The translations under genes and the position numbers were made by a program. From assembly GCF_019931145.1 (NCBI RefSeq), contig NZ_JAIOUV010000008.1, positions 62,001 to 126,000 of the forward strand: a stretch of DNA of 64,000 bases. The letters run 5' to 3'. Shown here piece after piece: positions 1 through 64,000 of the stretch (the stretch's first letter is position 1; every line of letters starts with the position of its first letter). The notes under the pieces are model-generated. The model ran no database searches and was not told where the DNA came from. It worked only from the letters and a program-made list of their open reading frames with translations. Source of the stretch: Marinicella meishanensis (GTDB lineage Bacteria > Pseudomonadota > Gammaproteobacteria > Xanthomonadales > Marinicellaceae).

Positions 1-195
1 CCTGATGCGGGCCTCCATGGTACACCGCAAGTCATCTTCGCCCCCTTTGTGGCTGTTTTCATCGGCCAGGTAAACGGCCACTCGGGTGACCTGGTCTTTG
101 AAGCTGTGCAACGAACTGTTGATGAGGTTTTCGACGTGTTTGGTTAACAGATCGCCGCCTTTGACGTGGTGGTCGGTGTTGACTTGAATTTGCAT
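1..195 (-). CDS. HPF/RaiA-family ribosome-associated protein (3' part outside window)
   Basis: Only the first 65 codons are visible; the reading frame is open to the left edge. The protein starts MQIQVNTDHHVKGGD and continues through VTRVAVYLADENSHK, the beta-alpha-beta-beta pattern of S30AE proteins that bind the 30S subunit and put ribosomes into hibernation. The ATG at 193-195 is preceded on the minus strand by an AGAGGAG Shine-Dalgarno. Whether this is a short HPF, a long HPF or a variant without dimerisation domain cannot be decided from the fragment. The family call is fairly secure; the exact paralogue is not. Confidence 0.7.
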   Translation of the reverse strand, partial: MQIQVNTDHHVKGGDLLTKHVENLINSSLHSFKDQVTRVAVYLADENSHKGGEDDLRCTMEARIR

Positions 196-415
196 AAGTA
201 CTCCTCTGTCTGGTTTGATGTTGGTATGCTGTTCTTACTGTAATACTGCGGACTGTTGGCCTGAATTCAAATGGTTTTCATGATTAATTTCAGTCCAATC
301 GAGCAGGCGGTCAACGCATTGAACAAAAATTTAACGGATCAATCGAAATGATTGGTGGATTTGTCAAAAAATCACTTGCCAAGCCGAAAAAATCTTATAT
401 ACTTGTCATCCTCGT

Positions 416-500
416 GCCGGGGTGGCGGAATTGGTAGACGCGCCGGATTCAAAATCCGGTTTCTTCGGAAGTGCGAGTTCGATTCTCGCCCTCGGCACCA
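416..500 (+). tRNA. tRNA-Leu (anticodon CAA)
   Basis: An 85-nt class II tRNA. The acceptor arm GCCGGGG pairs with CCTCGGC with one G-U, followed by discriminator A and an encoded CCA end. The D arm carries TTGGTAGACGC, the anticodon stem is CCGGA/TCCGG with loop TTCAAAA giving anticodon CAA, a variable arm follows, and the T arm contains GTTCGATTC. It reads UUG leucine codons. It stands alone, without neighbouring tRNAs. Confidence 0.96.
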
Positions 501-560
501 TCTTTTTTGCGGGTTCATCCGCAGCTTGATGACACCTCATAAAACTTTCCAGCAAGCCAA

Positions 561-592
561 AAAAAAACCCAACATCAATGTCAGGTTTTTTA
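561..592. terminator. weak terminator candidate after tRNA-Leu
   Basis: A run of A, then AACC, a spacer with ACAT/ATGT, GGTT and a run of T. The stem is short and interrupted by CA/CA mismatches, so it is a weak hairpin with A and T tracts on both sides. It lies between the tRNA and the convergent Imm7-like gene and could serve both. Confidence 0.3.
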
Positions 593-625
593 AGGCCCAA
601 TTTTGTTTGTCACCCATAAATGGGT

Positions 626-1021
626 TCAGGCAATTTGCAAATTGTTGTGGTGAGAATTGTATTTGTCTGGGAAGAAGGTCATGTCACCAGACAACACCTC
701 ACCGTTCATCATTTGCCACACACGAAATTGACTGTTCAAACAAGGGTTGTCCTCATCCTTAATGAATAAAATCCCTTCGCTGCCATCGGTCATTTTGTTG
801 ATGGCAAAAAACAGTTTCAATACCCAACCTTCATAATGATTCAAGCGACCATCAAAGCGAATGAAAGGTTTGCCTTGTTGATAAAAGATATCAACCTTGG
901 ATTGAATCGCAGAAAATTCGTCAATCACGTTTTTGATGGCATTGATGCGCGTGGTCAATTGATCTTCTTGCTTGCCTTGCGGAGCCAAATTAACGAGGAT
1001 CCAACCGTGAAATTCAAACAT
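626..1021 (-). CDS. Imm7-like immunity protein, orphan
   Basis: A 131-aa cytoplasmic protein beginning MFEFHGWILVNL, with a middle stretch of basic and aromatic residues and NGEVLSGDMTF near the end. The start and general shape resemble the Imm7 family, immunity proteins of polymorphic toxin systems that bind and block a cognate nuclease or deaminase toxin. No signal peptide or membrane segment is seen. No toxin, VgrG, Rhs or secretion gene lies within several kb, so it would be an orphan that may protect against toxins of neighbours. The family assignment rests on remembered sequence style and is moderate; the alternative is an unknown conserved protein. Confidence 0.5.
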   Translation of the reverse strand: MFEFHGWILVNLAPQGKQEDQLTTRINAIKNVIDEFSAIQSKVDIFYQQGKPFIRFDGRLNHYEGWVLKLFFAINKMTDGSEGILFIKDEDNPCLNSQFRVWQMMNGEVLSGDMTFFPDKYNSHHNNLQIA

Positions 1022-1308
1022 GTTATGTCCTGGTGGTTATTGAAAACATGGTTTTATTGTAGGCAAGATGCGAACAGATGCAGCCAGAAGACCAAGAAAA
1101 GGTCGGAATTGGCCGCAGAATCCACCCCTTTAGCCACCAGAACGGATTGAATCAGACCACAGTGCCAAATTTTGTAACAAAAATTGCATTTTTTTGCCAA
1201 ATGGGTCACAAAATAACCAACAATCCAGCATCCATGCGGCCTGAATTGGGTGGTTTACTCTATTCAGATCCTTACAATGGGTCCCATAAGGAACCTCAAA
1301 GGTGATTT

Positions 1309-1455
1309 ATGAATGACAAAAACGTCAAACCCCACAACAGTGTTGCGGACAGTTTGGAAGCCTTCCGACCATTTCCGGTTCATGCAAAGCGCAAACCGGT
1401 CGTAAAAAACAAATGGTTGGAACGGCTGAAGCAACTGCTCCATACCAAGCACTGA
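1309..1455 (+). CDS. small basic hypothetical protein, 48 aa
   Basis: The ORF starts with ATG at 1309 after AAGGTG (spacing about 5) and encodes MNDKNVKPHNSVADSLEAF followed by a strongly basic C-terminal half with KRKPVVKNKWLERLKQLL, which could form an amphipathic helix. It is followed 6 nt after its stop by a textbook rho-independent terminator, the main reason to believe that the region is transcribed in this direction. I do not recognise a family. It could be a small nucleic-acid-binding or membrane-associated protein, or a chance ORF in a small RNA. Confidence 0.5.
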   Translation: MNDKNVKPHNSVADSLEAFRPFPVHAKRKPVVKNKWLERLKQLLHTKH

Positions 1456-1461
1456 ACTGTC

Positions 1462-1495
1462 AGGCCGCCTCATCAAAAAGGCGGCCTTTTTTTTT
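1462..1495 (+). terminator. rho-independent terminator
   Basis: A perfect 9-bp stem AGGCCGCCT / AGGCGGCCT with an 8-nt loop, followed by eight T. It ends the transcript carrying the 48-aa ORF. Confidence 0.9.
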
Positions 1496-1573
1496 CAAGC
1501 AATGACTGATGGCAGTATCGAAATCCTGGGCACATGGGGTATCCTGATGATTTAACGACATGGAGATGTGACA

Positions 1574-1897
1574 ATGATCATCAGCACCACCCATACCTTA
1601 CAAGGACGGACCATTGAAAGCTACTGCGGCCTGGTGGCCGGCGAATCCATTCTCGGTGCCAACATCTTTCGGGATTTGTTTGGCAAAGTCAGGGACATCG
1701 TTGGCGGCCGCTCATCGGCCTATGAAAAAGTCATGGCCGAAGCCCGCCAGCAAGCCATCGAAGAATTGCGTGTTCAGGCTCAGAAACTGGGTGCCAACGC
1801 CGTTATTGGCATTGATGTGGACTATGAAGTCATTGGTGAAACCGGTTCCATGATGATGGTCAGTGCCATTGGCACCGCTGTAAAAGTCAGCGCCTGA
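1574..1897 (+). CDS. ybjQ: YbjQ/UPF0145 family protein
   Basis: 107 aa, the usual length of YbjQ. It begins [19 protein letters not shown], contains the central [20 protein letters not shown] and ends with [15 protein letters not shown], the hallmarks of the UPF0145 (DUF74) family, which forms pentamers. A heavy-metal-binding role has been proposed for the family but is not established. A GTG lies two codons upstream at 1568, but GGAG at 1562-1565 is too close to it and well spaced for the ATG at 1574, so the ATG is chosen. It stands alone and ends at a bidirectional terminator. Confidence 0.93.
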
Positions 1898-1910
1898 ATG
1901 ATCTGAGCAC

Positions 1911-1943
1911 AAAAAAGCCGCTGTGCAGTTCAGCGGCTTTTTT
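1911..1943. terminator. bidirectional rho-independent terminator
   Basis: AAAAAAGCCGCTG, a 7-nt loop and CAGCGGCTTTTTT form a 7-bp GC-rich stem extended by A/T tracts. It ends both the ybjQ transcript and the convergent sigma/anti-sigma/DUF4097 operon. Confidence 0.92.
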
Positions 1944-1957
1944 CTGTTTAAACAGTT

Positions 1958-2815
1958 TTATTTTGAGCGCAGGATCAAATCGCCCGAATGGGATTTGAGC
2001 ACCACTTCGGTGCCACCACCATTGGCGGTGCCGGTGACCCATTTTTCCAGGGTAACCCGGTAGGAATCCTCGTCGGTGTCTTTTTCAATGATTGGATCGG
2101 AGGCGTTGAACTCGACATCGAAGCCAGTCAAGATGTCACCGTAGGCAGTTTGCAGCTTGAAGTCTGCTTGGATATTGGCCGGCAAGGTGAGGTCAATGTC
2201 GTCATTGAATGAGGTGAACAGCATGCGGCTGTCGGCGGTCACCGCAGTGAAATCGGCTTTGATCAGGCCATTGACCGAATCAACCACCGCAGAACCGGCC
2301 ACCTTGGTCAAAGTGATGTTGTCATTGGTGTTGCTGATTTCCATCTCACCCTGCACATTTTCTACCCAGATGTCGCCGTCGTTGATGCTGCTCAGTTGTA
2401 AATTGAATTGACGCGGTACCCGAATTTCCAGGTTCATCACTTTGTTTTTGCCGCTGTGGTAATTTTTTGCCACCACCTCGACGTGGTTGTCCGATTCCTC
2501 GGCTGCCAGCGCCAGTGAATTGTTGACGATCTTGCGCAGACCATTGCGTTTTTCCGACGAGGCATTCATTTTTTCCTGCATGGCGATGACTATGACTTCT
2601 TTGCCGTCATAGCCGATGACCCGCATGCCGCCATAAATCTGGTTCACTTCCAGGGTCCCGATGGCATCCGGATCGCTCAATGGGATCACGATTTCTTCGC
2701 GCAACATGCCGCGGTCTTCCTGGGCCCACAACGGGGTCAGGCAAGCACACAGCAGCCAGCAAGCAATGAATTGGGTCGTTAACTTGGGTTGTTTGTTTTG
2801 GGTTGTTTGTTTCAT
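1958..2815 (-). CDS. DUF4097-type exported protein, second copy
   Basis: 285 aa. An N-terminal signal peptide (hydrophobic FIACWLLCACLTPLWA, cleavage before QEDRG) leads a repeated beta-strand protein with the typical short repeats INDGDIWV, ISNTNDNITL, VDSVNGLIKA and FTSFNDDIDL. These form the beta-helical or beta-roll DUF4097 fold often called putative adhesin. The start is taken at the second ATG of ATGATGAAA, 7 nt after CAGGAG; an upstream in-frame ATG at 2836 overlaps the preceding gene. It is the last gene of the ECF sigma operon and is probably a structural product of the response. Its precise role is unknown. Confidence 0.85.
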   Translation of the reverse strand: MKQTTQNKQPKLTTQFIACWLLCACLTPLWAQEDRGMLREEIVIPLSDPDAIGTLEVNQIYGGMRVIGYDGKEVIVIAMQEKMNASSEKRNGLRKIVNNSLALAAEESDNHVEVVAKNYHSGKNKVMNLEIRVPRQFNLQLSSINDGDIWVENVQGEMEISNTNDNITLTKVAGSAVVDSVNGLIKADFTAVTADSRMLFTSFNDDIDLTLPANIQADFKLQTAYGDILTGFDVEFNASDPIIEKDTDEDSYRVTLEKWVTGTANGGGTEVVLKSHSGDLILRSK

Positions 2816-2832
2816 CATCACACTCCTGATGT

Positions 2833-3732
2833 TCATTTGATTTTGATGTCGCCGTTGAGGGTCTTGAAGCGATACTCCGGCCCCCCTGCCCCGACCAGCA
2901 GTCGGTTTTCAGCGTCCAGTTGATATTGAATGCCATGTTCTTTCTGTTGGCTGGTGCGGGTCACCTTGGGTGACAAGGCCGACACGTCAAAGCGGCTGTA
3001 CAAGTCGCCATGCATGGTTTGATACACCAATTCGGCGTTGGGCTCACCAGCAAACGTGATCACCACATCCCCATTGATGGATTCAAACGATGAATCGGCG
3101 GCTGGGTTTTCACTGTATTCGATGTGGATGTCTTGGTTGATGGCGTTGACCAAGGTTTGTCCAGACACCTGGGACAAGTCAATCGCGCCATTGATGTTGT
3201 TGACCTGCAAGCGTTGGCCGTGCATGTCTTGTATGGTGATGTCGCCGTCGTTGATGGCCGAGACGTCCAGGCTCATGGCCTGTGGCACTTGCACCTCGAT
3301 GGCCATGCGATAGGCATAGGCTTTGCGTTGATGCTTGATGGTGCAATCATCCCGCCGCCAGCAGGTGTCGCTGTGCCACAACTCGCCAGCCACGGGATCA
3401 AAGTGGGTGTAGGGTGTGTCCAGAAACACATACACTTGGGCCCCATGTCGCACCACCTTGACGTCGACTTCAGCCAAGCCGGTGGCCACCAGTTCCGCCG
3501 TGTCGGCCCACACTTCGTTGCGTGCCGTGACGGTGATTTCATCGCCGTCATGCCCTTGCACATCAATCGGTCCATAAACATTGAATACGGTCACGGTGAC
3601 ATCTGTGTCATTGACCGGCAAACTGGCTTCAATCAACTCACTGTTACGGTAGTCACCGTTGATGCGGCCAGCAGTGGCGGTCAACGCCAGCAACAAAGGG
3701 CTGAGGAATAATAGGATTCGTTGGGCTTGCAT
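2833..3732 (-). CDS. DUF4097-type exported protein, first copy
   Basis: 299 aa with a signal peptide (LLFLSPLLLALTATAG) and the same repeated NxDG or NGDI turns as its downstream neighbour: INDGDITIQ, INGAIDLS, INGDVVITF, LNGDIKIK. An extra segment with a cysteine pair (SDTCWRRDDCTI) lies near the middle and may form a periplasmic disulfide. The start ATG at 3732 has GGAG six bases upstream; an in-frame ATG at 3750 would overlap the anti-sigma gene. The 17-bp gap to the next gene indicates cotranscription. The two DUF4097 proteins are clearly paralogous, probably a tandem duplication that has diverged. Confidence 0.85.
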   Translation of the reverse strand: MQAQRILLFLSPLLLALTATAGRINGDYRNSELIEASLPVNDTDVTVTVFNVYGPIDVQGHDGDEITVTARNEVWADTAELVATGLAEVDVKVVRHGAQVYVFLDTPYTHFDPVAGELWHSDTCWRRDDCTIKHQRKAYAYRMAIEVQVPQAMSLDVSAINDGDITIQDMHGQRLQVNNINGAIDLSQVSGQTLVNAINQDIHIEYSENPAADSSFESINGDVVITFAGEPNAELVYQTMHGDLYSRFDVSALSPKVTRTSQQKEHGIQYQLDAENRLLVGAGGPEYRFKTLNGDIKIK

Positions 3733-3746
3733 GGGGTTCTCCTGTT

Positions 3747-4583
3747 TCAAATCATTTCATTGAGGGACTGGTTGAGCTCGGTGCGGACCGGCTCCAGTAA
3801 ATTTTCTTGTTGCAGCAATTGCTCGACGGCAGCGGCTGCACCCGGCGCTTTCACTTGGCGCAACAGCCTGACCAAAGCCACCTGCACCATGGGTGATTCT
3901 TGGTGGGCCATGGCAGCCACCAGACCGCTTTGCACCGCCACCGTATTGGCATGCGGTCTCAAGGCTTCCAACGCCTGCAAACGCACATTGACATTGCGGT
4001 CTTGTTGCAAGGTGGTCAGCAAAGCATCGACCACCGCGTCATCGGGTTGGCTTGACATGGCAGCCAGTTGGATGGCCATCAGGCGTTTATTGGCCGAGGG
4101 CATGTCCAGCAAGGACAGCACCGTCAAGGCCTGAATTTGTTGGTCTTTCAAGGCCAATTGTTGATCCTGGAGGCTGGCTTGTTGATTCAGCAGTTGCAGG
4201 TAGTGACCCAGCAACACGCCCATGGCCAAAAAACTGAAGGCATAAGAAACACGGCGTATTTGCGGCAACTGCAGCCATTGTTTCAACCGCGACCAAATTG
4301 ACTGGCCCGCCTGCACTTCATCACGCACGGCCTCATGCAGCATGGCGTAAAAGTTTTGATCCATTTGGGCTGAAGGCTCAGGGATGTCCTGTTGGTTGTG
4401 TTGTTCAATCAGGCCCATCAGCTGTTGCAGCTCAACCAGTTCCTGGCTGAGTTGGGGGTTGTCCGCGATCATCGTGTCAAATTCCGCCATGGCAGTGTCA
4501 TCCAAATGACCGGCCAGGTAATCCATCATCAACAGCTCCAACTCTTGTGGGGCCAACTCATCTTGTGGTTTGTTAGGCGACAT
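3747..4583 (-). CDS. transmembrane anti-sigma factor with HEAT-like repeats
   Basis: 278 aa. The N-terminal 90 residues are acidic and helical (MMDYLAGHLDDTAMAEFD), as in zinc-free anti-sigma domains that hold ECF sigma factors. A membrane helix at about 112-132 (SYAFSFLAMGVLLGHYLQLL) is followed by a glutamine-rich coiled coil and, from about residue 165, HEAT-like helical repeats (DRNVNVRLQALEALRPHA; ESPMVQVALVRLLRQV). This arrangement puts the repeats in the periplasm as a likely sensor. The gene overlaps the sigma gene by 11 bp, which supports tight stoichiometric expression. No classical HxxxCxxC zinc motif is present. Confidence 0.8.
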   Translation of the reverse strand: MSPNKPQDELAPQELELLMMDYLAGHLDDTAMAEFDTMIADNPQLSQELVELQQLMGLIEQHNQQDIPEPSAQMDQNFYAMLHEAVRDEVQAGQSIWSRLKQWLQLPQIRRVSYAFSFLAMGVLLGHYLQLLNQQASLQDQQLALKDQQIQALTVLSLLDMPSANKRLMAIQLAAMSSQPDDAVVDALLTTLQQDRNVNVRLQALEALRPHANTVAVQSGLVAAMAHQESPMVQVALVRLLRQVKAPGAAAAVEQLLQQENLLEPVRTELNQSLNEMI

Positions 4584-5112
4584 CAGCAGCTCCGGTTTGT
4601 ATGCGATTGAACTGGTCTCTCAAAGCAATCAGGGTGCGCCGCACTTTCATTTTTACGGCCCCTTCTGAGCAGCCCAGGATTTCAGCAATCTGTTGGTATT
4701 TGAGATTTTCAAAGCGACTCATCATCAGTATTTCTCGTTGTTCTTGGTTCAACAGCTCAATGGCTTGAAACAATTGATCAATGGTTAGTTCGGCTTCGAA
4801 CTTGTGTTCCAGGTCCAAGCCATCGGCCAATTCTGGCGCGTGTTCGGTGGTCACGTGTTGTTGCTCATGTTTGTGCTTGCGGTAATGGTCATGCAACACA
4901 TTGCGCGCGATGTGATACATCCAGGTGATGAATTTGCCATGCCCACCAAAGGTGTGCTTCGACTTCAAAATGTTGGTGAACACGTTTTGCACCAAATCCT
5001 CACTGACCGATGCCGAACGACACATCTTATAAAAGAAGCCGTACAAAGCTTTTTTATGTCGTTCATACAACAAACCCAGCTTCTGCACTTCACCGGCTTT
5101 GACTTGTGACAT
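4573..5112 (-). CDS. ECF RNA polymerase sigma factor
   Basis: 179 aa. Region 2 is visible in KALYGFFYKMCRSASVSEDL and GKFITWMYHIARNVLHDHYR, and region 4 in LNQEQREILMMSRFENLKY followed by the helix-turn-helix IAEILGCSEGAVKMKVRRTL. The likely partner is the overlapping anti-sigma gene. The operon ends with two exported DUF4097 proteins, so the regulon probably concerns the cell envelope. No good Shine-Dalgarno lies next to the ATG; an AGGAG lies about 27 nt upstream, so the true start is slightly uncertain. Confidence 0.92.
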   Translation of the reverse strand: MSQVKAGEVQKLGLLYERHKKALYGFFYKMCRSASVSEDLVQNVFTNILKSKHTFGGHGKFITWMYHIARNVLHDHYRKHKHEQQHVTTEHAPELADGLDLEHKFEAELTIDQLFQAIELLNQEQREILMMSRFENLKYQQIAEILGCSEGAVKMKVRRTLIALRDQFNRIQTGAADVA

Positions 5113-5270
5113 GATGTGGTTGTCAGTAAAAATAATGGGCTCCTGTGGTGTTTCAAACCATGCTGTGTTTCATCTTAGGGGCGGAAACGGCAGAAGTCAG
5201 AAAAAGTAACCAAATTCATGCGGATTTTTTTCATGCGTCGCCGCCACACCTGAATTACCAAGCTAGGAGA

Positions 5271-5299
5271 TTGGCAAGTCACACAAAAACAGTCATAAT
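5271..5299 (+). promoter_or_regulatory. sigma70-type promoter of the App1 gene
   Basis: TTGGCA, a 17-bp spacer, and CATAAT. The -10 ends 6 bp before the ATG at 5306, so transcription should begin at or next to the start codon. No Shine-Dalgarno lies between them, so a leaderless mRNA is inferred. Confidence 0.7.
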
Positions 5300-5305
5300 G
5301 CAGAC

Positions 5306-6391
5306 ATGACTGCCTTACCCAAACACGCCTGGTTGGCTTGGTGCTTGCTGATGCTGCAGCCAGTCGCCATGGCCGGCCCGGTCAGCGACCTGAAAAGTGA
5401 TGAAACCCTGGTGTTTTTCCACACCAGCGCCTGGCTGGATAAAGCCAACAATGAGTGGCACATTCCGATCCATGGTTGGGTTTTCGAACCGGCCGACTCC
5501 AGCATCCGCAAAGCCGGCATCGAACAAGCCCTTAAAGCCAGCCATGGGCTCACTGTCACCGCCGAGAACACGCAGCTGTTTGCTGATCGCATCAACGCCC
5601 TGTTGGCCGACAACGAACGGGGCAAGCAGGTGGTGATCCGCTTTGCCGACCGCTCTTATGCCTTGCCCGAATCGGCCCCCAATGGCCATTTTCACCACAC
5701 CATCAAGGTCAAACAGGCACACCTGAATGCCGCCGGCATCCGCCACCAACTGCAATTTGCAGCCGTGCTGCCAGATCGAGACGCCAGGCAATTCAGCGGC
5801 CAGGCTCAATTGATTTCCCCACAAGGCCTGTCCATCATCAGTGACATCGATGACACGGTCAAGATCTCGGCCGTCACCCAGCGTCGTGAGCTGTTGCAGA
5901 ATACCTTTTATCAGCCGTTCAAAGCCGTCCCCGGCATGGCCGCACACTACCGCCATTGGTTGGCTGAGGATGGGGCTTTGCATTTTGTTTCTTCCAGCCC
6001 CTGGCAGCTGTATCCTTTCCTGCATGAGTTCATCGCACAGTCCGGCTTTCCCACCGCCGACTACCACCTCAAATCCTTTCGCTTCAAAGACAGCAGTCTG
6101 CTCAATCTGTGGACCAAAAGCACCGAGACCAAACCGCCACAAATCAAAGCCATATTGCAGCGTTATCCGCAGCGACAATTCATCTTGGTGGGTGACAGCG
6201 GTGAATACGATCCGGAAATATACGCCGACATACAACGGCAGTTTCCCGAGCAAATCAAACACATCCTGATCCGCAATGTCACCGGGGAACGGGCCAGTGA
6301 TGAGCGCTTCCAAACGGCATTCAAAGGGCTGAAGCCAGACCAGTGGCAGCTGTTTGAAACGGCTGCCGAAATCACCTTCAAGCGGCCTTAA
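5306..6391 (+). CDS. App1-family (DUF2183) phosphatidate-phosphatase-like protein, exported
   Basis: 361 aa with a signal peptide of about 23 residues (LAWCLLMLQPVAMA). The C-terminal half carries the App1 catalytic domain of the HAD superfamily: DIDDT at 180-184 (the DxDxT nucleophile motif), SSSPWQLYPFL as motif II, and GDSGEYDPEIYADI as the final acidic motif. In yeast, App1 hydrolyses phosphatidate; bacterial homologues are mostly uncharacterised, so the substrate here is inferred. The first 170 residues form the usual beta-rich N-terminal domain. No neighbour suggests a pathway. The promoter abuts the start codon. Confidence 0.88.
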   Translation: MTALPKHAWLAWCLLMLQPVAMAGPVSDLKSDETLVFFHTSAWLDKANNEWHIPIHGWVFEPADSSIRKAGIEQALKASHGLTVTAENTQLFADRINALLADNERGKQVVIRFADRSYALPESAPNGHFHHTIKVKQAHLNAAGIRHQLQFAAVLPDRDARQFSGQAQLISPQGLSIISDIDDTVKISAVTQRRELLQNTFYQPFKAVPGMAAHYRHWLAEDGALHFVSSSPWQLYPFLHEFIAQSGFPTADYHLKSFRFKDSSLLNLWTKSTETKPPQIKAILQRYPQRQFILVGDSGEYDPEIYADIQRQFPEQIKHILIRNVTGERASDERFQTAFKGLKPDQWQLFETAAEITFKRP

Positions 6392-6487
6392 AGACCCATT
6401 TGGTCCCATGATCCAGTTCCGAAAATGGCTGGTGCAAGCCGCCGTTTGTTTTACAATGGTGGCTCTTTTTCACCAGATGACCACCCC

Positions 6488-7846
6488 GTGTTGAGCCAAG
6501 AAGTTTGTCGCAAAGCCCGTTTATCCAGAGATGCCCGCTTCGATGGTCGCTTCTTCACCGCGGTCAAAACCACCGGCATTTATTGCCGCAGCATCTGCCC
6601 GGCCACCCCGCCGAAAGAAACCAATGTGGATTATTACGCCACCGCGCACCAAGCCGCGGCCGCCGGCTACCGGCCTTGTTTGCGCTGTCGTCCGGACAGT
6701 GCCCCCAATTCAGCGGCCTGGCTCGGTTCGCAAGCCCTGTTACAACGGGCGTTGCGGCTGCTTAATGCCGGTGCCCTGGAACACCAGACCTTGTCGGAGT
6801 TTGCCCAATACCTGGGGGTCAGTGACCGCTACCTGCGACAATTGTTTGTGCAGCACCTGGGCACCGCCCCGAAGGCTTATGTGTTATACCAACAATGCCT
6901 GATGGCCAAACAACTGTTGCACCAGACCCAGTTACCAATCAACCAAATTGCCCTGGCTTGTGGGTTCAACAGCGTGCGGCGTTTCAATGATTGTTTCAAG
7001 CAAACCATACAGTTGACCCCAACTGCCATTCGCCAAGCCAAGCCAAGCACCCACAATGAACTGATGCTGAAACTGAGTTACCGCCCGCCGTACAATTGGA
7101 GCCAAGTGCATGACTTCTTGGCCGCCCGTTTGATCCCCGGCTTGGAACAACTGACAGCCAACCGCTATGGCCGCACCTTTGACTGGCCAGGCGGTCGTGG
7201 TGCGTTCACCGCCACCCACCAAGCAGACCAACACGCTTTCGTGGTCAAACTGCAATTGTCGGACATCAGTCAATTGCGTTGGGTCATCAACAACATCCGT
7301 CGGGTGTTGGATTTGGATGCCGACACCGCCGTCATAGAGGCGCATTTGACTGAACACTTACCCACAGATTTTTCCCTGACCCATGGTTTGCGGATCCCGG
7401 GCATCTGGTCGGTTTTTGAAGCCGGCATTCGGGCCATCTTGGGCCAACAGATTTCAGTCACGGCCGCGAAAAACTTGGTGATTCAATTGGTCGATCAACT
7501 GGGTCACCAAGCCGGAGGGCAACGCTGGTTTCCCCGCCCCGAAGACATCGCCGCCAATGATTTGGCCTGGCTGAAAATGCCCGGTGCCCGCAAACAAACT
7601 TTGCGCAATTTGGCCAGTCATTTTGTGGCGCAAAAAGAGGCCGCTGATCCCGACACTTGGTTGGCCATCAAAGGCGTTGGCCCATGGACGGTGAACTACG
7701 CCAAACTGCGCGGCTTGAGTGAACCGGATGTGTTTCTGGCGGGTGATCTGGGGGTTGACAAAGCCTTGCAAGGACACCCGATTGAGCCGGCAGATTTGGC
7801 GCCCTGGCGCAGTTACTTCACATTTCAACTTTGGAGTCAAACATGA
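6488..7846 (+). CDS. Ada-type regulator fused to AlkA-type DNA glycosylase
   Basis: 452 aa from a GTG start. Domain order: the Ada zinc/methylphosphotriester domain (GIYCRSIC and PCLRCRPD supply four cysteines, residues about 35-75), an AraC helix-turn-helix ([16 protein letters not shown]), the AlkA N-terminal beta domain, and the HhH-GPD glycosylase with [13 protein letters not shown] and [12 protein letters not shown], whose catalytic Asp should lie in FLAGDLGV. It excises alkylated bases and may sense methyl damage. An in-frame ATG at 6425 exists, but family members begin just before [19 protein letters not shown] and a TACAAT -10-like box lies at 6452, so the GTG is preferred. It is coupled to the next gene by a 4-bp overlap. 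Confidence 0.9.
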
Positions 7847-8310
7847 CACTGTATACCGACCATTTGACCACAGATTTGGGATTGGTGGAAATCACCGCCG
7901 ATGACCAAGGCATCCACAGCGTGTATTTTGTGGACCAAGCCCAAGCGGTGCAAGCCAATGCCCTCACGAACCGAGCCAAATCCCAGTTGCGCGAATATTT
8001 TGCCGGACAACGCCAAAGCTTTGATTTGCCACTGGCCCCACAAGGCACCGAATTCCAACAACGGGTGTGGCAAGCCTTGTTGACCATTCCCTATGGCCAG
8101 CTGGCATCCTATCGGGACATGGCCCAACAACTGCAACAGCCCAAAGCGGTGCGCGCAGTGGGCGCGGCCAATGGCAAGAACCCAATTTCCATCATCGTGC
8201 CTTGTCACCGGGTGATTGGCGCCAACGGCTCATTGACCGGTTATGCCGGCGGACTGGAGCGCAAACGGTGGTTGTTACAGCATGAATCAAGCGACCTGTT
8301 CAAGACTTGA
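7843..8310 (+). CDS. ogt: methylated-DNA--protein-cysteine methyltransferase
   Basis: 155 aa, the usual length. The active-site signature [20 protein letters not shown] is complete, with the acceptor cysteine, and the DNA-binding helix region contains [12 protein letters not shown] and [13 protein letters not shown]. The protein transfers O6-methyl groups from guanine to itself in a suicide reaction. The ATG overlaps the stop of the Ada/AlkA gene (ATGA) and is served by TGGAG, so translation is coupled. Together the pair covers the functions that Ada plus AlkA have in Escherichia coli, but split at a different boundary: the sensor is joined to the glycosylase and not to the methyltransferase. 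Confidence 0.95.
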
Positions 8311-8445
8311 TGACAGCAATGTTTATAACTGTACTCATGGGGAATGGTTAGACTATTTTTTTTGAATCGGCATGCGCAGCAACGATGTTTCTCAATTGGC
8401 CCCTGAAACCAAGGTATTTTGTTCAGGTCAAACATACAATCGAGG

Positions 8446-8865
8446 TCATTGCTGACAAGACCCTGGAACCAGATTGGTCGTGACATTGCTGCGGCACTGC
8501 CATTCAAAATAACCGGCACTGGGTTGTGGGTGTAAGGTGATCTCATCACCCGCTTGAAATGCATCTGATACACCCGACAAATTGATGGTGATGACCCCAG
8601 AATCAGGATTGAAATTTTGGCCTGAGGTCCGCGTGCTGACTGACTTCAGCGCAAAATCACCCCGTTGCTGCCAATGTTCTTGCAATTGTTTCTTTAAACC
8701 ACTGGCCTTCATGATCTCATCAATGACCAAGGCCCTCACTTCATAGGCGTTGATGGCTTTCTGGGTGGCAACAGCCACTTGACCACCTTGGATGGCATCC
8801 TGAGAATCACAGGCGGTTAATAAGCAACATGAGGACCACAGAATACATGGTTTCAATGCCTTCAT
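8446..8865 (-). CDS. lipoprotein with type IV pilin-like C-terminal domain
   Basis: 139 aa. A lipobox LLTAC at about residue 19 marks a lipoprotein. The remaining part reads like a type IV pilin globular domain without its hydrophobic N-terminal helix: a helical segment (NAYEVRALVIDEIMKASG), then GVITINLSGV and a C-terminal cysteine pair in FEWQCRSNVTTNLVPGSC. This C-terminus is clearly related to the end of the following minus-strand gene. GTG at 8874 is an alternative start but sits only 2 nt from GAGGAG; the ATG at 8865 gives the better signal peptide. Function unknown; possibly an accessory of pilus or secretion machinery. Confidence 0.7.
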   Translation of the reverse strand: MKALKPCILWSSCCLLTACDSQDAIQGGQVAVATQKAINAYEVRALVIDEIMKASGLKKQLQEHWQQRGDFALKSVSTRTSGQNFNPDSGVITINLSGVSDAFQAGDEITLHPQPSAGYFEWQCRSNVTTNLVPGSCQQ

Positions 8866-9034
8866 TTCATTCACAACTCCTCTGATTTCAATTCATAATA
8901 TGATACTCGGCATCATTGTTGACAGCCCTTCAAATACAAGCCATGTCACAAATATGATCTGATCATACGCCCAATCCCACCCTCTGATGGGTGCCTCATG
9001 CAAGCACTGACGACGAGTTTAATTTCCCCGACAT

Positions 9035-11176
9035 TCAATCACGGCATTCTGCCGGAAGGTATGCAAACTTGATGTTGCTGTAACAGTACCATTCAATGTA
9101 ACCCTCTGAGACCACTGGCTCCAAGTAAATCGCATCATCTGGCCCAAAGCGGTCATCCACCCCATCCAATCCGATGGTGATTAAACCGGTTTCTTCATCA
9201 ACGCTGAATTGCGCTGAAGGCAGGTCCACCATTTGGTTGATGCCGGCAAAACTGTTGGTGCTGATGTATTGTTCAGCCACCGCCATTTTTATACCCGCTG
9301 ACCAGGCCATCTGCTCTCCCACTTTGGCCCGTATGGTGTAATCGTTGTAAGCCGGTATGGCGTAAGCGGCCAATATTCCCACCACAGCCAAGGTGGCCAA
9401 GCCCCCTTCGGCGCTCAACACCGGCTCCAACAAAGAATATTCATAAGCGAATCGGAAGCTGACTTTCTCCGCATCGGATGAGACCGTTAAATTAATGCGT
9501 CCCTGTTCCGGCAGGTTCAAACGCTCGGCGGTCGGCAAAGCAAACAAATCCACCTCGGTTTGGGCCAAATCACCCACGCTTTGCAACAACAGCAAGTAAA
9601 AATGATACAAGTCCTGGGGCAAGTGCTGCACGTCTTTGCCATAGGCCAGGATGGCCGAGTCCCAATCGCCCCCTTGATTCTTTTCCAACCAGCTGGACAA
9701 GGACATGGGATTGGAGTGGTTTTGTTTCATGGCCAAAACCTGGGGCACTTGGCTCATGTAATAAACCCCGTCCTTAACATACCAATACACATGGTCTTTG
9801 AACACATTGAAAAAAGCCTCCAGGTGTTCGGCATCCGCTGGCATCACGTCCTGGGCCAGAAACATCTGGCGGTAAAAGGAAAAATGGACGTGCTGGATGT
9901 CGGCGCCTTCCAACTGGCTGCTGCGAGGCTCAACCTCCATGTTTTGATAAAATGATTGCTCTATTTTTTCATTCAAGGCCGTGTCTTTGACTTTCATGGC
10001 GATCCAGGAGCCAGAATCATCGCTGACAAACAACACCTGTTGGTGGTAGGCGTTGAGCCAATCATAACCATCGAAGCCCAAGCGATCAAAGAATGCCTGC
10101 CAGGCTTTGACGTCTTTGTCGCTGCTGTCGGTGAAGGCATCGGCCACGCCAAAATGCGCCAGACCTTGTTTGAATTGATCGGCCGTGGGCAAAGTCAATT
10201 GCCACACCGAGCGCGGCTGACCGGCCAATTCAACATCGAACCAGTCATGGGCCCGTGGCAGGGCCAAGCGCCAGCCGGTTTCGGGCATCAGCACATGCAC
10301 CGCCAAGGCCGATTGGCCCTGGCTGGATTCTGTCCCGGCCCACACATAATCCATTTGGTCCAAGCCCAGCTGGGTGATGTTGGCTTGTTCATGCGGTGGC
10401 ACAAAGGCTTTGCCCATTTGATACAAGCGCGCGGCAGCCACCCACATTTTCAAGTTAAGGCCACTGGGATCGGCGGCTTGATTGAGTTGTTTGATTTTGG
10501 CTAAGTGGTCGGGTTTGGCTTGATCCCACAAGGCATCCAATTTCTCTTGACTGGCACCCATGCCACCATAAACCAACAACCGCCCGGACGCTTCATCAAA
10601 GCGCATGAAAGCGGGGAATTGGCCCACGGTAAAGGTCCACAAGGCTGGATCGGCTTGCTGTTCCAAGTTGAGGCCCGGCATCATCATACCCAGCATTTGA
10701 TTGACATGGGTGGTCAATTGCTCACTGGCGATGTTTTGCAGCCGGGTTCCCACCGCCACGGTTGGCAACAAAGCACCAGAAGCGTTGTTGATCACCGCCA
10801 CTTCCAATGAGGTTTTGCTGTGCTCAACCAACAAGCCTGCCAGGCCCAAATAAGGATCGGGGATGTATTGAAAGTAATGGTCTTTGACGCCTTGTTTGAT
10901 CTTGTCGACTTGCGCTTGATGAGCCGGTAATGACTGCACTGGGTGCATGGCATCGGCTTTCGGATCAAACAAGTAATTCCACGGTGTGGGTACATTCAAG
11001 TAGGCCACCGTTTCATTGGGTAAATGGCTGTGTAACCAGGCAGTGTGTTGGGGGTCCAATGCATAGTTTGGGCGCTCGGTCAGCACCACTTTGGCTGGTC
11101 CTTGTTGCTGGTCGCAGCCGCTGCTGAAGACCAGCAGGGCCATGGCGATAAATAAAATTCCTTTCGAGCTGTTCAT
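9035..11176 (-). CDS. large lipoprotein with internal type IV pilin-like module
   Basis: 713 aa. A lipoprotein signal (FIAMALLVFSSGC) precedes about 560 residues of a mixed alpha/beta domain that I cannot place with certainty (it recalls DUF3352 proteins). From residue 591 comes LATLAVVGILAAYAIPAYND, almost exactly the N-terminal hydrophobic helix of type IV pilins, followed by TIRAKVGEQMAWSAGIKMAV and a globular pilin domain with a WYC...C disulfide pair. Here the pilin helix is internal and lacks the prepilin peptidase site in its usual place, so pilus assembly would not be standard. It stands 169 bp upstream of the smaller pilin-like lipoprotein on the same strand. Confidence 0.72.
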   Translation of the reverse strand: MNSSKGILFIAMALLVFSSGCDQQQGPAKVVLTERPNYALDPQHTAWLHSHLPNETVAYLNVPTPWNYLFDPKADAMHPVQSLPAHQAQVDKIKQGVKDHYFQYIPDPYLGLAGLLVEHSKTSLEVAVINNASGALLPTVAVGTRLQNIASEQLTTHVNQMLGMMMPGLNLEQQADPALWTFTVGQFPAFMRFDEASGRLLVYGGMGASQEKLDALWDQAKPDHLAKIKQLNQAADPSGLNLKMWVAAARLYQMGKAFVPPHEQANITQLGLDQMDYVWAGTESSQGQSALAVHVLMPETGWRLALPRAHDWFDVELAGQPRSVWQLTLPTADQFKQGLAHFGVADAFTDSSDKDVKAWQAFFDRLGFDGYDWLNAYHQQVLFVSDDSGSWIAMKVKDTALNEKIEQSFYQNMEVEPRSSQLEGADIQHVHFSFYRQMFLAQDVMPADAEHLEAFFNVFKDHVYWYVKDGVYYMSQVPQVLAMKQNHSNPMSLSSWLEKNQGGDWDSAILAYGKDVQHLPQDLYHFYLLLLQSVGDLAQTEVDLFALPTAERLNLPEQGRINLTVSSDAEKVSFRFAYEYSLLEPVLSAEGGLATLAVVGILAAYAIPAYNDYTIRAKVGEQMAWSAGIKMAVAEQYISTNSFAGINQMVDLPSAQFSVDEETGLITIGLDGVDDRFGPDDAIYLEPVVSEGYIEWYCYSNIKFAYLPAECRD

Positions 11177-11315
11177 GTTCGCATGCCTTGTTGTTGTGTG
11201 AAGACAGGCATTATACCCATGGGTTCAGTCCATGTGTATGAAATCAGCCAAAATTGGCGCTGTGGTCGGGGCCGATTCTTGTTAAAATCAAGGCCTTTTT
11301 AACGCCGTTACAAAC

Positions 11316-13271
11316 ATGTCAGATCGCATCCTTTGGCAACCCTCCCCAGACCTGTTGGCCCATAGTCAAATGACCCAATTCATGACCCAGCTGCAGCAAC
11401 AGCAACAACTGGAGCTGTCAAATTATGCCGAATTACACGCCTACTCGGTGGCGCATCGTGGCCCCTTTTGGCGCGCGGTGATGGATTATTGCGGGGTCAT
11501 TTATCAGCAGGAAGCCACCGCTGATTTGCTGGATGAAGGGCACATGATCGAGGCCCAATGGTTTCCCGGCATGACCTTGAATTTTGCTGAAAACCTGTTG
11601 CGCCATCAGGGTCCGGGGGTGGCGTTGGTGTTCGAATCGGAATCCGGCCAAGTACAATCCTGGAGTCACGATCAATTGCGTGCCGCCGTGGCCCAAGTGC
11701 AACAACGGCTGCAAGCCTGTGGCGTCGGCCTCGGTGATCGGGTGGCGGGGTTTTTACCCAACATCCCCGAGACCTTGGTGGCGATGCTGGCCACCACCTC
11801 GCTGGGTGCGGTGTGGTCTTCCACTTCCCCCGATTTTGGCATCAACGGTGTGGTGGACCGCTTCGGCCAGATTGAGCCCAAAGTGCTGTTCACCGTCAAT
11901 GCCTATGAATATAATGGCAAAATCCATGATTGTTTGGCCAAAGTGCAGCAGATCACCGATCAAATCAGCAGCATCGAACACACCGTGGTGATTGAATTTG
12001 TGGCCCATGAGCAGCCCTTACCCCCTGGCACAGTGACCTACCAAACCTGGCTGGCTGACAGTGACCCTGACCAAGCGCTGCAATTCACCCCAGTGCCATT
12101 CGATCATCCGCTGTACATCCTCTACTCATCTGGCACCACCGGCCAACCCAAATGCATCGTCCACCGCACCGGCGGCATTTTATTACAACACCTCAAAGAA
12201 TTGATGTTGCATGGCAATGTGGCGGCCGATAAGCGCCTGTTTTACTTCACCACCTGCGGTTGGATGATGTGGAACTGGATGGCGTCCACCCTGGCCACAG
12301 GTGCCACCTTGGTGCTGTATGATGGTTCGCCTTTTTACCCCAATGGCGAACGCTTGTTTGATTTGGTGGACCGCCATGACATCACCCATTTTGGCACCTC
12401 GGCCAAGTGGATTTCGGCGGTCGAAAAAGCCGGCATCCAACCCCGAAAAAGCCATCAGCTGAGCACCCTGGAAACCATTTTCTCCACCGGCTCACCGCTG
12501 ATGCCAGAAAGCTTTGATTACGTCTATGAGCAGGTCAAAAACGATGTCTGCCTGTCATCCATTTCTGGCGGCACCGACATTTGTTCCTGTTTTGCCTTGG
12601 GTAACAGCAACCTGCCGGTCTACCGTGGCCAGCTGCAATGTTTGGGCCTGGGCATGTCGGTCAAGGTGCTGGACGAACAGCAACACAGTGTGGTGGGTGA
12701 GCCGGGTGAATTGTCTTGTGACCGCGCTTTTCCCTCGATGCCTGTGTACTTTTGGCATGACCCGAAGCACGGTAAATACAAGTCGGCCTATTTCGACAAG
12801 TACGCCGAGATCTGGTGCCACTCGGATCGCGCTGAAATCACCCCAGAAGGCGGCATGATCATCTATGGCCGCTCCGACACCACGCTGAACCCAGGTGGGG
12901 TGCGCATCGGCACGGCGGAAATTTATCGCCAGGTCGAGGCCTTACCGGAAATCACCGAATCCATTGTGGTGGGCCAAGATTGGCAGGACGACACCCGGGT
13001 GGTGTTGTTTGTGGTGATGCAAACCGGTCATGAGTTGGATGAGCCCATGCGGCAAAAAATTCGCCAAACCATTCGCCAGAACACCACCCCCAGACACGTG
13101 CCGGCCAAGATCATTGCCGTGAGTGAAATCCCCAAAACCATCAGCGGCAAAATTGTCGAATTGGCGGTGCGTGATGTGATCCATGGCAAAACGGTGGCCA
13201 ACACCGATGCCCTGGCCAACCCAGAAGCTTTGCAGTTGTATCGGGATTTGCCGGAACTGCAGGACGAATGA
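11316..13271 (+). CDS. aacS: acetoacetyl-CoA synthetase
   Basis: 651 aa, the normal length. It belongs to the ANL adenylating enzymes: the P-loop-like motif YSSGTTGQPK is near residue 269, the WxxW-type stretch TTCGWMMWNWM is typical of acetoacetate--CoA ligases, and the C-terminal PKTISGKIVELAVR contains the catalytic lysine. It activates acetoacetate with ATP and CoA, feeding ketone bodies or polyhydroxybutyrate breakdown products into acetyl-CoA metabolism. The short-chain family is distinguished from acetyl-CoA synthetase by the N-terminal MDYCGVIYQQEA region. It is followed 10 bp later by a WYL regulator. Confidence 0.93.
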   Translation: MSDRILWQPSPDLLAHSQMTQFMTQLQQQQQLELSNYAELHAYSVAHRGPFWRAVMDYCGVIYQQEATADLLDEGHMIEAQWFPGMTLNFAENLLRHQGPGVALVFESESGQVQSWSHDQLRAAVAQVQQRLQACGVGLGDRVAGFLPNIPETLVAMLATTSLGAVWSSTSPDFGINGVVDRFGQIEPKVLFTVNAYEYNGKIHDCLAKVQQITDQISSIEHTVVIEFVAHEQPLPPGTVTYQTWLADSDPDQALQFTPVPFDHPLYILYSSGTTGQPKCIVHRTGGILLQHLKELMLHGNVAADKRLFYFTTCGWMMWNWMASTLATGATLVLYDGSPFYPNGERLFDLVDRHDITHFGTSAKWISAVEKAGIQPRKSHQLSTLETIFSTGSPLMPESFDYVYEQVKNDVCLSSISGGTDICSCFALGNSNLPVYRGQLQCLGLGMSVKVLDEQQHSVVGEPGELSCDRAFPSMPVYFWHDPKHGKYKSAYFDKYAEIWCHSDRAEITPEGGMIIYGRSDTTLNPGGVRIGTAEIYRQVEALPEITESIVVGQDWQDDTRVVLFVVMQTGHELDEPMRQKIRQTIRQNTTPRHVPAKIIAVSEIPKTISGKIVELAVRDVIHGKTVANTDALANPEALQLYRDLPELQDE

Positions 13272-13281
13272 TCCCAGTCTC

Positions 13282-14229
13282 ATGAAAAAAATCGATCGCA
13301 TCTATTTGTTGGACAAAATCCTCAAGGAACGGCGCACGCCGGTGGCCATCGAGCACCTGATGGAACGCCTGGAATGCTCTCAAGCCACGGTGTATCGGGT
13401 GATTGCCACCTTGCGTGACGAATTCAATGCTCCGATCGAATCATCTGAACAGGGGGTCTTTTATGACCGCCAGGCGGCCTTCGATTTACCGGGCATTCGG
13501 CTCAACGCCGAGGAAACCCAAGGTTTGTTGATGGCGGCCCAATTGTTGGAAGATTTGCAGTCTGACTCCTTACAAAAACCGATGCAACGCATCTTGCACA
13601 ACATCGACAGGGTGCTGCAACAAAAAGGCATCCAAAACCGTCGGTTGATTCAAATCATCCCGGCCTTGTCGCGCAAACCCAATCCCGGTGTGTTTCAAAC
13701 GGTGATGAGCGCCTTACAAACCGAAAAGAAACTGCAGCTCACCTACCAAACCCGAGAACAGGCCGAAACCACCGACCGCTTGGTTTCTCCCTTGCGCCTG
13801 ACCAGTTACAAAAACGCCTGGTACCTCGATGCCTGGTGTCATTTGCGCGATGACATCCGCTTGTTTGCCTTGGAACAAATCCAAGCCGCCAGCATCGACA
13901 TCGAAGCCGCCAAAACGGTTTCCACGGCCACCCTCAAAGCCCACTATGCTGACAGTTACGGGATCTTTTCTGGGGCCATGAAAGACACCGCGGTGATCCG
14001 CATCAACACCCAGCAAGCACCCTGGACTCAATTTGAGCATTGGCATTCAAAACAGCGCATTGAACGCCTGGATGCAGCACACATGTTGTTGCATGTGCCA
14101 TACAATGACGAACGCGAACTGCTGGCCGATGTGATGCGCCTGGGCACCGCCGCGGAAATCATGGCGCCGCATTCGCTGCGCACGCAATTTCATCAACAAT
14201 TGCAACGGATCATGCGACAATATGAATGA
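13282..14229 (+). CDS. WYL-domain transcriptional regulator
   Basis: 315 aa. The N-terminal winged helix (IEHLMERLECSQATVYRVIATL) is followed by a DeoR-like linker and a WYL domain beginning about residue 135 (KLQLTYQTREQAETTDRLVSPLRLTSYKNAWYL, here split by a Y-K-N-AWYL core) with C-terminal WCX segment. WYL proteins sense ligands, often nucleic-acid or nucleotide signals, and control metabolic or stress genes. An earlier in-frame start would overlap aacS deeply, so ATG at 13282 is used. It is probably cotranscribed with aacS and the DUF748 gene 36 bp downstream, and may regulate them. Confidence 0.88.
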   Translation: MKKIDRIYLLDKILKERRTPVAIEHLMERLECSQATVYRVIATLRDEFNAPIESSEQGVFYDRQAAFDLPGIRLNAEETQGLLMAAQLLEDLQSDSLQKPMQRILHNIDRVLQQKGIQNRRLIQIIPALSRKPNPGVFQTVMSALQTEKKLQLTYQTREQAETTDRLVSPLRLTSYKNAWYLDAWCHLRDDIRLFALEQIQAASIDIEAAKTVSTATLKAHYADSYGIFSGAMKDTAVIRINTQQAPWTQFEHWHSKQRIERLDAAHMLLHVPYNDERELLADVMRLGTAAEIMAPHSLRTQFHQQLQRIMRQYE

Positions 14230-14265
14230 CATGATGGCAAACAAGCCCAACTGGGGCCTTGAAAG

Positions 14266-16998
14266 ATGAACAAAAAGTGGTACCGCTACAAACGCCTGTG
14301 GTTGCTGTTGCTGATCGCGACCTACTTGTTATTGGGGTTCTTTTATGTGCCCCGGGTCATCCAACAAGAACTGCAAACGCAACTGCAAACAGAATTGGAG
14401 CAACAGGTCACGGTGCAGCAAGTGTCCTTCAATCCGCTCACATTCATCACCCGCCTCGAAGGCCTGAGTGTCACTGACGCGCAGCAACAAACGTGGTTTC
14501 AGGCCACTGCATTGGAGGTCAACTTCGATCCATTGAACTTGTTGTGGGGACAGTGGCGTTTGGCCGATTTGAATCTGGTGCAACCGGTGGTGTCGGTGCA
14601 AACCGATCCCTCAGGACGGTTGCTGATGCCGGTATTACCGGCCATGCCAGCCACCGATGAGCCACAGACTGTGACTGATTTGGTGATCGATGACATCGAC
14701 ATCAGTGGTGGCCAAATGGCTTTGATGGTGGGCCAAATCCGCCACGACTTTGCCCTCAACATCAAACACCTGACACTGAATCACGAGAAGTTCATCATCG
14801 CCGATGAAGACACCGCGTTTGACCTGAGCATCACCACCGAATTGGATGAAACCGTGACCCTCAAGGGCCATTACAACCACCGACAACAGCGCATTGAAAC
14901 CGACTTCCAACTCAAGCAATGGCAAGCCACCACGGTCAATCGCTTCTTGCCAGAGTCCTTGGCCTTCAGCAACCAAGCCGGTTTGATCCAAGCCCAGGGC
15001 CGCCTCGATTGGCCGCTGACCACCAGCCCCTTGATTGAACTGTCGACGGTGTCGGTGACTGGCTGGCAAGGCCAGTGGCAACAACACATCATGATCTCGG
15101 ACCTGGCCACCACGTTGACCGAGGTGCGCATAGACACCCATCAAAGCCGCATTACCGTGGCACAAGTGCAAGCCACCGACGGTGCTTGGCAAGTGCACTG
15201 GCCGCTTCCCGCCGCTGCAGACAGCCCCCCGACCGTGGCTGATGACAGCGGCGATGCCTGGCAAATCCAAGTCGACCAAGTGCGCATTGAGCAATGGCCA
15301 GTGACATTCAACGACGAGACCACTGCCGGCACCCTGGCTTTCACCCTGCGTGAATGGAGCGGGTCTCAACTGAACAACAACGGGGATCCCGTGTCCCTTG
15401 ACGGCAGCATTGATTTCCCTGCCGGCGGCAGCCTGACTGTGACCAGTGAACAGCATTGGCAGCCATGGCAAATGGACACCGAACTGAATTTGGCTGCATT
15501 GAACCTGGCTCAATTCAATGCCTGGGTCACCGACCAGACCGGCTTGGTCATCACCCAAGGCAGTTTGAGCAGCCAACACCAATGGCGCATGGCCGAACAG
15601 CAGTTTACGGCCACGGGTGAACTGTCCATCCAAGATCTGCAACTGGATAACCGGGCCCAACAAAACATCGCATCGGTGGGCCGATTGTCGGTGGGGGCCA
15701 GCCAATTGTCCAGTGCCGAGCGCACCATCGTGGTCGACCAGATCACCTTGGATCAAGCCAGTGGCAACCTGATCATTGATGCCGATCAGCAACTCAACAT
15801 CCAACACCTGACCGACGATCAAGCGGCCCCAACCACCGATGAGTCAGGGCCAGAGAAGCCACAGGATGCAGCCCCTTGGGTGATTCAGGTGGGTCGCATT
15901 GAGATCATCGATGCCAGCACCGCCTTGCTGGACCAAAGCATTGAGCCCAATGTCACCACCCGGCTGTCGGAACTGTCGGGGGAAATCAAAGGCTTGTCCT
16001 CAGAATCATTGAGCAAGGCCGATGTACAAATCAGCGGTAAATTCAACCAATTTTCCCCGGTCACCATCGAAGGTCAAATCAACCCGCTCAGTTCCGCTGC
16101 CTACACCGACATCACGGTGGCCATCGAAGACCTGGACCTGTTGGCCTTTTCGCCTTATGCCGACACTTTTTTGGCCTTCCCCATCATCGGGGGCAAATTG
16201 GATGTCGCTTTGGATTACCAATTGAACCAACAAGAGTTGCGTGGTGAAAACCGCCTGTTGTTCAAACAATTCAAACTGGGTGAGCGCAACCAATCGCCCA
16301 ATGCCATCAACCTGCCTTTGAAGTTGGCGGTTTCCTTGCTGACCGACATGAACGGGGAGATGACCATCGATTTACCGGTATCGGGCAACCTCAATGATCC
16401 CGAATTCAGTTACGGTGGCTTGATCGGCAAAGCCCTGTTCAAATTGATCACCAACATCGTCGCTTCTCCGTTCAAGATTTTGGGGGCCTTGATTCCCAAT
16501 CCCGACCCCAATTTGAGCGACATCCAATTCTCCGCTGGTGGGGCAGAACTGTTGCCCTCAGAGCAAAACAAGCTGAATCAAATTGCCACCATCATGGGCC
16601 AAAAACCCGGTTTGAATTTGCAATTGAACCCCCAGATCGGGGCTGATTTCGACCGCGCGGCCCTGCAAACCCAACAACTGCTGCAGCAAGCCCCATTCGA
16701 GGCCTTGGACTGGACCCATCCAGACACCCTCAGTTGGCTGGAAGCGCAAATACCGGTGGCCCAACAAGTCGATTTTACCGGCGAGTCTGGGCTGGATCAC
16801 CGGGCCATCTGGCAACACCTGGTGGCCCAACAAAACCTGACGGAGGCCGCACTGGAAAACTTGATTCAACAACGCAACCTGAGCATCAAAAACCACCTGA
16901 TCGAACAAGCCGGCATCGCCGCTGAGCGCATTTTCATTGAACAAACGCAGTTCACCGACAGCCAACAAGCCATGATCAAAATCGGGGTCAGTCAATGA
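14266..16998 (+). CDS. DUF748 (AsmA-like) envelope protein
   Basis: 910 aa. One N-terminal membrane helix (LWLLLLIATYLLLGFFYVP, residues about 10-28) anchors a very long beta-rich periplasmic part with repeated DUF748 blocks, for example LEVNFDPLNLLWGQWRLADL and TDLVIDDIDISGGQMALMV near the start and SLLTDMNGEMTIDLPVSGNL, GKALFKLITNIVASPFKIL near the end. Proteins of this AsmA/TamB-like class are thought to bridge inner and outer membranes and move lipids. The C-terminal 180 residues (FSAGGAELLPSEQNKLNQIA) resemble an OmpA-like or peptidoglycan-related tail. It has no obvious Shine-Dalgarno beyond GAAAG and probably follows the WYL gene in one operon. Confidence 0.85.
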   Translation: MNKKWYRYKRLWLLLLIATYLLLGFFYVPRVIQQELQTQLQTELEQQVTVQQVSFNPLTFITRLEGLSVTDAQQQTWFQATALEVNFDPLNLLWGQWRLADLNLVQPVVSVQTDPSGRLLMPVLPAMPATDEPQTVTDLVIDDIDISGGQMALMVGQIRHDFALNIKHLTLNHEKFIIADEDTAFDLSITTELDETVTLKGHYNHRQQRIETDFQLKQWQATTVNRFLPESLAFSNQAGLIQAQGRLDWPLTTSPLIELSTVSVTGWQGQWQQHIMISDLATTLTEVRIDTHQSRITVAQVQATDGAWQVHWPLPAAADSPPTVADDSGDAWQIQVDQVRIEQWPVTFNDETTAGTLAFTLREWSGSQLNNNGDPVSLDGSIDFPAGGSLTVTSEQHWQPWQMDTELNLAALNLAQFNAWVTDQTGLVITQGSLSSQHQWRMAEQQFTATGELSIQDLQLDNRAQQNIASVGRLSVGASQLSSAERTIVVDQITLDQASGNLIIDADQQLNIQHLTDDQAAPTTDESGPEKPQDAAPWVIQVGRIEIIDASTALLDQSIEPNVTTRLSELSGEIKGLSSESLSKADVQISGKFNQFSPVTIEGQINPLSSAAYTDITVAIEDLDLLAFSPYADTFLAFPIIGGKLDVALDYQLNQQELRGENRLLFKQFKLGERNQSPNAINLPLKLAVSLLTDMNGEMTIDLPVSGNLNDPEFSYGGLIGKALFKLITNIVASPFKILGALIPNPDPNLSDIQFSAGGAELLPSEQNKLNQIATIMGQKPGLNLQLNPQIGADFDRAALQTQQLLQQAPFEALDWTHPDTLSWLEAQIPVAQQVDFTGESGLDHRAIWQHLVAQQNLTEAALENLIQQRNLSIKNHLIEQAGIAAERIFIEQTQFTDSQQAMIKIGVSQ

Positions 16999-17047
16999 AC
17001 GGTCACCATCAGCCCTGAGGGGTAGGGAAAATCAGCTGTGCAACGCG

Positions 17048-17053
17048 TACAAT
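17048..17053 (+). promoter_or_regulatory. -10-like element directly upstream of the LuxR-VOC gene
   Basis: TACAAT, six bases (GACACC), then ATG at 17060. There is no Shine-Dalgarno and no strong -35 at 17-18 bp. Leaderless transcription is inferred. Confidence 0.4.
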
Positions 17054-17059
17054 GACACC

Positions 17060-17692
17060 ATGAACCAACGCGGCAGACCCAAGCACCCCGATCTGTTCAC
17101 CCCAGCCGAATGGCGGGTGGTGAATCTGGCCCGGCATGGTCTGACCAACCAACAAATTGCCGACCGCCTGCAGGTCAGCATCAATGCGGTGAAATACCAC
17201 ATCCGCAATGTGTTGGAAAAATCACAGGCATGGCCCGCTGCGGTCATCATCAACAAACAATCTTTGTTACAATTTGTAGGCGCCCCGCAAGACAGCGCTT
17301 TTCACCGGAGAACCGCCATGAACCAAACAGCCCCCATCCAAAGCATTGGACAAATTGCCCGCACCTGCACCGATGTGGTTAAGTCCGAGCAATTTTACAA
17401 AGAGCAGCTGGGATTGATCCACCTGTACACATTTGACAAGATGTCTTTCTTTGACGTCGATGGGGTGCGCTTGATGTTGTCAGAGACCGATTCATTGATC
17501 TCTGAGTCGATCATTTATTTCCAAACCGATGACATCAAAACCCGCTACCGACAATTGAAAAAACAAGGCATCGAATTCTCCCACACCCCGCACAAAGTTC
17601 ACACCCATGAGAATGGCGTGGAAGAATGGATGGCCTTTTTCAATGACCCGGATGGCCGCCCGCTGGGCTTGATGGGACAGATCGAACCCTAA
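17060..17692 (+). CDS. LuxR-type HTH fused to a VOC/glyoxalase domain
   Basis: 210 aa. Residues 1-60 are a GerE/LuxR helix-turn-helix (TPAEWRVVNLARHGLTNQQI, VSINAVKYHIRNVLEK). Residues about 90-210 form a VOC domain (IGQIARTCTDVVKSEQFYKE; FFNDPDGRPLGLMGQI) with the betaalphabetabetabeta halves typical of glyoxalase or bleomycin-resistance proteins. The VOC half probably senses or binds a small molecule and the HTH half binds DNA; the reverse, an enzyme with a regulatory tail, is possible. The reading frame is uninterrupted across the joint. A second in-frame ATG at the linker could give a VOC-only product. Confidence 0.82.
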   Translation: MNQRGRPKHPDLFTPAEWRVVNLARHGLTNQQIADRLQVSINAVKYHIRNVLEKSQAWPAAVIINKQSLLQFVGAPQDSAFHRRTAMNQTAPIQSIGQIARTCTDVVKSEQFYKEQLGLIHLYTFDKMSFFDVDGVRLMLSETDSLISESIIYFQTDDIKTRYRQLKKQGIEFSHTPHKVHTHENGVEEWMAFFNDPDGRPLGLMGQIEP

Positions 17693-17711
17693 GCCTATAA
17701 CCAACAAGTTA

Positions 17712-17927
17712 ACTGAGCCTGTGGAGGTGTCATAAAAATTGATGATCGTCCCAGTATTGAGAGGCTTCGACAGGCTAGGCAACCTGCATGAAAGGTCACT
17801 GAGCTTGTCGAAGTGCCATAAGGATTAATGGTCTGTTCCAGAATACAGGGGCTTCGACGGGTGTTATGCTGAGCCTGACGAAGTGCTCAGCCAGCTAAAT
17901 GAAAGGACACTGAGCTTGTCGAAGTGC
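17712..17927. repeat. left 216-bp direct repeat of the GIY-YIG element
   Basis: This block is repeated with mismatches but no net length change at 18725-18940, an exact offset of 1013 bp. Each copy contains a unit with TGTCATAAAAATTGATG and GTCCCAGTATTGAGAGG, then a unit with GTCTGTTCCAGA, and inverted copies of CTTCGACAAGCTCAG. The two copies bracket the GIY-YIG gene. This copy is the more diverged in the first palindrome (GACAGGCTAGGC). Confidence 0.9.
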
Positions 17928-17965
17928 AATGACAGCTTTGTAAGTAAATCAACCTCTTTCGATTA

Positions 17966-18229
17966 TCATTCTTGGCGATTATTCGATAAACTTGGTAGCA
18001 AATGCAGTTGCCCTCTAATCAGCGCTTGCTTTTTGGCGCGTGACCACCCTTGAATCTTTTTTTCAATAGCAAATGCCTCATCAATTCGCTCGAAGAATTC
18101 TGCGAAAACCAACCTAACAGGTTGCCTCTTTTGGGTGTAAATAGCGCCCTCCTTGGCTTTGTGTTGCATCACCCTTTGTTTTAAATCTGTGGTGCTCCCG
18201 GTGTAATAACTTTTATCACTGCATTGCAA
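17966..18229 (-). CDS. GIY-YIG nuclease domain protein, start codon apparently damaged
   Basis: About 90 aa, a stand-alone GIY-YIG domain of the UPF0213/YhbQ size class. The second motif is clear in SYYTGSTTDLKQRVMQH, and the rest of the fold in VRLVFAEFFERIDEAFAIEK and KKIQGWSRAKKQALI. The usual beginning (M-x-Y-x-Y-I-L-Q-C) is present as VYILQCSDKS, but the codon before V is TAG and no ATG exists. TTG at 18229 is the only initiator in frame and lies 13 nt from AGGAGG, too far. One lost T would explain the absent ATG. The flanking 216-bp repeats and AT-rich sides suggest a mobile unit. Confidence 0.75.
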   Translation of the reverse strand: MQCSDKSYYTGSTTDLKQRVMQHKAKEGAIYTQKRQPVRLVFAEFFERIDEAFAIEKKIQGWSRAKKQALIRGQLHLLPSLSNNRQE

Positions 18230-18407
18230 TATGTATACCTAACCTCCTACTTGCTTGCACATATGCAATCCTCAAAAGAAAAATACAAATGTATGCATTC
18301 AATATCAGCATGAACACCCAAAATGCCTAATTCCAAGTAAGAGAAAATGACCTCATTGAATATATTCAAACCACAAAAGAGATTCAAACTCAATGAGAAT
18401 TTAAAAG

Positions 18408-18724
18408 TGCCTTAAGGTAAAATGGCCTGTTCCAGAATACGGAGACTTCGACGGGTGTTATGCTGAGCCTGACGAAGTGCTCAGCCAGTTTGAATAAAGG
18501 TCGCTGAGCTTGTCGAAGTGCCATAAGGATTAATGGCCTGTTCCAGAATACGGAGACTTCGACGGGTGTTATGCTGAGCCTGACGAAGTGGTCAGCCAGT
18601 TTGAATAAAGGTCGCTGAGCTTGTCGAAGTGCCATAAGGATTAATGGTCTGTTCCAGAATACGGAGACTTCGACGGGTGTTATGCTGAGCCTGACGAAGT
18701 ACTCAGCCAGCTTGAATAAAGGTC
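18408..18724. repeat. tandem 111-bp palindromic repeats
   Basis: The phrase TTCCAGAATACGGAGACTTC recurs at 18430, 18541 and 18652, a period of exactly 111 bp, with near-identical sequence between. Each unit contains inverted repeats built from ACTTCGAC and GAAGT (GCTGAGCCTGACGAAG; CTGAGCTTGTCGAAG). An apparent 81-aa ORF across this array simply translates the repeat twice and is not a gene. The array leads directly into the right 216-bp repeat. Confidence 0.92.
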
Positions 18725-18940
18725 ACTGAGCTTGTGGTGGTGTCATAAAAATTGATGGTCGTCCCAGTATTGAGAGGCTTCGACAAGCTCAGCCAGCTTG
18801 AATAAAGGACACTGAGCTTGTCGAAGTGCCATAAGGGTTAATGGTCTGTTCCAGAGTACAGGGGCTTCGACAGGTGTTATGCAGAGCCTGACGAAGTACT
18901 CAGCCAGCTTGAATAAAGGTCACTGAGCCTGTCGAAGTGC
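18725..18940. repeat. right 216-bp direct repeat of the GIY-YIG element
   Basis: The partner of 17712-17927. It contains a perfect 15-bp inverted repeat, CTTCGACAAGCTCAG at 18778-18792 and CTGAGCTTGTCGAAG at 18812-18826, with 19 bp between, then a second diverged unit starting at TTCCAGAGTACAGG. It ends two bases before the ppnN terminator. Confidence 0.92.
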
Positions 18941-18942
18941 AC

Positions 18943-18966
18943 AAAAAAACCCGCCTCTGGGACGGG
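18943..18966 (-). terminator. rho-independent terminator of ppnN
   Basis: On the minus strand CCCGTCC, loop CAGA, GGCGGG and seven T. A one-base bulge interrupts the stem. It lies 25 bp past the ppnN stop codon and directly at the edge of the repeat element. Confidence 0.85.
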
Positions 18967-18991
18967 ATTTAATGGGTCTCAATCGACTGCT

Positions 18992-20374
18992 TTATTTCAC
19001 CACTTCGAACACCGGGGTGTAGGTGCTGCCGGGTAATTTCATGCGTTTTTGTTCGATGAAGGACTGCAACAGGTCGTCCAGTTTTTCCATCAAATCGGCA
19101 TCGCCATTGATTCTATACACCCCGTGCTGTTTGATTTGTTGCACGCCGTATTCTTTGACGTTACCGGCCACAATGCCGGAAAATGCCCGGCGCAATGAGG
19201 CTGCCAGGTCTTCAACGGGCCGGTCACGAAACAGCTCCAAAGCCGCCATGTTCTCGTGTGACGGGATGAACGGGAACTGGAAGTCGCTGTCGATGTGCAA
19301 GCCCCAGTTGAAATAGTAACTGATCTTGTTTTTGGTGCGGTAGAGCTTCACTTCATCCATTCCGGCCATCATTTTGATCGCCACTGCTTCGGGGTCATCG
19401 ATGATGATTTCATACAACTCGGCCACCTCATCACCCAAGGCAAAGCGGATGAACTCATCGATTTTGTGGAAATATTCTGCCGACTCTTTGGGCCCAGTCA
19501 TGATGAACGGGAATGGCACACCTTGGTTTTTTTGGTGCGACAAAATGCCGATCAAATACAGAATTTCTTCGGCGGTACCCACGCCGCCAGGAAACACGAT
19601 GATGCCATGGCCCAGGCGCACAAAGGCTTCCAGGCGTTTTTCAATGTCTGGCATGATCACCAAGTGGTTCACAATTGGGTTGGGCGCTTCGGCGGCAATG
19701 ATGCCGGGTTCGGTCAAACCAATGTAGCGGCCGTCTTTGATCCGTTGTTTGGAGTGACCCACGGTGGCCCCTTTCATCGGCCCTTTCATGGCACCGGTAC
19801 CACAGCCGGTACAGATGTGCGCGCCGCGCAGACCCAATTGATAACCGATGTCTTTGGTGTACTGGTATTCCACCCGGTTGATCGAGTGACCGCCCCAACA
19901 CACCACCAGATTGGGCTCGGTGCCATATTGGTGCACTTCGCCACGGCGCAGGATCTCAAACACGAAATTGGTGATGTCAAAAGACTGTTCCAGGTCGTAA
20001 TGTCCTTCGCCCTTTTCGGTGCTTTGGAACACGATGTCGCGCAACACGGAAAAAATCGAGTCGCGGATACCAGAAATCATTTTGCCGTCGACAAAGGCTT
20101 GTGCCGGGGCGTTGATGAAACGCAGGTGGATGCCGCGTTCGCGAGGAATCAGGGTGACATCGAAGTCAGGATACCGTTCCAACACGGCCATGGCATCGTC
20201 TTCTTTGGCGTCGCAGTTGAGCACCGCCAAACAGCATTTTCTGAACAGTTCATGGACGCCGCCTTTACCGACTTCCATCATCATGTTGACTTCATCTTGC
20301 GACAACAGGGTCATGCCACCTCGGGCGGCAATGGTGCATTTTTCAATGACTTTTAAATTATTGATGTTATTCAT
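18992..20374 (-). CDS. ppnN: pyrimidine/purine nucleotide 5'-monophosphate nucleosidase
   Basis: 460 aa, very close to the 454 aa of Escherichia coli PpnN (YgdH). The central LOG-like domain shows CWGGHSINRVEYQYTKD, CGTGAMKGPMKGATVGHSK and the active-site motif FPGGVGTAEEILYLIG, flanked by the N- and C-terminal PpnN-specific domains. It cleaves nucleoside monophosphates to base and ribose 5-phosphate and in E. coli is activated by (p)ppGpp. An AAGGAAA Shine-Dalgarno precedes the ATG. The gene has its own promoter about 225 bp upstream, a long structured leader and a strong terminator, so it is a single-gene unit. Confidence 0.95.
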   Translation of the reverse strand: MNNINNLKVIEKCTIAARGGMTLLSQDEVNMMMEVGKGGVHELFRKCCLAVLNCDAKEDDAMAVLERYPDFDVTLIPRERGIHLRFINAPAQAFVDGKMISGIRDSIFSVLRDIVFQSTEKGEGHYDLEQSFDITNFVFEILRRGEVHQYGTEPNLVVCWGGHSINRVEYQYTKDIGYQLGLRGAHICTGCGTGAMKGPMKGATVGHSKQRIKDGRYIGLTEPGIIAAEAPNPIVNHLVIMPDIEKRLEAFVRLGHGIIVFPGGVGTAEEILYLIGILSHQKNQGVPFPFIMTGPKESAEYFHKIDEFIRFALGDEVAELYEIIIDDPEAVAIKMMAGMDEVKLYRTKNKISYYFNWGLHIDSDFQFPFIPSHENMAALELFRDRPVEDLAASLRRAFSGIVAGNVKEYGVQQIKQHGVYRINGDADLMEKLDDLLQSFIEQKRMKLPGSTYTPVFEVVK

Positions 20375-20600
20375 ATAGGTTTCCTTTTCTTATTATTATT
20401 GTTTTTGAGAATCTGACATCAGGGTCGCGGCACCGGTTTGGTGTGGCCACATCAAGACTGGCGGCTCCGAGATGTGATTCTGAGCGGATCATGTTCCGCA
20501 GGTTGCCACCTTGTGGACTGGTGGTAACGGGTCCAACAGCCATTTTCAGTAATAATGGTGTCGTTTTGACTAAAAAGCCAGCGTGGAAGCTGGCTGACTG
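20367..20600 (-). promoter_or_regulatory. long structured 5' leader of ppnN with possible upstream ORF
   Basis: About 225 nt separate the predicted transcription start from the ppnN ATG. On the minus strand the leader holds several hairpins: GCCAGC-TTCCAC-GCTGGC followed by TTTTTAG (20572-20594), ACCACC-AGTCCACAA-GGTGG, GCGGA-ACATGA-TCCGC, and CACC-AAACC-GGTG. An ORF of 58 codons (20543 to 20367, beginning MAVGPVTTSPQGG) runs through the leader and its stop overlaps the ppnN start, but it has no Shine-Dalgarno. The leader could be a ligand-binding or attenuating RNA, or a translated leader. No known riboswitch class is recognised. Confidence 0.45.
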
Positions 20601-20606
20601 ACGGCA

Positions 20607-20636
20607 ATTATACCGCCACCGCAAAAAAATAGCCAA
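20607..20636 (-). promoter_or_regulatory. sigma70-type promoter of ppnN
   Basis: On the minus strand TTGGCT, an 18-bp spacer and a perfect TATAAT. The start would fall near 20600, immediately before the first leader hairpin. Confidence 0.65.
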
Positions 20637-20736
20637 TCCCCTCCAATTGATGGGCGGCTCATTGAAAGATTGGACTTCAACCCCACATGTCACCTGGGAA
20701 CCACAAATAATTACGCAGACACACCCGCACAACACA

Positions 20737-20742
20737 TACAAT
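20737..20742 (+). promoter_or_regulatory. -10-like element directly upstream of the DUF3301 gene
   Basis: TACAAT, then ACACCC, then ATG at 20749. No Shine-Dalgarno is present. TTACGC at 20711 could be a -35, but the spacing of 20 bp is poor. Confidence 0.4.
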
Positions 20743-20748
20743 ACACCC

Positions 20749-21075
20749 ATGACAGCACTCACCGCACTGATGGCCATGGCCTTGATTGGCTACTACTGGT
20801 ATAACCAAGTTACGGCCCTGGATGCCTGCCGCCAAGCCGGTAAAAAACTCACCCAACAACAAGGCTGGGCGTTTTTGGATGATTCTCTGCTGCAAAAGAA
20901 AATCAAAATCAAAACACGGCGCGGCAAATTGGCCTTGTACCGTGAATTCATGTTTGAATTTTCCGACGCCGAAGCCCAACGCTTCAAAGGCACCATTACG
21001 CATCATGGTGGGGTGGTGACCGAAATCAAATTTTTCCACCACCAAGACATCGCCACTTTCCAACTGACCCACTGA
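20749..21075 (+). CDS. DUF3301 membrane-anchored protein
   Basis: 108 aa with one N-terminal membrane helix (LTALMAMALIGYYWYNQV) and a cytoplasmic part rich in basic residues, including GWAFLDDSLLQKKIKIK, LYREFMFEFSDAE and GVVTEIKFF, as in DUF3301 proteins of Gammaproteobacteria. The function of the family is not known to me. The upstream in-frame ATG at 20647 would add an unlikely hydrophilic extension, and a -10-like TACAAT six bases before 20749 favours this start. The ABC exporter begins 15 bp downstream and is probably cotranscribed. Confidence 0.8.
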   Translation: MTALTALMAMALIGYYWYNQVTALDACRQAGKKLTQQQGWAFLDDSLLQKKIKIKTRRGKLALYREFMFEFSDAEAQRFKGTITHHGGVVTEIKFFHHQDIATFQLTH

Positions 21076-21090
21076 CCCCACCGCATTGCC

Positions 21091-22845
21091 ATGACCCTTT
21101 CAAAAGTACTTTCCTACGGCCAAGGCTTTCGTGCCCAAGCCATTTGGGCCAGCATCTGTTCCATCGTCAACAAACTGTTTGACATCGCCCCGGAGATCTT
21201 GATTGGGATTGCCATCGATGTGGTGATCAATCAGGAAGACTCCTTTGTTGCCGGCTTGGGCATCACCGATCCCAGGGAACAACTGTTTTTGTTGGGCTTT
21301 TTGACTTTTTTGATCTGGGCCGGCGAATCCTTGTTCCAATACCTGTACTTGCGCAACTGGCGGGAACTGGCACAAAAAATCCAACACCGCTTCCGGGTCG
21401 ATTGTTATGCCCACATCCAACGCATGGACATGCGTTTTTTCGAGAACCAATCCAGCGGCCGCCTGACCTCGATTTTGAATGACGACGTCAACCAATTGGA
21501 GCGTTTCCTCAACATCGGTGCCAACGACATTCTGCAGGTGTTGACCTCGGTGTTGGCCGTGGGTGCGGTGTTCTTTTTGCTTTCCACCAAACTGGCCTTG
21601 TTGGCCTTCACCCCGATTCCGGTGATCATCTGGGGCGCCTTTTACTTCCAACGCAAAGCCGAACCCCGGTATGCCGCGGTGCGCGAACAAGCCGGTCAAA
21701 TTGCCGAGGCCATCAACACCAACATCGCAGGGGTCGGCACCATCAAAAGCTTCACCAAGGAAGACCACGAAAAACGGCGAATCGCCGCCATCAGTCAGCG
21801 CTATGTGCAAGCCAATGAATCGGCGATCAAAATTTCCTCGGCTTTCACCCCGGTGATCCGCATGGCGATCCTGACCGGGTTTCTGGCCACCTTCATCATC
21901 GGTGGTTTGGACACCTTGAACGGAGAGCTGGCGGTGGGCGCCTATGGGGTGCTGGTGTTTTTAACCCAACGCCTGCTGTGGCCATTTCGTGACCTGGCCA
22001 ACACCATGGATCTGTATGAGCGCGGCATGGCCTCGGCGCGACGCATTTTGGGTTTGTTGGATGAACCGATCCACATCAAAGACCATGCCAACACCCAGGA
22101 CCTCACCTTGCAGGGCCAGATTCGCTTAGCGGGTGTGAGCTTCCATTACGATGAATCATCACGACCGGCCCTGCGCGACATCAACCTCGACATCCAGGCC
22201 GGCCAAACCCATGCTTTTGTGGGGCAAACCGGATCCGGCAAAAGCACGGTGATCAAGTTGTTGATGCGGTATTACCACGCCCAACAAGGTCAGATCAGCC
22301 TGGATGGCACCGCCATAGATCAAATCAATATCGCTTCCTTGCGGTCACAAATTGGCTTGGTCTCACAAGCCACCTTTTTGTTCAATGCCAGCATCTTTGA
22401 CAACATCCAATACGGCAACGACCAAGCCACCGAAGCCGAAGTCATCGCCGCGGCCAAGCAAGCCGAAGCCCATGATTTCATCAGTCAACTGGAACAGGGT
22501 TATGACACCCGGGTGGGTGAGCAAGCGGTGAAGTTATCCGGCGGTCAGATACAACGCATTGCCCTGGCCCGGGCCTTGTTGAAAGACCCCAAAATATTGA
22601 TTCTGGATGAAGCCACCTCGGCGGTGGACAATGAGACCGAAGCGGCAATTCAGAAATCATTGAAAACCATTGCCCAGGGGCGCACCATCATCCTCATCGC
22701 CCACCGCTTGTCAACGGTGGTGCATGCCGATCAGATTCATGTGCTGGAACAAGGGGCCATCGTCGAATCAGGCACCCACGAACAATTGTTGGCACACAAC
22801 GGTCGATACCAGCAGCTGTGGAGCATCCAAACCGGTCAGGCCTGA
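21091..22845 (+). CDS. ABC exporter, fused permease and ATPase
   Basis: 584 aa, a half-transporter of the MsbA/multidrug type that must dimerise. The membrane domain covers about residues 1-325 with six helices (for example LFLLGFLTFLIWAGESLF, LTSVLAVGAVFFLLS). The ATPase follows: Walker A GQTGSGKST near 378-386, Q-loop IGLVSQATFLF, signature LSGGQIQRIALARALL, Walker B ILILDEATSAVD and H-switch IAHRLSTV. It probably exports a lipid, drug or peptide across the inner membrane. It has no own Shine-Dalgarno close to the ATG, so translation may depend on the DUF3301 gene in front. Confidence 0.9.
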   Translation: MTLSKVLSYGQGFRAQAIWASICSIVNKLFDIAPEILIGIAIDVVINQEDSFVAGLGITDPREQLFLLGFLTFLIWAGESLFQYLYLRNWRELAQKIQHRFRVDCYAHIQRMDMRFFENQSSGRLTSILNDDVNQLERFLNIGANDILQVLTSVLAVGAVFFLLSTKLALLAFTPIPVIIWGAFYFQRKAEPRYAAVREQAGQIAEAINTNIAGVGTIKSFTKEDHEKRRIAAISQRYVQANESAIKISSAFTPVIRMAILTGFLATFIIGGLDTLNGELAVGAYGVLVFLTQRLLWPFRDLANTMDLYERGMASARRILGLLDEPIHIKDHANTQDLTLQGQIRLAGVSFHYDESSRPALRDINLDIQAGQTHAFVGQTGSGKSTVIKLLMRYYHAQQGQISLDGTAIDQINIASLRSQIGLVSQATFLFNASIFDNIQYGNDQATEAEVIAAAKQAEAHDFISQLEQGYDTRVGEQAVKLSGGQIQRIALARALLKDPKILILDEATSAVDNETEAAIQKSLKTIAQGRTIILIAHRLSTVVHADQIHVLEQGAIVESGTHEQLLAHNGRYQQLWSIQTGQA

Positions 22846-22857
22846 ACGCCGCCCACA

Positions 22858-23403
22858 TCACCAGTCGCGATCGGCATAATCCTGCAAAGTGATGATGCCA
22901 TCGCCATTGACATCGGCATGGGTGCCATCCTGTTGCTCCAAATGGGTGATTTCATGGTTTGGGGCATCAATTTTCTTGGCCACCCTGATTTGGTAGTTGA
23001 TGGCCAAACGCTCTGCCTTGAAGTCAGCCCAGTAACGCTCAGGTGTGCGACCACCGTTTTTCGGTTTGAACTTCTGATACAAAAAAGAGTGGTAAGCATC
23101 ATGGGCAATGGTGCTGGCACACCAAGTCAAAGAGTAAAACGCGGTTTGGTCACTCATTTGATACATCGGCGGTCGGTGCCAGGCAACCATGCCACTGCGG
23201 CTAGACTGGGCAATGATGCCCACATGCTTACGCACGAACGCATGCGACTCGGGATAACGCTTTTTCAACAGCCCCAAACAGCCCTTGACCTGTTTTTTGA
23301 AGGCGCTGTTGCCGGTGATTTTGATGGCGTCTTTGGCCATCACTGGTGCTGGGTTCAGCAAACAGCCGATGAAGATCAGGCAACAAACAATGTATTTAAC
23401 CAT
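22858..23403 (-). CDS. exported protein with HDxxH motif and C-terminal EF-hand-like loop
   Basis: 181 aa. A signal peptide (YIVCCLIFIGCLLNPAPVMA) is followed by a domain with TIAHDAYHSFLYQ and, further on, FKAERLAINYQ. The H-x3-H plus downstream E pattern resembles zinc peptidases of the zincin type, although the usual HExxH is absent. The C-terminus contains DVNGDGIITLQDYAD, a good EF-hand or dockerin-like calcium loop, at about 164-178. The start ATG at 23403 overlaps the LysE-type gene by 8 bp; an earlier start lies inside that gene. The function is unknown; a calcium-dependent secreted hydrolase is a reasonable hypothesis. Confidence 0.7.
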   Translation of the reverse strand: MVKYIVCCLIFIGCLLNPAPVMAKDAIKITGNSAFKKQVKGCLGLLKKRYPESHAFVRKHVGIIAQSSRSGMVAWHRPPMYQMSDQTAFYSLTWCASTIAHDAYHSFLYQKFKPKNGGRTPERYWADFKAERLAINYQIRVAKKIDAPNHEITHLEQQDGTHADVNGDGIITLQDYADRDW

Positions 23404-24025
23404 GGACCCATTGAAACACGGAATACAGTAACAGACCGGCCAACAGCACAAAAATTCCCACCGTGAGGTAATCCATGGTGATCTTGAACCCCGGCTTTTG
23501 CATCACATTCTGCGTGCTTTTGGCGGTCAACCAGGCCAAGCCACCGAACACCACCACCGTCACCAACATGAACAACAGACCCAGGATCACGATGCGCAGG
23601 GCATAACCCGGCTCACCCAACTGGGCAAACTGGGGGAACAAAGCCAAGAAAAACAGCAGCACCTTGGGGTTGGAGATGTTCATGATCACCCCGCGGCCAT
23701 AGTAGGAGCCCTGGATTTTGGGTTGGTCGGCTGCGGTGGCCTGCTCACTGCGGTGTTGCCAAGTCAGCCAAGCCAGGTACAACAGATACCCCGCGCCAAA
23801 CAAGGCAATGGCCTGCATGGCCCACGGGGTGGCTTGAATCAGGGCCGAGATGCCCAGCACGATCAGCAGGGTGTGGAACACCACCCCATTGGCCAAGCCC
23901 AAAGTCAATTGCAGGGCTTTGTTGAAACCTTCTTTGGCGGCGATGGCCACCACCAACAGCACATCAGGACCGGGGGTCAGGGCCAACAAGGTGGCGGTGA
24001 AAATGAAGCTCAGATAGACAGACAT
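23396..24025 (-). CDS. LysE/RhtB-family amino-acid exporter
   Basis: 209 aa with six hydrophobic segments. The family signature ATLLALTPGPDVLLVVAIAA lies at the N-terminus, and GVIMNISNPKVLLFFLALFP in the middle is the second hallmark. Such proteins export amino acids or their derivatives (lysine, homoserine, threonine). The particular substrate cannot be told. It sits 28 bp after the PilZ gene, in the run that starts with dksA, and overlaps the next gene, so it is probably the penultimate gene of a long operon. Confidence 0.92.
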   Translation of the reverse strand: MSVYLSFIFTATLLALTPGPDVLLVVAIAAKEGFNKALQLTLGLANGVVFHTLLIVLGISALIQATPWAMQAIALFGAGYLLYLAWLTWQHRSEQATAADQPKIQGSYYGRGVIMNISNPKVLLFFLALFPQFAQLGEPGYALRIVILGLLFMLVTVVVFGGLAWLTAKSTQNVMQKPGFKITMDYLTVGIFVLLAGLLLYSVFQWVHG

Positions 24026-24053
24026 GGGTGATCAACTGAGCCGAATGATTGAA

Positions 24054-24401
24054 TCAGGTGCCGAAGGTTTCGACCTGGTGTACGTGGTCACCCAACAATT
24101 GCCACAAGGCGACTTGTTTTTCCTCGGGAATGGAAATGTAGTGCATGGCGATTTCATGGTCCGCGATGCGGATGACTTTAGAGGAAACGTGTAAATTGAA
24201 CGTTTCATTGACCACAATTTCAAGGATGCAAATGGCGTCTTCGTGCAAATCCTGCATACACTCGTCTTCCAGCATTTCAACCAGAATTCCTGAAGCAGAA
24301 ATGTTCTTGACCCGTGTGACACAAGAATGGCCCTTGTGTAACAGCAAACACGAAGCATCAATGGTCTTTCTGGCGTATCGGATACCTTGGATGTCACTCA
24401 T
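24054..24401 (-). CDS. PilZ domain protein
   Basis: 115 aa consisting almost only of a PilZ domain. The c-di-GMP motifs appear as RYARK near residue 8 and NISASG (the D/NxSxxG box) near residue 34, followed by the beta barrel (ICILEIVVNETFNLHVSSKV). Such single-domain proteins bind cyclic di-GMP and act on motility, pili or polysaccharide. The ATG at 24401 is preceded by GAGA; an in-frame start at 24446 would overlap lysS. Its place right after lysS is unusual and links a signalling gene to the translation operon. Confidence 0.82.
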   Translation of the reverse strand: MSDIQGIRYARKTIDASCLLLHKGHSCVTRVKNISASGILVEMLEDECMQDLHEDAICILEIVVNETFNLHVSSKVIRIADHEIAMHYISIPEEKQVALWQLLGDHVHQVETFGT

Positions 24402-24447
24402 CAGTCGTTCTCGTTTCTTCTGGTGGCCAGCTTCACCAGCCAGCACA

Positions 24448-25926
24448 TTACTCGGGTTTCATGTATGGAAACAATAATACATCGCGTATTGAAGCAGAGT
24501 CTGTGAACAACATCACCAATCGATCGATGCCTATGCCTTCACCCGCGGCTGGTGGCATGCCATATTCCAGCGCCCGAATATAGTCTGCATCGTAATGCAT
24601 GGCTTCGTCGTCCCCCGCTTCGAGATTCGCCACCTGTTGTCTGAATCGGTCGGCTTGGTCTTCCGGATCATTCAATTCCGAGAAGCCATTGGCGATTTCA
24701 TTGCCGCAGATGAACAACTCAAAACGATCGGTGATGTCCGGGTTGTCATCATTGCGACGAGACAATGGTGATATCTCTATGGGATATTCTGTCACAAAAG
24801 TGGGCTGAATCAACTTGGGTTCGACATACAAATCGAACAATTCGGCCAATAACTCACCTTTCAACCATTTTTTGTTGTATGAATGGCCTTTGTCATCACA
24901 ATATTTTTGCATTTGTGACAAATTATTGCAGTCTTTTTCAGATAATCCGTCACTGTGTTCCGCCACCAATGAAGCCATGGAGCGTCGTGCGAAAGGTTGT
25001 GAGAAGTCCAGTTCCTGCCCTTGGTAGTTGAATTTCAAAGTGCCTTTGACCTGTTTGGCCAGGGATTTGAACAAGCGCTCGGTCAAATCCATCAAATCAT
25101 GGTAATCGGCATAAGCCCAGTAGAATTCCATCATGGTGAATTCTGGGTTGTGCTTGGTCGACACGCCTTCATTGCGGAAATTGCGATTGATTTCAAACAC
25201 CTTTTCAAAGCCACCCACGGTCAGGCGCTTGAGGAACAATTCGGGCGCCACCCGAAGGTACAACTCCAAATCCAAGGCATTGTGGTGGGTGGTGAACGGT
25301 TTGGCGGTGGCGCCTCCTGGGATCACATGCATCATCGGGGTTTCCACTTCCAAAAAGTCCAGATCCTCCATGAAACGGCGGATGTGAGACACCATTTTGG
25401 AGCGGGTCTTGAACACCTCGGCCGAGTCTTGATTGACGATCAGGTCCACATAGCGTTGGCGGTAACGGGTCTCCTGGTCTGACAGGCCATGAAATTTCTC
25501 TGGCAAGGGCCGCAATGATTTGGTCACCAAGTGCAATTCGCTGACGTTGACCGACAGCTCATTGGTGTTGGTTTTGAACAACACACCACGACCACAGACA
25601 ATGTCACCCATGTCCCAGGTTTTGAATTCGGCGAATTTGTCCTCTCCCACCCCTTTGAGCTGGACGAACAGCTGGATTTGACCTGAGACATCCTGGATCA
25701 CAGCAAAACCGCCTTTGCCAAACAAACGTTGGCTCATCATGCGGCCAACCACGGCCACTTCTATCTGCTGGGGATCCAAGGTCTCCTTGTCGCTGGCGTC
25801 ATGGGCGGCGTGCAATTCTGCAGCCAAATGGCTGCGTCTGAATTGGTTGGGAAAGGCGTTGCGCTCGGTGCGGATGGCATCCAGTTTGGCGCGTCTTTCG
25901 GCGATGAGTTTGTTGTCTTCTGTCAT
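24448..25926 (-). CDS. lysS: lysyl-tRNA synthetase, class II
   Basis: 492 aa, standard size. The anticodon-binding OB fold covers about residues 50-160 (VAVVGRMMSQRLFGKGGFAV). Class II motifs follow: motif 1 around DFLEVETPMMHVIPGGATAK, motif 2 FEINRNFRNEGVSTKHNPEF, and motif 3 GEGIGIDRLVMLFTDSASIR with the conserved arginine at the end. It charges tRNA-Lys. It lies downstream of prfB as in E. coli, separated by 68 bp that contain a strong hairpin. Confidence 0.98.
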   Translation of the reverse strand: MTEDNKLIAERRAKLDAIRTERNAFPNQFRRSHLAAELHAAHDASDKETLDPQQIEVAVVGRMMSQRLFGKGGFAVIQDVSGQIQLFVQLKGVGEDKFAEFKTWDMGDIVCGRGVLFKTNTNELSVNVSELHLVTKSLRPLPEKFHGLSDQETRYRQRYVDLIVNQDSAEVFKTRSKMVSHIRRFMEDLDFLEVETPMMHVIPGGATAKPFTTHHNALDLELYLRVAPELFLKRLTVGGFEKVFEINRNFRNEGVSTKHNPEFTMMEFYWAYADYHDLMDLTERLFKSLAKQVKGTLKFNYQGQELDFSQPFARRSMASLVAEHSDGLSEKDCNNLSQMQKYCDDKGHSYNKKWLKGELLAELFDLYVEPKLIQPTFVTEYPIEISPLSRRNDDNPDITDRFELFICGNEIANGFSELNDPEDQADRFRQQVANLEAGDDEAMHYDADYIRALEYGMPPAAGEGIGIDRLVMLFTDSASIRDVLLFPYMKPE

Positions 25927-25979
25927 GATGTGTCTGATGGTTTGCGTTGGGCGATCTACAGTTTAATGAATGTCAGTCA

Positions 25980-26005
25980 AAGGCTTGTGAATCATCACAA
26001 GCCTT
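25980..26005. other. 11-bp perfect hairpin spanning the prfB stop codon
   Basis: AAGGCTTGTGA, loop ATCA, TCACAAGCCTT. The prfB TGA lies in the stem. No clear U-tract follows in either direction (only TTTGAC on the minus strand), so it is a weak terminator at best. It may partially terminate, protect the prfB 3' end or mark processing between prfB and lysS. Confidence 0.7.
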
Positions 26006-27090
26006 GTTTCAAACTGGCTTCCACAAATTTATCTAAGTTTCCATCCAGCACCGACTGGGTGTTGGTGTTTTCCACCCCGGTTCTGAGGTCTTTGATTCTG
26101 GATTGATCCAGCACGTATGAACGGATCTGGCTGCCCCAGCCAATGTCCGACTTGTTGTCTTCCATGGATTGTGATTCGGCGCTGCGTTTTTGCATTTCCA
26201 GCTCATACAATTTGGCCTTCAACTGCTGCATGGCGGTGGCTTTGTTCTGGTGTTGTGAACGGCCATTTTGGCACTGCACCACAGTATTGGTGGGCAAATG
26301 GGTGATGCGCACGGCCGATTCGGTTTTGTTTACATGCTGACCACCGGCACCGGAAGACCGATACACGTCGACCCGCAAGTCGGCAGGGTTGATGTCGATT
26401 TCAAAACTGTCATCGATTTCTGGGGAGACAAACACCGCGGCAAAACTGGTGTGGCGCTTGTTGCTGGAATCAAACGGCGATTTGCGCACCAGTCGATGCA
26501 CGCCGATTTCGGTGCGCAACCAACCAAAGGCGTGATCACCATCCACTTTGATGGTGGCCGATTTGATACCGGCCACATCGCCGGCAGACACCTCAATCAA
26601 TTCCGACTTCCACCCCCGTGACTCGATCCAGCGCAAATACATGCGCAACAACATTTCGGCCCAGTCCTGGGCCTCGGTGCCACCCGAACCGGCTTGGATG
26701 TCAACGAAGCAGTTGTTGGGATCCATTTCACCGGAAAACATTTTCTGAAATTCAAGCTTCTCAATCTTCCCTTCCAACTCTTCGATCATGGCCAACACTT
26801 CATTGAGGCTGTCCTGATCGTCCTCGTCATTGGCCATGTCAAGAAATTCGCTGGCATCGGCGATGCCGGCTTTCAGGTCATCCAGGGTGGAGACGATGTG
26901 GTCCAGTGAGGCACGCTCTTTGCTGAGTGCTTGGGCTTTGTCCTGATCATTCCAAATGTCAGGATCTTCCATTTCTAAATTGACTTCTTCTAAACGTTCT
27001 TTCTTGTTTTCGTAGTCAAAGATACCTCCACAGCGCATCGGTGCGCTGTTGGAAGTCATCTAATTGGGCGACTTGTGGGGCGATTTCCAT
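25995..27090 (-). CDS. prfB: peptide chain release factor 2 (programmed +1 frameshift)
   Basis: Translation starts at ATG 27090, runs 24 codons to TATCTT, meets UGA at 27018-27016 and shifts +1 to continue GAC TAC GAA from 27017, giving 364 aa. Landmarks are the RF2 codon-recognition tripeptide SPF ([10 protein letters not shown]) and the peptidyl-hydrolysis GGQ in [19 protein letters not shown]2 ends translation at UGA and UAA and autoregulates through this slip. Without the frameshift only a 341-residue C-terminal ORF is seen. The gene starts 19 bp after dksA. Confidence 0.96.
27016..27030 (-). promoter_or_regulatory. RF2 recoding site
   Basis: Minus strand TGGAGGTATCTTTGA: the internal Shine-Dalgarno-like GGAGG, the slippery CUU codon and the in-frame UGA followed by C, matching the classical prfB +1 frameshift arrangement. 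Confidence 0.95.
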
Positions 27091-27109
27091 GGTAAAAGCA
27101 GAATCCTGA

Positions 27110-27568
27110 TTAACCTTCTCGGGTAATCTTTTGTTTCAGTTCCCAACGTTCTTGGGCATCGATACACAAGGTGGCGATGGGTCGGGCGATCAATCGCGGC
27201 AAACCGATTTCTTCGTCGGTTTCTTCGCAATAGCCATAGTCACCGGTCTTGAACCGATCCAAGGCTTTGTTGATTTTTTTCAACAGTTTGCGGTAGCGAT
27301 CGCGGGTTCTCAATTCAAAGGTGTTTTCAGTTTCGCGAGAAGCGCGTTCGGCTTCGTCACTGATGTCTCTGGCTTCTGAACGGAGGTGAGCGATGGTTTC
27401 ATGAGATTCTTTCAACAAGTCCTCTTTCCATTGTTCAATGCGTCGTCTGAAATATTCCAGGTGTTTGTCGCACATGTATTCTTCTTTGACAGTTGGCACA
27501 TACCCATCAGGCAGTTCCAGCTTAGGCACATAATCTGCAGGCAAATCATTGATACTTCTTTCTGCCAT
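27110..27568 (-). CDS. dksA: DksA transcription factor lacking two zinc cysteines
   Basis: 152 aa, the length of housekeeping DksA. The coiled coil with tip residues D71, E74 and A76 (SDEAERAS) and the C-terminal globular domain are complete. DksA binds the RNA polymerase secondary channel and, with ppGpp, controls rRNA and amino-acid genes. The zinc finger is altered: C114 and C135 remain, while the partner positions are T117 (CEET) and A138 (CIDA). The same C/T/C/A pattern is known from the zinc-independent DksA2 of Pseudomonas aeruginosa. It has an AAGGAG Shine-Dalgarno and heads the dksA-prfB-lysS gene run. Confidence 0.94.
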   Translation of the reverse strand: MAERSINDLPADYVPKLELPDGYVPTVKEEYMCDKHLEYFRRRIEQWKEDLLKESHETIAHLRSEARDISDEAERASRETENTFELRTRDRYRKLLKKINKALDRFKTGDYGYCEETDEEIGLPRLIARPIATLCIDAQERWELKQKITREG

Positions 27569-27721
27569 TTTTATCTCCTTAATTGCTTCGCGGTAAAACA
27601 GCGCGTGCTAAAATATGGACTGATCTGGTTTTTTCAATGCCGGTCATTCCCAGGCATCGAACAATTAATTTTTTAAGCCGAACTTTATACCTGAAAGTGT
27701 CTCAATGAGCAACCATTTTTA

Positions 27722-28003
27722 ATGATAAGAAGGTTATTAATTTCAATATTGAGAGGCTATCAATATGTGATCAGCCCATGGCTGGGAAATCGCTGCCGAT
27801 TTCACCCCTCTTGCTCAGAATACATGATCGAAGCGGTGCGCCGGTTTGGCGTGTTCAAAGGCCTGTATTTGGGCTTCAAACGCTTGGTCCGCTGCCAACC
27901 CATGTGCGAAGGCGGCCTCGATCCGGTGCCCGAAGAATACCCCAGACCATCGACATCGACTGCCGCAGCCAAGGACCCAAAGAACAAAGACCAATCACCT
28001 TGA
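27722..28003 (+). CDS. yidD: membrane protein insertion efficiency factor YidD
   Basis: 93 aa. The conserved core is complete: LRGYQYVISPWLGNRCRFHP, CSEYMIEAVRRFG and RLVRCQPMCEGGLDPVP, including the three cysteines of the family. YidD helps YidC insert inner-membrane proteins. In many genomes it sits in the rpmH-rnpA-yidD-yidC cluster; here it stands alone, divergent from dksA. The ATG at 27722 follows a weak AAGAAGG-like region. The C-terminal 18 residues are a low-complexity tail. Confidence 0.95.
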   Translation: MIRRLLISILRGYQYVISPWLGNRCRFHPSCSEYMIEAVRRFGVFKGLYLGFKRLVRCQPMCEGGLDPVPEEYPRPSTSTAAAKDPKNKDQSP

Positions 28004-28051
28004 ATGTGGAAAGAAGCCGCGCCCATGCAGTTTTCACCTACTCATGCCGCT

Positions 28052-29392
28052 TCAGCCCAAGCCTTGAAACAACATGGCATCGGCCACTTTAACAAAGCCG
28101 GCGATGTTCGCCCCGCGGATGTAATCAACGCGACCATCTTCTTGTTCACCATGGATCACACAAGACCGGTGGATGTGCGCCATGATGTCTTGCAGTTTGC
28201 GGTCCACTTGCTCGGCTGGCCAACTCTGCATCAGGGCGTTTTGCGTGCGCTCCAGGCCGGAAACGGCCACCCCACCGGCATTCACTGCCTTGGACGGCCC
28301 AATCACCACCCCTTGTTCAAGCAAGTAATCAGTGGCCTTTGCCGTCAGCGGCATGTTGGCTGCTTCGGCGATGAACTGAACCCCATTGTCATGTAAAGTT
28401 TGTGCGTCAGTTTCATCCATTTCATTCTGGGTGGCTGCCGGGATCGCCACATCACAGGCCACGGCCCAAGGCTTTTCATCGGCCCTGAACTGCAAATCAT
28501 CATGTGCTTCTGCCACTGCCTTGAGTCGGCCTCGCTCCACTTCTTTCACCTGTTTGATGGTGGCCAGGTGTGCTGCAGTCAAGCCGGATTTGGCCAGCAA
28601 GGTGCCACCGCTGTCTGACAGGGTCAGCACTTGGGCATTTTTTTCCAACAGTTTTTCCACCGTGTAAATCGCCACATTGCCGGCACCAGAAACCACACAA
28701 CGCTTATCCGCCAATGACTGATCATGTTGTTCCAACATGTGTTGCAGAAAATAAACCGTGCCATAACCAGTGGCTTCGGTGCGCCCACAACTGCCGCCTG
28801 AAGCCGGTGCTTTACCGGTCAACACCCCGTTGAATTGCCCTGAGATGTTTTTGTAGGCGCCAAACAGGTAGCCGATTTCGCGGGCGCCCACCCCGATGTC
28901 ACCGGCTGGCACGTCTTGCTCAGGGCCGATGTAGTTGGACAATTTCAGCATGAAAGCCTGACAAAATCGCTGCACATCGGCCGCCGATTTTCCTTTGGGG
29001 TCAAAATCTGAACCACCCTTACCACCTCCCATGGGCAAGCCGGTCAAGGCGTTTTTGAAGGTCTGTTCAAAGGCCAGAAACTTGAACGTGTCCAGATCCA
29101 CCGATGGGTGAAATCGCAGGCCACCTTTGTAAGCGCCCAAGGCGTTGTTGTGTTGCACCCGCCAACCGCGATTGACGTGCACTTGCCCGTCACCGTCCTG
29201 CCAGGTGACACGAAATTCAATGATGCGGTCGGGCACCAACAGCCGTTCCAACAGGGCTTGCTGTTGGTAGGCTTCATGACGCTTTACAAAGGGCATCACG
29301 GCCTGGTACACATCGGCAACGGCTTGGTGAAATTGGGGTTGATTGGGGTGGGTTTGTTGCAGTGATTGAAGGATGTCTTGGATGGTCTGCAT
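28052..29392 (-). CDS. gdhA: NADP-specific glutamate dehydrogenase
   Basis: 446 aa, the usual length of the hexameric bacterial enzyme. Substrate and catalytic residues lie in YKGGLRFHPSVDLD and LPMGGGKGGSDFDPKGKS; the nucleotide-binding fold has VSGAGNVAIYTVEKL. It makes glutamate from 2-oxoglutarate and ammonia with NADPH. The family distinction from the NAD enzyme rests on overall similarity to GdhA of enteric bacteria (SCGRTEATGYG, RGANIAGFVKVADAM). No operon partners; it converges on yidD with a short gap and no visible terminator. Confidence 0.97.
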   Translation of the reverse strand: MQTIQDILQSLQQTHPNQPQFHQAVADVYQAVMPFVKRHEAYQQQALLERLLVPDRIIEFRVTWQDGDGQVHVNRGWRVQHNNALGAYKGGLRFHPSVDLDTFKFLAFEQTFKNALTGLPMGGGKGGSDFDPKGKSAADVQRFCQAFMLKLSNYIGPEQDVPAGDIGVGAREIGYLFGAYKNISGQFNGVLTGKAPASGGSCGRTEATGYGTVYFLQHMLEQHDQSLADKRCVVSGAGNVAIYTVEKLLEKNAQVLTLSDSGGTLLAKSGLTAAHLATIKQVKEVERGRLKAVAEAHDDLQFRADEKPWAVACDVAIPAATQNEMDETDAQTLHDNGVQFIAEAANMPLTAKATDYLLEQGVVIGPSKAVNAGGVAVSGLERTQNALMQSWPAEQVDRKLQDIMAHIHRSCVIHGEQEDGRVDYIRGANIAGFVKVADAMLFQGLG

Positions 29393-29525
29393 ATTGATTG
29401 GGTGGTTGAAAGAATCACCACTTAAGCAAATTGCGTGTCAAGGCATCGTCAAAACCGCCTCAGCTGCATATGCATGACCCAGCCAAAGCACACCCAGATT
29501 GGGTCAATGGGATCACTGTTTTTGC

Positions 29526-29737
29526 AACAATTGCAAAATGCTGGAAAAATCAAGTTTACCTGCACCTCCCGCGCGGTGAATTTGGTACAGCGGTGTGGCG
29601 CTGCCCGATTAAGCCGCCAACTCTTGGGACAGACCCAAGTCTTTGCTCATCAATTCGACCATGAAGCCACCTTGATAATCCTTGCTGACAGGCACATTCG
29701 GCATGACATTGGGGTACGGGTTGTACACCTGCAATGA
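29526..29737 (-). pseudogene. truncated duplicate of the mmsB 3' end
   Basis: This stretch is a diverged copy of 48466-48698, the last part of the 3-hydroxyisobutyrate dehydrogenase gene and a little downstream DNA. The encoded peptide LQVYNPYPNVMPNVPVSKDY and GGFMVELMSKDLGLSQELAA matches the parent nearly residue for residue. It then reaches TAA where the parent has CAA, and a 21-bp in-frame segment is missing nearby. There is no N-terminal part, so the fragment cannot encode an enzyme. The rest of the gap 29393-29796 shows nothing recognisable. Confidence 0.9.
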
Positions 29738-29796
29738 TCCGACACACAGCCGAACAGAATCATTGCCACAGGATCTGTTGTTATGGTTCGACAGAA

Positions 29797-30180
29797 TCAA
29801 CCCGCATTCCAATGGTCCACCCACACTGCTTTTTTATCCCTGGTGTCCACTTTGACGCGAATCAACATATTGGTGTGAATGCGGCTGAATTCTGACACAT
29901 GGATCACGGCCCTGGTTTTGGCCTGATAAGATTGGGCAGAGTCAGGATCCACCTCGAGCCATAAGTTGATGCCTTGCATGAATTGTGACCCGGCATGCTT
30001 GCCCAGTTTGAACATCGAAGGCTGGTGTCGAATGATCCGAGCGGTTTGGCTGATCCCTGAATGCAGTACCCTTTGTTTTTTCCGTGTTTGTCTCCACACC
30101 CACAACCAGGGCAACACAAACAGCAGCAAGGAACCCAAGACAATCAGCAGCACCCCATGTTGATCAATGATTTCTGACAA
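29797..30180 (-). CDS. hypothetical single-pass membrane protein
   Basis: 127 aa. One membrane helix near the N-terminus (GVLLIVLGSLLLFVLPWLWVW) is followed by a basic stretch (RQTRKKQR) and a soluble part with predicted beta strands (INLWLEVDPD, TRAVIHVSEF, LIRVKVDTRDKKAVWVDHW) that could form a small barrel. I do not recognise the family. It lies 33 bp after the last CSLREA gene on the same strand and may be the last member of that gene run. Confidence 0.6.
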   Translation of the reverse strand: MSEIIDQHGVLLIVLGSLLLFVLPWLWVWRQTRKKQRVLHSGISQTARIIRHQPSMFKLGKHAGSQFMQGINLWLEVDPDSAQSYQAKTRAVIHVSEFSRIHTNMLIRVKVDTRDKKAVWVDHWNAG

Positions 30181-30213
30181 GTTAAGCCCCCCAACCCCGT
30201 TCTGATATGTCCA

Positions 30214-31788
30214 TCACGAACCCAACCCATTCTTGAAGATCAAATCATCTTCAAAAGGTTGTCTTTCAAAGGCCCCTGAATCGGGCAATGAATCCCGTGG
30301 CATGAAACGTTGATCTGTGGATGTGGCGTTGATCACCACGCCATTGTTCAAGGCCACACTGGTACTCTCAATCGCATGGGTTGGTGTGGGGCCGGCATGG
30401 TCAGCCAAGTTGGGGTCCAACAAGAAGACCGGTGACACATTGAACCGATCGTTCTGGCCAGCACCAATACCGCAGGTGTTTCGAGGCGATTCGATGTTAC
30501 CCCCCAACGATGACGTCAAGCTGGCATCAAGCACACATTGACCCTCCAGTAAACTATTGACCACCTCAAATTGGCTGTCATCTTCAAACCTCAAATCAAC
30601 CCCGTTGATGGCATGGTTGTCATAGGTGGTGACATGGCTCAGTTTCACTTGACTGAACTGGCTGACAATGGCCCCACCATTATTGGCTTGGTTGCCGCTG
30701 ATGGTCACATTCAATAAATCAACTTTTCCAGTAGAAACAAGGACAGCACCGGCATCGTCCTCAGCAGAGTTGGCAACCAATGCGGAGTGTTTCATGGTTA
30801 AACTGGGTTTGTATGGGGTGAGTCCAGCGGTCATCATCACAGCGCCGGCATTGGCGGTGTTGACGCCAGCCTGGTAGGCCGCCTTGTTGTCCACAAAAAT
30901 GGAGGCCATGACATGGGTGTCTATCGAACCATCTTGCCGCAATCCACCACCGAATTGGGCCTCATTATTTTGGATCAGACTGCGGGTTATCCACACATCG
31001 GCAGGGGTGTTTTCTGTGCCCGAAATGAACAAGCCACCCCCGCTGTATTCGGCGAAATTATTGAGGATGAACACACGGTCAAACAGCATGGTGGGCTGGT
31101 TGGCATGCGACAGGAAAGTGGCATGAACCGCACCGCCACTGGCCAATGCCTGATTCCCAATCAGATAGGTGTTGTACATCTTCAAAGAGCCACCAACCAT
31201 GGTGATGGCACCACCATCTGATAGCGATTCATTGTTATCCAAGACACTGTCAATAATGCTCAAATCACTCAATACAGCAAAAACACCACCACCACTTCTG
31301 GCTGTGTTTTCGGTCAAAGCCACTTGGTTGAGATTGACCGTGGCCATATTGGCCCGAATCACTCCACCCAAAGCCGTGTTGGCCAAGCCGTTTTTTACCA
31401 CCACTTGTTCCAAATAGAAAGAGACACCTTCATGCACCTCAAAAACCGTACCAGCCAGTTGTCCCGTAGTCAGCTCGGTCTTGGTTCCTGTTGGGCTGTT
31501 GGAGGTGAACAGGCCCTCGATCCGTAAATGATCCAACACATCCAGGTCCCCATTCATGGCCAAGTCCTCATCTGGCGACCCTGATCGATCAAGGTGGTAA
31601 ATCACATCATCCAGCTTGATGGTGTCTTCACCCGGGTTGTCATTCGCTGCGATGATGGCCTCTCGCAAAGAACAATCATTGACATGACAGCCATTGGGAA
31701 AGGGGTCATCATTGACGGTCACTTGGAAAGTGGCAGCCAAAGACCATACAGGCCATAACGCAATGAGCAAACCAACACAACACCTCAT
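30214..31788 (-). CDS. CSLREA-domain parallel beta-helix exoprotein (1)
   Basis: 524 aa with a signal peptide (VGLLIALWPVWSLA). The N-terminal CSLREA module is visible as FQVTVNDDP followed by NDCSLREAIIAANDNPG. A long right-handed beta-helix with repeated short rungs (SGGGVFAVLSDLSIIDS, SDGGAITMVGGSLKMYNT, YSGGGLFISG) follows. It ends with GNIESPRNTCGIG, a region common to these proteins, PDSGAFERQ and the tail DLIFKNGLGS, a variant of the IFxxGFE ending. Probably a surface or secreted protein of unknown target. The start ATG overlaps the upstream gene stop by 4 bp. Confidence 0.82.
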   Translation of the reverse strand: MRCCVGLLIALWPVWSLAATFQVTVNDDPFPNGCHVNDCSLREAIIAANDNPGEDTIKLDDVIYHLDRSGSPDEDLAMNGDLDVLDHLRIEGLFTSNSPTGTKTELTTGQLAGTVFEVHEGVSFYLEQVVVKNGLANTALGGVIRANMATVNLNQVALTENTARSGGGVFAVLSDLSIIDSVLDNNESLSDGGAITMVGGSLKMYNTYLIGNQALASGGAVHATFLSHANQPTMLFDRVFILNNFAEYSGGGLFISGTENTPADVWITRSLIQNNEAQFGGGLRQDGSIDTHVMASIFVDNKAAYQAGVNTANAGAVMMTAGLTPYKPSLTMKHSALVANSAEDDAGAVLVSTGKVDLLNVTISGNQANNGGAIVSQFSQVKLSHVTTYDNHAINGVDLRFEDDSQFEVVNSLLEGQCVLDASLTSSLGGNIESPRNTCGIGAGQNDRFNVSPVFLLDPNLADHAGPTPTHAIESTSVALNNGVVINATSTDQRFMPRDSLPDSGAFERQPFEDDLIFKNGLGS

Positions 31789-33368
31789 AAGCCCGCCTGA
31801 AAACCATTGAAATAGATTAAATCCATGCCGTTTGACTGCCACTCATATGCCCCGCTGTCTGGTTGATCACCCCTGATATAGTACCGTTGATCCAGCATGA
31901 GTTCAGGGATCATAACACCCCGATTGATTGCGTTGCTCAACGGGTTGGTGATGGCATAGGTCATCGTCGGTCCGCCATTGTCGGCCAATTCCGTGGCCAC
32001 CAACCCCCTTTGTAACCAACCAAACAAATCATTGGTCTCTGGGTCCAAACCACATGAATCTCCAGGTGACTCAATGTTGCCACCCAGCGAACTCACCTGA
32101 GATAAAAATGTGGTGGTACAGCGCGCCATGAGGATGTTGTTCTGCAACACCGCGGTCACTTTTGAGCCAAAAAAAATGTCTTCACCATTCTGTGATTGGT
32201 TGAACAGCACCGTGTTGTGCATCAACTCAACTTGACCTGCATTGAGGTATAAGGCTGCATATTCTGGGGCCTGATTCTCTCCAATGGTGCTGTTAAACAA
32301 CTTGATTTGATCACCGGAAAAGTACACCGCTGCAGCATGATCAGTTGATTCATTATTGAATATCAGAGAATGTTCCACATGCAATTTCGCCGCGCCACCA
32401 ACCGCATAGATGGCACCACCCGTTGCATCAAATGTAACCTGACTGTCGGTGGCCCGATTTTGCGTGATGGAGACTGCCGATAAGTACAATTTGCCGCTTT
32501 GGTGATGGATGCCTGCACCCTGTGCTGCGAGGTTGAATCTGATGCGGGTGTTTTGCACGTGTGCCGTTTGACTTCCTTGGTTGTTGGCAGAGCCGCCACG
32601 GAGAAATATTCCGCCACCAAACTGGGCCAAATTGTCACCCAAATAGCTGTCTTTGATGACGATGGCTGGTAGCTGGTTCTGGTCAATGAAGTTCACCACA
32701 GCTAAGGCCCCACCAAAATCAGCGATGTTGTCGGTAAATTCAGAGTCTTGGATTCTCAGCTGTCCTCCACTGGCGTATAAGCCGCCGCCAAAGCCGGCGA
32801 CGGTTGGGCTGTGATTTTCTCTGAATTTGACATGATTCAGATTCAATTGACTGTTGATGGCATAAATGCCACTGCCATTTCGGGCGGAGTTGTCAATCAA
32901 ATGTACATTTTCCAAATCCAGCCCAGCCTCAATAGAACGAATGCCGCCACCATTGGCCCCCAGGTTGTTGCCTTGTTGGATCAACACATGTTTCAGTGTC
33001 AGATTGACACCGGGGTGAACATCAAAAATGCGGTCGCTGAAACCACTGTGACCAACCAATGATGAAATTTCCAGGGGCACATTGGACACAAAGGTGCCAA
33101 TGATGGTCAAATCATCGGTGATGTCCAAATCACCCACCACAGCGGCATCATCATCACCATCACGGGTTAATTGATGTTCAGAAGGCAGCAGGATGATTTC
33201 ATCGGCACCGGGGTTGTTGTTGGCGGCCATCACCGCTTGTCTTAAACTGCAATCGAACTCAGAACAAACAGTGCTGACCGATGGATCGTTGAATCGGGTC
33301 ACTGTATAAGTGGCGGCATCCACTCCACTGGCCAGTATCCACAGAATCATGACAGCCATTTTATTCAT
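31785..33368 (-). CDS. CSLREA-domain parallel beta-helix exoprotein (2)
   Basis: 527 aa. A signal peptide (MAVMILWILASGVDA) leads into TYTVTRFNDPSVS and the variant motif FDCSLRQAVMAANNNPG. The helix rungs (GFGGGLYASGGQLRIQDS, DFGGALAVVNF, QFGGGIFLRGG) and the closing blocks SLGGNIESPGDSCGLD and LADNGGPTMTYAI match its neighbours. The C-terminus DLIYFNGFQAGL is a further IFxxGFE variant. It starts inside the end of the heparinase-like gene (8-bp overlap), so translation is coupled. Likely exported and perhaps processed at the tail. Substrate or partner unknown. Confidence 0.82.
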   Translation of the reverse strand: MNKMAVMILWILASGVDAATYTVTRFNDPSVSTVCSEFDCSLRQAVMAANNNPGADEIILLPSEHQLTRDGDDDAAVVGDLDITDDLTIIGTFVSNVPLEISSLVGHSGFSDRIFDVHPGVNLTLKHVLIQQGNNLGANGGGIRSIEAGLDLENVHLIDNSARNGSGIYAINSQLNLNHVKFRENHSPTVAGFGGGLYASGGQLRIQDSEFTDNIADFGGALAVVNFIDQNQLPAIVIKDSYLGDNLAQFGGGIFLRGGSANNQGSQTAHVQNTRIRFNLAAQGAGIHHQSGKLYLSAVSITQNRATDSQVTFDATGGAIYAVGGAAKLHVEHSLIFNNESTDHAAAVYFSGDQIKLFNSTIGENQAPEYAALYLNAGQVELMHNTVLFNQSQNGEDIFFGSKVTAVLQNNILMARCTTTFLSQVSSLGGNIESPGDSCGLDPETNDLFGWLQRGLVATELADNGGPTMTYAITNPLSNAINRGVMIPELMLDQRYYIRGDQPDSGAYEWQSNGMDLIYFNGFQAGL

Positions 33369-35499
33369 CACCACCGCCCTCAAAACCATCAACAAAAATG
33401 ACGCATTCAGGCGAAGCCCAGACGGGGCCGGAATCACCCACCACAATGCCTTGAGCGCATTGGGTGAAAGATTGTGTGATGCCGTTAATGCTGAGGTTGC
33501 CACCGGTTGACTGCATGCCTTTGTTCAACACCAAATTGTGGTCATTGCCCAATGACAAATGAAATTCAGCCGCTTCTTCAGTGAATTGAATGTTCAGTGG
33601 TTCCAAAGGTTGGTCACCCATTTGTAAAACATGCAAAAAATAACTCTGGGCCTGACCACTGCTGTCCAATTCCAGCCGATACTGCCCCACCGCGCCACCT
33701 TCGGTAATCAGCCGATAACTGGGGTTACTGGGAACCAACGTGGTCAGGTTGATTTGTTCATTGCCCATGATGGCAGAAACCTGGTTGCCATTGATCTGTG
33801 GTTGATTCAGGAAATGCATGATAAATCCCTTGGTCACTTCAGCGGCATTCAACACAGGATTATCTTCATCAAAAGGCGTCCAATTACAAGCACTGCCATC
33901 GGCGTAACTGATGGAATCTCCACTGGCTTCCAGGCGATCAAGAATCACCAATGCATTCAAGCCCCTGACATAAATAAAATCACGCACCACCGATTCGGCA
34001 TAAGGCCAATCATAGCGACACGGGTCGCGGTTCATCCTGGAGCGGTAAATGGCACTCAAATCAGTAGAAGCAAAGAAGAAATCTGGGTGGTGATGCACCC
34101 GGGTGACTTGCGGTAAGCCATCAGCACCTTCATCGTGCTCGGGATTGGGAGGATCGGGCAACACAAATTGATCCTCCCTGATGGGTGACCAAAACATTTG
34201 TCCCCGGCCTTCAAACAAGACCGTGTTGTGCCCGACAGCATTCAAAGCATCAACCGTGCTGGACCCGCCGCCCCAGTCCGTAATGTGTTCGGTGTAGGAG
34301 GTGGTTTCACGACTGAGCCACTGGCCATCTTGCCAAATCTGAAAGGAGCCAGCATCCAGGTGGTTATGGCCTACATTGCCACTGACCCCCAACTGCAGGT
34401 TAATGACTGTGGCATCTGGCTGCCAACGGTTTCTGAGATAAGAAAAGCCGGCACCAGAAGCATGATAATCCAAAGGAAGATCATCAAAGCTCCTGGATTC
34501 GACCGTTGGGGTAAGCGATTGCACCCAGGGTGAAATTTTGGGCTGAACTTGATCCAACCAGGTTTTGGCATAACCGGCCATCTGGCTTTGTGGCTGCATC
34601 ATGATGTGACTTGACATCACATTCCCATAATCAGCACTTTTGGCCGTTTCAGGATAACAAACAAAGAATTGTTCATCATCATTGAATGGAAACAAATACC
34701 AGTAAGAGTCATCGCAGCCGATGCCCATGGGGGCGGGTGTTTGTTTGGGCAGGGTCGCGTATATTTGGTAAAACAGGTTTTCTCGATAGAATGGAGTCGC
34801 ATCATAGGTGTTAAAACCATACTGCTGTGCCGTCAGTAAAGGCACCACACCGTAACCCAACATATATCGACCATACTGCGTACCCTCACCTGGCACGCCA
34901 CCCCGACCAAAATAAGGGGCCCATTGTTCAACCATGCCATGTTGAAAACGTTGGTCCAAAGCATGATCAATGAAGCCTTGGGCCATGGGATTTTCACCGT
35001 ATGAAGTGATGCCCCACTCCACACCGTTGCGCAAATAGCCCCAGAAATAGTTATTGGCTTCCATACCTGGCCCACCCCATGGTTTGTTGTTGAGCTCGGT
35101 TTGCCATAAATTCCAATTTTGGGTGAATGCATTTCTTTCAGCTGTGGAGAAACTGTCATGACACCAATCATAGATCAACAAGGCCGTTTCTCCGTACCAA
35201 CGCGCCGAGTCACTGGATATCTGACTGATGTCAATTTCAATCGACATGGCATGGTCTTTGGCTGAATCACAGTCGCTGGCATTTTCGGTCATCAAGCCCC
35301 TCAAGGCCAAGCCCAAGTAGTCGTCATTGGCGGGGTTGGTCGGGTTGTTTTGATACCATGTCCGTGCTTGGGCCAGTACGGCCTCAGAAGTGAACCACAA
35401 GCGTGGGTGGTCATTGGGTATGGTCAGGTCGGCTGCCAGCGACGATGTGCTGATCAAGCATACGAACATTCCGGTGATTACAATCTTAGATTTGCACAT
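33361..35499 (-). CDS. heparinase II/III-like exported protein
   Basis: 712 aa. The signal peptide (IVITGMFVCLISTSSLAA) precedes an alpha-barrel region (HPRLWFTSEAVLAQARTWY) and a C-terminal beta-sandwich region with NVGHNHLDAGSFQIWQDGQW, the typical heparinase/alginate-lyase site that holds the metal or catalytic His. It probably cleaves acidic polysaccharide outside the cell; the exact polymer is not predictable. It ends with CVIFVDGFEGGGDE, an IFxxGFE tail extended by a few residues. The ATG at 35499 has GGAG seven bases upstream; longer starts are less likely. It sits between a small exported protein and a CSLREA gene. Confidence 0.75.
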   Translation of the reverse strand: MCKSKIVITGMFVCLISTSSLAADLTIPNDHPRLWFTSEAVLAQARTWYQNNPTNPANDDYLGLALRGLMTENASDCDSAKDHAMSIEIDISQISSDSARWYGETALLIYDWCHDSFSTAERNAFTQNWNLWQTELNNKPWGGPGMEANNYFWGYLRNGVEWGITSYGENPMAQGFIDHALDQRFQHGMVEQWAPYFGRGGVPGEGTQYGRYMLGYGVVPLLTAQQYGFNTYDATPFYRENLFYQIYATLPKQTPAPMGIGCDDSYWYLFPFNDDEQFFVCYPETAKSADYGNVMSSHIMMQPQSQMAGYAKTWLDQVQPKISPWVQSLTPTVESRSFDDLPLDYHASGAGFSYLRNRWQPDATVINLQLGVSGNVGHNHLDAGSFQIWQDGQWLSRETTSYTEHITDWGGGSSTVDALNAVGHNTVLFEGRGQMFWSPIREDQFVLPDPPNPEHDEGADGLPQVTRVHHHPDFFFASTDLSAIYRSRMNRDPCRYDWPYAESVVRDFIYVRGLNALVILDRLEASGDSISYADGSACNWTPFDEDNPVLNAAEVTKGFIMHFLNQPQINGNQVSAIMGNEQINLTTLVPSNPSYRLITEGGAVGQYRLELDSSGQAQSYFLHVLQMGDQPLEPLNIQFTEEAAEFHLSLGNDHNLVLNKGMQSTGGNLSINGITQSFTQCAQGIVVGDSGPVWASPECVIFVDGFEGGGDE

Positions 35500-35513
35500 G
35501 ACCTGGCTCCAAA

Positions 35514-36020
35514 TCATTGATTCATTTGCACTTGGTGATCCAACTGGATGGAGAACCCCCACACCCGGTTTTCTGAGACCATTTCATCGTTAATCAATGT
35601 TGATTGCTGAGCTGACAATGGCTCTGTTGACTGCATGTCACCATTGATGTGGTTGCTGATGATCTCGCCATTGAAACTGACGTTACCCAAAACACCGCTG
35701 ATCATGGCAATGGTGTTTTCATGCCAACTCAATCTGACTTCGGAGATTTTTTGTGTTTGGGGTTCCATAACCACTTTAATTCCATACAAGTCATTGAAAT
35801 TAATGCCTGAGTTGATTTTATCTGGGTCTCGCTGCGATTCAGCCAACGGTTCCTGTAGGCAAAAAATCACCCAATCCATTTTTTCTGGTTTGAACCGATT
35901 GGTCTGTTCAAAGACCCAAATATGATTCAGTGAGTGCTCATCTCCTGCAACTGTTAATTGGCAAGCCCCGTTGGCTTGAATGGAGAGGAAGGTCATGGCG
36001 ATGATTGTGGCAGTTTTCAT
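35514..36020 (-). CDS. small exported hypothetical protein
   Basis: 168 aa with a short signal peptide (MKTATIIAMTFLSIQANGA) and a soluble domain with one cysteine pair (ACQLTV and WVIFCLQE). The middle part NSGINFNDLYGIKVVMEPQ and SEVRLSWHENTIAMISGVL appears beta-rich. I do not recognise the family, and it lacks the IFxxGFE ending of its neighbours. Only 14 bp separate it from the heparinase-like gene, so the two are likely expressed together and might act together. Confidence 0.7.
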   Translation of the reverse strand: MKTATIIAMTFLSIQANGACQLTVAGDEHSLNHIWVFEQTNRFKPEKMDWVIFCLQEPLAESQRDPDKINSGINFNDLYGIKVVMEPQTQKISEVRLSWHENTIAMISGVLGNVSFNGEIISNHINGDMQSTEPLSAQQSTLINDEMVSENRVWGFSIQLDHQVQMNQ

Positions 36021-36106
36021 TTTTTATCCGGTTACTCAAATATCGTTGGAACATGTGGATGGATGCCAATCAAACAAAAACCGAACATCAAACCACACAT
36101 AATCAC

Positions 36107-37264
36107 TTATTTGGGCTCGAAGCGGCGACACCCCATGACCACCGGCGACAACCAGTGCTGCACCATCAATTCTGGCAACCAGTTCATTTTTTCAGCGCCA
36201 TAGCCACCGGCCAATACCACCACTGCACAGCCCATTCTGGGGTACCAAATAATCCTTTGACCACCGTTGCCCATGGCCGTGGTGACCGGCTGGATTTGGT
36301 CCATGACATGCATGGAGTTGGTCCACACTTGATAGCCATAACCGTGGTCCAGGACGAAATCCGGTGCCTCGCCATCTTGATAACTGACTTGGGTGTGGTT
36401 GACCGCAGCCAACCATTTTGACGGGATGATTTGAACCCCATCCCATTGGCCTTCATTCAGCACCAATCTGGCCATTTTTTGCAGGGCATCGGGTGATAAG
36501 CGTAAACCCGCATAGGCAGAAGGCCTGGCATTGCCTGTGGCCAACCATTGCCACCGCTTGATGCCTAATGGCTCAAACAACTTGGATTGCGCATATGATT
36601 CAATACCCAAACCGGTGACGTTTTCAAGCACCACCTTCAATAAATGGGTCATGCCACCATGGTAGTTGAATCGGCTGCCTGGCTCGCTGATCAACGGTTT
36701 TTGCAAGACAAACTCAGCTGGATCATGACTGACTGACATTTGGCGCTCATCATTCTCAGGATTGCTGTAGGGCAATGTCTCTTCATCCCATGCCAAACCG
36801 GCGGTCATGGTCAATACATGTCGCAGCGTGATTTGTTGTTTGCGACCTGACAGTTGTGGCACATATTGATTGGGGAGCAGCTGATGTAAGGGCTGATCAA
36901 CACCAACAATGTCCCTTTCTTCAATGGCCACCCCAACCAACCATGCAGTGATCGTTTTGCTGATCGAACGCACATCATGCAAGCGGTTTCTGTTAAATGA
37001 GACTGGGCCCAGAAATTCTCCCAGACGCCAATCATCACCAGTACAGTATCGTTCAAATTGAACGTTTTGTAGATTGACCACCAACACCGCATGAAAACCA
37101 GGCCAAGCCTCACAAAATCCATCATCCCATGAGTCTGACTGACCAATGGGTGTATGGCGTTTGTGTTGAGCACATCCCATCACCAACAAACTGCAACCCA
37201 GCAGCAAACAGTTAATTGAACAGCGAATTGATTCTGACTTGGCGTTTGAGTCACTCAAAGCCAT
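36107..37264 (-). CDS. beta-lactamase-fold serine hydrolase, lipoprotein
   Basis: 385 aa. A lipobox (SLLVMGC) near residue 31 indicates lipid anchoring. The class C beta-lactamase/esterase fold has the SxxK motif SISK in VRSISKTITAWLVG, whose serine is the nucleophile. The second motif is FNYHGGMTHLL, where Y-H-G replaces the common Y-x-N. GNGGQRIIWYP matches the third motif region. Such enzymes are esterases or D,D-peptidases. ATG at 37264 starts within the end of the CSLREA gene (14-bp overlap); TTG two codons earlier is less likely. No IFxxGFE tail is present. Confidence 0.82.
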   Translation of the reverse strand: MALSDSNAKSESIRCSINCLLLGCSLLVMGCAQHKRHTPIGQSDSWDDGFCEAWPGFHAVLVVNLQNVQFERYCTGDDWRLGEFLGPVSFNRNRLHDVRSISKTITAWLVGVAIEERDIVGVDQPLHQLLPNQYVPQLSGRKQQITLRHVLTMTAGLAWDEETLPYSNPENDERQMSVSHDPAEFVLQKPLISEPGSRFNYHGGMTHLLKVVLENVTGLGIESYAQSKLFEPLGIKRWQWLATGNARPSAYAGLRLSPDALQKMARLVLNEGQWDGVQIIPSKWLAAVNHTQVSYQDGEAPDFVLDHGYGYQVWTNSMHVMDQIQPVTTAMGNGGQRIIWYPRMGCAVVVLAGGYGAEKMNWLPELMVQHWLSPVVMGCRRFEPK

Positions 37265-38831
37265 CTTCAAAAATCAAATGAAATTCATTTTCCTGCGCTT
37301 CCAGAGCACCTGAATCGGGTTCGGCATCGCGGCTGTACAGGCGTTGGTCATGGGTGATTCCAGCTATGGGTATGGCATTGCCCACCGCTGGGCTGTACCG
37401 GTATCGGATGGCATGGGTCCAAGATTGTCCCCCGTTGTCAGCCAATTCTTCTTCTATCAATGCGCGGGAGAAAACATTCACTTGATCGTTGGGTGCTGAG
37501 CCCAATCCACAGGAGTCACCAGGTGACTCGATGTTACCACCCAGTGAGCCAAAGCCAACAAAGCTGACGGTCTGACAGCGTCCACTGATGATTGAATTTT
37601 GTACCGTACCCGCGGTGCCAGGACCGATGTAAATGTCCACCTCATTGGCAGAGAGGTTGGCTGCTGCGGTGACGTGCAGCAACCTCAAATTGCCTTCTGT
37701 GGCGTTGATGGCCGCGAATACATTGGCTTCGTTGCTGCTGATGGTGGTGTTGTTGATTGATGCCCGGTCTGCCACATACAACCCGCCACCAGACCCATCG
37801 GCTCGATTGTAAAACACCGCAGAATCGGTGACACTCAGATCGGCATGATCGCCCGACTGAAACGGGATACCTGTGTAAATACCCCCTCCATGACTGTCCC
37901 CGGTGGGCTGATCAGCTTCGGCTAAGTTGAAGTAAACCATTGACCCTTCGATATCTAACCGCGTGTCAAAATGGAAAATACCACCCCCTCTGGATTGGGC
38001 CTGGTTGCTCCAAAAGTTGGTATTTTGCACCAAGATCCAACCTGCAGTCTGGCCTAACTGGCTCCATGCCCACAGGCCACCACCTTCATTCGCTCGGTTA
38101 CCAACCACACTGCTGTTGATGATGTGCACATTGGGTTGGCCATTCAAACTATACAAGTAAGCGGTTGCCAGGCCACCACCGAAACTGGCATGATTCAGAG
38201 ACAGGATGACTTGATCCAGCAACACCGTGCTGTCGACAATGAGCAGGCCACCACCATCGTCATCCGCTTGGTTAGCAGATATCGTACTTGAGCGGATGAC
38301 GGCATCGCTTTGATACAACAGGATGCCACCACCACTGTTGGCTTGGTTACTGACAATGTCACTGTTTTCAATCCGCAAAATGGCACCATTGGCCTTGATG
38401 CCGCCACCATCGCTGTTGGTTTGCCCATCAGAGAGGATTGCATGGTTCAAGGTCAAAGCAGCGCCCGGGTGTAGATCAAAAATCCGATCACCCATGTCAC
38501 CAATGATCTCAAACTGATTGGCGGATGACGGTGTGTCACTGGTGATGGTCACCACACCCAATACATCCAGGTCTCCCACCATGGAATCGTTGTCGGCACC
38601 GGTCAGGGTCAACTCGTAGGCTTCATCCGGTAACACAATCACATCAGGTCCGTTGGAGGCATTGCTCGCGATGATGGCTTCGCGCAGCGAACAGCTGTTT
38701 GTGGTGCAATTTTGGGGGACGGGATCAGCGGTGTGCGTCACGGTGAAAGTATCGGCCTTGGCATCCATGGCAGCTGCCAAGAACAACAAAAAAATGAAGC
38801 AAGAACAGTACAGGAAATTGATGTTCATCAT
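37251..38831 (-). CDS. CSLREA-domain parallel beta-helix exoprotein (3)
   Basis: 526 aa. The signal peptide (YCSCFIFLLFLAAAMDAKA) precedes FTVTHTADPVP and NSCSLREAIIASNAS. Rungs such as NSGGGILLYQSDAVIRSS, DDGGGLLIVDSTVLLDQ and GSGGGLYVADRASINNT form the beta-helix, and SLGGNIESPGDSCGLG plus DNGGQSWTHAI close it. The C-terminus FHLIFEDGFE is the cleanest copy of the IFxxGFE tail and is the extreme end of the protein. GGAGG precedes a double ATG (38831 and 38828); either may be used. It begins 13 bp after the propeller-like gene. Confidence 0.83.
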   Translation of the reverse strand: MMNINFLYCSCFIFLLFLAAAMDAKADTFTVTHTADPVPQNCTTNSCSLREAIIASNASNGPDVIVLPDEAYELTLTGADNDSMVGDLDVLGVVTITSDTPSSANQFEIIGDMGDRIFDLHPGAALTLNHAILSDGQTNSDGGGIKANGAILRIENSDIVSNQANSGGGILLYQSDAVIRSSTISANQADDDGGGLLIVDSTVLLDQVILSLNHASFGGGLATAYLYSLNGQPNVHIINSSVVGNRANEGGGLWAWSQLGQTAGWILVQNTNFWSNQAQSRGGGIFHFDTRLDIEGSMVYFNLAEADQPTGDSHGGGIYTGIPFQSGDHADLSVTDSAVFYNRADGSGGGLYVADRASINNTTISSNEANVFAAINATEGNLRLLHVTAAANLSANEVDIYIGPGTAGTVQNSIISGRCQTVSFVGFGSLGGNIESPGDSCGLGSAPNDQVNVFSRALIEEELADNGGQSWTHAIRYRYSPAVGNAIPIAGITHDQRLYSRDAEPDSGALEAQENEFHLIFEDGFE

Positions 38832-38844
38832 GATGACCTCCAAA

Positions 38845-40254
38845 TCACTCAAGGCCATCTGCGAATATGGGCACTTCGGCCAATTTTTGCGCATGTACGC
38901 CAAACTCACCGATGGCCCCGCCGTTGACGTCATCCGTACCATTCCAAAGCACCAAGATTTCCCCCCGGGCATCCACCGCCAAGGCCGACGTTCTGGCATC
39001 AAATTGTGAACCATCATCGCCCATGTCCGAAACCACGCTTGAGCGCAACAAAGGTTCACCTGACTCGGTCACCCGATGCACCCAGATTTCATACTCATCG
39101 CTGGTTGGACCGCCGCCTTGGTAGGTGATGGCATCTCCTTGCCAACTCACCGCGTATTCTCGGGTCACTGGATTGTGAACCACATCAGGGCGAAACGCCT
39201 GATAATCTCCATTACCGGTGCCGCCCATGGTTGAAACCCTGAAATCAGTGAGGTCTTGACCACCCGCTGTGAGCAACCGGCCGTGAATTTCAAATTCTTC
39301 ATCAATCAAACCTTGGTTGTTGTCATCACCGTACCAAACAACCATCCAATCGCCATTGATGGTGTTCGGTGCAACCGCCGGCATTTGTGCATCATATTCG
39401 ATCAGTCCGGTGCCGCCCATGAATGAAACTCGAAAATCATTGTTTCCCACTTCAGTACCAACTGAGTCCAAGATTTGCCCAAAAATTTCAAACTCTTGGT
39501 CCACTTGACCGGCCAAGTTATCATCGGCAACCCAGACCACCAGGTATTCGGCATTGGCACTGTTGAAAGCCACATCCACTTGAGAGGCCATCCTGTCAGC
39601 ATCGCCGGTGCCGGCCACATCAGAGATGCGGAAGTCGTTGTCGCCGATCTCGCTGCCATCACCATTGAGCCGTTGGCCAAAAATTTCAAACTCGTCATCC
39701 GCCAAACCGGCTGCTGGGTCATCTGCATACCAAACCACCAAATATTCATCATTGAGGTCATTGAATGCCACTGCCGGACTTCTGGCCCCTCTGGATGGCA
39801 ATTGATTGATGTCAGAAATTGGCAATTCAGGCCCCAATAGGGTCAGGTTTGGAGACACCCGCCTCGCATAAATCTCAAAATCATTGCCAAACCACACCAC
39901 CAAAAACTCATTGCGGATGGAATTGAAAGCCACTTTGGGTTCAAACGCCGTCAAATTATCATTGACTGGAATGTCCGAAATAACCACTTGGTTACCCAAC
40001 GGCATGCCGTCGGCCCTGAGTAGACGGGCAAAAATTTCAAATCCCGCCGGGTCTGAGTTTTCGGCCCACACAGCCAGGAACGTGTCGTTGTTGGGGTTGT
40101 GTGCCAGGGCCGGATCATCGGCATCGATGTTGGGATCATCCACGGTGCCTGCCACTTGGCTGACCAGCATGTCATTGCTGCCAATTTCTATCAGATCTGC
40201 CTGTGAAGTGGCGACCATTGATGACAGGCTTACCAACAACAAGACCGTTTTCAT
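38845..40254 (-). CDS. exported seven-repeat protein, probable beta-propeller
   Basis: 469 aa with signal peptide (TVLLLVSLSSMVATSQA). About seven repeats of 45-60 residues follow, each with a strand such as VAFNDLNDEYLVVWYADD, a loop, EFEIFGQRL and a DFRISD-like strand; the middle repeats also carry VAGTGD or MGGTG. Seven such four-stranded repeats suggest a seven-bladed propeller closed by the last, incomplete repeat. It ends in VPIFADGLE, a variant of the IFxxGFE tail. Probably a secreted binding protein; no catalytic motif is seen. The ATG at 40254 gives the best signal peptide. Confidence 0.78.
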   Translation of the reverse strand: MKTVLLLVSLSSMVATSQADLIEIGSNDMLVSQVAGTVDDPNIDADDPALAHNPNNDTFLAVWAENSDPAGFEIFARLLRADGMPLGNQVVISDIPVNDNLTAFEPKVAFNSIRNEFLVVWFGNDFEIYARRVSPNLTLLGPELPISDINQLPSRGARSPAVAFNDLNDEYLVVWYADDPAAGLADDEFEIFGQRLNGDGSEIGDNDFRISDVAGTGDADRMASQVDVAFNSANAEYLVVWVADDNLAGQVDQEFEIFGQILDSVGTEVGNNDFRVSFMGGTGLIEYDAQMPAVAPNTINGDWMVVWYGDDNNQGLIDEEFEIHGRLLTAGGQDLTDFRVSTMGGTGNGDYQAFRPDVVHNPVTREYAVSWQGDAITYQGGGPTSDEYEIWVHRVTESGEPLLRSSVVSDMGDDGSQFDARTSALAVDARGEILVLWNGTDDVNGGAIGEFGVHAQKLAEVPIFADGLE

Positions 40255-40362
40255 GAAACCAGAATCTTTAACTGAAAAAAACATACAAAACCTATTAATT
40301 GTGGAGACAATCAGGTAGATGCTTCAATCAGGACAACCGAACATTTATTCAGCAAGAAAGGA

Positions 40363-41328
40363 TTAATCGGTAACCAAGCCGAAGAATGTCACCGCATTGT
40401 TGAAGAATATGTCGGCTTTTTGTTGGTGACTTAAAAACGATGCGTTTTGGATGTTTTCAATCGACAACCGAATGGCGTCAGGCCAAATCATCTGATCTGA
40501 ACCATACATCAGCCGCTTCGACAAGTCGCACTCCCCACCAGCGGTGTTCATCAGAGCCAATAAATAGGCTTGGAATTCAGCCTCAGGCAACAACCAATTG
40601 ATGACTGACAAATCCGCATAGATGTGATCAAACATGCACATGATGGCTTTGGTGTTGTCTAAAAATGGCCAACCGGCATGCATCAAATAAATTTTCAGCT
40701 CAGGGTAGGCCAACACCAGCTGTTCAATCACCAATGGATTGACCTGATCCACCCTGAATTCAGGAGCCCAGGTAATGGCCAGATTGGGTTCGCCCAAGGC
40801 CATGTGTATGCCCACAGGAATCTGCATTTCTTGGGCGTAGGCAAAATACGGTGATAAACTGGGGTCATGTGGATAAAGTCCCCCGTATGCCAAGCCCAAC
40901 TCACCAAAAACAGAGAGGGTCTTGTTTTGATGAGCGGCAATCACCACATCCAGTTCAGGCAAAGGATTCCTTGGGTGGTAATACAAGCCTCCCAAGAACG
41001 ACCCACCCCCTTGTTCCTGCCACCTCCTCACATCGTCAAGCGGACCACTGATGATCGCTTTGGTGATGTTCAACTCAGCCATGATTGCCAAGGTTTGATC
41101 AATCACCTCGGCATCGCTTTGCGCGCTGGGAAGTTGTCGTGAGACCGGATTCCTAGGCGGAGGACTGCCATAACGATTCCAGGCGAATGCATGCATGTGC
41201 ACATCAATGATAGGACCAGTATAGCGTTGATTTACCTGACATCCGAACAGCGGCATAGCCGACAGCATGACAATCATGAAGCAGATGAATGATCTAATCA
41301 CTTTCTGACAAATGATTGAGGTAAGCAT
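40363..41328 (-). CDS. amidohydrolase-family lipoprotein
   Basis: 321 aa. After a hydrophobic signal ending in LSAMPLFGC (lipobox) comes GPIIDVHMHAFAW, the HxH metal motif of the amidohydrolase TIM barrel. Further motifs are VGIHMALGEPN, KIYLMHAGWPF and LMYGSDQMIWP with the final catalytic aspartate. It resembles the 2-pyrone-4,6-dicarboxylate hydrolase/amidohydrolase-2 group; substrate unknown. ATG at 41328 has AGGA five bases upstream and overlaps the cytochrome gene by 35 bp; a shorter start at 41277 is possible. The overlap supports coupling to the cytochrome. Confidence 0.8.
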   Translation of the reverse strand: MLTSIICQKVIRSFICFMIVMLSAMPLFGCQVNQRYTGPIIDVHMHAFAWNRYGSPPPRNPVSRQLPSAQSDAEVIDQTLAIMAELNITKAIISGPLDDVRRWQEQGGGSFLGGLYYHPRNPLPELDVVIAAHQNKTLSVFGELGLAYGGLYPHDPSLSPYFAYAQEMQIPVGIHMALGEPNLAITWAPEFRVDQVNPLVIEQLVLAYPELKIYLMHAGWPFLDNTKAIMCMFDHIYADLSVINWLLPEAEFQAYLLALMNTAGGECDLSKRLMYGSDQMIWPDAIRLSIENIQNASFLSHQQKADIFFNNAVTFFGLVTD

Positions 41329-42139
41329 AAAGGTCCTTAACTTCCTGTTCTGAAAAGTAGGCAAAACGGGTTTTGGCTACATAACTCATCAATCCAAGGT
41401 CCGCCCGTTCACCCACCCCCACACCATCAGACATCAGGCGGATGAAATCCTCTTGTGTATAGGCTTTGATCATCACAAGTAAGCTTGGAAATGAGTCTCC
41501 CAATGAAACTTCGCCTCGCAGATCTCGACCATGGCATTCATTGCATGTTGACATGGCAATGTATTCACCACGAGCCAAAGCAGGTTGGGTTGACGAATTC
41601 AATTGCAAAGCTGGGACTTGGGTACTCAAGGCTGCACTGTGCTGCATTTGATTGGTAAGCAATAACCACCGAGCCCACCAACCCAATTTAGGTTCAGGTA
41701 ACGTTTTATCAATCACATCAACCGAACGCATGTAGGCAATCATGGCAGTCAAATCCTCATCTGAAAGGTTGACATAACCAAATGAAGGCATGGTCCACAA
41801 GGCCTTACCATTCAAACCAATACCATGCCTGATCACACGTTCTAGTTCTGACACGCCATGTTTTCTGGCAAGTTTGGCCAAGTTTGGTGCCACCGCACGT
41901 TCGACCCAGGGCCATTTGTCGGCAAAGACCATTCCTTGAAGTTGTTCACCGTGACAACTCAAGCAGCCGCGAATACGCATCGCCTTTTTGCCTTGTTCCT
42001 GCCTCGCTTGACTGCTGATGATTGGGGAGTCAAAAGTTTCAGGCTCTTGGTAGCTGTACAACATATTTTCACTGAGCACGTAGATCAGCATAGGCACAAT
42101 CATCAACAGAGTCAAACCAACCCAAAGCATTTTCATCAT
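41294..42139 (-). CDS. membrane-anchored diheme cytochrome c
   Basis: 281 aa. An N-terminal uncleaved helix (MLWVGLTLLMIVPMLIYVL) anchors two cytochrome c domains with heme sites CLSCH (about residue 59) and CNECH (about residue 200). Distal methionine ligands are likely in TMPSFGYVNLSDEDL and the corresponding second domain (GLMSYVAKT). Such proteins pass electrons between a dehydrogenase and the terminal chain. No dehydrogenase is adjacent; the amidohydrolase gene overlaps at its 3' end. GGAG lies six bases before the ATG. It is an unexpected member of this exoprotein run. Confidence 0.9.
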   Translation of the reverse strand: MMKMLWVGLTLLMIVPMLIYVLSENMLYSYQEPETFDSPIISSQARQEQGKKAMRIRGCLSCHGEQLQGMVFADKWPWVERAVAPNLAKLARKHGVSELERVIRHGIGLNGKALWTMPSFGYVNLSDEDLTAMIAYMRSVDVIDKTLPEPKLGWWARWLLLTNQMQHSAALSTQVPALQLNSSTQPALARGEYIAMSTCNECHGRDLRGEVSLGDSFPSLLVMIKAYTQEDFIRLMSDGVGVGERADLGLMSYVAKTRFAYFSEQEVKDLYAYLNHLSESD

Positions 42140-42152
42140 GTCTCACTCCACC

Positions 42153-44231
42153 TCATTCCAAATTATCGGGGCGTATTGTGCCCACATCAGACCAGTTTGC
42201 TCCGGACTGCAACAACTCAATTTGGGTCAATATTTTACGTCGATAGCCTTTGCTGTCATCGATCAGATTCAAGGCATTTTGATAGGCGGCGATTGCAAGT
42301 GACCGTTTTTTTGTTTTCACATAAGCATTACCCAAATCCACGAAAGTATCGAAATGGATGTCAATCATGTTTACCACTTGTTCGAGTCGCAACGCCACTT
42401 TCTCCCATTCAGGCTCATCGGTTTCCATGATGTACTTTCTCACTTCGTAGCGCATCAAACGTGCCCAGTCCATGGGATCAACATAACGGCCTTTCATGAT
42501 GTAAACATTGCCAATCCGATCCACATAGTCCAGCATGTTCAATTGGCTTGGATCCCAGCCATCCCAAGGCAACAAATCACTGGTTTTCATGAAGAAATAG
42601 CCTTCAAAAATCCCTTCATAATTATCATCATCAATGCCACTCAGTTTTTCTGAGAAGGGTATCCCTCGGGCTTCCAATTCCTCTTTGATCAACCAAATAT
42701 AGTTGAAACGATTGTGCTGCATGAGGTCATTGGATTGGATGAAATCCTCAATTTCTTTCACCCGTTGTCCCAGGTCCAAACCTTCGCTGGCAAAATATTG
42801 GTAGGCATTTTCAGTGCCACCTGCGGTTTCATTGTGGTATTCCCATAAGCGGCTTTCGCGAGCAGTCATCAGTGCCGTTGCCAAGATGAACAACACCGCT
42901 AATCTGGATAACAGCGGCTGCCAGTGATGCGTCACAATGACACCACAGAACACCACAATGACCACCACCAATGGCAAAGCATGCCTGATACCGGCATACG
43001 TGCCAGCAGAATTCATCAGGGTCAATAGGTAGGCCGCAGCCATGAACAGCAGAATCAACAGCGGTTGATGGGTGCGATGAATGGACTGAGGTGGTGATTT
43101 GTTCCATCTGTTGAATGAACGAACCAACACCACCACAACGCACATCAACAACATAAACAGATATGGGATGGGCAGTTTTGCCATGATATTGGCTGGCCAA
43201 AAGAACCAGGGCGGGTCACCGGTGTACTTGTGACCATACACGAAATGCATGGAGCGCCCACGGCCCTCAATGCCCGCTTTGATGGTGTCAGCCAAACCCC
43301 AGACATAGGCTTTGGGCAACAGGCGGCTTTGATCGATCGCAAGCAACAACGATTGCATGCTTGGATTACTCAGGTCATCGATTTTGGCCGTCAATGAACG
43401 GTTGAAAGGATCACCACCATCGGGGCTGGCGTGGTATTGAAAACCATAGCTGGCCCAGAGTAACAGGATCGAGAGCACACCCACCAGCACAGTGGCTCCC
43501 AATCGCTTGAGCGCTGGCTGGTGTCGTTTTTGTGCCAAGGACTTGAGGGCCAAGAACACCAAAACCAAATAAATCGCCAACACCCCTGGCAGGGCCGAAA
43601 ATTTGGTGCTCAAGGCAACACCGGTGGCCAATGCCAATGCCAAGCCCCAATGCCAACGCCATTGTCGGGCAAACCCTGTGGCCGTCAAAGCATTGATGGC
43701 CAAAGCCAATGACACCGGCAAATCGGTCATGACCAGCGGCATGTGGGCGGCCATGGTCGGCTCAAAAACCATCAACAAACCCACCACAATGGCCGCTGTG
43801 AAGCGCCACAAGTGCCAAACCAACAGCAGCAATACTGCCATCAACAATCCATTGAATAACCACATGGCCAATCGGGCCGATTGTTGGGCTTGTGCAAAAT
43901 CATTGTCAAAAAACATGGTTTCTTCGAGGTGGTTGCGCTCGGCATACTTGTCATTCAAAGGCTCAAAAGCCCGCAATGAAAAATCATCGGGTGCCAGCCA
44001 CCCCACCCACAGCTTTGACAAAGGAGGGTGTTCGGGGTTGAGTCGAAAATCACCGGTCTGCACATAACTGATGCCAGCAACCATGTGGAACGGCTCATCC
44101 ACAGTGAATGAGTCCAGTCGCGTGCCGTACCAAGAGCGCAGCACCGCCAACAACACAATGAAGCACAACAGCCCAACTTTAAGCACGGTCATTTTCATAC
44201 CAGCATCCGTGGCTTGCCTTGTATCTGTCAT
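42153..44231 (-). CDS. GT39-like membrane glycosyltransferase with C-terminal repeat tail
   Basis: 692 aa with around ten membrane helices. The first periplasmic loop contains SFTVDEPFHMVAG, the acidic motif of GT39/ArnT-type enzymes that use polyprenyl-phosphate sugars, followed by LNPEHPPLSKLW. Helices continue to about residue 455; the rest is soluble and ends in a TPR-like pair of helices (DTFVDLGNAYVKTKKRSLA). Such enzymes glycosylate proteins or lipids in the periplasm. Here the exported proteins encoded next to it are natural candidates for substrates, which is inference. It overlaps the LRR gene by 4 bp. Confidence 0.78.
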   Translation of the reverse strand: MTDTRQATDAGMKMTVLKVGLLCFIVLLAVLRSWYGTRLDSFTVDEPFHMVAGISYVQTGDFRLNPEHPPLSKLWVGWLAPDDFSLRAFEPLNDKYAERNHLEETMFFDNDFAQAQQSARLAMWLFNGLLMAVLLLLVWHLWRFTAAIVVGLLMVFEPTMAAHMPLVMTDLPVSLALAINALTATGFARQWRWHWGLALALATGVALSTKFSALPGVLAIYLVLVFLALKSLAQKRHQPALKRLGATVLVGVLSILLLWASYGFQYHASPDGGDPFNRSLTAKIDDLSNPSMQSLLLAIDQSRLLPKAYVWGLADTIKAGIEGRGRSMHFVYGHKYTGDPPWFFWPANIMAKLPIPYLFMLLMCVVVVLVRSFNRWNKSPPQSIHRTHQPLLILLFMAAAYLLTLMNSAGTYAGIRHALPLVVVIVVFCGVIVTHHWQPLLSRLAVLFILATALMTARESRLWEYHNETAGGTENAYQYFASEGLDLGQRVKEIEDFIQSNDLMQHNRFNYIWLIKEELEARGIPFSEKLSGIDDDNYEGIFEGYFFMKTSDLLPWDGWDPSQLNMLDYVDRIGNVYIMKGRYVDPMDWARLMRYEVRKYIMETDEPEWEKVALRLEQVVNMIDIHFDTFVDLGNAYVKTKKRSLAIAAYQNALNLIDDSKGYRRKILTQIELLQSGANWSDVGTIRPDNLE

Positions 44232-45088
44232 GGTATGCCCCCATTGATTGCTTCAAATCCATTACTGAATATAACATCATTTTGTTGCTGACCCGTGAGG
44301 GTCAATGACAAACCATCAAACCATGACTGCAAGGACGCTGGTATCAATGCATTACCCTCTTCATCAGCCGCCAAATAATTTTCTCTGATGATCAGTTCAT
44401 CCAAAGCAGTGAGGTTGATGAATTCATCGGGTAAGGTTCCGGTCAACCGATTGGTGGAAAGATTCAAATACTCTAAATTGGCCAGCTGACCCAACGTGCC
44501 AGGAATTTCACCTTCCAGGGCGTTGTTACTCAGATCCATGTATTCAAGATTGGATAAGTTACCCAGTGAATCTGGAATGGGTCCATTCAAAAAATCGTTG
44601 CCGGTGAATCTGAGGTAAGTAAGGTCAGACCACTGACCCGCAGAATTTGGGATCGGGCCGACCAGTTGACTGCCAACCACATCAAAAAACATCAATTGCG
44701 TCAGTTGGCCCAGTTCACTTGGAAAAATTCCGGTGATCTCAAATGCTTTGAATCCAAAAACAAAGCTTTCCAGTTCTGTGAGGTCACCCAACTCAGATGG
44801 CAGCGGCCCGCTGTAACCGTCTATGGTTGAAAAGTCGATAATCCGCACATGTCCGTTCATGGCGGAAATGCCAGCCCAGTCATCCACCGGCGGTACACCC
44901 CAGTTTTGATTGTTACTCCAACCGTCGCCTTGACCGGCATTGTAAAAGGCCACCAACGCTTCGCACTCAATGACCGGCACACCAAGCCCAGACTGTGTAC
45001 ACACGGTGGTTTCGTTCAATTGTGCCATGGCACCGCCACACAAAAACAACCCCGATAAAAACACCCGCCAATAAAAAATTGTTTGCAT
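44228..45088 (-). CDS. exported leucine-rich-repeat protein with IFxxGFE tail
   Basis: 286 aa with a signal peptide (FYWRVFLSGLFLCGGAMA). A cap with two cysteines (VCTQSG, IECEALVAFYNAGQGDGWSN) leads into about six leucine-rich repeats of the plant-like type: GPIPDSLGNLSNLEYMDLSN, GEIPGTLGQLANLEYLNLST, GTLPDEFINLTALDELI. It ends with DVIFSNGFEAINGGIP, the tail extended by seven residues. Probably a secreted or surface recognition protein. ATG at 45088 follows GGAGG by 4 nt. It is the first gene of the exoprotein run, 115 bp downstream of the kinase gene. Confidence 0.82.
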   Translation of the reverse strand: MQTIFYWRVFLSGLFLCGGAMAQLNETTVCTQSGLGVPVIECEALVAFYNAGQGDGWSNNQNWGVPPVDDWAGISAMNGHVRIIDFSTIDGYSGPLPSELGDLTELESFVFGFKAFEITGIFPSELGQLTQLMFFDVVGSQLVGPIPNSAGQWSDLTYLRFTGNDFLNGPIPDSLGNLSNLEYMDLSNNALEGEIPGTLGQLANLEYLNLSTNRLTGTLPDEFINLTALDELIIRENYLAADEEGNALIPASLQSWFDGLSLTLTGQQQNDVIFSNGFEAINGGIP

Positions 45089-45202
45089 ACCACCTCCCAC
45101 TTGATCATGATTGTTCTGGTTAGGTTGATCGAACCCAAGTTCTGATCCAGATTCAAACCCAATTCAATTCAGTGGATGCAAGTGTGTGGCAAAAGCGAAT
45201 AT

Positions 45203-47611
45203 TTATTTTTCACCCAGTTCCATTTTTCTGATGTCATCGGCCACGGACAGGGTTTGGTGGTCCTCGACACCAAATAATTCAACGAATTGGGTGTGTAACA
45301 TCCTCATCTGAGCCAGCGCCTCCGGGTGCGCTTGCAGGTAACCCAGCCAAATGCCGATGGCTTTGATTTCTAAGTACAGGCGGCTGTCTTCGCCAAACCA
45401 CTGCTGGGCATGGCTAAGGGACTCGTTCACCAATGGTCCGGCTGGATTGAAACGTTCAGTTTCGCGGTAAAAATGCAACAAATCAATGGCTGCCCTGAGT
45501 CGTGAATGGTGGTCACTGGGGTGGTGCGTGCTCACCAGCTCAAGAATCGTCCGAAAGGCCTCCTCAGCGGCATCAGTTTGCCCGCTGTCTTGCAACGCCC
45601 AAGCCACATATATCTTTTGACCTCGCAAATTGGCAATGCTGAACTCGCCCACTTTTTCATGCACCGCTGCTTCATTGGACTGCAACACCTCCAATGCTTC
45701 TTTGGCTCGTCCGGCCATGATCAAACCCAGGCCCAAATTACTCTTTGTTTTGATGGTACCAATGTGGTTGGGGCCCAAGACATGGTTCATGCGTGGGATG
45801 AGCGCCATCAACTCTTCAATGCCCTGATTTCGTGATTCGACGTCATCTGACAAAGTCAGCTGGGTGCTGCCAGCCGACAAGCTGGTTAAAACACTGTGGT
45901 GGTTTTCATGGTGTTGCTGTTGATAGTAAGTGGCTGCCCGATAATACGCTTCATGAGACTGCTGGCGAGCGAATTTTCGGCTGTGATATTGACCTTCCAC
46001 ATAGGCCATTTGCGCCAACACCTCCGGATCGCCTGTACTGTGTTCCTTGAGTTCATTGAGTTGATCCATCAGTGGTCCAATCTCAGCAAAACGTTCTGTG
46101 CTGATGTGATCTTGGATCAACATGGCCAAGGCAGACAAGTGCAAATCGTGGGCTTCTGGCTCTTCGGCCGGAATGGACAACACCCGATTGAGGTGTTCAC
46201 TGGTCAGTTCGAATTGTTGCTGCTGAGCATGGTAGCGACCCAGCAGCAAATGCACTTGCATCAGTTGCTGCTCGCTGAGCCCTGGCATGCCCAACACCTG
46301 TTCAGCCAAGGACAGTACATGAACATCGTCACTCAAAGCCTGATGGGTGGTCAACAATTGAATCGCCAAATCCTTTTTGGTCTCCTCTGACAGCACTGGA
46401 TCGGTTAAGATGAGTTCATTGGCCAGTTTCAACCCATCAACCAATTTGACACTGCGCCCATCTTCATAGGGTGTGATGCTCAAAAACGATTGGGCGATGA
46501 TGTCATTGATGGTTTGGGTTTGTTGCTGGGCTTGTCTGATGCGCCAATTGTTGTAAAGACTGAGCACTGTGATGCCGATGAGCAAAGCAAAACTCAATAC
46601 CAGTGTCATTCGCTTGGCCTGCTTCAGGGGCGCTTGTTGAATTCTGGTGACTTGTGCACTCACTTGTTGAATCGTTGGCCTTTGTTCAGCTTGTGGGCTG
46701 AGCATCGTAGCAATCAAGCTTTGCCATGCTTTGGGCACACCCAAATCGATGGCTCCAGATGCCAAATCTGTCATGTGCCTTTTGACCTGTCCTTCATCAA
46801 CATCAATCAAAGGGTGCTGACCAAGCAATATTTCTGCAAACAACAGGCCCAAAGCAAACACGTCAGCTGGCTGGCTGTTACCCGCCCCCTCGAATTGTTC
46901 TGGTGCCATTGCCATGGGGCTGGCTTGGGTGGCTTCACCAGGCTTCAGGTCTTGGGCGCCATGTCGACTGGAACCAAAATCCAACAAGATGGCACCACGG
47001 TTTGGCTGTAACATCACATTCAGGGATTTGATGTCGCCATGAACCACCGCGCATTCATGGGTGGCTTTGACCGCTTGAGTCAATTGATTGATGATGCCGA
47101 TCTGCTCGTCTTGATTTAAACCCGTGCTGAGGATGCGGTCATACAAAACCTCTCCGTTCAAATAATCCGACCAATAACCGGATACACCTTGGTCGGTGGC
47201 TGCGCCATGGATGGCCAGCACATGCGGGTTGCGCACCGTGGCCATCAGTCGGGCTTCTTGTAAAAACTCATCCTCTGAGATGTGCAGGCGACTGTGTGAA
47301 TTCAGGAACTTGACCGCCACTTCTGCTTGTAAGATGCGGTCAAATGCTTTGTAGACTGAACCAAAACCACCGGCACCAATTTTCTCAATGATTTCTAAGT
47401 GCGCCCAACGGTCACCGGGTCGAATGGCGTGTTGCAAAAAATCAGCCTGCTTTTGTTTGATGCTGGTGGTGATTTTGGCGATGGCCAACAAGGCCAACAC
47501 CTCATGTTTGGAACTCGATGCTGCAATTGCCCCCATGTCCACATCCATGTGGGTGCCTTGATCGATGGCATGGATCAATTGTTCTTTGGTGGTTATTTTT
47601 ATGTCATTCAT
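45203..47611 (-). CDS. transmembrane Ser/Thr protein kinase with TPR-like C-terminal half
   Basis: 802 aa. An N-terminal helical region of 70 residues is followed by a Hanks kinase domain: GAGGFG at 79-84, ATP lysine K101 (VAVKFL), catalytic HGDIKSLN at 191-198 (HGD in place of HRD), DFG 211-213 and APE 236-238. One membrane helix at about 335-353 leads to a 440-residue, mostly helical part with TPR-like pairs (YHAQQQQFELTSEHLNRVL, LGLGLIMAGRAKEALEVL). It lies 101 bp downstream of an ECF sigma gene and likely regulates it by phosphorylation, as known for kinase-linked ECF groups. Start chosen at ATG; TTG at 47695 would add residues overlapping nothing conserved. Confidence 0.88.
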   Translation of the reverse strand: MNDIKITTKEQLIHAIDQGTHMDVDMGAIAASSSKHEVLALLAIAKITTSIKQKQADFLQHAIRPGDRWAHLEIIEKIGAGGFGSVYKAFDRILQAEVAVKFLNSHSRLHISEDEFLQEARLMATVRNPHVLAIHGAATDQGVSGYWSDYLNGEVLYDRILSTGLNQDEQIGIINQLTQAVKATHECAVVHGDIKSLNVMLQPNRGAILLDFGSSRHGAQDLKPGEATQASPMAMAPEQFEGAGNSQPADVFALGLLFAEILLGQHPLIDVDEGQVKRHMTDLASGAIDLGVPKAWQSLIATMLSPQAEQRPTIQQVSAQVTRIQQAPLKQAKRMTLVLSFALLIGITVLSLYNNWRIRQAQQQTQTINDIIAQSFLSITPYEDGRSVKLVDGLKLANELILTDPVLSEETKKDLAIQLLTTHQALSDDVHVLSLAEQVLGMPGLSEQQLMQVHLLLGRYHAQQQQFELTSEHLNRVLSIPAEEPEAHDLHLSALAMLIQDHISTERFAEIGPLMDQLNELKEHSTGDPEVLAQMAYVEGQYHSRKFARQQSHEAYYRAATYYQQQHHENHHSVLTSLSAGSTQLTLSDDVESRNQGIEELMALIPRMNHVLGPNHIGTIKTKSNLGLGLIMAGRAKEALEVLQSNEAAVHEKVGEFSIANLRGQKIYVAWALQDSGQTDAAEEAFRTILELVSTHHPSDHHSRLRAAIDLLHFYRETERFNPAGPLVNESLSHAQQWFGEDSRLYLEIKAIGIWLGYLQAHPEALAQMRMLHTQFVELFGVEDHQTLSVADDIRKMELGEK

Positions 47612-47712
47612 GCCGTTTGAGATATTGTTGGGGTCTGAGAATCTGGATTTGGGTGGGTCATGTCGATGGATGCGACTTTCCCAAAAACCGAACAAAAAAG
47701 TTCAATCAGACA

Positions 47713-48273
47713 TCAATCCTCATGGTCTTTGGCCATGATCTTGGCCAGTTTGTTCACTGCCCGCTTGAAATAAACCCGTGCCGCATCCGGGCTTTTGCGG
47801 TCGGTCAGCTCGGCTATTTCTTGGTGCGACATACCAAATTCCAAACGCATGATGACCACATGCTTTTCAGCTTCACTGAGTTGATCAATGGCCGCATCAT
47901 AAGCCATCATGGCATGAAGGTCTTCTTCATAAGCCATGCGTTCATCATGGGTGAATTGTGTGGTAAGGGCCACTTGGAACAACTTGTTTTTGCGCAGCTC
48001 TTGTTTGACCTGGTTCAAAAAAATCTGCCGCAGGTAACAAAAAAAGGCACCGGGGTTGTCCGCCTTCAATTGGTCGTGATTTTTAAAAGCCAAGGCCAAG
48101 GTGTCTTGTACCAAATCCCGGGTTTCCAGGTGGTTGCGTGCGTGATGCGGGACCCTGCCATGCGCCCATTTCAACAGAATTGGGCCAAACATGTCCATCA
48201 GTCCATTGCTGGCAGTCGAATGCCCTGCTTTGAACCCATCAATCAAACGCATGGTTGTGGACAATGGATGCAT
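47713..48273 (-). CDS. ECF-type sigma factor paired with a Ser/Thr kinase
   Basis: 186 aa. Region 2: NHLETRDLVQDTLALAFKNH and GAFFCYLRQIFLNQVKQELR. Region 4: LSEAEKHVVIMRLEFGMSHQ and a helix-turn-helix ending RVYFKRAVNKLAKIM. It has no adjacent anti-sigma gene; its neighbour is the transmembrane kinase, so control by phosphorylation is likely. The ATG at 48273 follows AGGG by 6 nt. Its targets are unknown but the 15-kb exoprotein run starts right after the kinase gene and is the obvious candidate. Confidence 0.88.
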   Translation of the reverse strand: MHPLSTTMRLIDGFKAGHSTASNGLMDMFGPILLKWAHGRVPHHARNHLETRDLVQDTLALAFKNHDQLKADNPGAFFCYLRQIFLNQVKQELRKNKLFQVALTTQFTHDERMAYEEDLHAMMAYDAAIDQLSEAEKHVVIMRLEFGMSHQEIAELTDRKSPDAARVYFKRAVNKLAKIMAKDHED

Positions 48274-48354
48274 GATCTGCCCTAACAAAGAGGAAAATTC
48301 GTTTCAGTTTAAAGCTTTTCCAGCCTGAATTGGGATTATTTTTATCGACTGATT

Positions 48355-48404
48355 CGAAACACCATTGTGGGAACCGCAGCGTCCTTTTTTTCAATGGTGT
48401 TTCG
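48355..48404. promoter_or_regulatory. 13-bp perfect inverted repeat upstream of the sigma gene
   Basis: CGAAACACCATTG at 48355-48367 and CAATGGTGTTTCG at 48392-48404, separated by 24 bp that include seven T. It lies between the mmsB end and the sigma gene start. It could be a protein-binding site or a cruciform; the T-run is inside the loop, so it is not a normal terminator. Confidence 0.6.
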
Positions 48405-48446
48405 TTACGACAGCCATATCCATGACTGTCTATATTGATATGTTGA

Positions 48447-49343
48447 TTATGACTGTGTTTTTTTTAACAATTGCAAAATGCTGGAAAAATCCAACTTGCC
48501 GGCACCGCCGGCGCGGTGAATTTGGTACAGCTGCGTGGCCAAAGATCCCAGGGGGGTGGCGCTGCCTGATTGGGCGGCCAACTCTTGTGACAAGCCCAAA
48601 TCTTTGCTCATCAAATCGACCATGAAGCCACCTTGGTAATCCTTGCTGGCCGGCACATTGGGCATGACATTGGGGTACGGGTTGTACACCTGCAATGACC
48701 AATTGTTGCCCGAACTGGCTTTCATGATTTCCGACATCACCGCCGGATCCAAACCTTGTTGAGCGCCCATGTTCAAGGCTTCGGCGGTGCCGATCATGTG
48801 GATGGCCAACAACATGTTGTTGCAGATTTTGGCCACTTGTCCGGCCCCTGATGCACCGGCATAAAAGATGTTGCGACCCATGGCAGTGAGCACGGTTTTG
48901 GCCGCTTCAAAATGGGCTTGTTGGCCACCACAAATGAAGGTCAGGGTGCCGGCTTCGGCCGCTGCTGTGCCACCGGAAACCGGGGCATCGATCATGGCAA
49001 TGCCTTGTTGCTCACAGGCTTTGGCCACGGCCCGGGCATCATCGGCCGCAATGGTCGAAGAATCGATGATCAACACGTCTTTTTTCAGGTGATTGATCAG
49101 ACCCTTGCTGCCAATGTACAATGATTTCACGATGGCGCCGTTGGGCAGCATCGAAATGATGACATCGGCCTCTTTGACGGCATCGGTGGCGCTGCCGGCG
49201 GTGTTGGCACCGGCGGCCTTGAGCTCGGCCACGGCGTCTTGGTTCAGGTCATAAACCGTGACCTTGAAGTTTTTCTTGATGAGGTTTTTCGCCATGGGAC
49301 CACCCATGTTACCCAAACCGATGAATGCGATGTTTTGACTCAT
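48447..49343 (-). CDS. mmsB: 3-hydroxyisobutyrate dehydrogenase
   Basis: 298 aa. N-terminal dinucleotide fold IAFIGLGNMGGPMAKNL, substrate motif DAPVSGGTAAAEAGTL, and catalytic lysine in GAGQVAKICNNMLLAIH. The C-terminal helices (GLDPAVMSEIMKASSGNNW) complete the beta-hydroxyacid dehydrogenase family. It oxidises 3-hydroxyisobutyrate to methylmalonate semialdehyde, the step before MmsA. It is the last gene of the valine operon, 10 bp after the hydrolase gene. An in-frame start upstream would overlap that gene. A damaged copy of its 3' end lies at 29526-29737. Confidence 0.95.
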   Translation of the reverse strand: MSQNIAFIGLGNMGGPMAKNLIKKNFKVTVYDLNQDAVAELKAAGANTAGSATDAVKEADVIISMLPNGAIVKSLYIGSKGLINHLKKDVLIIDSSTIAADDARAVAKACEQQGIAMIDAPVSGGTAAAEAGTLTFICGGQQAHFEAAKTVLTAMGRNIFYAGASGAGQVAKICNNMLLAIHMIGTAEALNMGAQQGLDPAVMSEIMKASSGNNWSLQVYNPYPNVMPNVPASKDYQGGFMVDLMSKDLGLSQELAAQSGSATPLGSLATQLYQIHRAGGAGKLDFSSILQLLKKTQS

Positions 49344-49353
49344 GATGATTCCA

Positions 49354-50460
49354 TTATAACGTTTTTGGTGGGCTAAAAAAGGCGGCCACGTCGGCTGGCG
49401 TGATGTCAGCCACAGATTGGGCCTGCCATTGGGGTTGGTTGTCTTTGTCAATCAACAAGGCCCGAATGCCTTCGGCCAAGTCTGGGTGCATGGCACATTG
49501 AGTCGACACGATCAATTCCATGGCAAACACCTGCGACAAACTCATGTGCTTGGCCCGTTTGATTTGTTCGCGCACCAGGTGCAAGGTCATGGGGCAACCA
49601 TGGATCAAACCCTTGGCGGCCAATCCCAGCCACTTGTCGTCGGTTTCCAGCTCTTTGAACTGCTGTACCACATCGACCAAGTCCACTGGCGCCATCAGTT
49701 CATTGATCAATTCATAATTCACCCACAAGGCCGATTCATGCACGCGTTGCTCCATTTGCACCGATTGGATGGCTTCGGTGATGCCTGCATGGGTACCATC
49801 TGACGCCAAAATGGCCAGTTGTAAATTAGCCAAATCTTCGGTCGCCACGGCGTGGTCAGCCAATCGGGTGAACAAGGCATCGGCGGCATTCATGCGCGCG
49901 CCGGTCATGCCCAAAAACTCGGCACACCGTCCGGGCATGCGATTGAAAAACCAAGACGCACCGACATCGGGATACAAACCAATGGTCACTTCAGGCATGG
50001 CGATCATCGAGCGTTCGGTGACGATGCGGTGCGAGCCGCCGACTGCCACCCCCAAACCGCCACCCATGACAATGCCATCGGCGTAGATGATCACCGGTTT
50101 GGCATAGCGGTGAATGGTTTGGTCCAGCTGGTATTCCTTGCTGAAAAACTCATGGGCTTTGGCGGGCACTTCGCCGGCTGGGGTGGCCTGCATGGAGTGG
50201 TACAACATCACCACGTCGCCACCGGCACAAAAGGCTTTGTCACCGGCCCCTTCAATCCACACCGCTTTGATGTGCTCATCGCTGGCCCAGTCATCCAACA
50301 AGGCCTGCATCGCTTCAATCATGTCGGTGGACAATGCATTCAGCGCTTTGGGCTTGTCCAACACGATTTTGCCCAAACCACCGAATTCGGCCTCAACCAC
50401 TTTGTATTGAATCGCTTCGCTCAAAGCATGGGCTTGTTCTGTGACCACTGATTCTGCCAT
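49354..50460 (-). CDS. 3-hydroxyisobutyryl-CoA hydrolase
   Basis: 368 aa, typical for this branch of the crotonase family, which is longer than simple enoyl-CoA hydratases. Oxyanion-hole motifs are GAGDKAFCAGGDVVMLYHS and DGIVMGGGLGVAVGGSHRI, and the catalytic acid probably lies in MPEVTIGLYPDVGASWFFNR. It releases 3-hydroxyisobutyrate from its CoA ester in valine breakdown. Its neighbours (acyl-CoA dehydrogenase, MmsB, MmsA) confirm the pathway. Its ATG overlaps the stop of the dehydrogenase gene (TGATG). Confidence 0.9.
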   Translation of the reverse strand: MAESVVTEQAHALSEAIQYKVVEAEFGGLGKIVLDKPKALNALSTDMIEAMQALLDDWASDEHIKAVWIEGAGDKAFCAGGDVVMLYHSMQATPAGEVPAKAHEFFSKEYQLDQTIHRYAKPVIIYADGIVMGGGLGVAVGGSHRIVTERSMIAMPEVTIGLYPDVGASWFFNRMPGRCAEFLGMTGARMNAADALFTRLADHAVATEDLANLQLAILASDGTHAGITEAIQSVQMEQRVHESALWVNYELINELMAPVDLVDVVQQFKELETDDKWLGLAAKGLIHGCPMTLHLVREQIKRAKHMSLSQVFAMELIVSTQCAMHPDLAEGIRALLIDKDNQPQWQAQSVADITPADVAAFFSPPKTL

Positions 50461-51635
50461 CAGATGATCACCTCGGTGGCCCCTTCCTGCAGGATCTTGC
50501 GGGAAATGATCAGGCGCATGATTTCATTGGTGCCTTCCAGGATGCGGTGCACCCGGGTGTCACGCAGATGGCGTTCCAGCGGATATTCTTTGATGTAACC
50601 ATAGCCCCCATGCAACTGCAAAGCTTCGTCACAAATTTGAAAACACACGTCGGTGGCAAAGCGTTTGGCCATGGCACAATAAGCCGTGGCCTGGGGGTCT
50701 TTGTGGTCCAATTTGTGGGCCGCCAACCGCACCATCTGGCGCGCCGCGATCAACTCAGTCAGCATGTCAGCCAGTTTGAATTGGAGGGCTTGGAAAGATG
50801 CCAGGGTTTTGCCAAACTGCTTGCGTTCCAACATATAAGCTTGGGCTTGATTCAAAGCCGCCTGCGCCGTGCCCAAAGAACACGAAGCAATGTTGATGCG
50901 GCCGCCGTCCAAACCTTTCATGGCAAATTTAAAGCCTTCCCCTTCTTGGCCAATCAAATTCCCGGCAGGGATGATCACGTCTTCAAAGGTGATCAGGCGG
51001 GTGGGTTGTGAGTTCCAACCCATTTTGTCTTCTTTTTTGCCATACGAGATGCCCTCGGCATCGGCTGGCACCATGAAACAAGACACGCCTCTGGGTCCGT
51101 CTTCACCGGTGCGGGCCATGACGATCAGGATGTCGGTGGAACCGGCCCCAGAAATGAAGGTTTTGCTGCCATTGAGCACGTATTGTTGATTGCCATTGGC
51201 ATCGGTGGTTTTGTTGGCGGTGGTTTTCAGGTTGCCGGCATCCGAACCATGACCAGGCTCGGTCAGGCAATAAGAGGCCAACAACTCACCTGAGGTCAGT
51301 TTGGTGCCCCACTCTTCGGCCAAGGCTTCACTGCCAAAGGAGGTCAGCATCCAGGCACACATGTTGTGGATGGTCAAAAAAGCGGTGGTTGAGGTGCAAT
51401 GCTTGGACATCTCTTCGAAAATCAATGACGCGTCCAAGCGACTCAATCCCAAGCCGCCGTATTGTTCGGGTGAATAGATGCCCAAGAACCCCAATTCGCC
51501 GGTATTCTTGATCACATCCACCGGGAAATGACTGGTTTCGTCCCAATGCGCGGCGTGCGGCGCCATTTCACTGCTGGCATATTCTTTGGCCGCGTCGACA
51601 AAGGCCTGTTGGTCTTCATTCAGTTCAAAATTCAT
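50460..51635 (-). CDS. acyl-CoA dehydrogenase, probably isobutyryl-CoA dehydrogenase
   Basis: 391 aa, standard for the family. FAD and substrate motifs: YCLTEPGHGSDAGNL, FISGAGSTDILIVMART, QLHGGYGYIKEYPLERHLRD and RILEGTNEIMRLIISR with the catalytic glutamate. It would oxidise isobutyryl-CoA to methacrylyl-CoA. The chain-length preference is inferred from the mms operon. No enoyl-CoA hydratase specific for methacrylyl-CoA is visible in the operon besides the hydrolase, so that step must be supplied elsewhere. It begins 12 bp after mmsA. Confidence 0.93.
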   Translation of the reverse strand: MNFELNEDQQAFVDAAKEYASSEMAPHAAHWDETSHFPVDVIKNTGELGFLGIYSPEQYGGLGLSRLDASLIFEEMSKHCTSTTAFLTIHNMCAWMLTSFGSEALAEEWGTKLTSGELLASYCLTEPGHGSDAGNLKTTANKTTDANGNQQYVLNGSKTFISGAGSTDILIVMARTGEDGPRGVSCFMVPADAEGISYGKKEDKMGWNSQPTRLITFEDVIIPAGNLIGQEGEGFKFAMKGLDGGRINIASCSLGTAQAALNQAQAYMLERKQFGKTLASFQALQFKLADMLTELIAARQMVRLAAHKLDHKDPQATAYCAMAKRFATDVCFQICDEALQLHGGYGYIKEYPLERHLRDTRVHRILEGTNEIMRLIISRKILQEGATEVII

Positions 51636-51647
51636 GCTCGCCCCTGT

Positions 51648-53144
51648 TTATAAGTTGATGGTGGCGTTGGGTGCGGCGTCATCGGGGATGTCCGACTCAA
51701 ACCAACGCGACGTCACGGTTTTGGTTTCGGTGTAGAAGCGCACCGCTTGTTTGCCGTAGGCATGCTGGTCACCATAGAACGATTTCCGCCATCCAGTGAA
51801 CGAGAAAAACGGTAAAGGCACGGGGATGGGGATGTTGATGCCCACTTGGCCCACTTTGATTTCGTGTTGAAACTTACGCGCTGCGGCACCGGATGAGGTG
51901 AACAACGAGGTGCCGTTACCATACGGGTTGTCATTGATCAATTCGATCGCTTCTTCCAAGCTGTCAGCCGTCATCACGCACAACACCGGACCGAAAATTT
52001 CTTCCTGGTAAATGCGCATGTCGGTGGTGACGTGGTGAAACAGGCTGGGGCCCAACCAATTGCCATTGGGGTAGCCTTCAACTTCCAAACCACGGCCATC
52101 CAACAACAGTTCAGCGCCCTCTTCCACCCCTTTGGCGATCAATGATTCGACCCGTGCTTTGGCTTGTGGAGAAATCAATGGGCCATAGAACGACTCGGGG
52201 TTTTTCCAGTAACCGGGTTTCATTTCGGCCATTTTGTTTTTGATCTCACCAATCCATTCCTGGGCCTCACCGACCAACACCGCCACCGAGATGGCCATGC
52301 AACGTTGTCCAGCAGCCCCACAAGCCGAACCGGCGATGTTGTTGATCACTTGGTTTTTGTTGGCATCGGGCATCACCACCATGTGGTTCTTGGCACCGGC
52401 AAAAGCTTGCACGCGTTTCAGGTTGTCGGTTCCGGTTTTGTAAATGTGTTCACCCACCGGCACCGAGCCGACGAAGGAAATGGCTTCGATGTCGGGGTGA
52501 TTCAAGATTTGGTCGACCTGGTCTTTGCCACCGTGCACCACTTGCAGCACGTCTCTGGGGAAACCCGCCTCATAGAACAATTCGGCCAAACGCATGGGGG
52601 TGTTGGGGTCTTGTTCAGATGGTTTCAACACGAAGGTGTTGCCACAAACTATCGCCATCGGAAACATCCACAACGGGATCATGGCCGGAAAATTAAATGG
52701 GGTGATGCCGGCACAAACGCCCAGCGGTTGGATCAGGCTGTAGGTATCGACTTTAGAGGCCACATTTTCCACCGTTTCGCCCATCATCAATGACGGGATG
52801 TTGGCGGCGTGTTCAGCCACTTCAATACCACGCCACACATCGCCCTTGGCGTCTTCTAAATTTTTGCCGGTTTCGGCGGCCAAGATCTCGGCCAATTCAT
52901 CGTGGTGTTCTTTCAACAAATGTTGAAAACTCAACATCATGCGGGCTCGCTTGGTCACCGGCACGTCTTTCCAAGTCTCAAAGGCTTTTTTCGCCGATGC
53001 GATGGCGCGTTCCATTTCATCGCTGGTGGCCAGCGGTACTCGGCTGATCACCTCTTGGGTGGCTGGATCGGTCACATCCATCCAGTCATCGCTTTCACTG
53101 ATGACGGATTGACCGTCAATAAACATGGCAACTTGATTTGTCAT
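51648..53144 (-). CDS. mmsA: CoA-acylating methylmalonate-semialdehyde dehydrogenase
   Basis: 498 aa. The aldehyde dehydrogenase fold has [19 protein letters not shown] typical of Mms[17 protein letters not shown] in the nucleotide site and the active cysteine in [17 protein letters not shown]. The C-terminal [20 protein letters not shown] is also specific to this subfamily. It converts methylmalonate semialdehyde to propionyl-CoA (and malonate semialdehyde to acetyl-CoA). First gene of the operon mmsA, acyl-CoA dehydrogenase, hydrolase, mmsB. AAAGG Shine-Dalgarno. No MmsR regulator gene lies next to it. Confidence 0.96.
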
Positions 53145-53475
53145 AACTTTACCTTTCGTTGTCGGCGGGCCGCGCCCTGAACCGGTGTGCGTGTCTCACC
53201 ACAACCCAACGCCCGGTTTGGGTGTGGGTTGTGTTGCAAGAAATTAAAATTTCAGAATGTTGTTGTGCGCCCAAACAGGATGTCCCCCTGAGGAAGCCGA
53301 CGGTGCCATCTGACCTCCTAAATTGAGCGCCGGTATTGTACCACCAATGGCGCTTAAAATACATGAGAAGCTGCCTCATCAGCAGCTGTTCAAAGCCACA
53401 CTTTTTTGCACGAATTCACACAATCATAATTTCCGCTCTGTTAGAATCCAAAAAACACACAAAAAGAGCGGAATC
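53145..53475. promoter_or_regulatory. intergenic control region between mmsA and the small lipoprotein
   Basis: 331 bp without a convincing gene. On the mmsA side CACAACCC (53200-53207) and GGGTTGTG (53226-53233) form an inverted repeat with a nested CCAA/TTGG, a possible operator or leader hairpin. On the other side TTCCGCTC (53431-53438) and GAGCGGAA (53466-53473) form an inverted repeat whose right arm covers the Shine-Dalgarno region of the lipoprotein gene, with a TAGAAT -10-like box between the arms. Confidence 0.4.
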
Positions 53476-53709
53476 ATGAACCCAAAAAACACCACACAAG
53501 CCACCTTGATGGCGCTGCTGCTGGCTGGTTGTGCCAGCGATCCCATCGATCCGCTGGACCCGACCAATGCCAACAATCGGGAACTGCAACCCCAGTGCCC
53601 CATCGGTTATGAGCCGGTTTACAGCACCGAGATTGTGATCAAATCAACCGATGACGACAAAAAAACCGGCAAGCCTCGACAAACCTTCAAATGTGAGCCG
53701 ATCAAATAA
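53476..53709 (+). CDS. small lipoprotein, 77 aa
   Basis: MNPKNTTQATLMALLLAGC shows a lipobox at residue 19. The mature part is short and acidic at first (SDPIDPLDPTNANN), then has QCPIGYEPVYSTE and FKCEPIK, giving two cysteines that may form a disulfide. The start has GAGCGG upstream. Family unknown to me. The large amidase gene begins 61 bp downstream with its own -10-like box, so the two need not be cotranscribed. Confidence 0.75.
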   Translation: MNPKNTTQATLMALLLAGCASDPIDPLDPTNANNRELQPQCPIGYEPVYSTEIVIKSTDDDKKTGKPRQTFKCEPIK

Positions 53710-53758
53710 GGCCAGTCAAGCGTGAACCCCGGTGATCTGAAGACCATGGGGTTGTGTG

Positions 53759-53764
53759 TATAAT
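53759..53764 (+). promoter_or_regulatory. -10-like element directly upstream of the amidase gene
   Basis: TATAAT, six bases (GCTGAC), then ATG at 53771. No Shine-Dalgarno. A -35 match at 17 bp is poor. Confidence 0.5.
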
Positions 53765-53770
53765 GCTGAC

Positions 53771-56614
53771 ATGAAGCCGAATCATCCAGCCGCATTCATT
53801 GGGTCATGCATTTGCGCATGCTGCTTGCTGTGGGCCACACCGGCGACGGTCCAGGCCCAAATCATTGCCCAACAAGGCCAATTTTCAGACCATCCAGAGA
53901 CCAACCAGGCCTCTGCGACTTTGCTTGAACAAACCCAAATGCTGTTGGAAAACCACGGCCTTCGCGACCAATCTGACTTGCTGCCCGCCGGCACCCGGGT
54001 CACCGCGGCCGCCTTGCTTGGTGAGGACCTGATCATCACCTTGGCCCCACCCAAAAACTGGCTCGATGAGGGCTTGAATGAAGCCACTTTGGACCAATTG
54101 AGTCGCTTGTTGGATTTGAATTTGGATTGGCTGGCACCAACGGCCAGCCGGATACACCTCAATGTGTGGCATGGCGGCCAAAAAGTGGCCTTGTCTAACT
54201 TCCTCAACATCCAGCCGGTGCCCAACAAACCCGACGACACCAGCATCAGAGTACACTCAAGCGGCACCGCCACTGACCTCAGTGACAAAACCCTGTTCAT
54301 TTCGCAAGCCCATGGTTGGATCGATTATGACGATTTTCGCCAATGGTCGACCCAGCGCGGCATCACCCACGACATTGTCGAGGATTTTGTCAACGCCGAA
54401 GGCATCAACCAGTATTTGTTGCAGTACCTGGCTGGGGCTGGCGCCGAGGTGTTCACTTTGCGTGAACGCGACCTCAACACCCAAATGGTCATCGTCGATG
54501 ACGCCGATGGCAACAGTTTCCCAGCCAATGGCAGCTACCAAGAAATCGGTGACGCCAGTTGGTTCAGCGACAGCGGCGCCAATGGTTTTGCCAATTTTCA
54601 GGCACCATACAGCGCCAGCAATGACCCCTTCCGCGACAACGGTGGCAGCGACCGCCTGATCACCACCAACCCGACTGAAACGGCCCAAGCGGTGTGGACA
54701 CCGGTGATCACCGAGTCTGGCCATTATGACGTGTACGTGTCCTATTCAGGCATCGGTAACCGGCCCCATGACGCCCGCTACACCGTCAGACATGGCGGCC
54801 TTGAATCCACCGTGCTGGTGGACCAAACCAAGCACCGCTATGTGTGGAATCACCTGGGCAATTTTTATTTCACCGCCGGTGGTGATCATGCCATCCGCTT
54901 GAGCAATCAATCGGCTGCAGCCGGCACCACCGTATCGGCCGATGCCGTGCGCATTGGTGGTGGGATGGGTGACATCCTGGGCCAATACCACACGGTGCTC
55001 AGTGGCCACCCACGCTGGGAAGAAGGGGCCCGCACCTGGACCCAGTACCAGGGCGCCAGCGCTTCGGTGTATGCCGGAGGTGATGTCTCGGCCCGGTCAC
55101 GCTTTGCCGACTGGGAGCACTACTCGAGCGAAGATTCGGTGTATGTCTCCTGGCATTCAAATGCCGCCACCGGCAATGCCCGAGGCACCAGTTCCTACAT
55201 CTATTCAGCCAATCCACCCGATGGCACCTATGACACCACCCAAGCCCACCCCGGCTCGGCAGAACTGCAAACCGCCATCCATGAGGAGTTGATCAATGAC
55301 ATCAGGGGCGCTTGGGACAGCAATTGGACCGACCGCGGCAAACGTTCGGCCTACTTTGGGGAGGTCAATCCCTCACACAACGACGAAATGCCCGCGGTGT
55401 TGTTGGAAATGGCCTTCCATGACAACGCCCAAGACGCCGATGCCTTGCGCCACCCACAATTCAGACGCCTCGCGGCCCGGGCCATCTATCAAGGCATTGT
55501 GAAATACTTTGCCACCCGCGATGGCCTGTCATACACCTTGTTACCGGAACCGCCCACCCACTTGCAGGTCACCTCAACCACCCCCGGTGAATTGACCATC
55601 GACTGGCAGGCAGCGGCCACCGACAACCAGGATCTGGGCGGTGATGCGGCCGATGATTTTCTGGTGTTCTTGTCGACCGATGGCAAAAATTTTGCGCCAG
55701 GCATCCCGGCAGCCAGCAACGGTTTACAGCTGACCGGCATGCCGCCGGGCCAGGTGCAGTATGTCCAAGTCAAAGCCCGCAATGCCGGTGGCGTGTCGTT
55801 ACCGACCGAGACTTTGGCGGCACGGGTGGCCCATGCCAACGAATCCAGGGTGTTGGTGGTCAATGGCTTTGATCGCTTGAATTCGGGCCAATTAATCTAT
55901 CAAAACATGCCGGACATCGGTGGGTTTGTCGATCGCATGTACCTCAGCCAGATGAACACCTTTGATTACATCATCCAACACGGTGAGGCCATCGATGAAT
56001 CGGGTGTCGGCTTTGATGGCATCAGCAACGAACTGATTGAAGACGCCCTGTGGGCGTTGAACCCCACCGAACACGCCGCCGTGTTTTGGATCCTGGGCGA
56101 AGAGTCCAGCCTCGGCGAAACCCTCAATGCCAGTGAACAATTGGCCTTAAACAATTACCTGTCAGCCGGCGGTAAACTGTTCATCAGTGGTGCTGAAATC
56201 GCCTGGGATTTGGATTTCTTGGGCAATGCAGCCGATCAAGATTTTTACCACAACACCCTGAAAACGACCTACAGCGCCGATGACGCCAACACCTTCACGG
56301 CTGACGGCTTACCAGGCTCCCCCTTTGCCCACCTCAGCAACCTGTTGTTTGATGACGGCACCGGGCCCACTTATCGGGTTGAGTTTCCAGATGTCATCAG
56401 TCCGATCAATGGCAGCAGTGCCTGTCTTGAATATTTGGGTCAGCAAACCGCTTGTACTTACGTTGACACCGGGACCTACCAAGTCATTCATCTGGGCTTT
56501 CCCTTTGAGACCATCGTCGCCGCAGCGGGCCGCCATGACTTGATGGCTGCCGCCTTGGATTATTTTGCCGTGCCCCATTTCAGTGACCTGATTTTTGCCT
56601 CTGCTTTTGAATGA
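53771..56614 (+). CDS. exported N-acetylmuramoyl-L-alanine amidase with inserted golvesin-like domain and IFxxGFE-like tail
   Basis: 947 aa. A signal peptide (CCLLWATPATVQAQ) and a 160-residue unassigned N-terminal part precede an Amidase_3 domain split in two. Its first half is TLFISQAHGWIDYDDF. A golvesin/xanthan-lyase-like module (GDASWFSDSGANGFANFQ to TVSADAVRIGGG, about 260-400) is inserted. Its second half is VYVSWHSNAATGNARG and VLLEMAFHDNAQDADAL, which contain the other zinc and catalytic residues. A fibronectin type III-like domain, a flavodoxin-like or glutaminase-like tail and the end DLIFASAFE follow. Probably a secreted cell-wall hydrolase. The in-frame ATG at 53756 would lie upstream of the TATAAT box. 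Confidence 0.82.
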   Translation: MKPNHPAAFIGSCICACCLLWATPATVQAQIIAQQGQFSDHPETNQASATLLEQTQMLLENHGLRDQSDLLPAGTRVTAAALLGEDLIITLAPPKNWLDEGLNEATLDQLSRLLDLNLDWLAPTASRIHLNVWHGGQKVALSNFLNIQPVPNKPDDTSIRVHSSGTATDLSDKTLFISQAHGWIDYDDFRQWSTQRGITHDIVEDFVNAEGINQYLLQYLAGAGAEVFTLRERDLNTQMVIVDDADGNSFPANGSYQEIGDASWFSDSGANGFANFQAPYSASNDPFRDNGGSDRLITTNPTETAQAVWTPVITESGHYDVYVSYSGIGNRPHDARYTVRHGGLESTVLVDQTKHRYVWNHLGNFYFTAGGDHAIRLSNQSAAAGTTVSADAVRIGGGMGDILGQYHTVLSGHPRWEEGARTWTQYQGASASVYAGGDVSARSRFADWEHYSSEDSVYVSWHSNAATGNARGTSSYIYSANPPDGTYDTTQAHPGSAELQTAIHEELINDIRGAWDSNWTDRGKRSAYFGEVNPSHNDEMPAVLLEMAFHDNAQDADALRHPQFRRLAARAIYQGIVKYFATRDGLSYTLLPEPPTHLQVTSTTPGELTIDWQAAATDNQDLGGDAADDFLVFLSTDGKNFAPGIPAASNGLQLTGMPPGQVQYVQVKARNAGGVSLPTETLAARVAHANESRVLVVNGFDRLNSGQLIYQNMPDIGGFVDRMYLSQMNTFDYIIQHGEAIDESGVGFDGISNELIEDALWALNPTEHAAVFWILGEESSLGETLNASEQLALNNYLSAGGKLFISGAEIAWDLDFLGNAADQDFYHNTLKTTYSADDANTFTADGLPGSPFAHLSNLLFDDGTGPTYRVEFPDVISPINGSSACLEYLGQQTACTYVDTGTYQVIHLGFPFETIVAAAGRHDLMAAALDYFAVPHFSDLIFASAFE

Positions 56615-56759
56615 GGCCTGAGCCGTTCCCAGCGCCCACCATTTTGACCACAGTTTGATCGGCGTCAATCAGCTGTCATCCAGTCCATGCTATGATTCAA
56701 CGCATTCGGACTTTTGTTGGATAACAAAGGCATTTTTCACCACGACCACAGGAAACCAC

Positions 56760-57629
56760 ATGAAAAACATCCTCATCCCGGTCAGTGACACGCCCGAGTG
56801 TGGCTTGGCACTGGAACAAGGCTTCAAATTAAGTCAACTCATTGATGCCCACGTCACCGGTTGTCACATCCGGCCACATGCTGACTCAGCCGTCGATTTG
56901 GATTTGTCCGCTGCCGATTCCTTGCTGCACCCGGATGAATATGACTTGGCCTGGGAGGCCACATTGCAACAAAATCCAGCCAAAGGTGATCAGGTCAAAG
57001 CCCGCGCCCTGTTTGAAAAAATGGCCCAGGCAGCTGGTTTCGAGGTCAGCCGCAAACCCCGCAGCGCAGCCTGTGCGATTTGGACTGAGAAAGTGGGTTC
57101 TCCGGACAAGTTGTTTTCCATTTGGGGACCGGTTTCGGATTTGATTGTGGTGTCCAGGCCCAATAAAAAAGGCCACAGTGTGGCCAAAACATTCATGGAC
57201 AATGCGGTGTTGAAATCGGCTTGTCCGGTGTTGTTGCTGCCACAAACCCCCATGTCCCAAGTCGGTCAGCACATCGCCATCGCCTGGAACCAAAGCCCCG
57301 AAGCCGCCGCGGCACTCAAAGCCGCCATGCCATTGCTGCTGCAGGCCAAGCAGGTCTGCATCATCACCCACGGCCCAGAAGATCGCTTGGGGCCCAAAAC
57401 CGCACATTTACAGGCCTACCTGGCCCACTGGGGCATCACCGCCGACCACCACCCAGTCAAGCAAGGCAATGACCAGCAAGCCATATTGGCCGGGTACCAA
57501 TCCAGTGGCGCCGATTTGTTGGTGATGGGCGCTTACAGCCGCAGTCGCTTACGCCAGCAAATCTTTGGTGGCGTCACCCAACACATGTTGGACGAGGCGG
57601 ACATCCCGGTTTTCATGTTGCATCGCTGA
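56760..57629 (+). CDS. universal stress protein, tandem UspA domains
   Basis: 289 aa, the size of a double-Usp protein. The first domain starts MKNILIPVSDTPECGLALEQ and the second at about residue 163 (QHIAIAWNQSPEAAAALKAA). The nucleotide-binding signature is clearest in the second domain as DLLVMGAYSRSRLRQQIFGG, which fits the G-2x-G-9x-G-S/T pattern. Usp proteins bind ATP or AMP and act in stress survival. An AGGAAA Shine-Dalgarno precedes ATG 56760; earlier in-frame starts are unsupported. The KefC-type antiporter starts 9 bp downstream; USP genes are often found beside ion antiporters. Confidence 0.88.
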   Translation: MKNILIPVSDTPECGLALEQGFKLSQLIDAHVTGCHIRPHADSAVDLDLSAADSLLHPDEYDLAWEATLQQNPAKGDQVKARALFEKMAQAAGFEVSRKPRSAACAIWTEKVGSPDKLFSIWGPVSDLIVVSRPNKKGHSVAKTFMDNAVLKSACPVLLLPQTPMSQVGQHIAIAWNQSPEAAAALKAAMPLLLQAKQVCIITHGPEDRLGPKTAHLQAYLAHWGITADHHPVKQGNDQQAILAGYQSSGADLLVMGAYSRSRLRQQIFGGVTQHMLDEADIPVFMLHR

Positions 57630-57638
57630 GACCGGTCG

Positions 57639-59246
57639 ATGGATGTGGCCTGGGTCGCTTTGGCCTTGAATGATTTGCTGTGGATCGGCGTGGCCTTTGT
57701 TTTGGGCCTGCTCAGCAAAGGCGTTGGCTTACCGCCCATGGTCGGTTTCTTGGTGGCCGGCTTTTTACTCAGCACCCAAGGCCAAGTGGATGAAAACCTG
57801 CTGCAAAAAATGGCCGATCTCGGCATCACCTTGTTGCTGTTCACCATTGGTCTGAAAATCAACATCCGCAACATCCTGCGACCGCAGGTTTGGGGCGTCA
57901 CCCTGATACACACCCTGTTGGTGGTGTTGGCCGTTACCACCGGCTTGCTGTTGTTGGCCTATTGGGGCTTGGACAGTTTGGCCGGATTTGCCTGGCAACA
58001 AGCAGCCTTGATCGCGTTCGCATTGAGCTTTTCCAGCACCGTGTTTGTGGTGAAATCAATGGAAGACAAAGGCGAAATGGACTCATTCCATGGCCGAATT
58101 GCCATCGGTATCTTGATCATCCAAGACATCCTGGCGGTGATCTTTTTGGCCGCTTCCACCGGTAAAATCCCTTCCATTTGGGCTTTGGCCCTGTTGCTGC
58201 TGATACCACTGCGGCCCCTGTTGATCCGCTTGTTTGACTGGGTCGGACGTGGCGAACTGTTGATCCTGTATGGTTTTTTGCTGGCCATTGGCGGTGCTGA
58301 AGTGTTCGAACTGGTGGGGGTCAAAGGCGATTTGGGCGCTTTGATTTTGGGGGTGATGATCGCCCCTCACCCGAAAGCCGAAGAATTGGCCAAAATCATG
58401 TTGGGCTTCAAAGACCTGTTCTTGTTGGGTTTCTTTTTGACGGTGGGCATGAGCGGCACGCCCAACACCGAAACCGTGCTGCTGGCGCTGTTGTTGACGC
58501 CTTTGTTGTTGTTCAAGGGTGGGCTGTTTTATGTCTTGTTTTTGCAATTCAAACTGCGGGCCAGAACCGCGCTGTTGTCCACCGTCAACCTGAGTAATTT
58601 CAGTGAGTTTGGTTTGATCGTGGTGGCCATTGGCGTCGCCAATGGTTGGGTCAACACCAGCTGGTTGACCACCATGGCCCTGACCATTGCGGTTTCGTTC
58701 ATTGTCTCAGCGGTGCTCAGCGGTCAAGCCAATAACCTGTACACCCGCTATCGACGGCATTTGAAACGGTGGCAAAAAGCCGACCGTTTGCCCAATGACC
58801 AACTGGTGGATCTGGGCCAAGCCCAAATTGCGGTGATCGGCATGGGCGCCGTGGGTACCGGCACCTATGACCAACTTTCACAAACCCACCAAGGGCGGTT
58901 GGTGGGCATCGACATCGATGCCCGCACGGTGGCCAACCAATGTGCCGAAGACCGCCATGTGATTTTGGGTGACCCCAGTGATGCGGATTTTTGGGACCGG
59001 GTCAACCAAGCCGATCATTTGACACTGGTGTTGCTGACGTTGCCCAAATTCAGCAGCACGCTGACGGTGGTTGAATTGCTCAAGGAATCCGGCTACAAAG
59101 GACAGATCGCTGCCACCGCCAAATTTCCTGACGAAATGGCCGAGTTAACAGCGGCCGGGGTGGACACCGTGTTCAACATGCACACCGAAGCCGGCGCCGG
59201 TTTTGCGGTGCATGCCATGGCCCAAACCAAACCCCTTTCATCTTGA
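57639..59246 (+). CDS. CPA2-type cation:proton antiporter with TrkA-N domain
   Basis: 535 aa. About 12 membrane helices cover residues 10-365 (VGFLVAGFLLS, LGITLLLFTIGLKINI, ILIIQDILAVIFLAAS). The cytoplasmic end carries a Rossmann TrkA-N/RCK domain starting QIAVIGMGAVGTGTYDQL at about 392. KefB/KefC relatives exchange potassium or sodium for protons; the ion cannot be decided here, and the conserved QD of the transport site is seen in IQDIL. The gene is probably cotranscribed with the Usp gene. Its stop is 21 bp from the convergent TPR gene. Confidence 0.9.
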   Translation: MDVAWVALALNDLLWIGVAFVLGLLSKGVGLPPMVGFLVAGFLLSTQGQVDENLLQKMADLGITLLLFTIGLKINIRNILRPQVWGVTLIHTLLVVLAVTTGLLLLAYWGLDSLAGFAWQQAALIAFALSFSSTVFVVKSMEDKGEMDSFHGRIAIGILIIQDILAVIFLAASTGKIPSIWALALLLLIPLRPLLIRLFDWVGRGELLILYGFLLAIGGAEVFELVGVKGDLGALILGVMIAPHPKAEELAKIMLGFKDLFLLGFFLTVGMSGTPNTETVLLALLLTPLLLFKGGLFYVLFLQFKLRARTALLSTVNLSNFSEFGLIVVAIGVANGWVNTSWLTTMALTIAVSFIVSAVLSGQANNLYTRYRRHLKRWQKADRLPNDQLVDLGQAQIAVIGMGAVGTGTYDQLSQTHQGRLVGIDIDARTVANQCAEDRHVILGDPSDADFWDRVNQADHLTLVLLTLPKFSSTLTVVELLKESGYKGQIAATAKFPDEMAELTAAGVDTVFNMHTEAGAGFAVHAMAQTKPLSS

Positions 59247-59267
59247 TGTATTCGCCTTGAGGGTTGT

Positions 59268-59795
59268 TCAGGGTCGCTGGGCTTGCAGTGACTTGATTTT
59301 ATCAGTTGCTTCGCTGACCCCTTCAGCGATGCCCGATGCCGCATACACCGCCAGCGCCTGTTGCCAGTCAGCCACCGCCAGTTGCCATTGGCCGGTGTGT
59401 TCCAGTGACAGGGCACGGCCGCGCAAGGCATTGGCCCAAGCCAACGGCTCGGCTTTGGAATCCAAGCAAGCCAAGGCTTCGTGGTAAACAGCCAGGGCCG
59501 CTTCCGGATCATCGATGCGCATCGCGTCTGCCTGGTGCCGCAAATAATACCCCAACTGTGCATCGTCGTTTTGGTCCTGGGCCAAGTCAATGGCCTCGGC
59601 GTACAAATCCATCGCGGCCTGGCACTGGCCCATGTCCAGTAGCACATGGGCCCATTTGCCGATCACGCTCAACAGCCTGGGCGGATCATCGGCTGGCTTG
59701 GCCTGCTCATACAAGGAGCGCAACAAGTCATGCGCAGCTGACAAGCGGCCCGCTTGGAGCCATTGCCAGGCTTGATTGATTTGTTGCTGCCACAT
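59268..59795 (-). CDS. TPR-repeat protein
   Basis: 175 aa, almost wholly helical. Four repeats of about 40 residues can be seen: NQAWQWLQAGRLSAAHDLLR, GKWAHVLLDMGQCQAAMDLY, RHQADAMRIDDPEAALAVYH and RGRALSLEHTGQWQLAVADW, matching the tetratricopeptide pattern. It has no signal peptide, so it is likely a cytoplasmic scaffold or part of a regulator. GAGGTG lies just before the ATG at 59795; GTG at 59798 is an alternative start. No partner is obvious. Confidence 0.8.
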   Translation of the reverse strand: MWQQQINQAWQWLQAGRLSAAHDLLRSLYEQAKPADDPPRLLSVIGKWAHVLLDMGQCQAAMDLYAEAIDLAQDQNDDAQLGYYLRHQADAMRIDDPEAALAVYHEALACLDSKAEPLAWANALRGRALSLEHTGQWQLAVADWQQALAVYAASGIAEGVSEATDKIKSLQAQRP

Positions 59796-59975
59796 CACCG
59801 CACCTCATGCGCTGCTGAAAACACCATTGTAAGCCAATCGTGGGTCACTTGGCAGCCGCTGTCGGTCAGCTGATACCCTGCCCAGCACACCATCTGAGTT
59901 TTTTTCGTTTTTTTGTGATTTTTTCAGCAAATCACATGCACCATTTTCACCACAGAAATAACAGCCATGATAAAC

Positions 59976-59995
59976 TACCGTAAAAGCCTGCGGTA
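59976..59995. promoter_or_regulatory. inverted repeat in front of the DUF6502 gene
   Basis: TACCG, 10 bp, CGGTA, located 7-26 bp before the ATG at 60002 and just after a GATAAAC -10-like box. It could be an operator for autoregulation. The arms are only 5 bp. Confidence 0.35.
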
Positions 59996-60001
59996 AACAC
60001 C

Positions 60002-60826
60002 ATGACACACGACCAACAAACCAAACTCAACCACACCTATGACGGCTACCAACTGGCCGAACAGTATTTTCAAGCCTTGAGCGGCTTCTTTTACGAGATG
60101 GACATCAATGGCCAGCGATTCATCGAAAGTTTTGTTGATGCCTACATCAAATACGTTGACGGCGAGACCAACCGGGTCAGTGACATCATCATGAACACGG
60201 GGTTCACCAAAACGGTGATTGAGAACACGTTGAAAGGGGTGAAAAAGAACCGCCAGTTTGCCATCAAGTCATTTTTTGGGGAAATGATCGAGGCCGTGAA
60301 AAAAGTCTGTTCACGCAACGAACAGATGACCATGAAGATCAAGGGCAGCCACAATTCATTCACGGGTTTGTTTTATCGCTTGGAACCGTCCACCAAACAA
60401 CTGACCTCGCAAAGTTTTTTGGATTACATGATCAAACGGGGCATCATTGAGCGGGTGGGAGACAACACCATCAAGTTCATTCGTTCAGTACCGACCAACC
60501 ACATCAACACCAAGGAAAAGATGTTGGGCTTGTTCACCAATGTGATGGAACGGTTCACCCACACCTTAATCCGCAATTACCAAGCCTCCAGTCCGGCCGA
60601 GGATAACTTTCAACAGACCTACCGATCCTGGCACATCGACCCAGATAAGCACGATGAAGTCCGCACCGAATTGAAGAAATTGTTAAGGAAACAATGGCTG
60701 GAAGTCCAACAGTTGATTGACAGCCACGAAGTCAAAACGGAATTTGAAAAAAATAGGGTCGAACAAACGGGCGCTGAGCTCGGGGTTTCGACTTTTGTCT
60801 ATAACATCAATCCGAATGAGGAATAA
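60002..60826 (+). CDS. DUF6502-like protein
   Basis: 274 aa, cytoplasmic. It has a helical N-terminus, then MNTGFTKTVIENTLKGVKKN in a region that could be a winged helix, and LDYMIKRGIIERVGDNTIKFI that reads like the wing part of a DNA-binding domain. The C-terminal third is again helical and basic. I associate it with DUF6502, of unknown function, with moderate certainty. A short exported repeat protein follows 3 bp after the stop and is probably in the same transcript, so a regulator-plus-effector pair is possible. Confidence 0.6.
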   Translation: MTHDQQTKLNHTYDGYQLAEQYFQALSGFFYEMDINGQRFIESFVDAYIKYVDGETNRVSDIIMNTGFTKTVIENTLKGVKKNRQFAIKSFFGEMIEAVKKVCSRNEQMTMKIKGSHNSFTGLFYRLEPSTKQLTSQSFLDYMIKRGIIERVGDNTIKFIRSVPTNHINTKEKMLGLFTNVMERFTHTLIRNYQASSPAEDNFQQTYRSWHIDPDKHDEVRTELKKLLRKQWLEVQQLIDSHEVKTEFEKNRVEQTGAELGVSTFVYNINPNEE

Positions 60827-60829
60827 ACC

Positions 60830-61122
60830 ATGAAAAACTTAAAATTGACAGGCCTTTTTTTTGCATAGCCACCGCTTCCCCTTCTTTCGCCGGCAATGGT
60901 GATGGTTCTGGCGGCGAACCCCTTCAAGACAATCCCTTAATCCAAGCACAGTGTCTGACCATTTTTGGTAACGGAGATGGCTCCGACGGTGATGACGACA
61001 ACACCACCGAAGGCAATGGTGATGGCTCCGGCGGAGACCAAACCGAAGGCAATGGAGACGGTTCTGGAGGAGATTCAAACACCGAACAGTGGCTGGAATA
61101 TTTGTCCTGTATGAAAAAATAA
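60830..61122 (+). pseudogene. exported NGDGSGG-repeat protein, out of frame at a T8 tract
   Basis: Read from ATG 60830 the gene stops after 12 codons (MKNLKLTGLFFA). If the T8 tract at 60855-60862 had nine T, it would continue as CIATASPSFAGNGDGSGGEP, completing a normal signal peptide with cleavage after SFA and an acidic mature protein. That protein carries four copies of NGDGSGG or NGDGSDG and ends LEYLSCMKK at 61122, 97 aa in all. The homopolymer within the signal peptide is either a phase-variable switch now OFF, a mutation or a sequencing error. It is followed by a strong terminator and begins 3 bp after the DUF6502 gene. Confidence 0.75.
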
Positions 61123-61142
61123 TTTATATTTATATGCACATT

Positions 61143-61173
61143 TCTACCGCAAGAAATTGCGGTAGATTTTTTT
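61143..61173 (+). terminator. rho-independent terminator of the DUF6502 unit
   Basis: A perfect 10-bp stem TCTACCGCAA / TTGCGGTAGA with GAAA loop and seven T, located 20 bp after the repeat-protein stop. Confidence 0.93.
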
Positions 61174-61503
61174 GTCATAAACAGCGACAATGGGTTCTGA
61201 GTTGAAATACTTATTACAAAATTTAAGTATTGAGACCTGAGAGAGCGTTGAGGGGGACAGTGATACGAAGGGTGTGTGTAATCAGAGTGTGTAACATCAC
61301 CATCCTCCTCAATCACTCAAATTTTATCATGGAAAGATGAACCAATCATGAACTTATTTGGGTTTTTTCGCACATAACTTTCATCGTTTATTTCACACCC
61401 CGGCCACCAGCCACGCTCATCAAATGGGTGGATTGTTGACTGATTCCACTTCCAGTCGGGCAAAACGACGCCTTTTTGACAGCCCTGTCGCTAATCTGAA
61501 GGC
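61174..61503. other. intergenic region, nothing identified
   Basis: 330 bp without a credible gene. Purine-rich and T/A-rich segments alternate, and a short overlap of ORFs exists on the minus strand (shadow of the repeat gene). I see no tRNA, repeat or clear promoter apart from the AAGG Shine-Dalgarno and TAATCT near the DUF3429 start. Confidence 0.5.
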
Positions 61504-61965
61504 ATGAACACCGTCCGCAAACCGACTTGGCTGACCTATCTGGGCGCCCTCCCCTTCCTCTATGCTTTGGCCGTGGCTGCCTATGGATTTTTTGACCTCA
61601 ACGCAGTGCTGGGCACCGAACTGCGGTTTGCCCGCTTCAAGTCATACATGGTGGCACACACCTATGGTGCGGTGATTGTGGCCTTTTTGGCCGGCATCCA
61701 ATGGGGCGTTTCTCTGAACCAACCCACCGACCAACAATACTTCATCATCAGCAATGTGCTGGCCTTGATGGCTTGGTTCAGCCTGTTTGCTTTCGCCAGT
61801 CTGATGGGCATGCTGCTCATCACCGTGGCATTCTTGTTGGCCCTGTGGGTCGATCGCCACGCCCACCAACAGGGCATGATCCCCACTTGGTTCTGGCGCT
61901 TGCGGCTGCGCATCACGGTGCTGGTGGTGACCACTTTGGTCGGCTTGATGCTGCTCAACCAGTGA
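61504..61965 (+). CDS. DUF3429 membrane protein
   Basis: 153 aa with four to five membrane helices. The family pattern is visible in WLTYLGALPFLYALAVAAYG, HTYGAVIVAFLAGIQWGVSL and FFIISNVLALMAWFSLF-type segments (here QYFIISNVLALMAWFSLF). Function of DUF3429 is unknown; the conserved GAxIxxFLxGxxWG pattern suggests a structural or transport role. AAGG lies just before the ATG. The stop directly abuts the stop of the convergent gene. Confidence 0.88.
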   Translation: MNTVRKPTWLTYLGALPFLYALAVAAYGFFDLNAVLGTELRFARFKSYMVAHTYGAVIVAFLAGIQWGVSLNQPTDQQYFIISNVLALMAWFSLFAFASLMGMLLITVAFLLALWVDRHAHQQGMIPTWFWRLRLRITVLVVTTLVGLMLLNQ

Positions 61966-62376
61966 TCAATGGGCTGCCGTTGCTTCCTCGATCTGTAGAT
62001 CGGCAATGAATTCAGGCCCACAACTGAGCTTTTTGGCCAACGGTGAATTGGCATCAATGGCGCGCCAAAATGGGGTGATGGCGCTGAGGTTCTGGGTTTG
62101 GGCCAGTTCCTCCAAGGCCGCTTCGGCCACAATGCGCAAAAAAATACCGGTGGTCACCGGACAGGTGTGATCGGCCGCATGGTCCTTCGCCAGTTGGGCC
62201 CTGAGCTGTTTGGGCAAGATCAATTGACCGGGACGCAGTTGCCTGACAAAGGCATTGATTTCTTGCGGCGTGGAGATGTACATCAAACAACCGGCTGGCA
62301 TCCCGGCAAACGCTTTGTCAATGTGCTTTTTCAGCGGCACCTTTGCTTGTGCCAACTTTTCAGTCCAACTTTTCAT
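61966..62376 (-). CDS. small protein of an MGMT-like family without the usual active site
   Basis: 136 aa starting MKSWTEKLAQAKVPLKKHID. The central LRPGQLILPKQLRAQLAKDH and TCPVTTGIFLRIVAEAALEE, then ITPFWRAIDANSPLAKKL, resemble a family often annotated as methylated-DNA methyltransferase-like although it lacks PCHR; a helix-turn-helix of that fold may be retained. A single cysteine in CPVTTG might be functional. The ATG at 62376 has GGAG six bases upstream. Its position next to a Tag glycosylase gene would fit DNA-damage handling. Function is unproven. Confidence 0.5.
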   Translation of the reverse strand: MKSWTEKLAQAKVPLKKHIDKAFAGMPAGCLMYISTPQEINAFVRQLRPGQLILPKQLRAQLAKDHAADHTCPVTTGIFLRIVAEAALEELAQTQNLSAITPFWRAIDANSPLAKKLSCGPEFIADLQIEEATAAH

Positions 62377-62469
62377 GCATGACTCCAATGGGCTGGATTA
62401 TGGGGGCAAAAATCATGGCTGATGTGCGATAATCTACTGACCACCCATCATCAACACATTGATCTTACC

Positions 62470-63201
62470 ATGAAACCTTTTGCCGAAATTCACGCCATGG
62501 CCGCCGCCCGCAAAGGCGGGGATGCCGTTTTACAATCACTGCTGCCCAAAGTGCCCAGCGCCAAACAGTTGGCCCAAAAAGGCGATGACCGGTTTTTGGC
62601 CATGATGTGCAAAGCCATCAACCAAGCCGGGTTCAATTGGACCGTGATCGAAAACAAATGGCCCCAATTCGAAGAGGCCTTTCATGGATTTGATGTACAG
62701 CGCTTGGCATTCAAGCCACCTGAAGCATGGGAAGCCTATGTTCAGGACACCCGTGTGGTGCGCAACTGGTCAAAAATCAAAGCCCTGATGGAAAACGCCA
62801 GTTTTGTCCACTTCACCGCCCAAGAACACGGCAGTTTTGCCCGATTCATCGCTGAGTGGCCATGCTCGGACCAAATCGGCTTGATGGCTTACCTGAAAAA
62901 ACACGGCTCCAGATTGGGCGGCAACACCGGCTTTTGGTTCTTGCGATACGTCGGTAAGGATTGTTTCACCACCACCCACGACACCATCCAAGCAGTCAAA
63001 TGGGCGGGCTATGAAACCCATGACCATCCCACCTCCAAACGGGACCTCACCCAGGTGCAATTGGCCTTCAACACCTGGCACGAAGAAACCAATCTGCCCT
63101 ACACCCACCTGAGCCGCATTGCGGCCTATTCAAGCGGGGAAAACTACCCAGTTGCCGGCATCAAAGAGCAAATGAGCAAATTCAAGGCTGGAAGTGCCTG
63201 A
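62470..63201 (+). CDS. DNA-3-methyladenine glycosylase I-like protein
   Basis: 243 aa. HhH-type fold with FLAMMCKAINQAGFNWTVIE, matching the Tag core (FxxLxxxxxQAGxxWxxI), then WPQFEEAFHGFDVQRLA and GGNTGFWFLRYVGKDCFTTT. It would excise 3-methyladenine. The classical Tag zinc ligands (Cys-4, His-17, His-175, Cys-179 in E. coli) are not all in place, and the chain is longer than the 187 aa of E. coli Tag. So it belongs to a divergent branch. The ATG at 62470 is chosen over an in-frame start at 62422 because the added residues look non-coding. Confidence 0.82.
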   Translation: MKPFAEIHAMAAARKGGDAVLQSLLPKVPSAKQLAQKGDDRFLAMMCKAINQAGFNWTVIENKWPQFEEAFHGFDVQRLAFKPPEAWEAYVQDTRVVRNWSKIKALMENASFVHFTAQEHGSFARFIAEWPCSDQIGLMAYLKKHGSRLGGNTGFWFLRYVGKDCFTTTHDTIQAVKWAGYETHDHPTSKRDLTQVQLAFNTWHEETNLPYTHLSRIAAYSSGENYPVAGIKEQMSKFKAGSA

Positions 63202-63237
63202 TGACAGACTTCTGACAAGATTGGAAGAATCATCTAT

Positions 63238-63555
63238 GTGGATCGTCCGCTGAGCAAAAAAGAAAAGACGGGTGCCATGGTGGTTTATGCTGGCTTTGCC
63301 TTGATCAATTACTACATGATGAAAGCCCAAGCCACTTTCTAAGGCAGTATCTACCAACAAATTGACGCCATCAAAGACGAAGTCTGTTGCCAGGGCAATG
63401 CCGTGATAGCGCACATCGTCGGTTTACACCGTCAAAATGCCCAACAAATGTTGATGTTCAGCATCATCGCGGTGCATGTGGTGATGCTGTTGGTGATCGT
63501 TCTGTCCATCACTTTTGATAAAAAGAAACCAACCAACCCTTCAGCAAAGGACTGA
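63238..63555 (+). pseudogene. small membrane protein gene with an in-frame stop
   Basis: From GTG 63238 the frame reads VDRPLSKKEKTGAMVVYAGF and a first hydrophobic stretch (VVYAGFALINYYMMK), then TAA at 63340-63342. The same frame stays open afterwards: GSIYQQIDAIKDEVCCQG, a second membrane helix (MFSIIAVHVVMLLVIVLSI) and KKKPTNPSAKD to TGA at 63555. A single C-to-T change (CAA to TAA) explains the stop. GGAAG lies upstream of the GTG. Total 105 codons. Family not recognised. Confidence 0.55.
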
Positions 63556-63575
63556 TCTGAAGATCAGTCCTTTGC
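63544..63575. terminator. 15-bp inverted repeat between convergent genes
   Basis: GCAAAGGACTGATCT, two bases, AGATCAGTCCTTTGC. It contains the stop codon of the interrupted ORF. No U-tract follows on either strand, so any terminator function is uncertain; it resembles the stem at the prfB stop. Confidence 0.5.
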
Positions 63576-63587
63576 ATTGATCATTGA

Positions 63588-64000
63588 TCAATCATTATCA
63601 GTCAATAACTGTTCATTGAATACATAGCCGGCGAAACTCAATCGATACATCAAACTGTACAAAACCGGGATAAATATCAAGGTAATCAAGGTGCCAAACA
63701 ACAAGCCCACCATGATGCTCACTGCCATGCCTTCCCACATTTCACCGCCGCTTAAGTACAACGGAATCAAACCAAGCACCGTGGTGAAAGTAGCCAAAAG
63801 GATCGGTCTGAAGCGTTGTAGACAAGCCACCACAATGGCGTCATTGACGGTCCTTCCCGCCTCTTTTTGCTCAATGCCAATGCGATCCAACAGCACGATG
63901 GCATTGTTGATCACAATACCTGCCAATGAGATCACACCCAAGAACGGCATGAACCCAAACGGTTCTTGGAAGATCAACAAACCAACAGTCACCCCAATGA
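63588..64000 (-). CDS. RND efflux transporter permease, C-terminal part (5' end outside window)
   Basis: The last 137 codons are visible and the frame is open to the right edge. Family hallmarks are FGFMPFLGVISLAGIVINNA and IVLLDRIG, the GxxxxxxIVxxNAI motif of helix 11, followed by VACLQRFRPILLATFTTVLG, GLIPLYLSGGEMWEG and a final helix pair GLLFGTLITLIFIPVLYSL. AcrB/MexB-type proton-driven pumps expel drugs or metals. Sequence style is closer to the AcrB/HAE branch than to the heavy-metal CusA branch. Confidence 0.95.
   Translation of the reverse strand, partial: IGVTVGLLIFQEPFGFMPFLGVISLAGIVINNAIVLLDRIGIEQKEAGRTVNDAIVVACLQRFRPILLATFTTVLGLIPLYLSGGEMWEGMAVSIMVGLLFGTLITLIFIPVLYSLMYRLSFAGYVFNEQLLTDND

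Follow-up and report, generated by a model that had tools for sequence, protein, structure and literature searches.

A short C-terminal tail of exported Marinicella proteins and its co-occurrence with a second type II secretion system

Why should exported proteins of differing architecture end in the same few residues? The question is raised by seven ORFs in the window, a 64,000-nucleotide stretch of Marinicella meishanensis DNA, whose products close with the motif IFx[DN]GFE or a variant of it:

30217..30246, minus strand: DLIFKNGLGS tail of the choice_anch_Q protein 30214-31842; variant motif
31788..31823, minus strand: DLIYFNGFQAGL tail of the choice_anch_Q protein 31785-33503; variant motif
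33364..33405, minus strand: CVIFVDGFEGGGDE tail of the weakly heparin-lyase-like protein 33361-35562; strict motif
37254..37280, minus strand: HLIFEDGFE tail of the choice_anch_Q protein 37251-39059 (likely start 38831); strict motif
38848..38874, minus strand: VPIFADGLE tail of the exported protein 38845-40284, no family found; variant motif
44231..44278, minus strand: DVIFSNGFEAINGGIP tail of the LRR protein 44228-45100; strict motif
56585..56611, plus strand: DLIFASAFE tail of the Golvesin_C/Amidase_3 protein 53756-56614

All seven strings were found at the ORF ends where the initial annotation had placed them. Several of the listed ORFs begin too far upstream; judged by eye from internal start codons, all seven proteins have signal-peptide-like N-termini, as had been claimed. 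The description of their folds as unrelated stood in part: several architectures are indeed present, but the proteins at 30214, 31785 and 37251 share the NCBIfam family choice_anch_Q. Because these three are one family, the seven amount to about five architectures: choice_anch_Q, LRR, Amidase_3 with Golvesin_C, a weakly heparin-lyase-like protein and one protein without a family. The LRR and amidase assignments were borne out by Pfam (LRR; Golvesin_C/Amidase_3). The heparinase-like character of the 33361 protein is visible as a heparin-lyase resemblance in NCBIfam but falls below the curated cut-off, and family scans did not confirm a propeller among the seven, the 38845 protein having no family match. 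Choice-of-anchor domains owe their name to the differing anchors that they precede in different bacteria. The structure model of the LRR protein is poor (mean pLDDT 48.5), and in the AlphaFold model of the 37251 beta-helix residues 504-526, tail included, have pLDDT <50, as does most of 376-526. Beside a sigma-factor-like ORF and tailed genes, the window also holds a large kinase-like ORF with repeats (45203-48288), recognized by eye.

The initial annotation had supposed that the genome may hold many more such tails. In the 3,989,142-base genome that contains the window, the strict pattern IFx[DN]GFE, searched at the DNA level, matched 13 times and its reversed control never; with one mismatch allowed, 184 matches were obtained against 22 in the reversed control, a net 162 for the whole genome. 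Of the 13 strict matches, ten stand 0-7 residues ahead of a stop codon, two immediately follow a signal peptide and one is located between domains. Genes were sampled from the first 400 kb of contig C7, chosen for its length with matches already in view and thus not a blind draw, and scored with a matrix of nine positions derived from 151 tails of other genomes. A score of at least 5 was reached by 16 of the 323 complete ORF-called genes, about 5% of those sampled, the next gene scoring -0.5. This density agrees with the genome-wide net count and bears out the expectation, at about 160 copies per genome. The same test applied to 400 kb of G001, a tail-less genome of the same family, found 0/438 genes tailed.

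The sample also speaks to where the tail occurs. At score 6 it was present at 15/323 C-termini as against 1/4002 internal 25-residue windows; at score 4, the counts were 16 C-termini and 8 internal windows. The tail is therefore concentrated at C-termini and does not occur at random positions. By heuristic class, tails fell on 14 of 110 exported, 0/67 membrane and 2/146 cytoplasmic genes, so that they lie mostly on exported proteins; one of the two “cytoplasmic” genes has a visible signal peptide and the other is a 125-aa ORF with an unclear start.

Chance as the origin of the tail is ruled out by the reversed controls and by the C-terminal versus internal scores. A DNA-level repeat element is likewise ruled out, the 13 strict matches all differing in DNA sequence, with variation at synonymous positions, and so is common descent of the whole tailed proteins, whose domains differ.

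A motif pattern search used to survey carriers returned at least 120 stretches, 80 of them with names. Among the matches listed, carriers come from Marinicella, Dokdonella, Pseudofulvimonas and Lysobacterales MAGs, as well as from MAGs filed under other names, e.g. Alcanivoracaceae and Sedimenticola. Of the motif matches read in these loci, at least 157 in number, 151 lay no more than 20 residues from a stop and 6 in other places; for 123 of the 151, the search pattern itself dictates the terminal position. The tail has the nine-residue consensus D-[LVI]-I-F-x-[DN]-G-F-E, or variants of it. Position by position, the 151 tails have D in 143, [LVI] in 137, I in 147, F in 151, any residue, [ND] in 147, G in 145, F in 151 and E in 142 or D in 7; the set overstates conservation, because 123 exact matches of the search pattern lie in its loci. 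In tails of the Marinicella genome itself D, S, N or A can also take the G position, and D is frequent as the final residue. The 151 C-termini stop with the motif or shortly after it; up to 7 residues may follow the motif, or 9-13 in the long form described below. By eye, none of them (at least two belonging to chance short ORFs) has a hydrophobic helix plus basic residues, and the tails offer neither a Cys nor a Gly motif by which they could be anchored covalently. The carriers include choice_anch_Q-like proteins and, by eye, proteins with FG-GAP-like repeats or endonuclease-I-like C-termini. A signal peptide without TM segment was called in 66/88 tailed versus 109/392 untailed genes of the same set from the named loci, genes and signal peptides being called by simple scripts. 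One tailed protein (L081:2769-4163) has by eye a Tat-like signal, DRRQFLRT, which fits a folded-protein route across the outer membrane.

Conservation was examined with the window amidase, which has matches at E<=1e-30 in 7/91 genomes, its own included. The protein and its six relatives (44-72% identity to the window protein, three families) all end in the tail; their linkers differ. The seven tails are SDLIFASAFE, SDVIFANSFD, SDVIFEDGFE, DDLIFEDGFEN, TTLFSDSFE, KPIFQDRFEDGALISP and EAIFADRFE, the last two from genus g12. The tail is thus kept at the C-terminus in every homologue found, the conservation that the initial annotation had asked for.

Genus g12 has a dialect of its own, IFxDRFE, with few G-type and many R/S-type matches (1 vs 44 in G065; 1 vs 27 in G117); 400 kb of G065 contained three R-type C-termini among 286 genes. 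Such dialects suggest a tag reader that would change with the genus, drift being the alternative. Tandem tails occur, e.g. DLIFSNGFESDIIFKNGFE, and two tags stand 9-12 residues apart at one C-terminus in G002:C55:5876-5923, G005:C2:363493-363543, L082, L098 and L144. Tags also lie directly behind the signal peptide, in L034 (G000:C12:99598) and L043 (G000:C15:68315), both in the Marinicella genome, and in L102 and L224; one such N-terminal copy precedes what we take to be a G8-like domain, and one is doubled. Because these copies exist, obligatory C-terminal cleavage is disfavoured. A long form, GFESGDT, is present in 7/200 genomes. Six of its eight loci have it at the C-terminus (L225, L226, L228-L231); in L227 it is internal, and in L224 it comes after a tag at the N-terminus. 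In one of these loci (L224-L231) the long form, xFxDGFESGDTSxW, opens by eye a jelly-roll-like region, and the short tag may be related to the first strand of that region.

The C-termini agree with the initial annotation in setting the tail apart from PEP-CTERM and T9SS tails by the absence of a hydrophobic helix or basic cluster. Like the PEP-CTERM, GlyGly-CTERM and MYXO-CTERM signals, it stands at the C-termini of exported proteins whose domains are unrelated; the helix and basic residues of those signals are missing. NCBIfam sorting models did not match three composite tail peptides at E<=10, very short queries being a weak test, and at E<=1 NCBIfam had no match at the tail of the seven window proteins. 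With PEP-CTERM/exosortase, the tail has in common a short C-terminal signature on many exported proteins that is open to phylogenetic profiling, but it is without the PEP motif, helix and Arg cluster. The T9SS C-terminal domain serves as an address for outer-membrane translocation on many folds and is a folded unit of about 70-100 residues; the tail would share the role of a C-terminal address but has only 9 residues, and the two are set apart on anatomy alone. The FxDxF linear motifs of endocytic adaptors, eukaryotic and cytosolic, have the F-x-D-x-F core in common with the tail, by analogy only. A literature search, with subscription papers mostly outside its reach, found no paper on the tail among the matches listed, in which the literal strings matched unrelated papers. 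The GlyGly-CTERM/rhombosortase system (PMC13393428) resembles the tail in being C-terminal, portable, found on exported proteins of many folds and linked to type II secretion (T2SS), but it differs in its Gly/Ser motif, membrane helix, basic residues and rhomboid cleavage. The tail, unlike GlyGly-CTERM, also occurs N-terminally.

The choice_anch_Q proteins allow the two kinds of ending to be compared on one family. The family was found in 24/78 genomes, mostly picked as tail-less or from other orders, and its ends were read in 30 loci. GlyGly-CTERM-like or similar helix-plus-basic ends follow the domain in L260, L261, L264, L278 and L281, while L256 and L259 have nothing after it. An R-type tail closes the protein in L267 and L279 (g12), and L275 (G031, family f1) closes with the variant RIYKDDFDH. 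The remaining loci have other ends, open ends or a wrong (antisense) ORF. As far as sequences can tell, the tail occupies the position where other bacteria have GlyGly-CTERM-like anchors.

The tail is patchy within the order. In the Marinicella family (f1), 31/33 genomes are tail-positive; across the order, a G-type match was found in 117/299 genomes and an R/S-type match in 99/299, strongly by genus, single matches per genome being possibly due to chance. We read 29 of 46 low-copy places in 30 genomes: the 7 from families f2 and f12 are chance matches (internal or antisense), and 13 of the 22 from f8 and f9 are C-terminal tails. The two highest strict counts of the 299 genomes, 136 and 108, belong to G278 and G280 (family f12, genus g54). 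A general gammaproteobacterial feature was rejected: in a class-wide set of 274 genomes, three of them from the same order, none of the 271 from other orders had more than 3 matches, the reversed-control level.

The initial annotation had proposed correlating the tail with a processing or secretion gene. Partner profiling, which covered the GspD family, yielded as candidate partner a second T2SS belonging to a distinct clade. The search for GspD (TIGR02517) covered 44 genomes, of which 26 are tail-positive (23 with G-type and 3 with R-type tails), two, G031 and G038, have variant tails and 16 are tail-less. An over-cut-off GspD was present in 26/26 tail-positive genomes tested. A tree of 72 full-length secretins from 42 genomes, partial matches (about 200 bits and less, mostly PilQ-like) being left out, has two deep clades, each with an SH-aLRT of 100 by a quick method. 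Clade A contains one secretin from each of the 26/26 tail-positive and 2/2 variant-tail genomes, and the 26 tailed genomes carry secretins of both clades. Thirteen of the 16 tail-less genomes have clade B only; G229 has an odd long-branch A-like copy, and two are without a full GspD (no match in G001, partial matches only in G033).

Clade A loci have the order gspC-D-E, often with F; homologs of the Marinicella GspC, GspE and GspF were found in 27/29, 28/29 and 20/29 of them, and GspC homologs in 0/15 loci of tail-less genomes. The clade A GspC (GspC-A; alignment of 28) has an HR domain (PF11356) and a C-terminal PDZ domain in 4/4 proteins scanned, its nearest solved chains being OutC, a GspC, PulC and EpsC. 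PDZ and HR profiles built from 27 GspC-A sequences expectedly match 28/29 clade A loci, with the miss at a contig end; near clade B secretins, the PDZ profile matched in 0/43 cases and the HR profile in 2/43. A lipobox-like stretch was seen in 1/29 clade A and 33/43 clade B secretins. The gene before gspD in a tail-less locus had no Pfam match. With no PDZ match and frequent lipobox-like stretches, clade B resembles Xps; XpsC (formerly XpsN) of Xanthomonas is described as combining HR with a helix-only 2P region in place of PDZ (PMC11981180). In G000, G003, G004 and G006, all of the Marinicella family, the start of a tailed gene lies 7.8-7.9 kb downstream from that of gspD-A; around T2SS loci as a whole tailed genes are not enriched (6/418 genes, one doubtful, in tail-positive and 0/222 in tail-less genomes). 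Downstream of the clade A gspD of the Marinicella genome, L327:16282-18093 encodes a tailed 595-aa protein without Pfam or NCBIfam match, homologs of which occur in 5/29 clade A loci, all of family f1.

The pairing was followed across the order with a 21-row GspC-A profile from which the PDZ part was left out, run on the 299 genomes and joined with the tail counts. At least 3 tails were found in 102/116 genomes with GspC-A (E<=1e-15) versus 15/183 without, both cut-offs being set after seeing the data; the counts were 110/116 vs 43/183 at one tail or more and 91/116 vs 10/183 at five or more. Fisher's test at three tails gives p 4e-47, a value that ignores kinship. The association holds within the two families of mixed state: genomes with and without GspC-A have at least 3 tails in 10/12 vs 0/64 cases in f12 and in 2/2 vs 0/76 in f2. 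The corresponding figures are 29/30 vs 2/3 in f1 and 33/38 vs 5/5 in f9. Family f8 breaks the pattern (2/6 vs 6/33): six genomes have tails without GspC-A, four have GspC-A with <3 tails and two have both, some f8 matches being due to chance. Outside f8, nine tailed genomes gave no GspC-A match (011, 012, 075, 084, 172, 180, 188, 208, 228), eight of them at most 90% complete and G012 94%. GspC-A is present without tails in G229 and G256, and with <3 strict matches in five f9 genomes, G031, G038 and G048. Weaker GspC matches (1e-15 to 1e-4) occur in eleven tail-poor genomes of f2 and f12; a divergent GspC may be missed, because at most 12 candidates per genome were scored.

Kinship was addressed on a clade B tree of 41 rows, G001, G033 and G229 having no clade B secretin and two of the three G097 copies being left out. 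Tail and clade A change 3 times each on this tree, and 3/3 independent pairs agree (sign test p 0.25, as low as three pairs allow). Counting the variant-tail genomes among the tail-less ones gives 5 pairs, 3 agreeing and 2 without difference. Because the independent joint changes number only three, common descent or lifestyle could also give the pattern.

C-terminal place, exported carriers, several architectures and conservation all support an unnamed sorting, processing or anchoring signal, as the initial annotation had read it from sequence. From the pairing, we infer that the tagged proteins are substrates of clade A, with the tag as their signal. That the tail is a portable recruitment tag for this dedicated second T2SS, and not for the Xps-like one, is the reading that we favour, though we hold it at even balance. 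Tagged proteins would cross to the periplasm by Sec (at least one having a Tat-like signal) and would fold there, exposing a flexible D-[LVI]-I-F-x-[DN]-G-F-E end. The clade A T2SS (GspC-D-E, often with F nearby) would recognize the tag outside the cytoplasm, and the folded protein would pass the clade A secretin to the surface or the medium. Against this reading stand the family f8, which does not follow, the lack of tailed-gene enrichment near T2SS loci, and the small number of joint changes.

As for the reader of the tag, we conjecture that it is the PDZ domain of GspC-A. This domain would be the likeliest candidate, possibly together with secretin N-domains, and would add the tag as a beta-strand. 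Published work offers parallels in part: the EpsC PDZ domain is reported to be needed for VesB secretion and to capture a VesB-derived module (PMC12369372), and a 9-residue loop of PelI is described as a T2SS signal interacting with GspC and GspD (PMC7949064). These cases have in common with the tail a GspC PDZ domain as candidate reader and, in PelI, an element of nine residues; however, the PelI and Pel3 loops and the VesB Ig-fold are, in these accounts, parts of a folded domain, whereas the tail is a terminal linear tag on unrelated proteins (PMC7949064, PMC12369372). A canonical C-terminal PDZ ligand has a free carboxylate on a hydrophobic last residue, and the motif usually ends in E or D. 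Canonical binding also needs a free C-terminus, yet residues may trail the motif and a few tags are N-terminal; the tag could still bind as an internal strand. Furthermore, the T2SS signals known so far are, as presented in PMC7949064, structural and composite. The full proposal, a linear, transferable T2SS signal of nine residues that one of the two Lysobacterales T2SSs reads through the GspC PDZ domain on up to about a hundred substrates per genome, is accordingly put forward tentatively, and we would sooner expect some part of it to fail.

The main rival has the tail act after secretion, as a surface retention tag: the proteins would leave by signals of their own folds, through clade A or either T2SS, and the tail would then bind a surface receptor. 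Recruitment and retention alike pair the tail with clade A. Retention is favoured by the tail taking the place of GlyGly-CTERM-like ends on choice_anch_Q proteins of other gammaproteobacteria, and GlyGly-CTERM itself is reported to require a separate T2SS signal (PMC13393428). For Wenzhouxiangella AB-CW3, moreover, the medium is reported to have yielded no proteolytic activity, and anchoring to the outer membrane is assumed by the authors (PMC7691419). On the other hand, the tail has by eye neither a hydrophobic helix nor a Cys or Gly motif for covalent anchoring, and what it co-occurs with is the PDZ-bearing system and not T2SS at large. We regard retention as doubtful, though a serious contender. 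A further reading invokes no contact between the two at all: tags and clade A would both be ancestral in the order and would both be lost wherever a large environmental secretome was given up, the tag having some other partner. That clade A follows host families fits this account, as do the scarcity of independent joint changes, the tails without GspC-A in f8 and the lack of tailed-gene enrichment around T2SS loci; near-complete agreement in the 44 genomes and within f2 and f12 tells against it, as does the retention of a clade B T2SS by most tail-less genomes tested. Such a shared fate seems to us rather improbable.

In the last alternative, T2SS is secondary and the tail would be acted on by an enzyme that processes or modifies C-termini, either sortase-like or catalysing F-x-D cross-linking. 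The near-invariance of the F positions (151/151 each) and of the last acidic residue (149/151), in a set drawn with the strict pattern, would suit an enzyme, but the N-terminal, internal and tandem copies would not, nor would the R, S or D found at the G position in dialects and variants. This possibility we consider very slight.

The choice of folded substrates by T2SS has long been a puzzle, the signals studied being, according to PMC7949064, structural and different for each protein. If the tail is the address label of the second machine, it may be the kind of signal long sought for this route. If a common linear tag does go with a matching second T2SS, the question becomes testable directly, with one peptide, one PDZ domain and one knockout; T2SS substrates would become predictable from sequence, and folded proteins could be sent out of Gram-negative cells by means of the tag. 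Should the tail be a surface anchor instead, it would be a C-terminal sorting signal that works without a membrane helix, on about one in twenty of the genes sampled. On either reading, a location is suggested for many proteins that are now without one.
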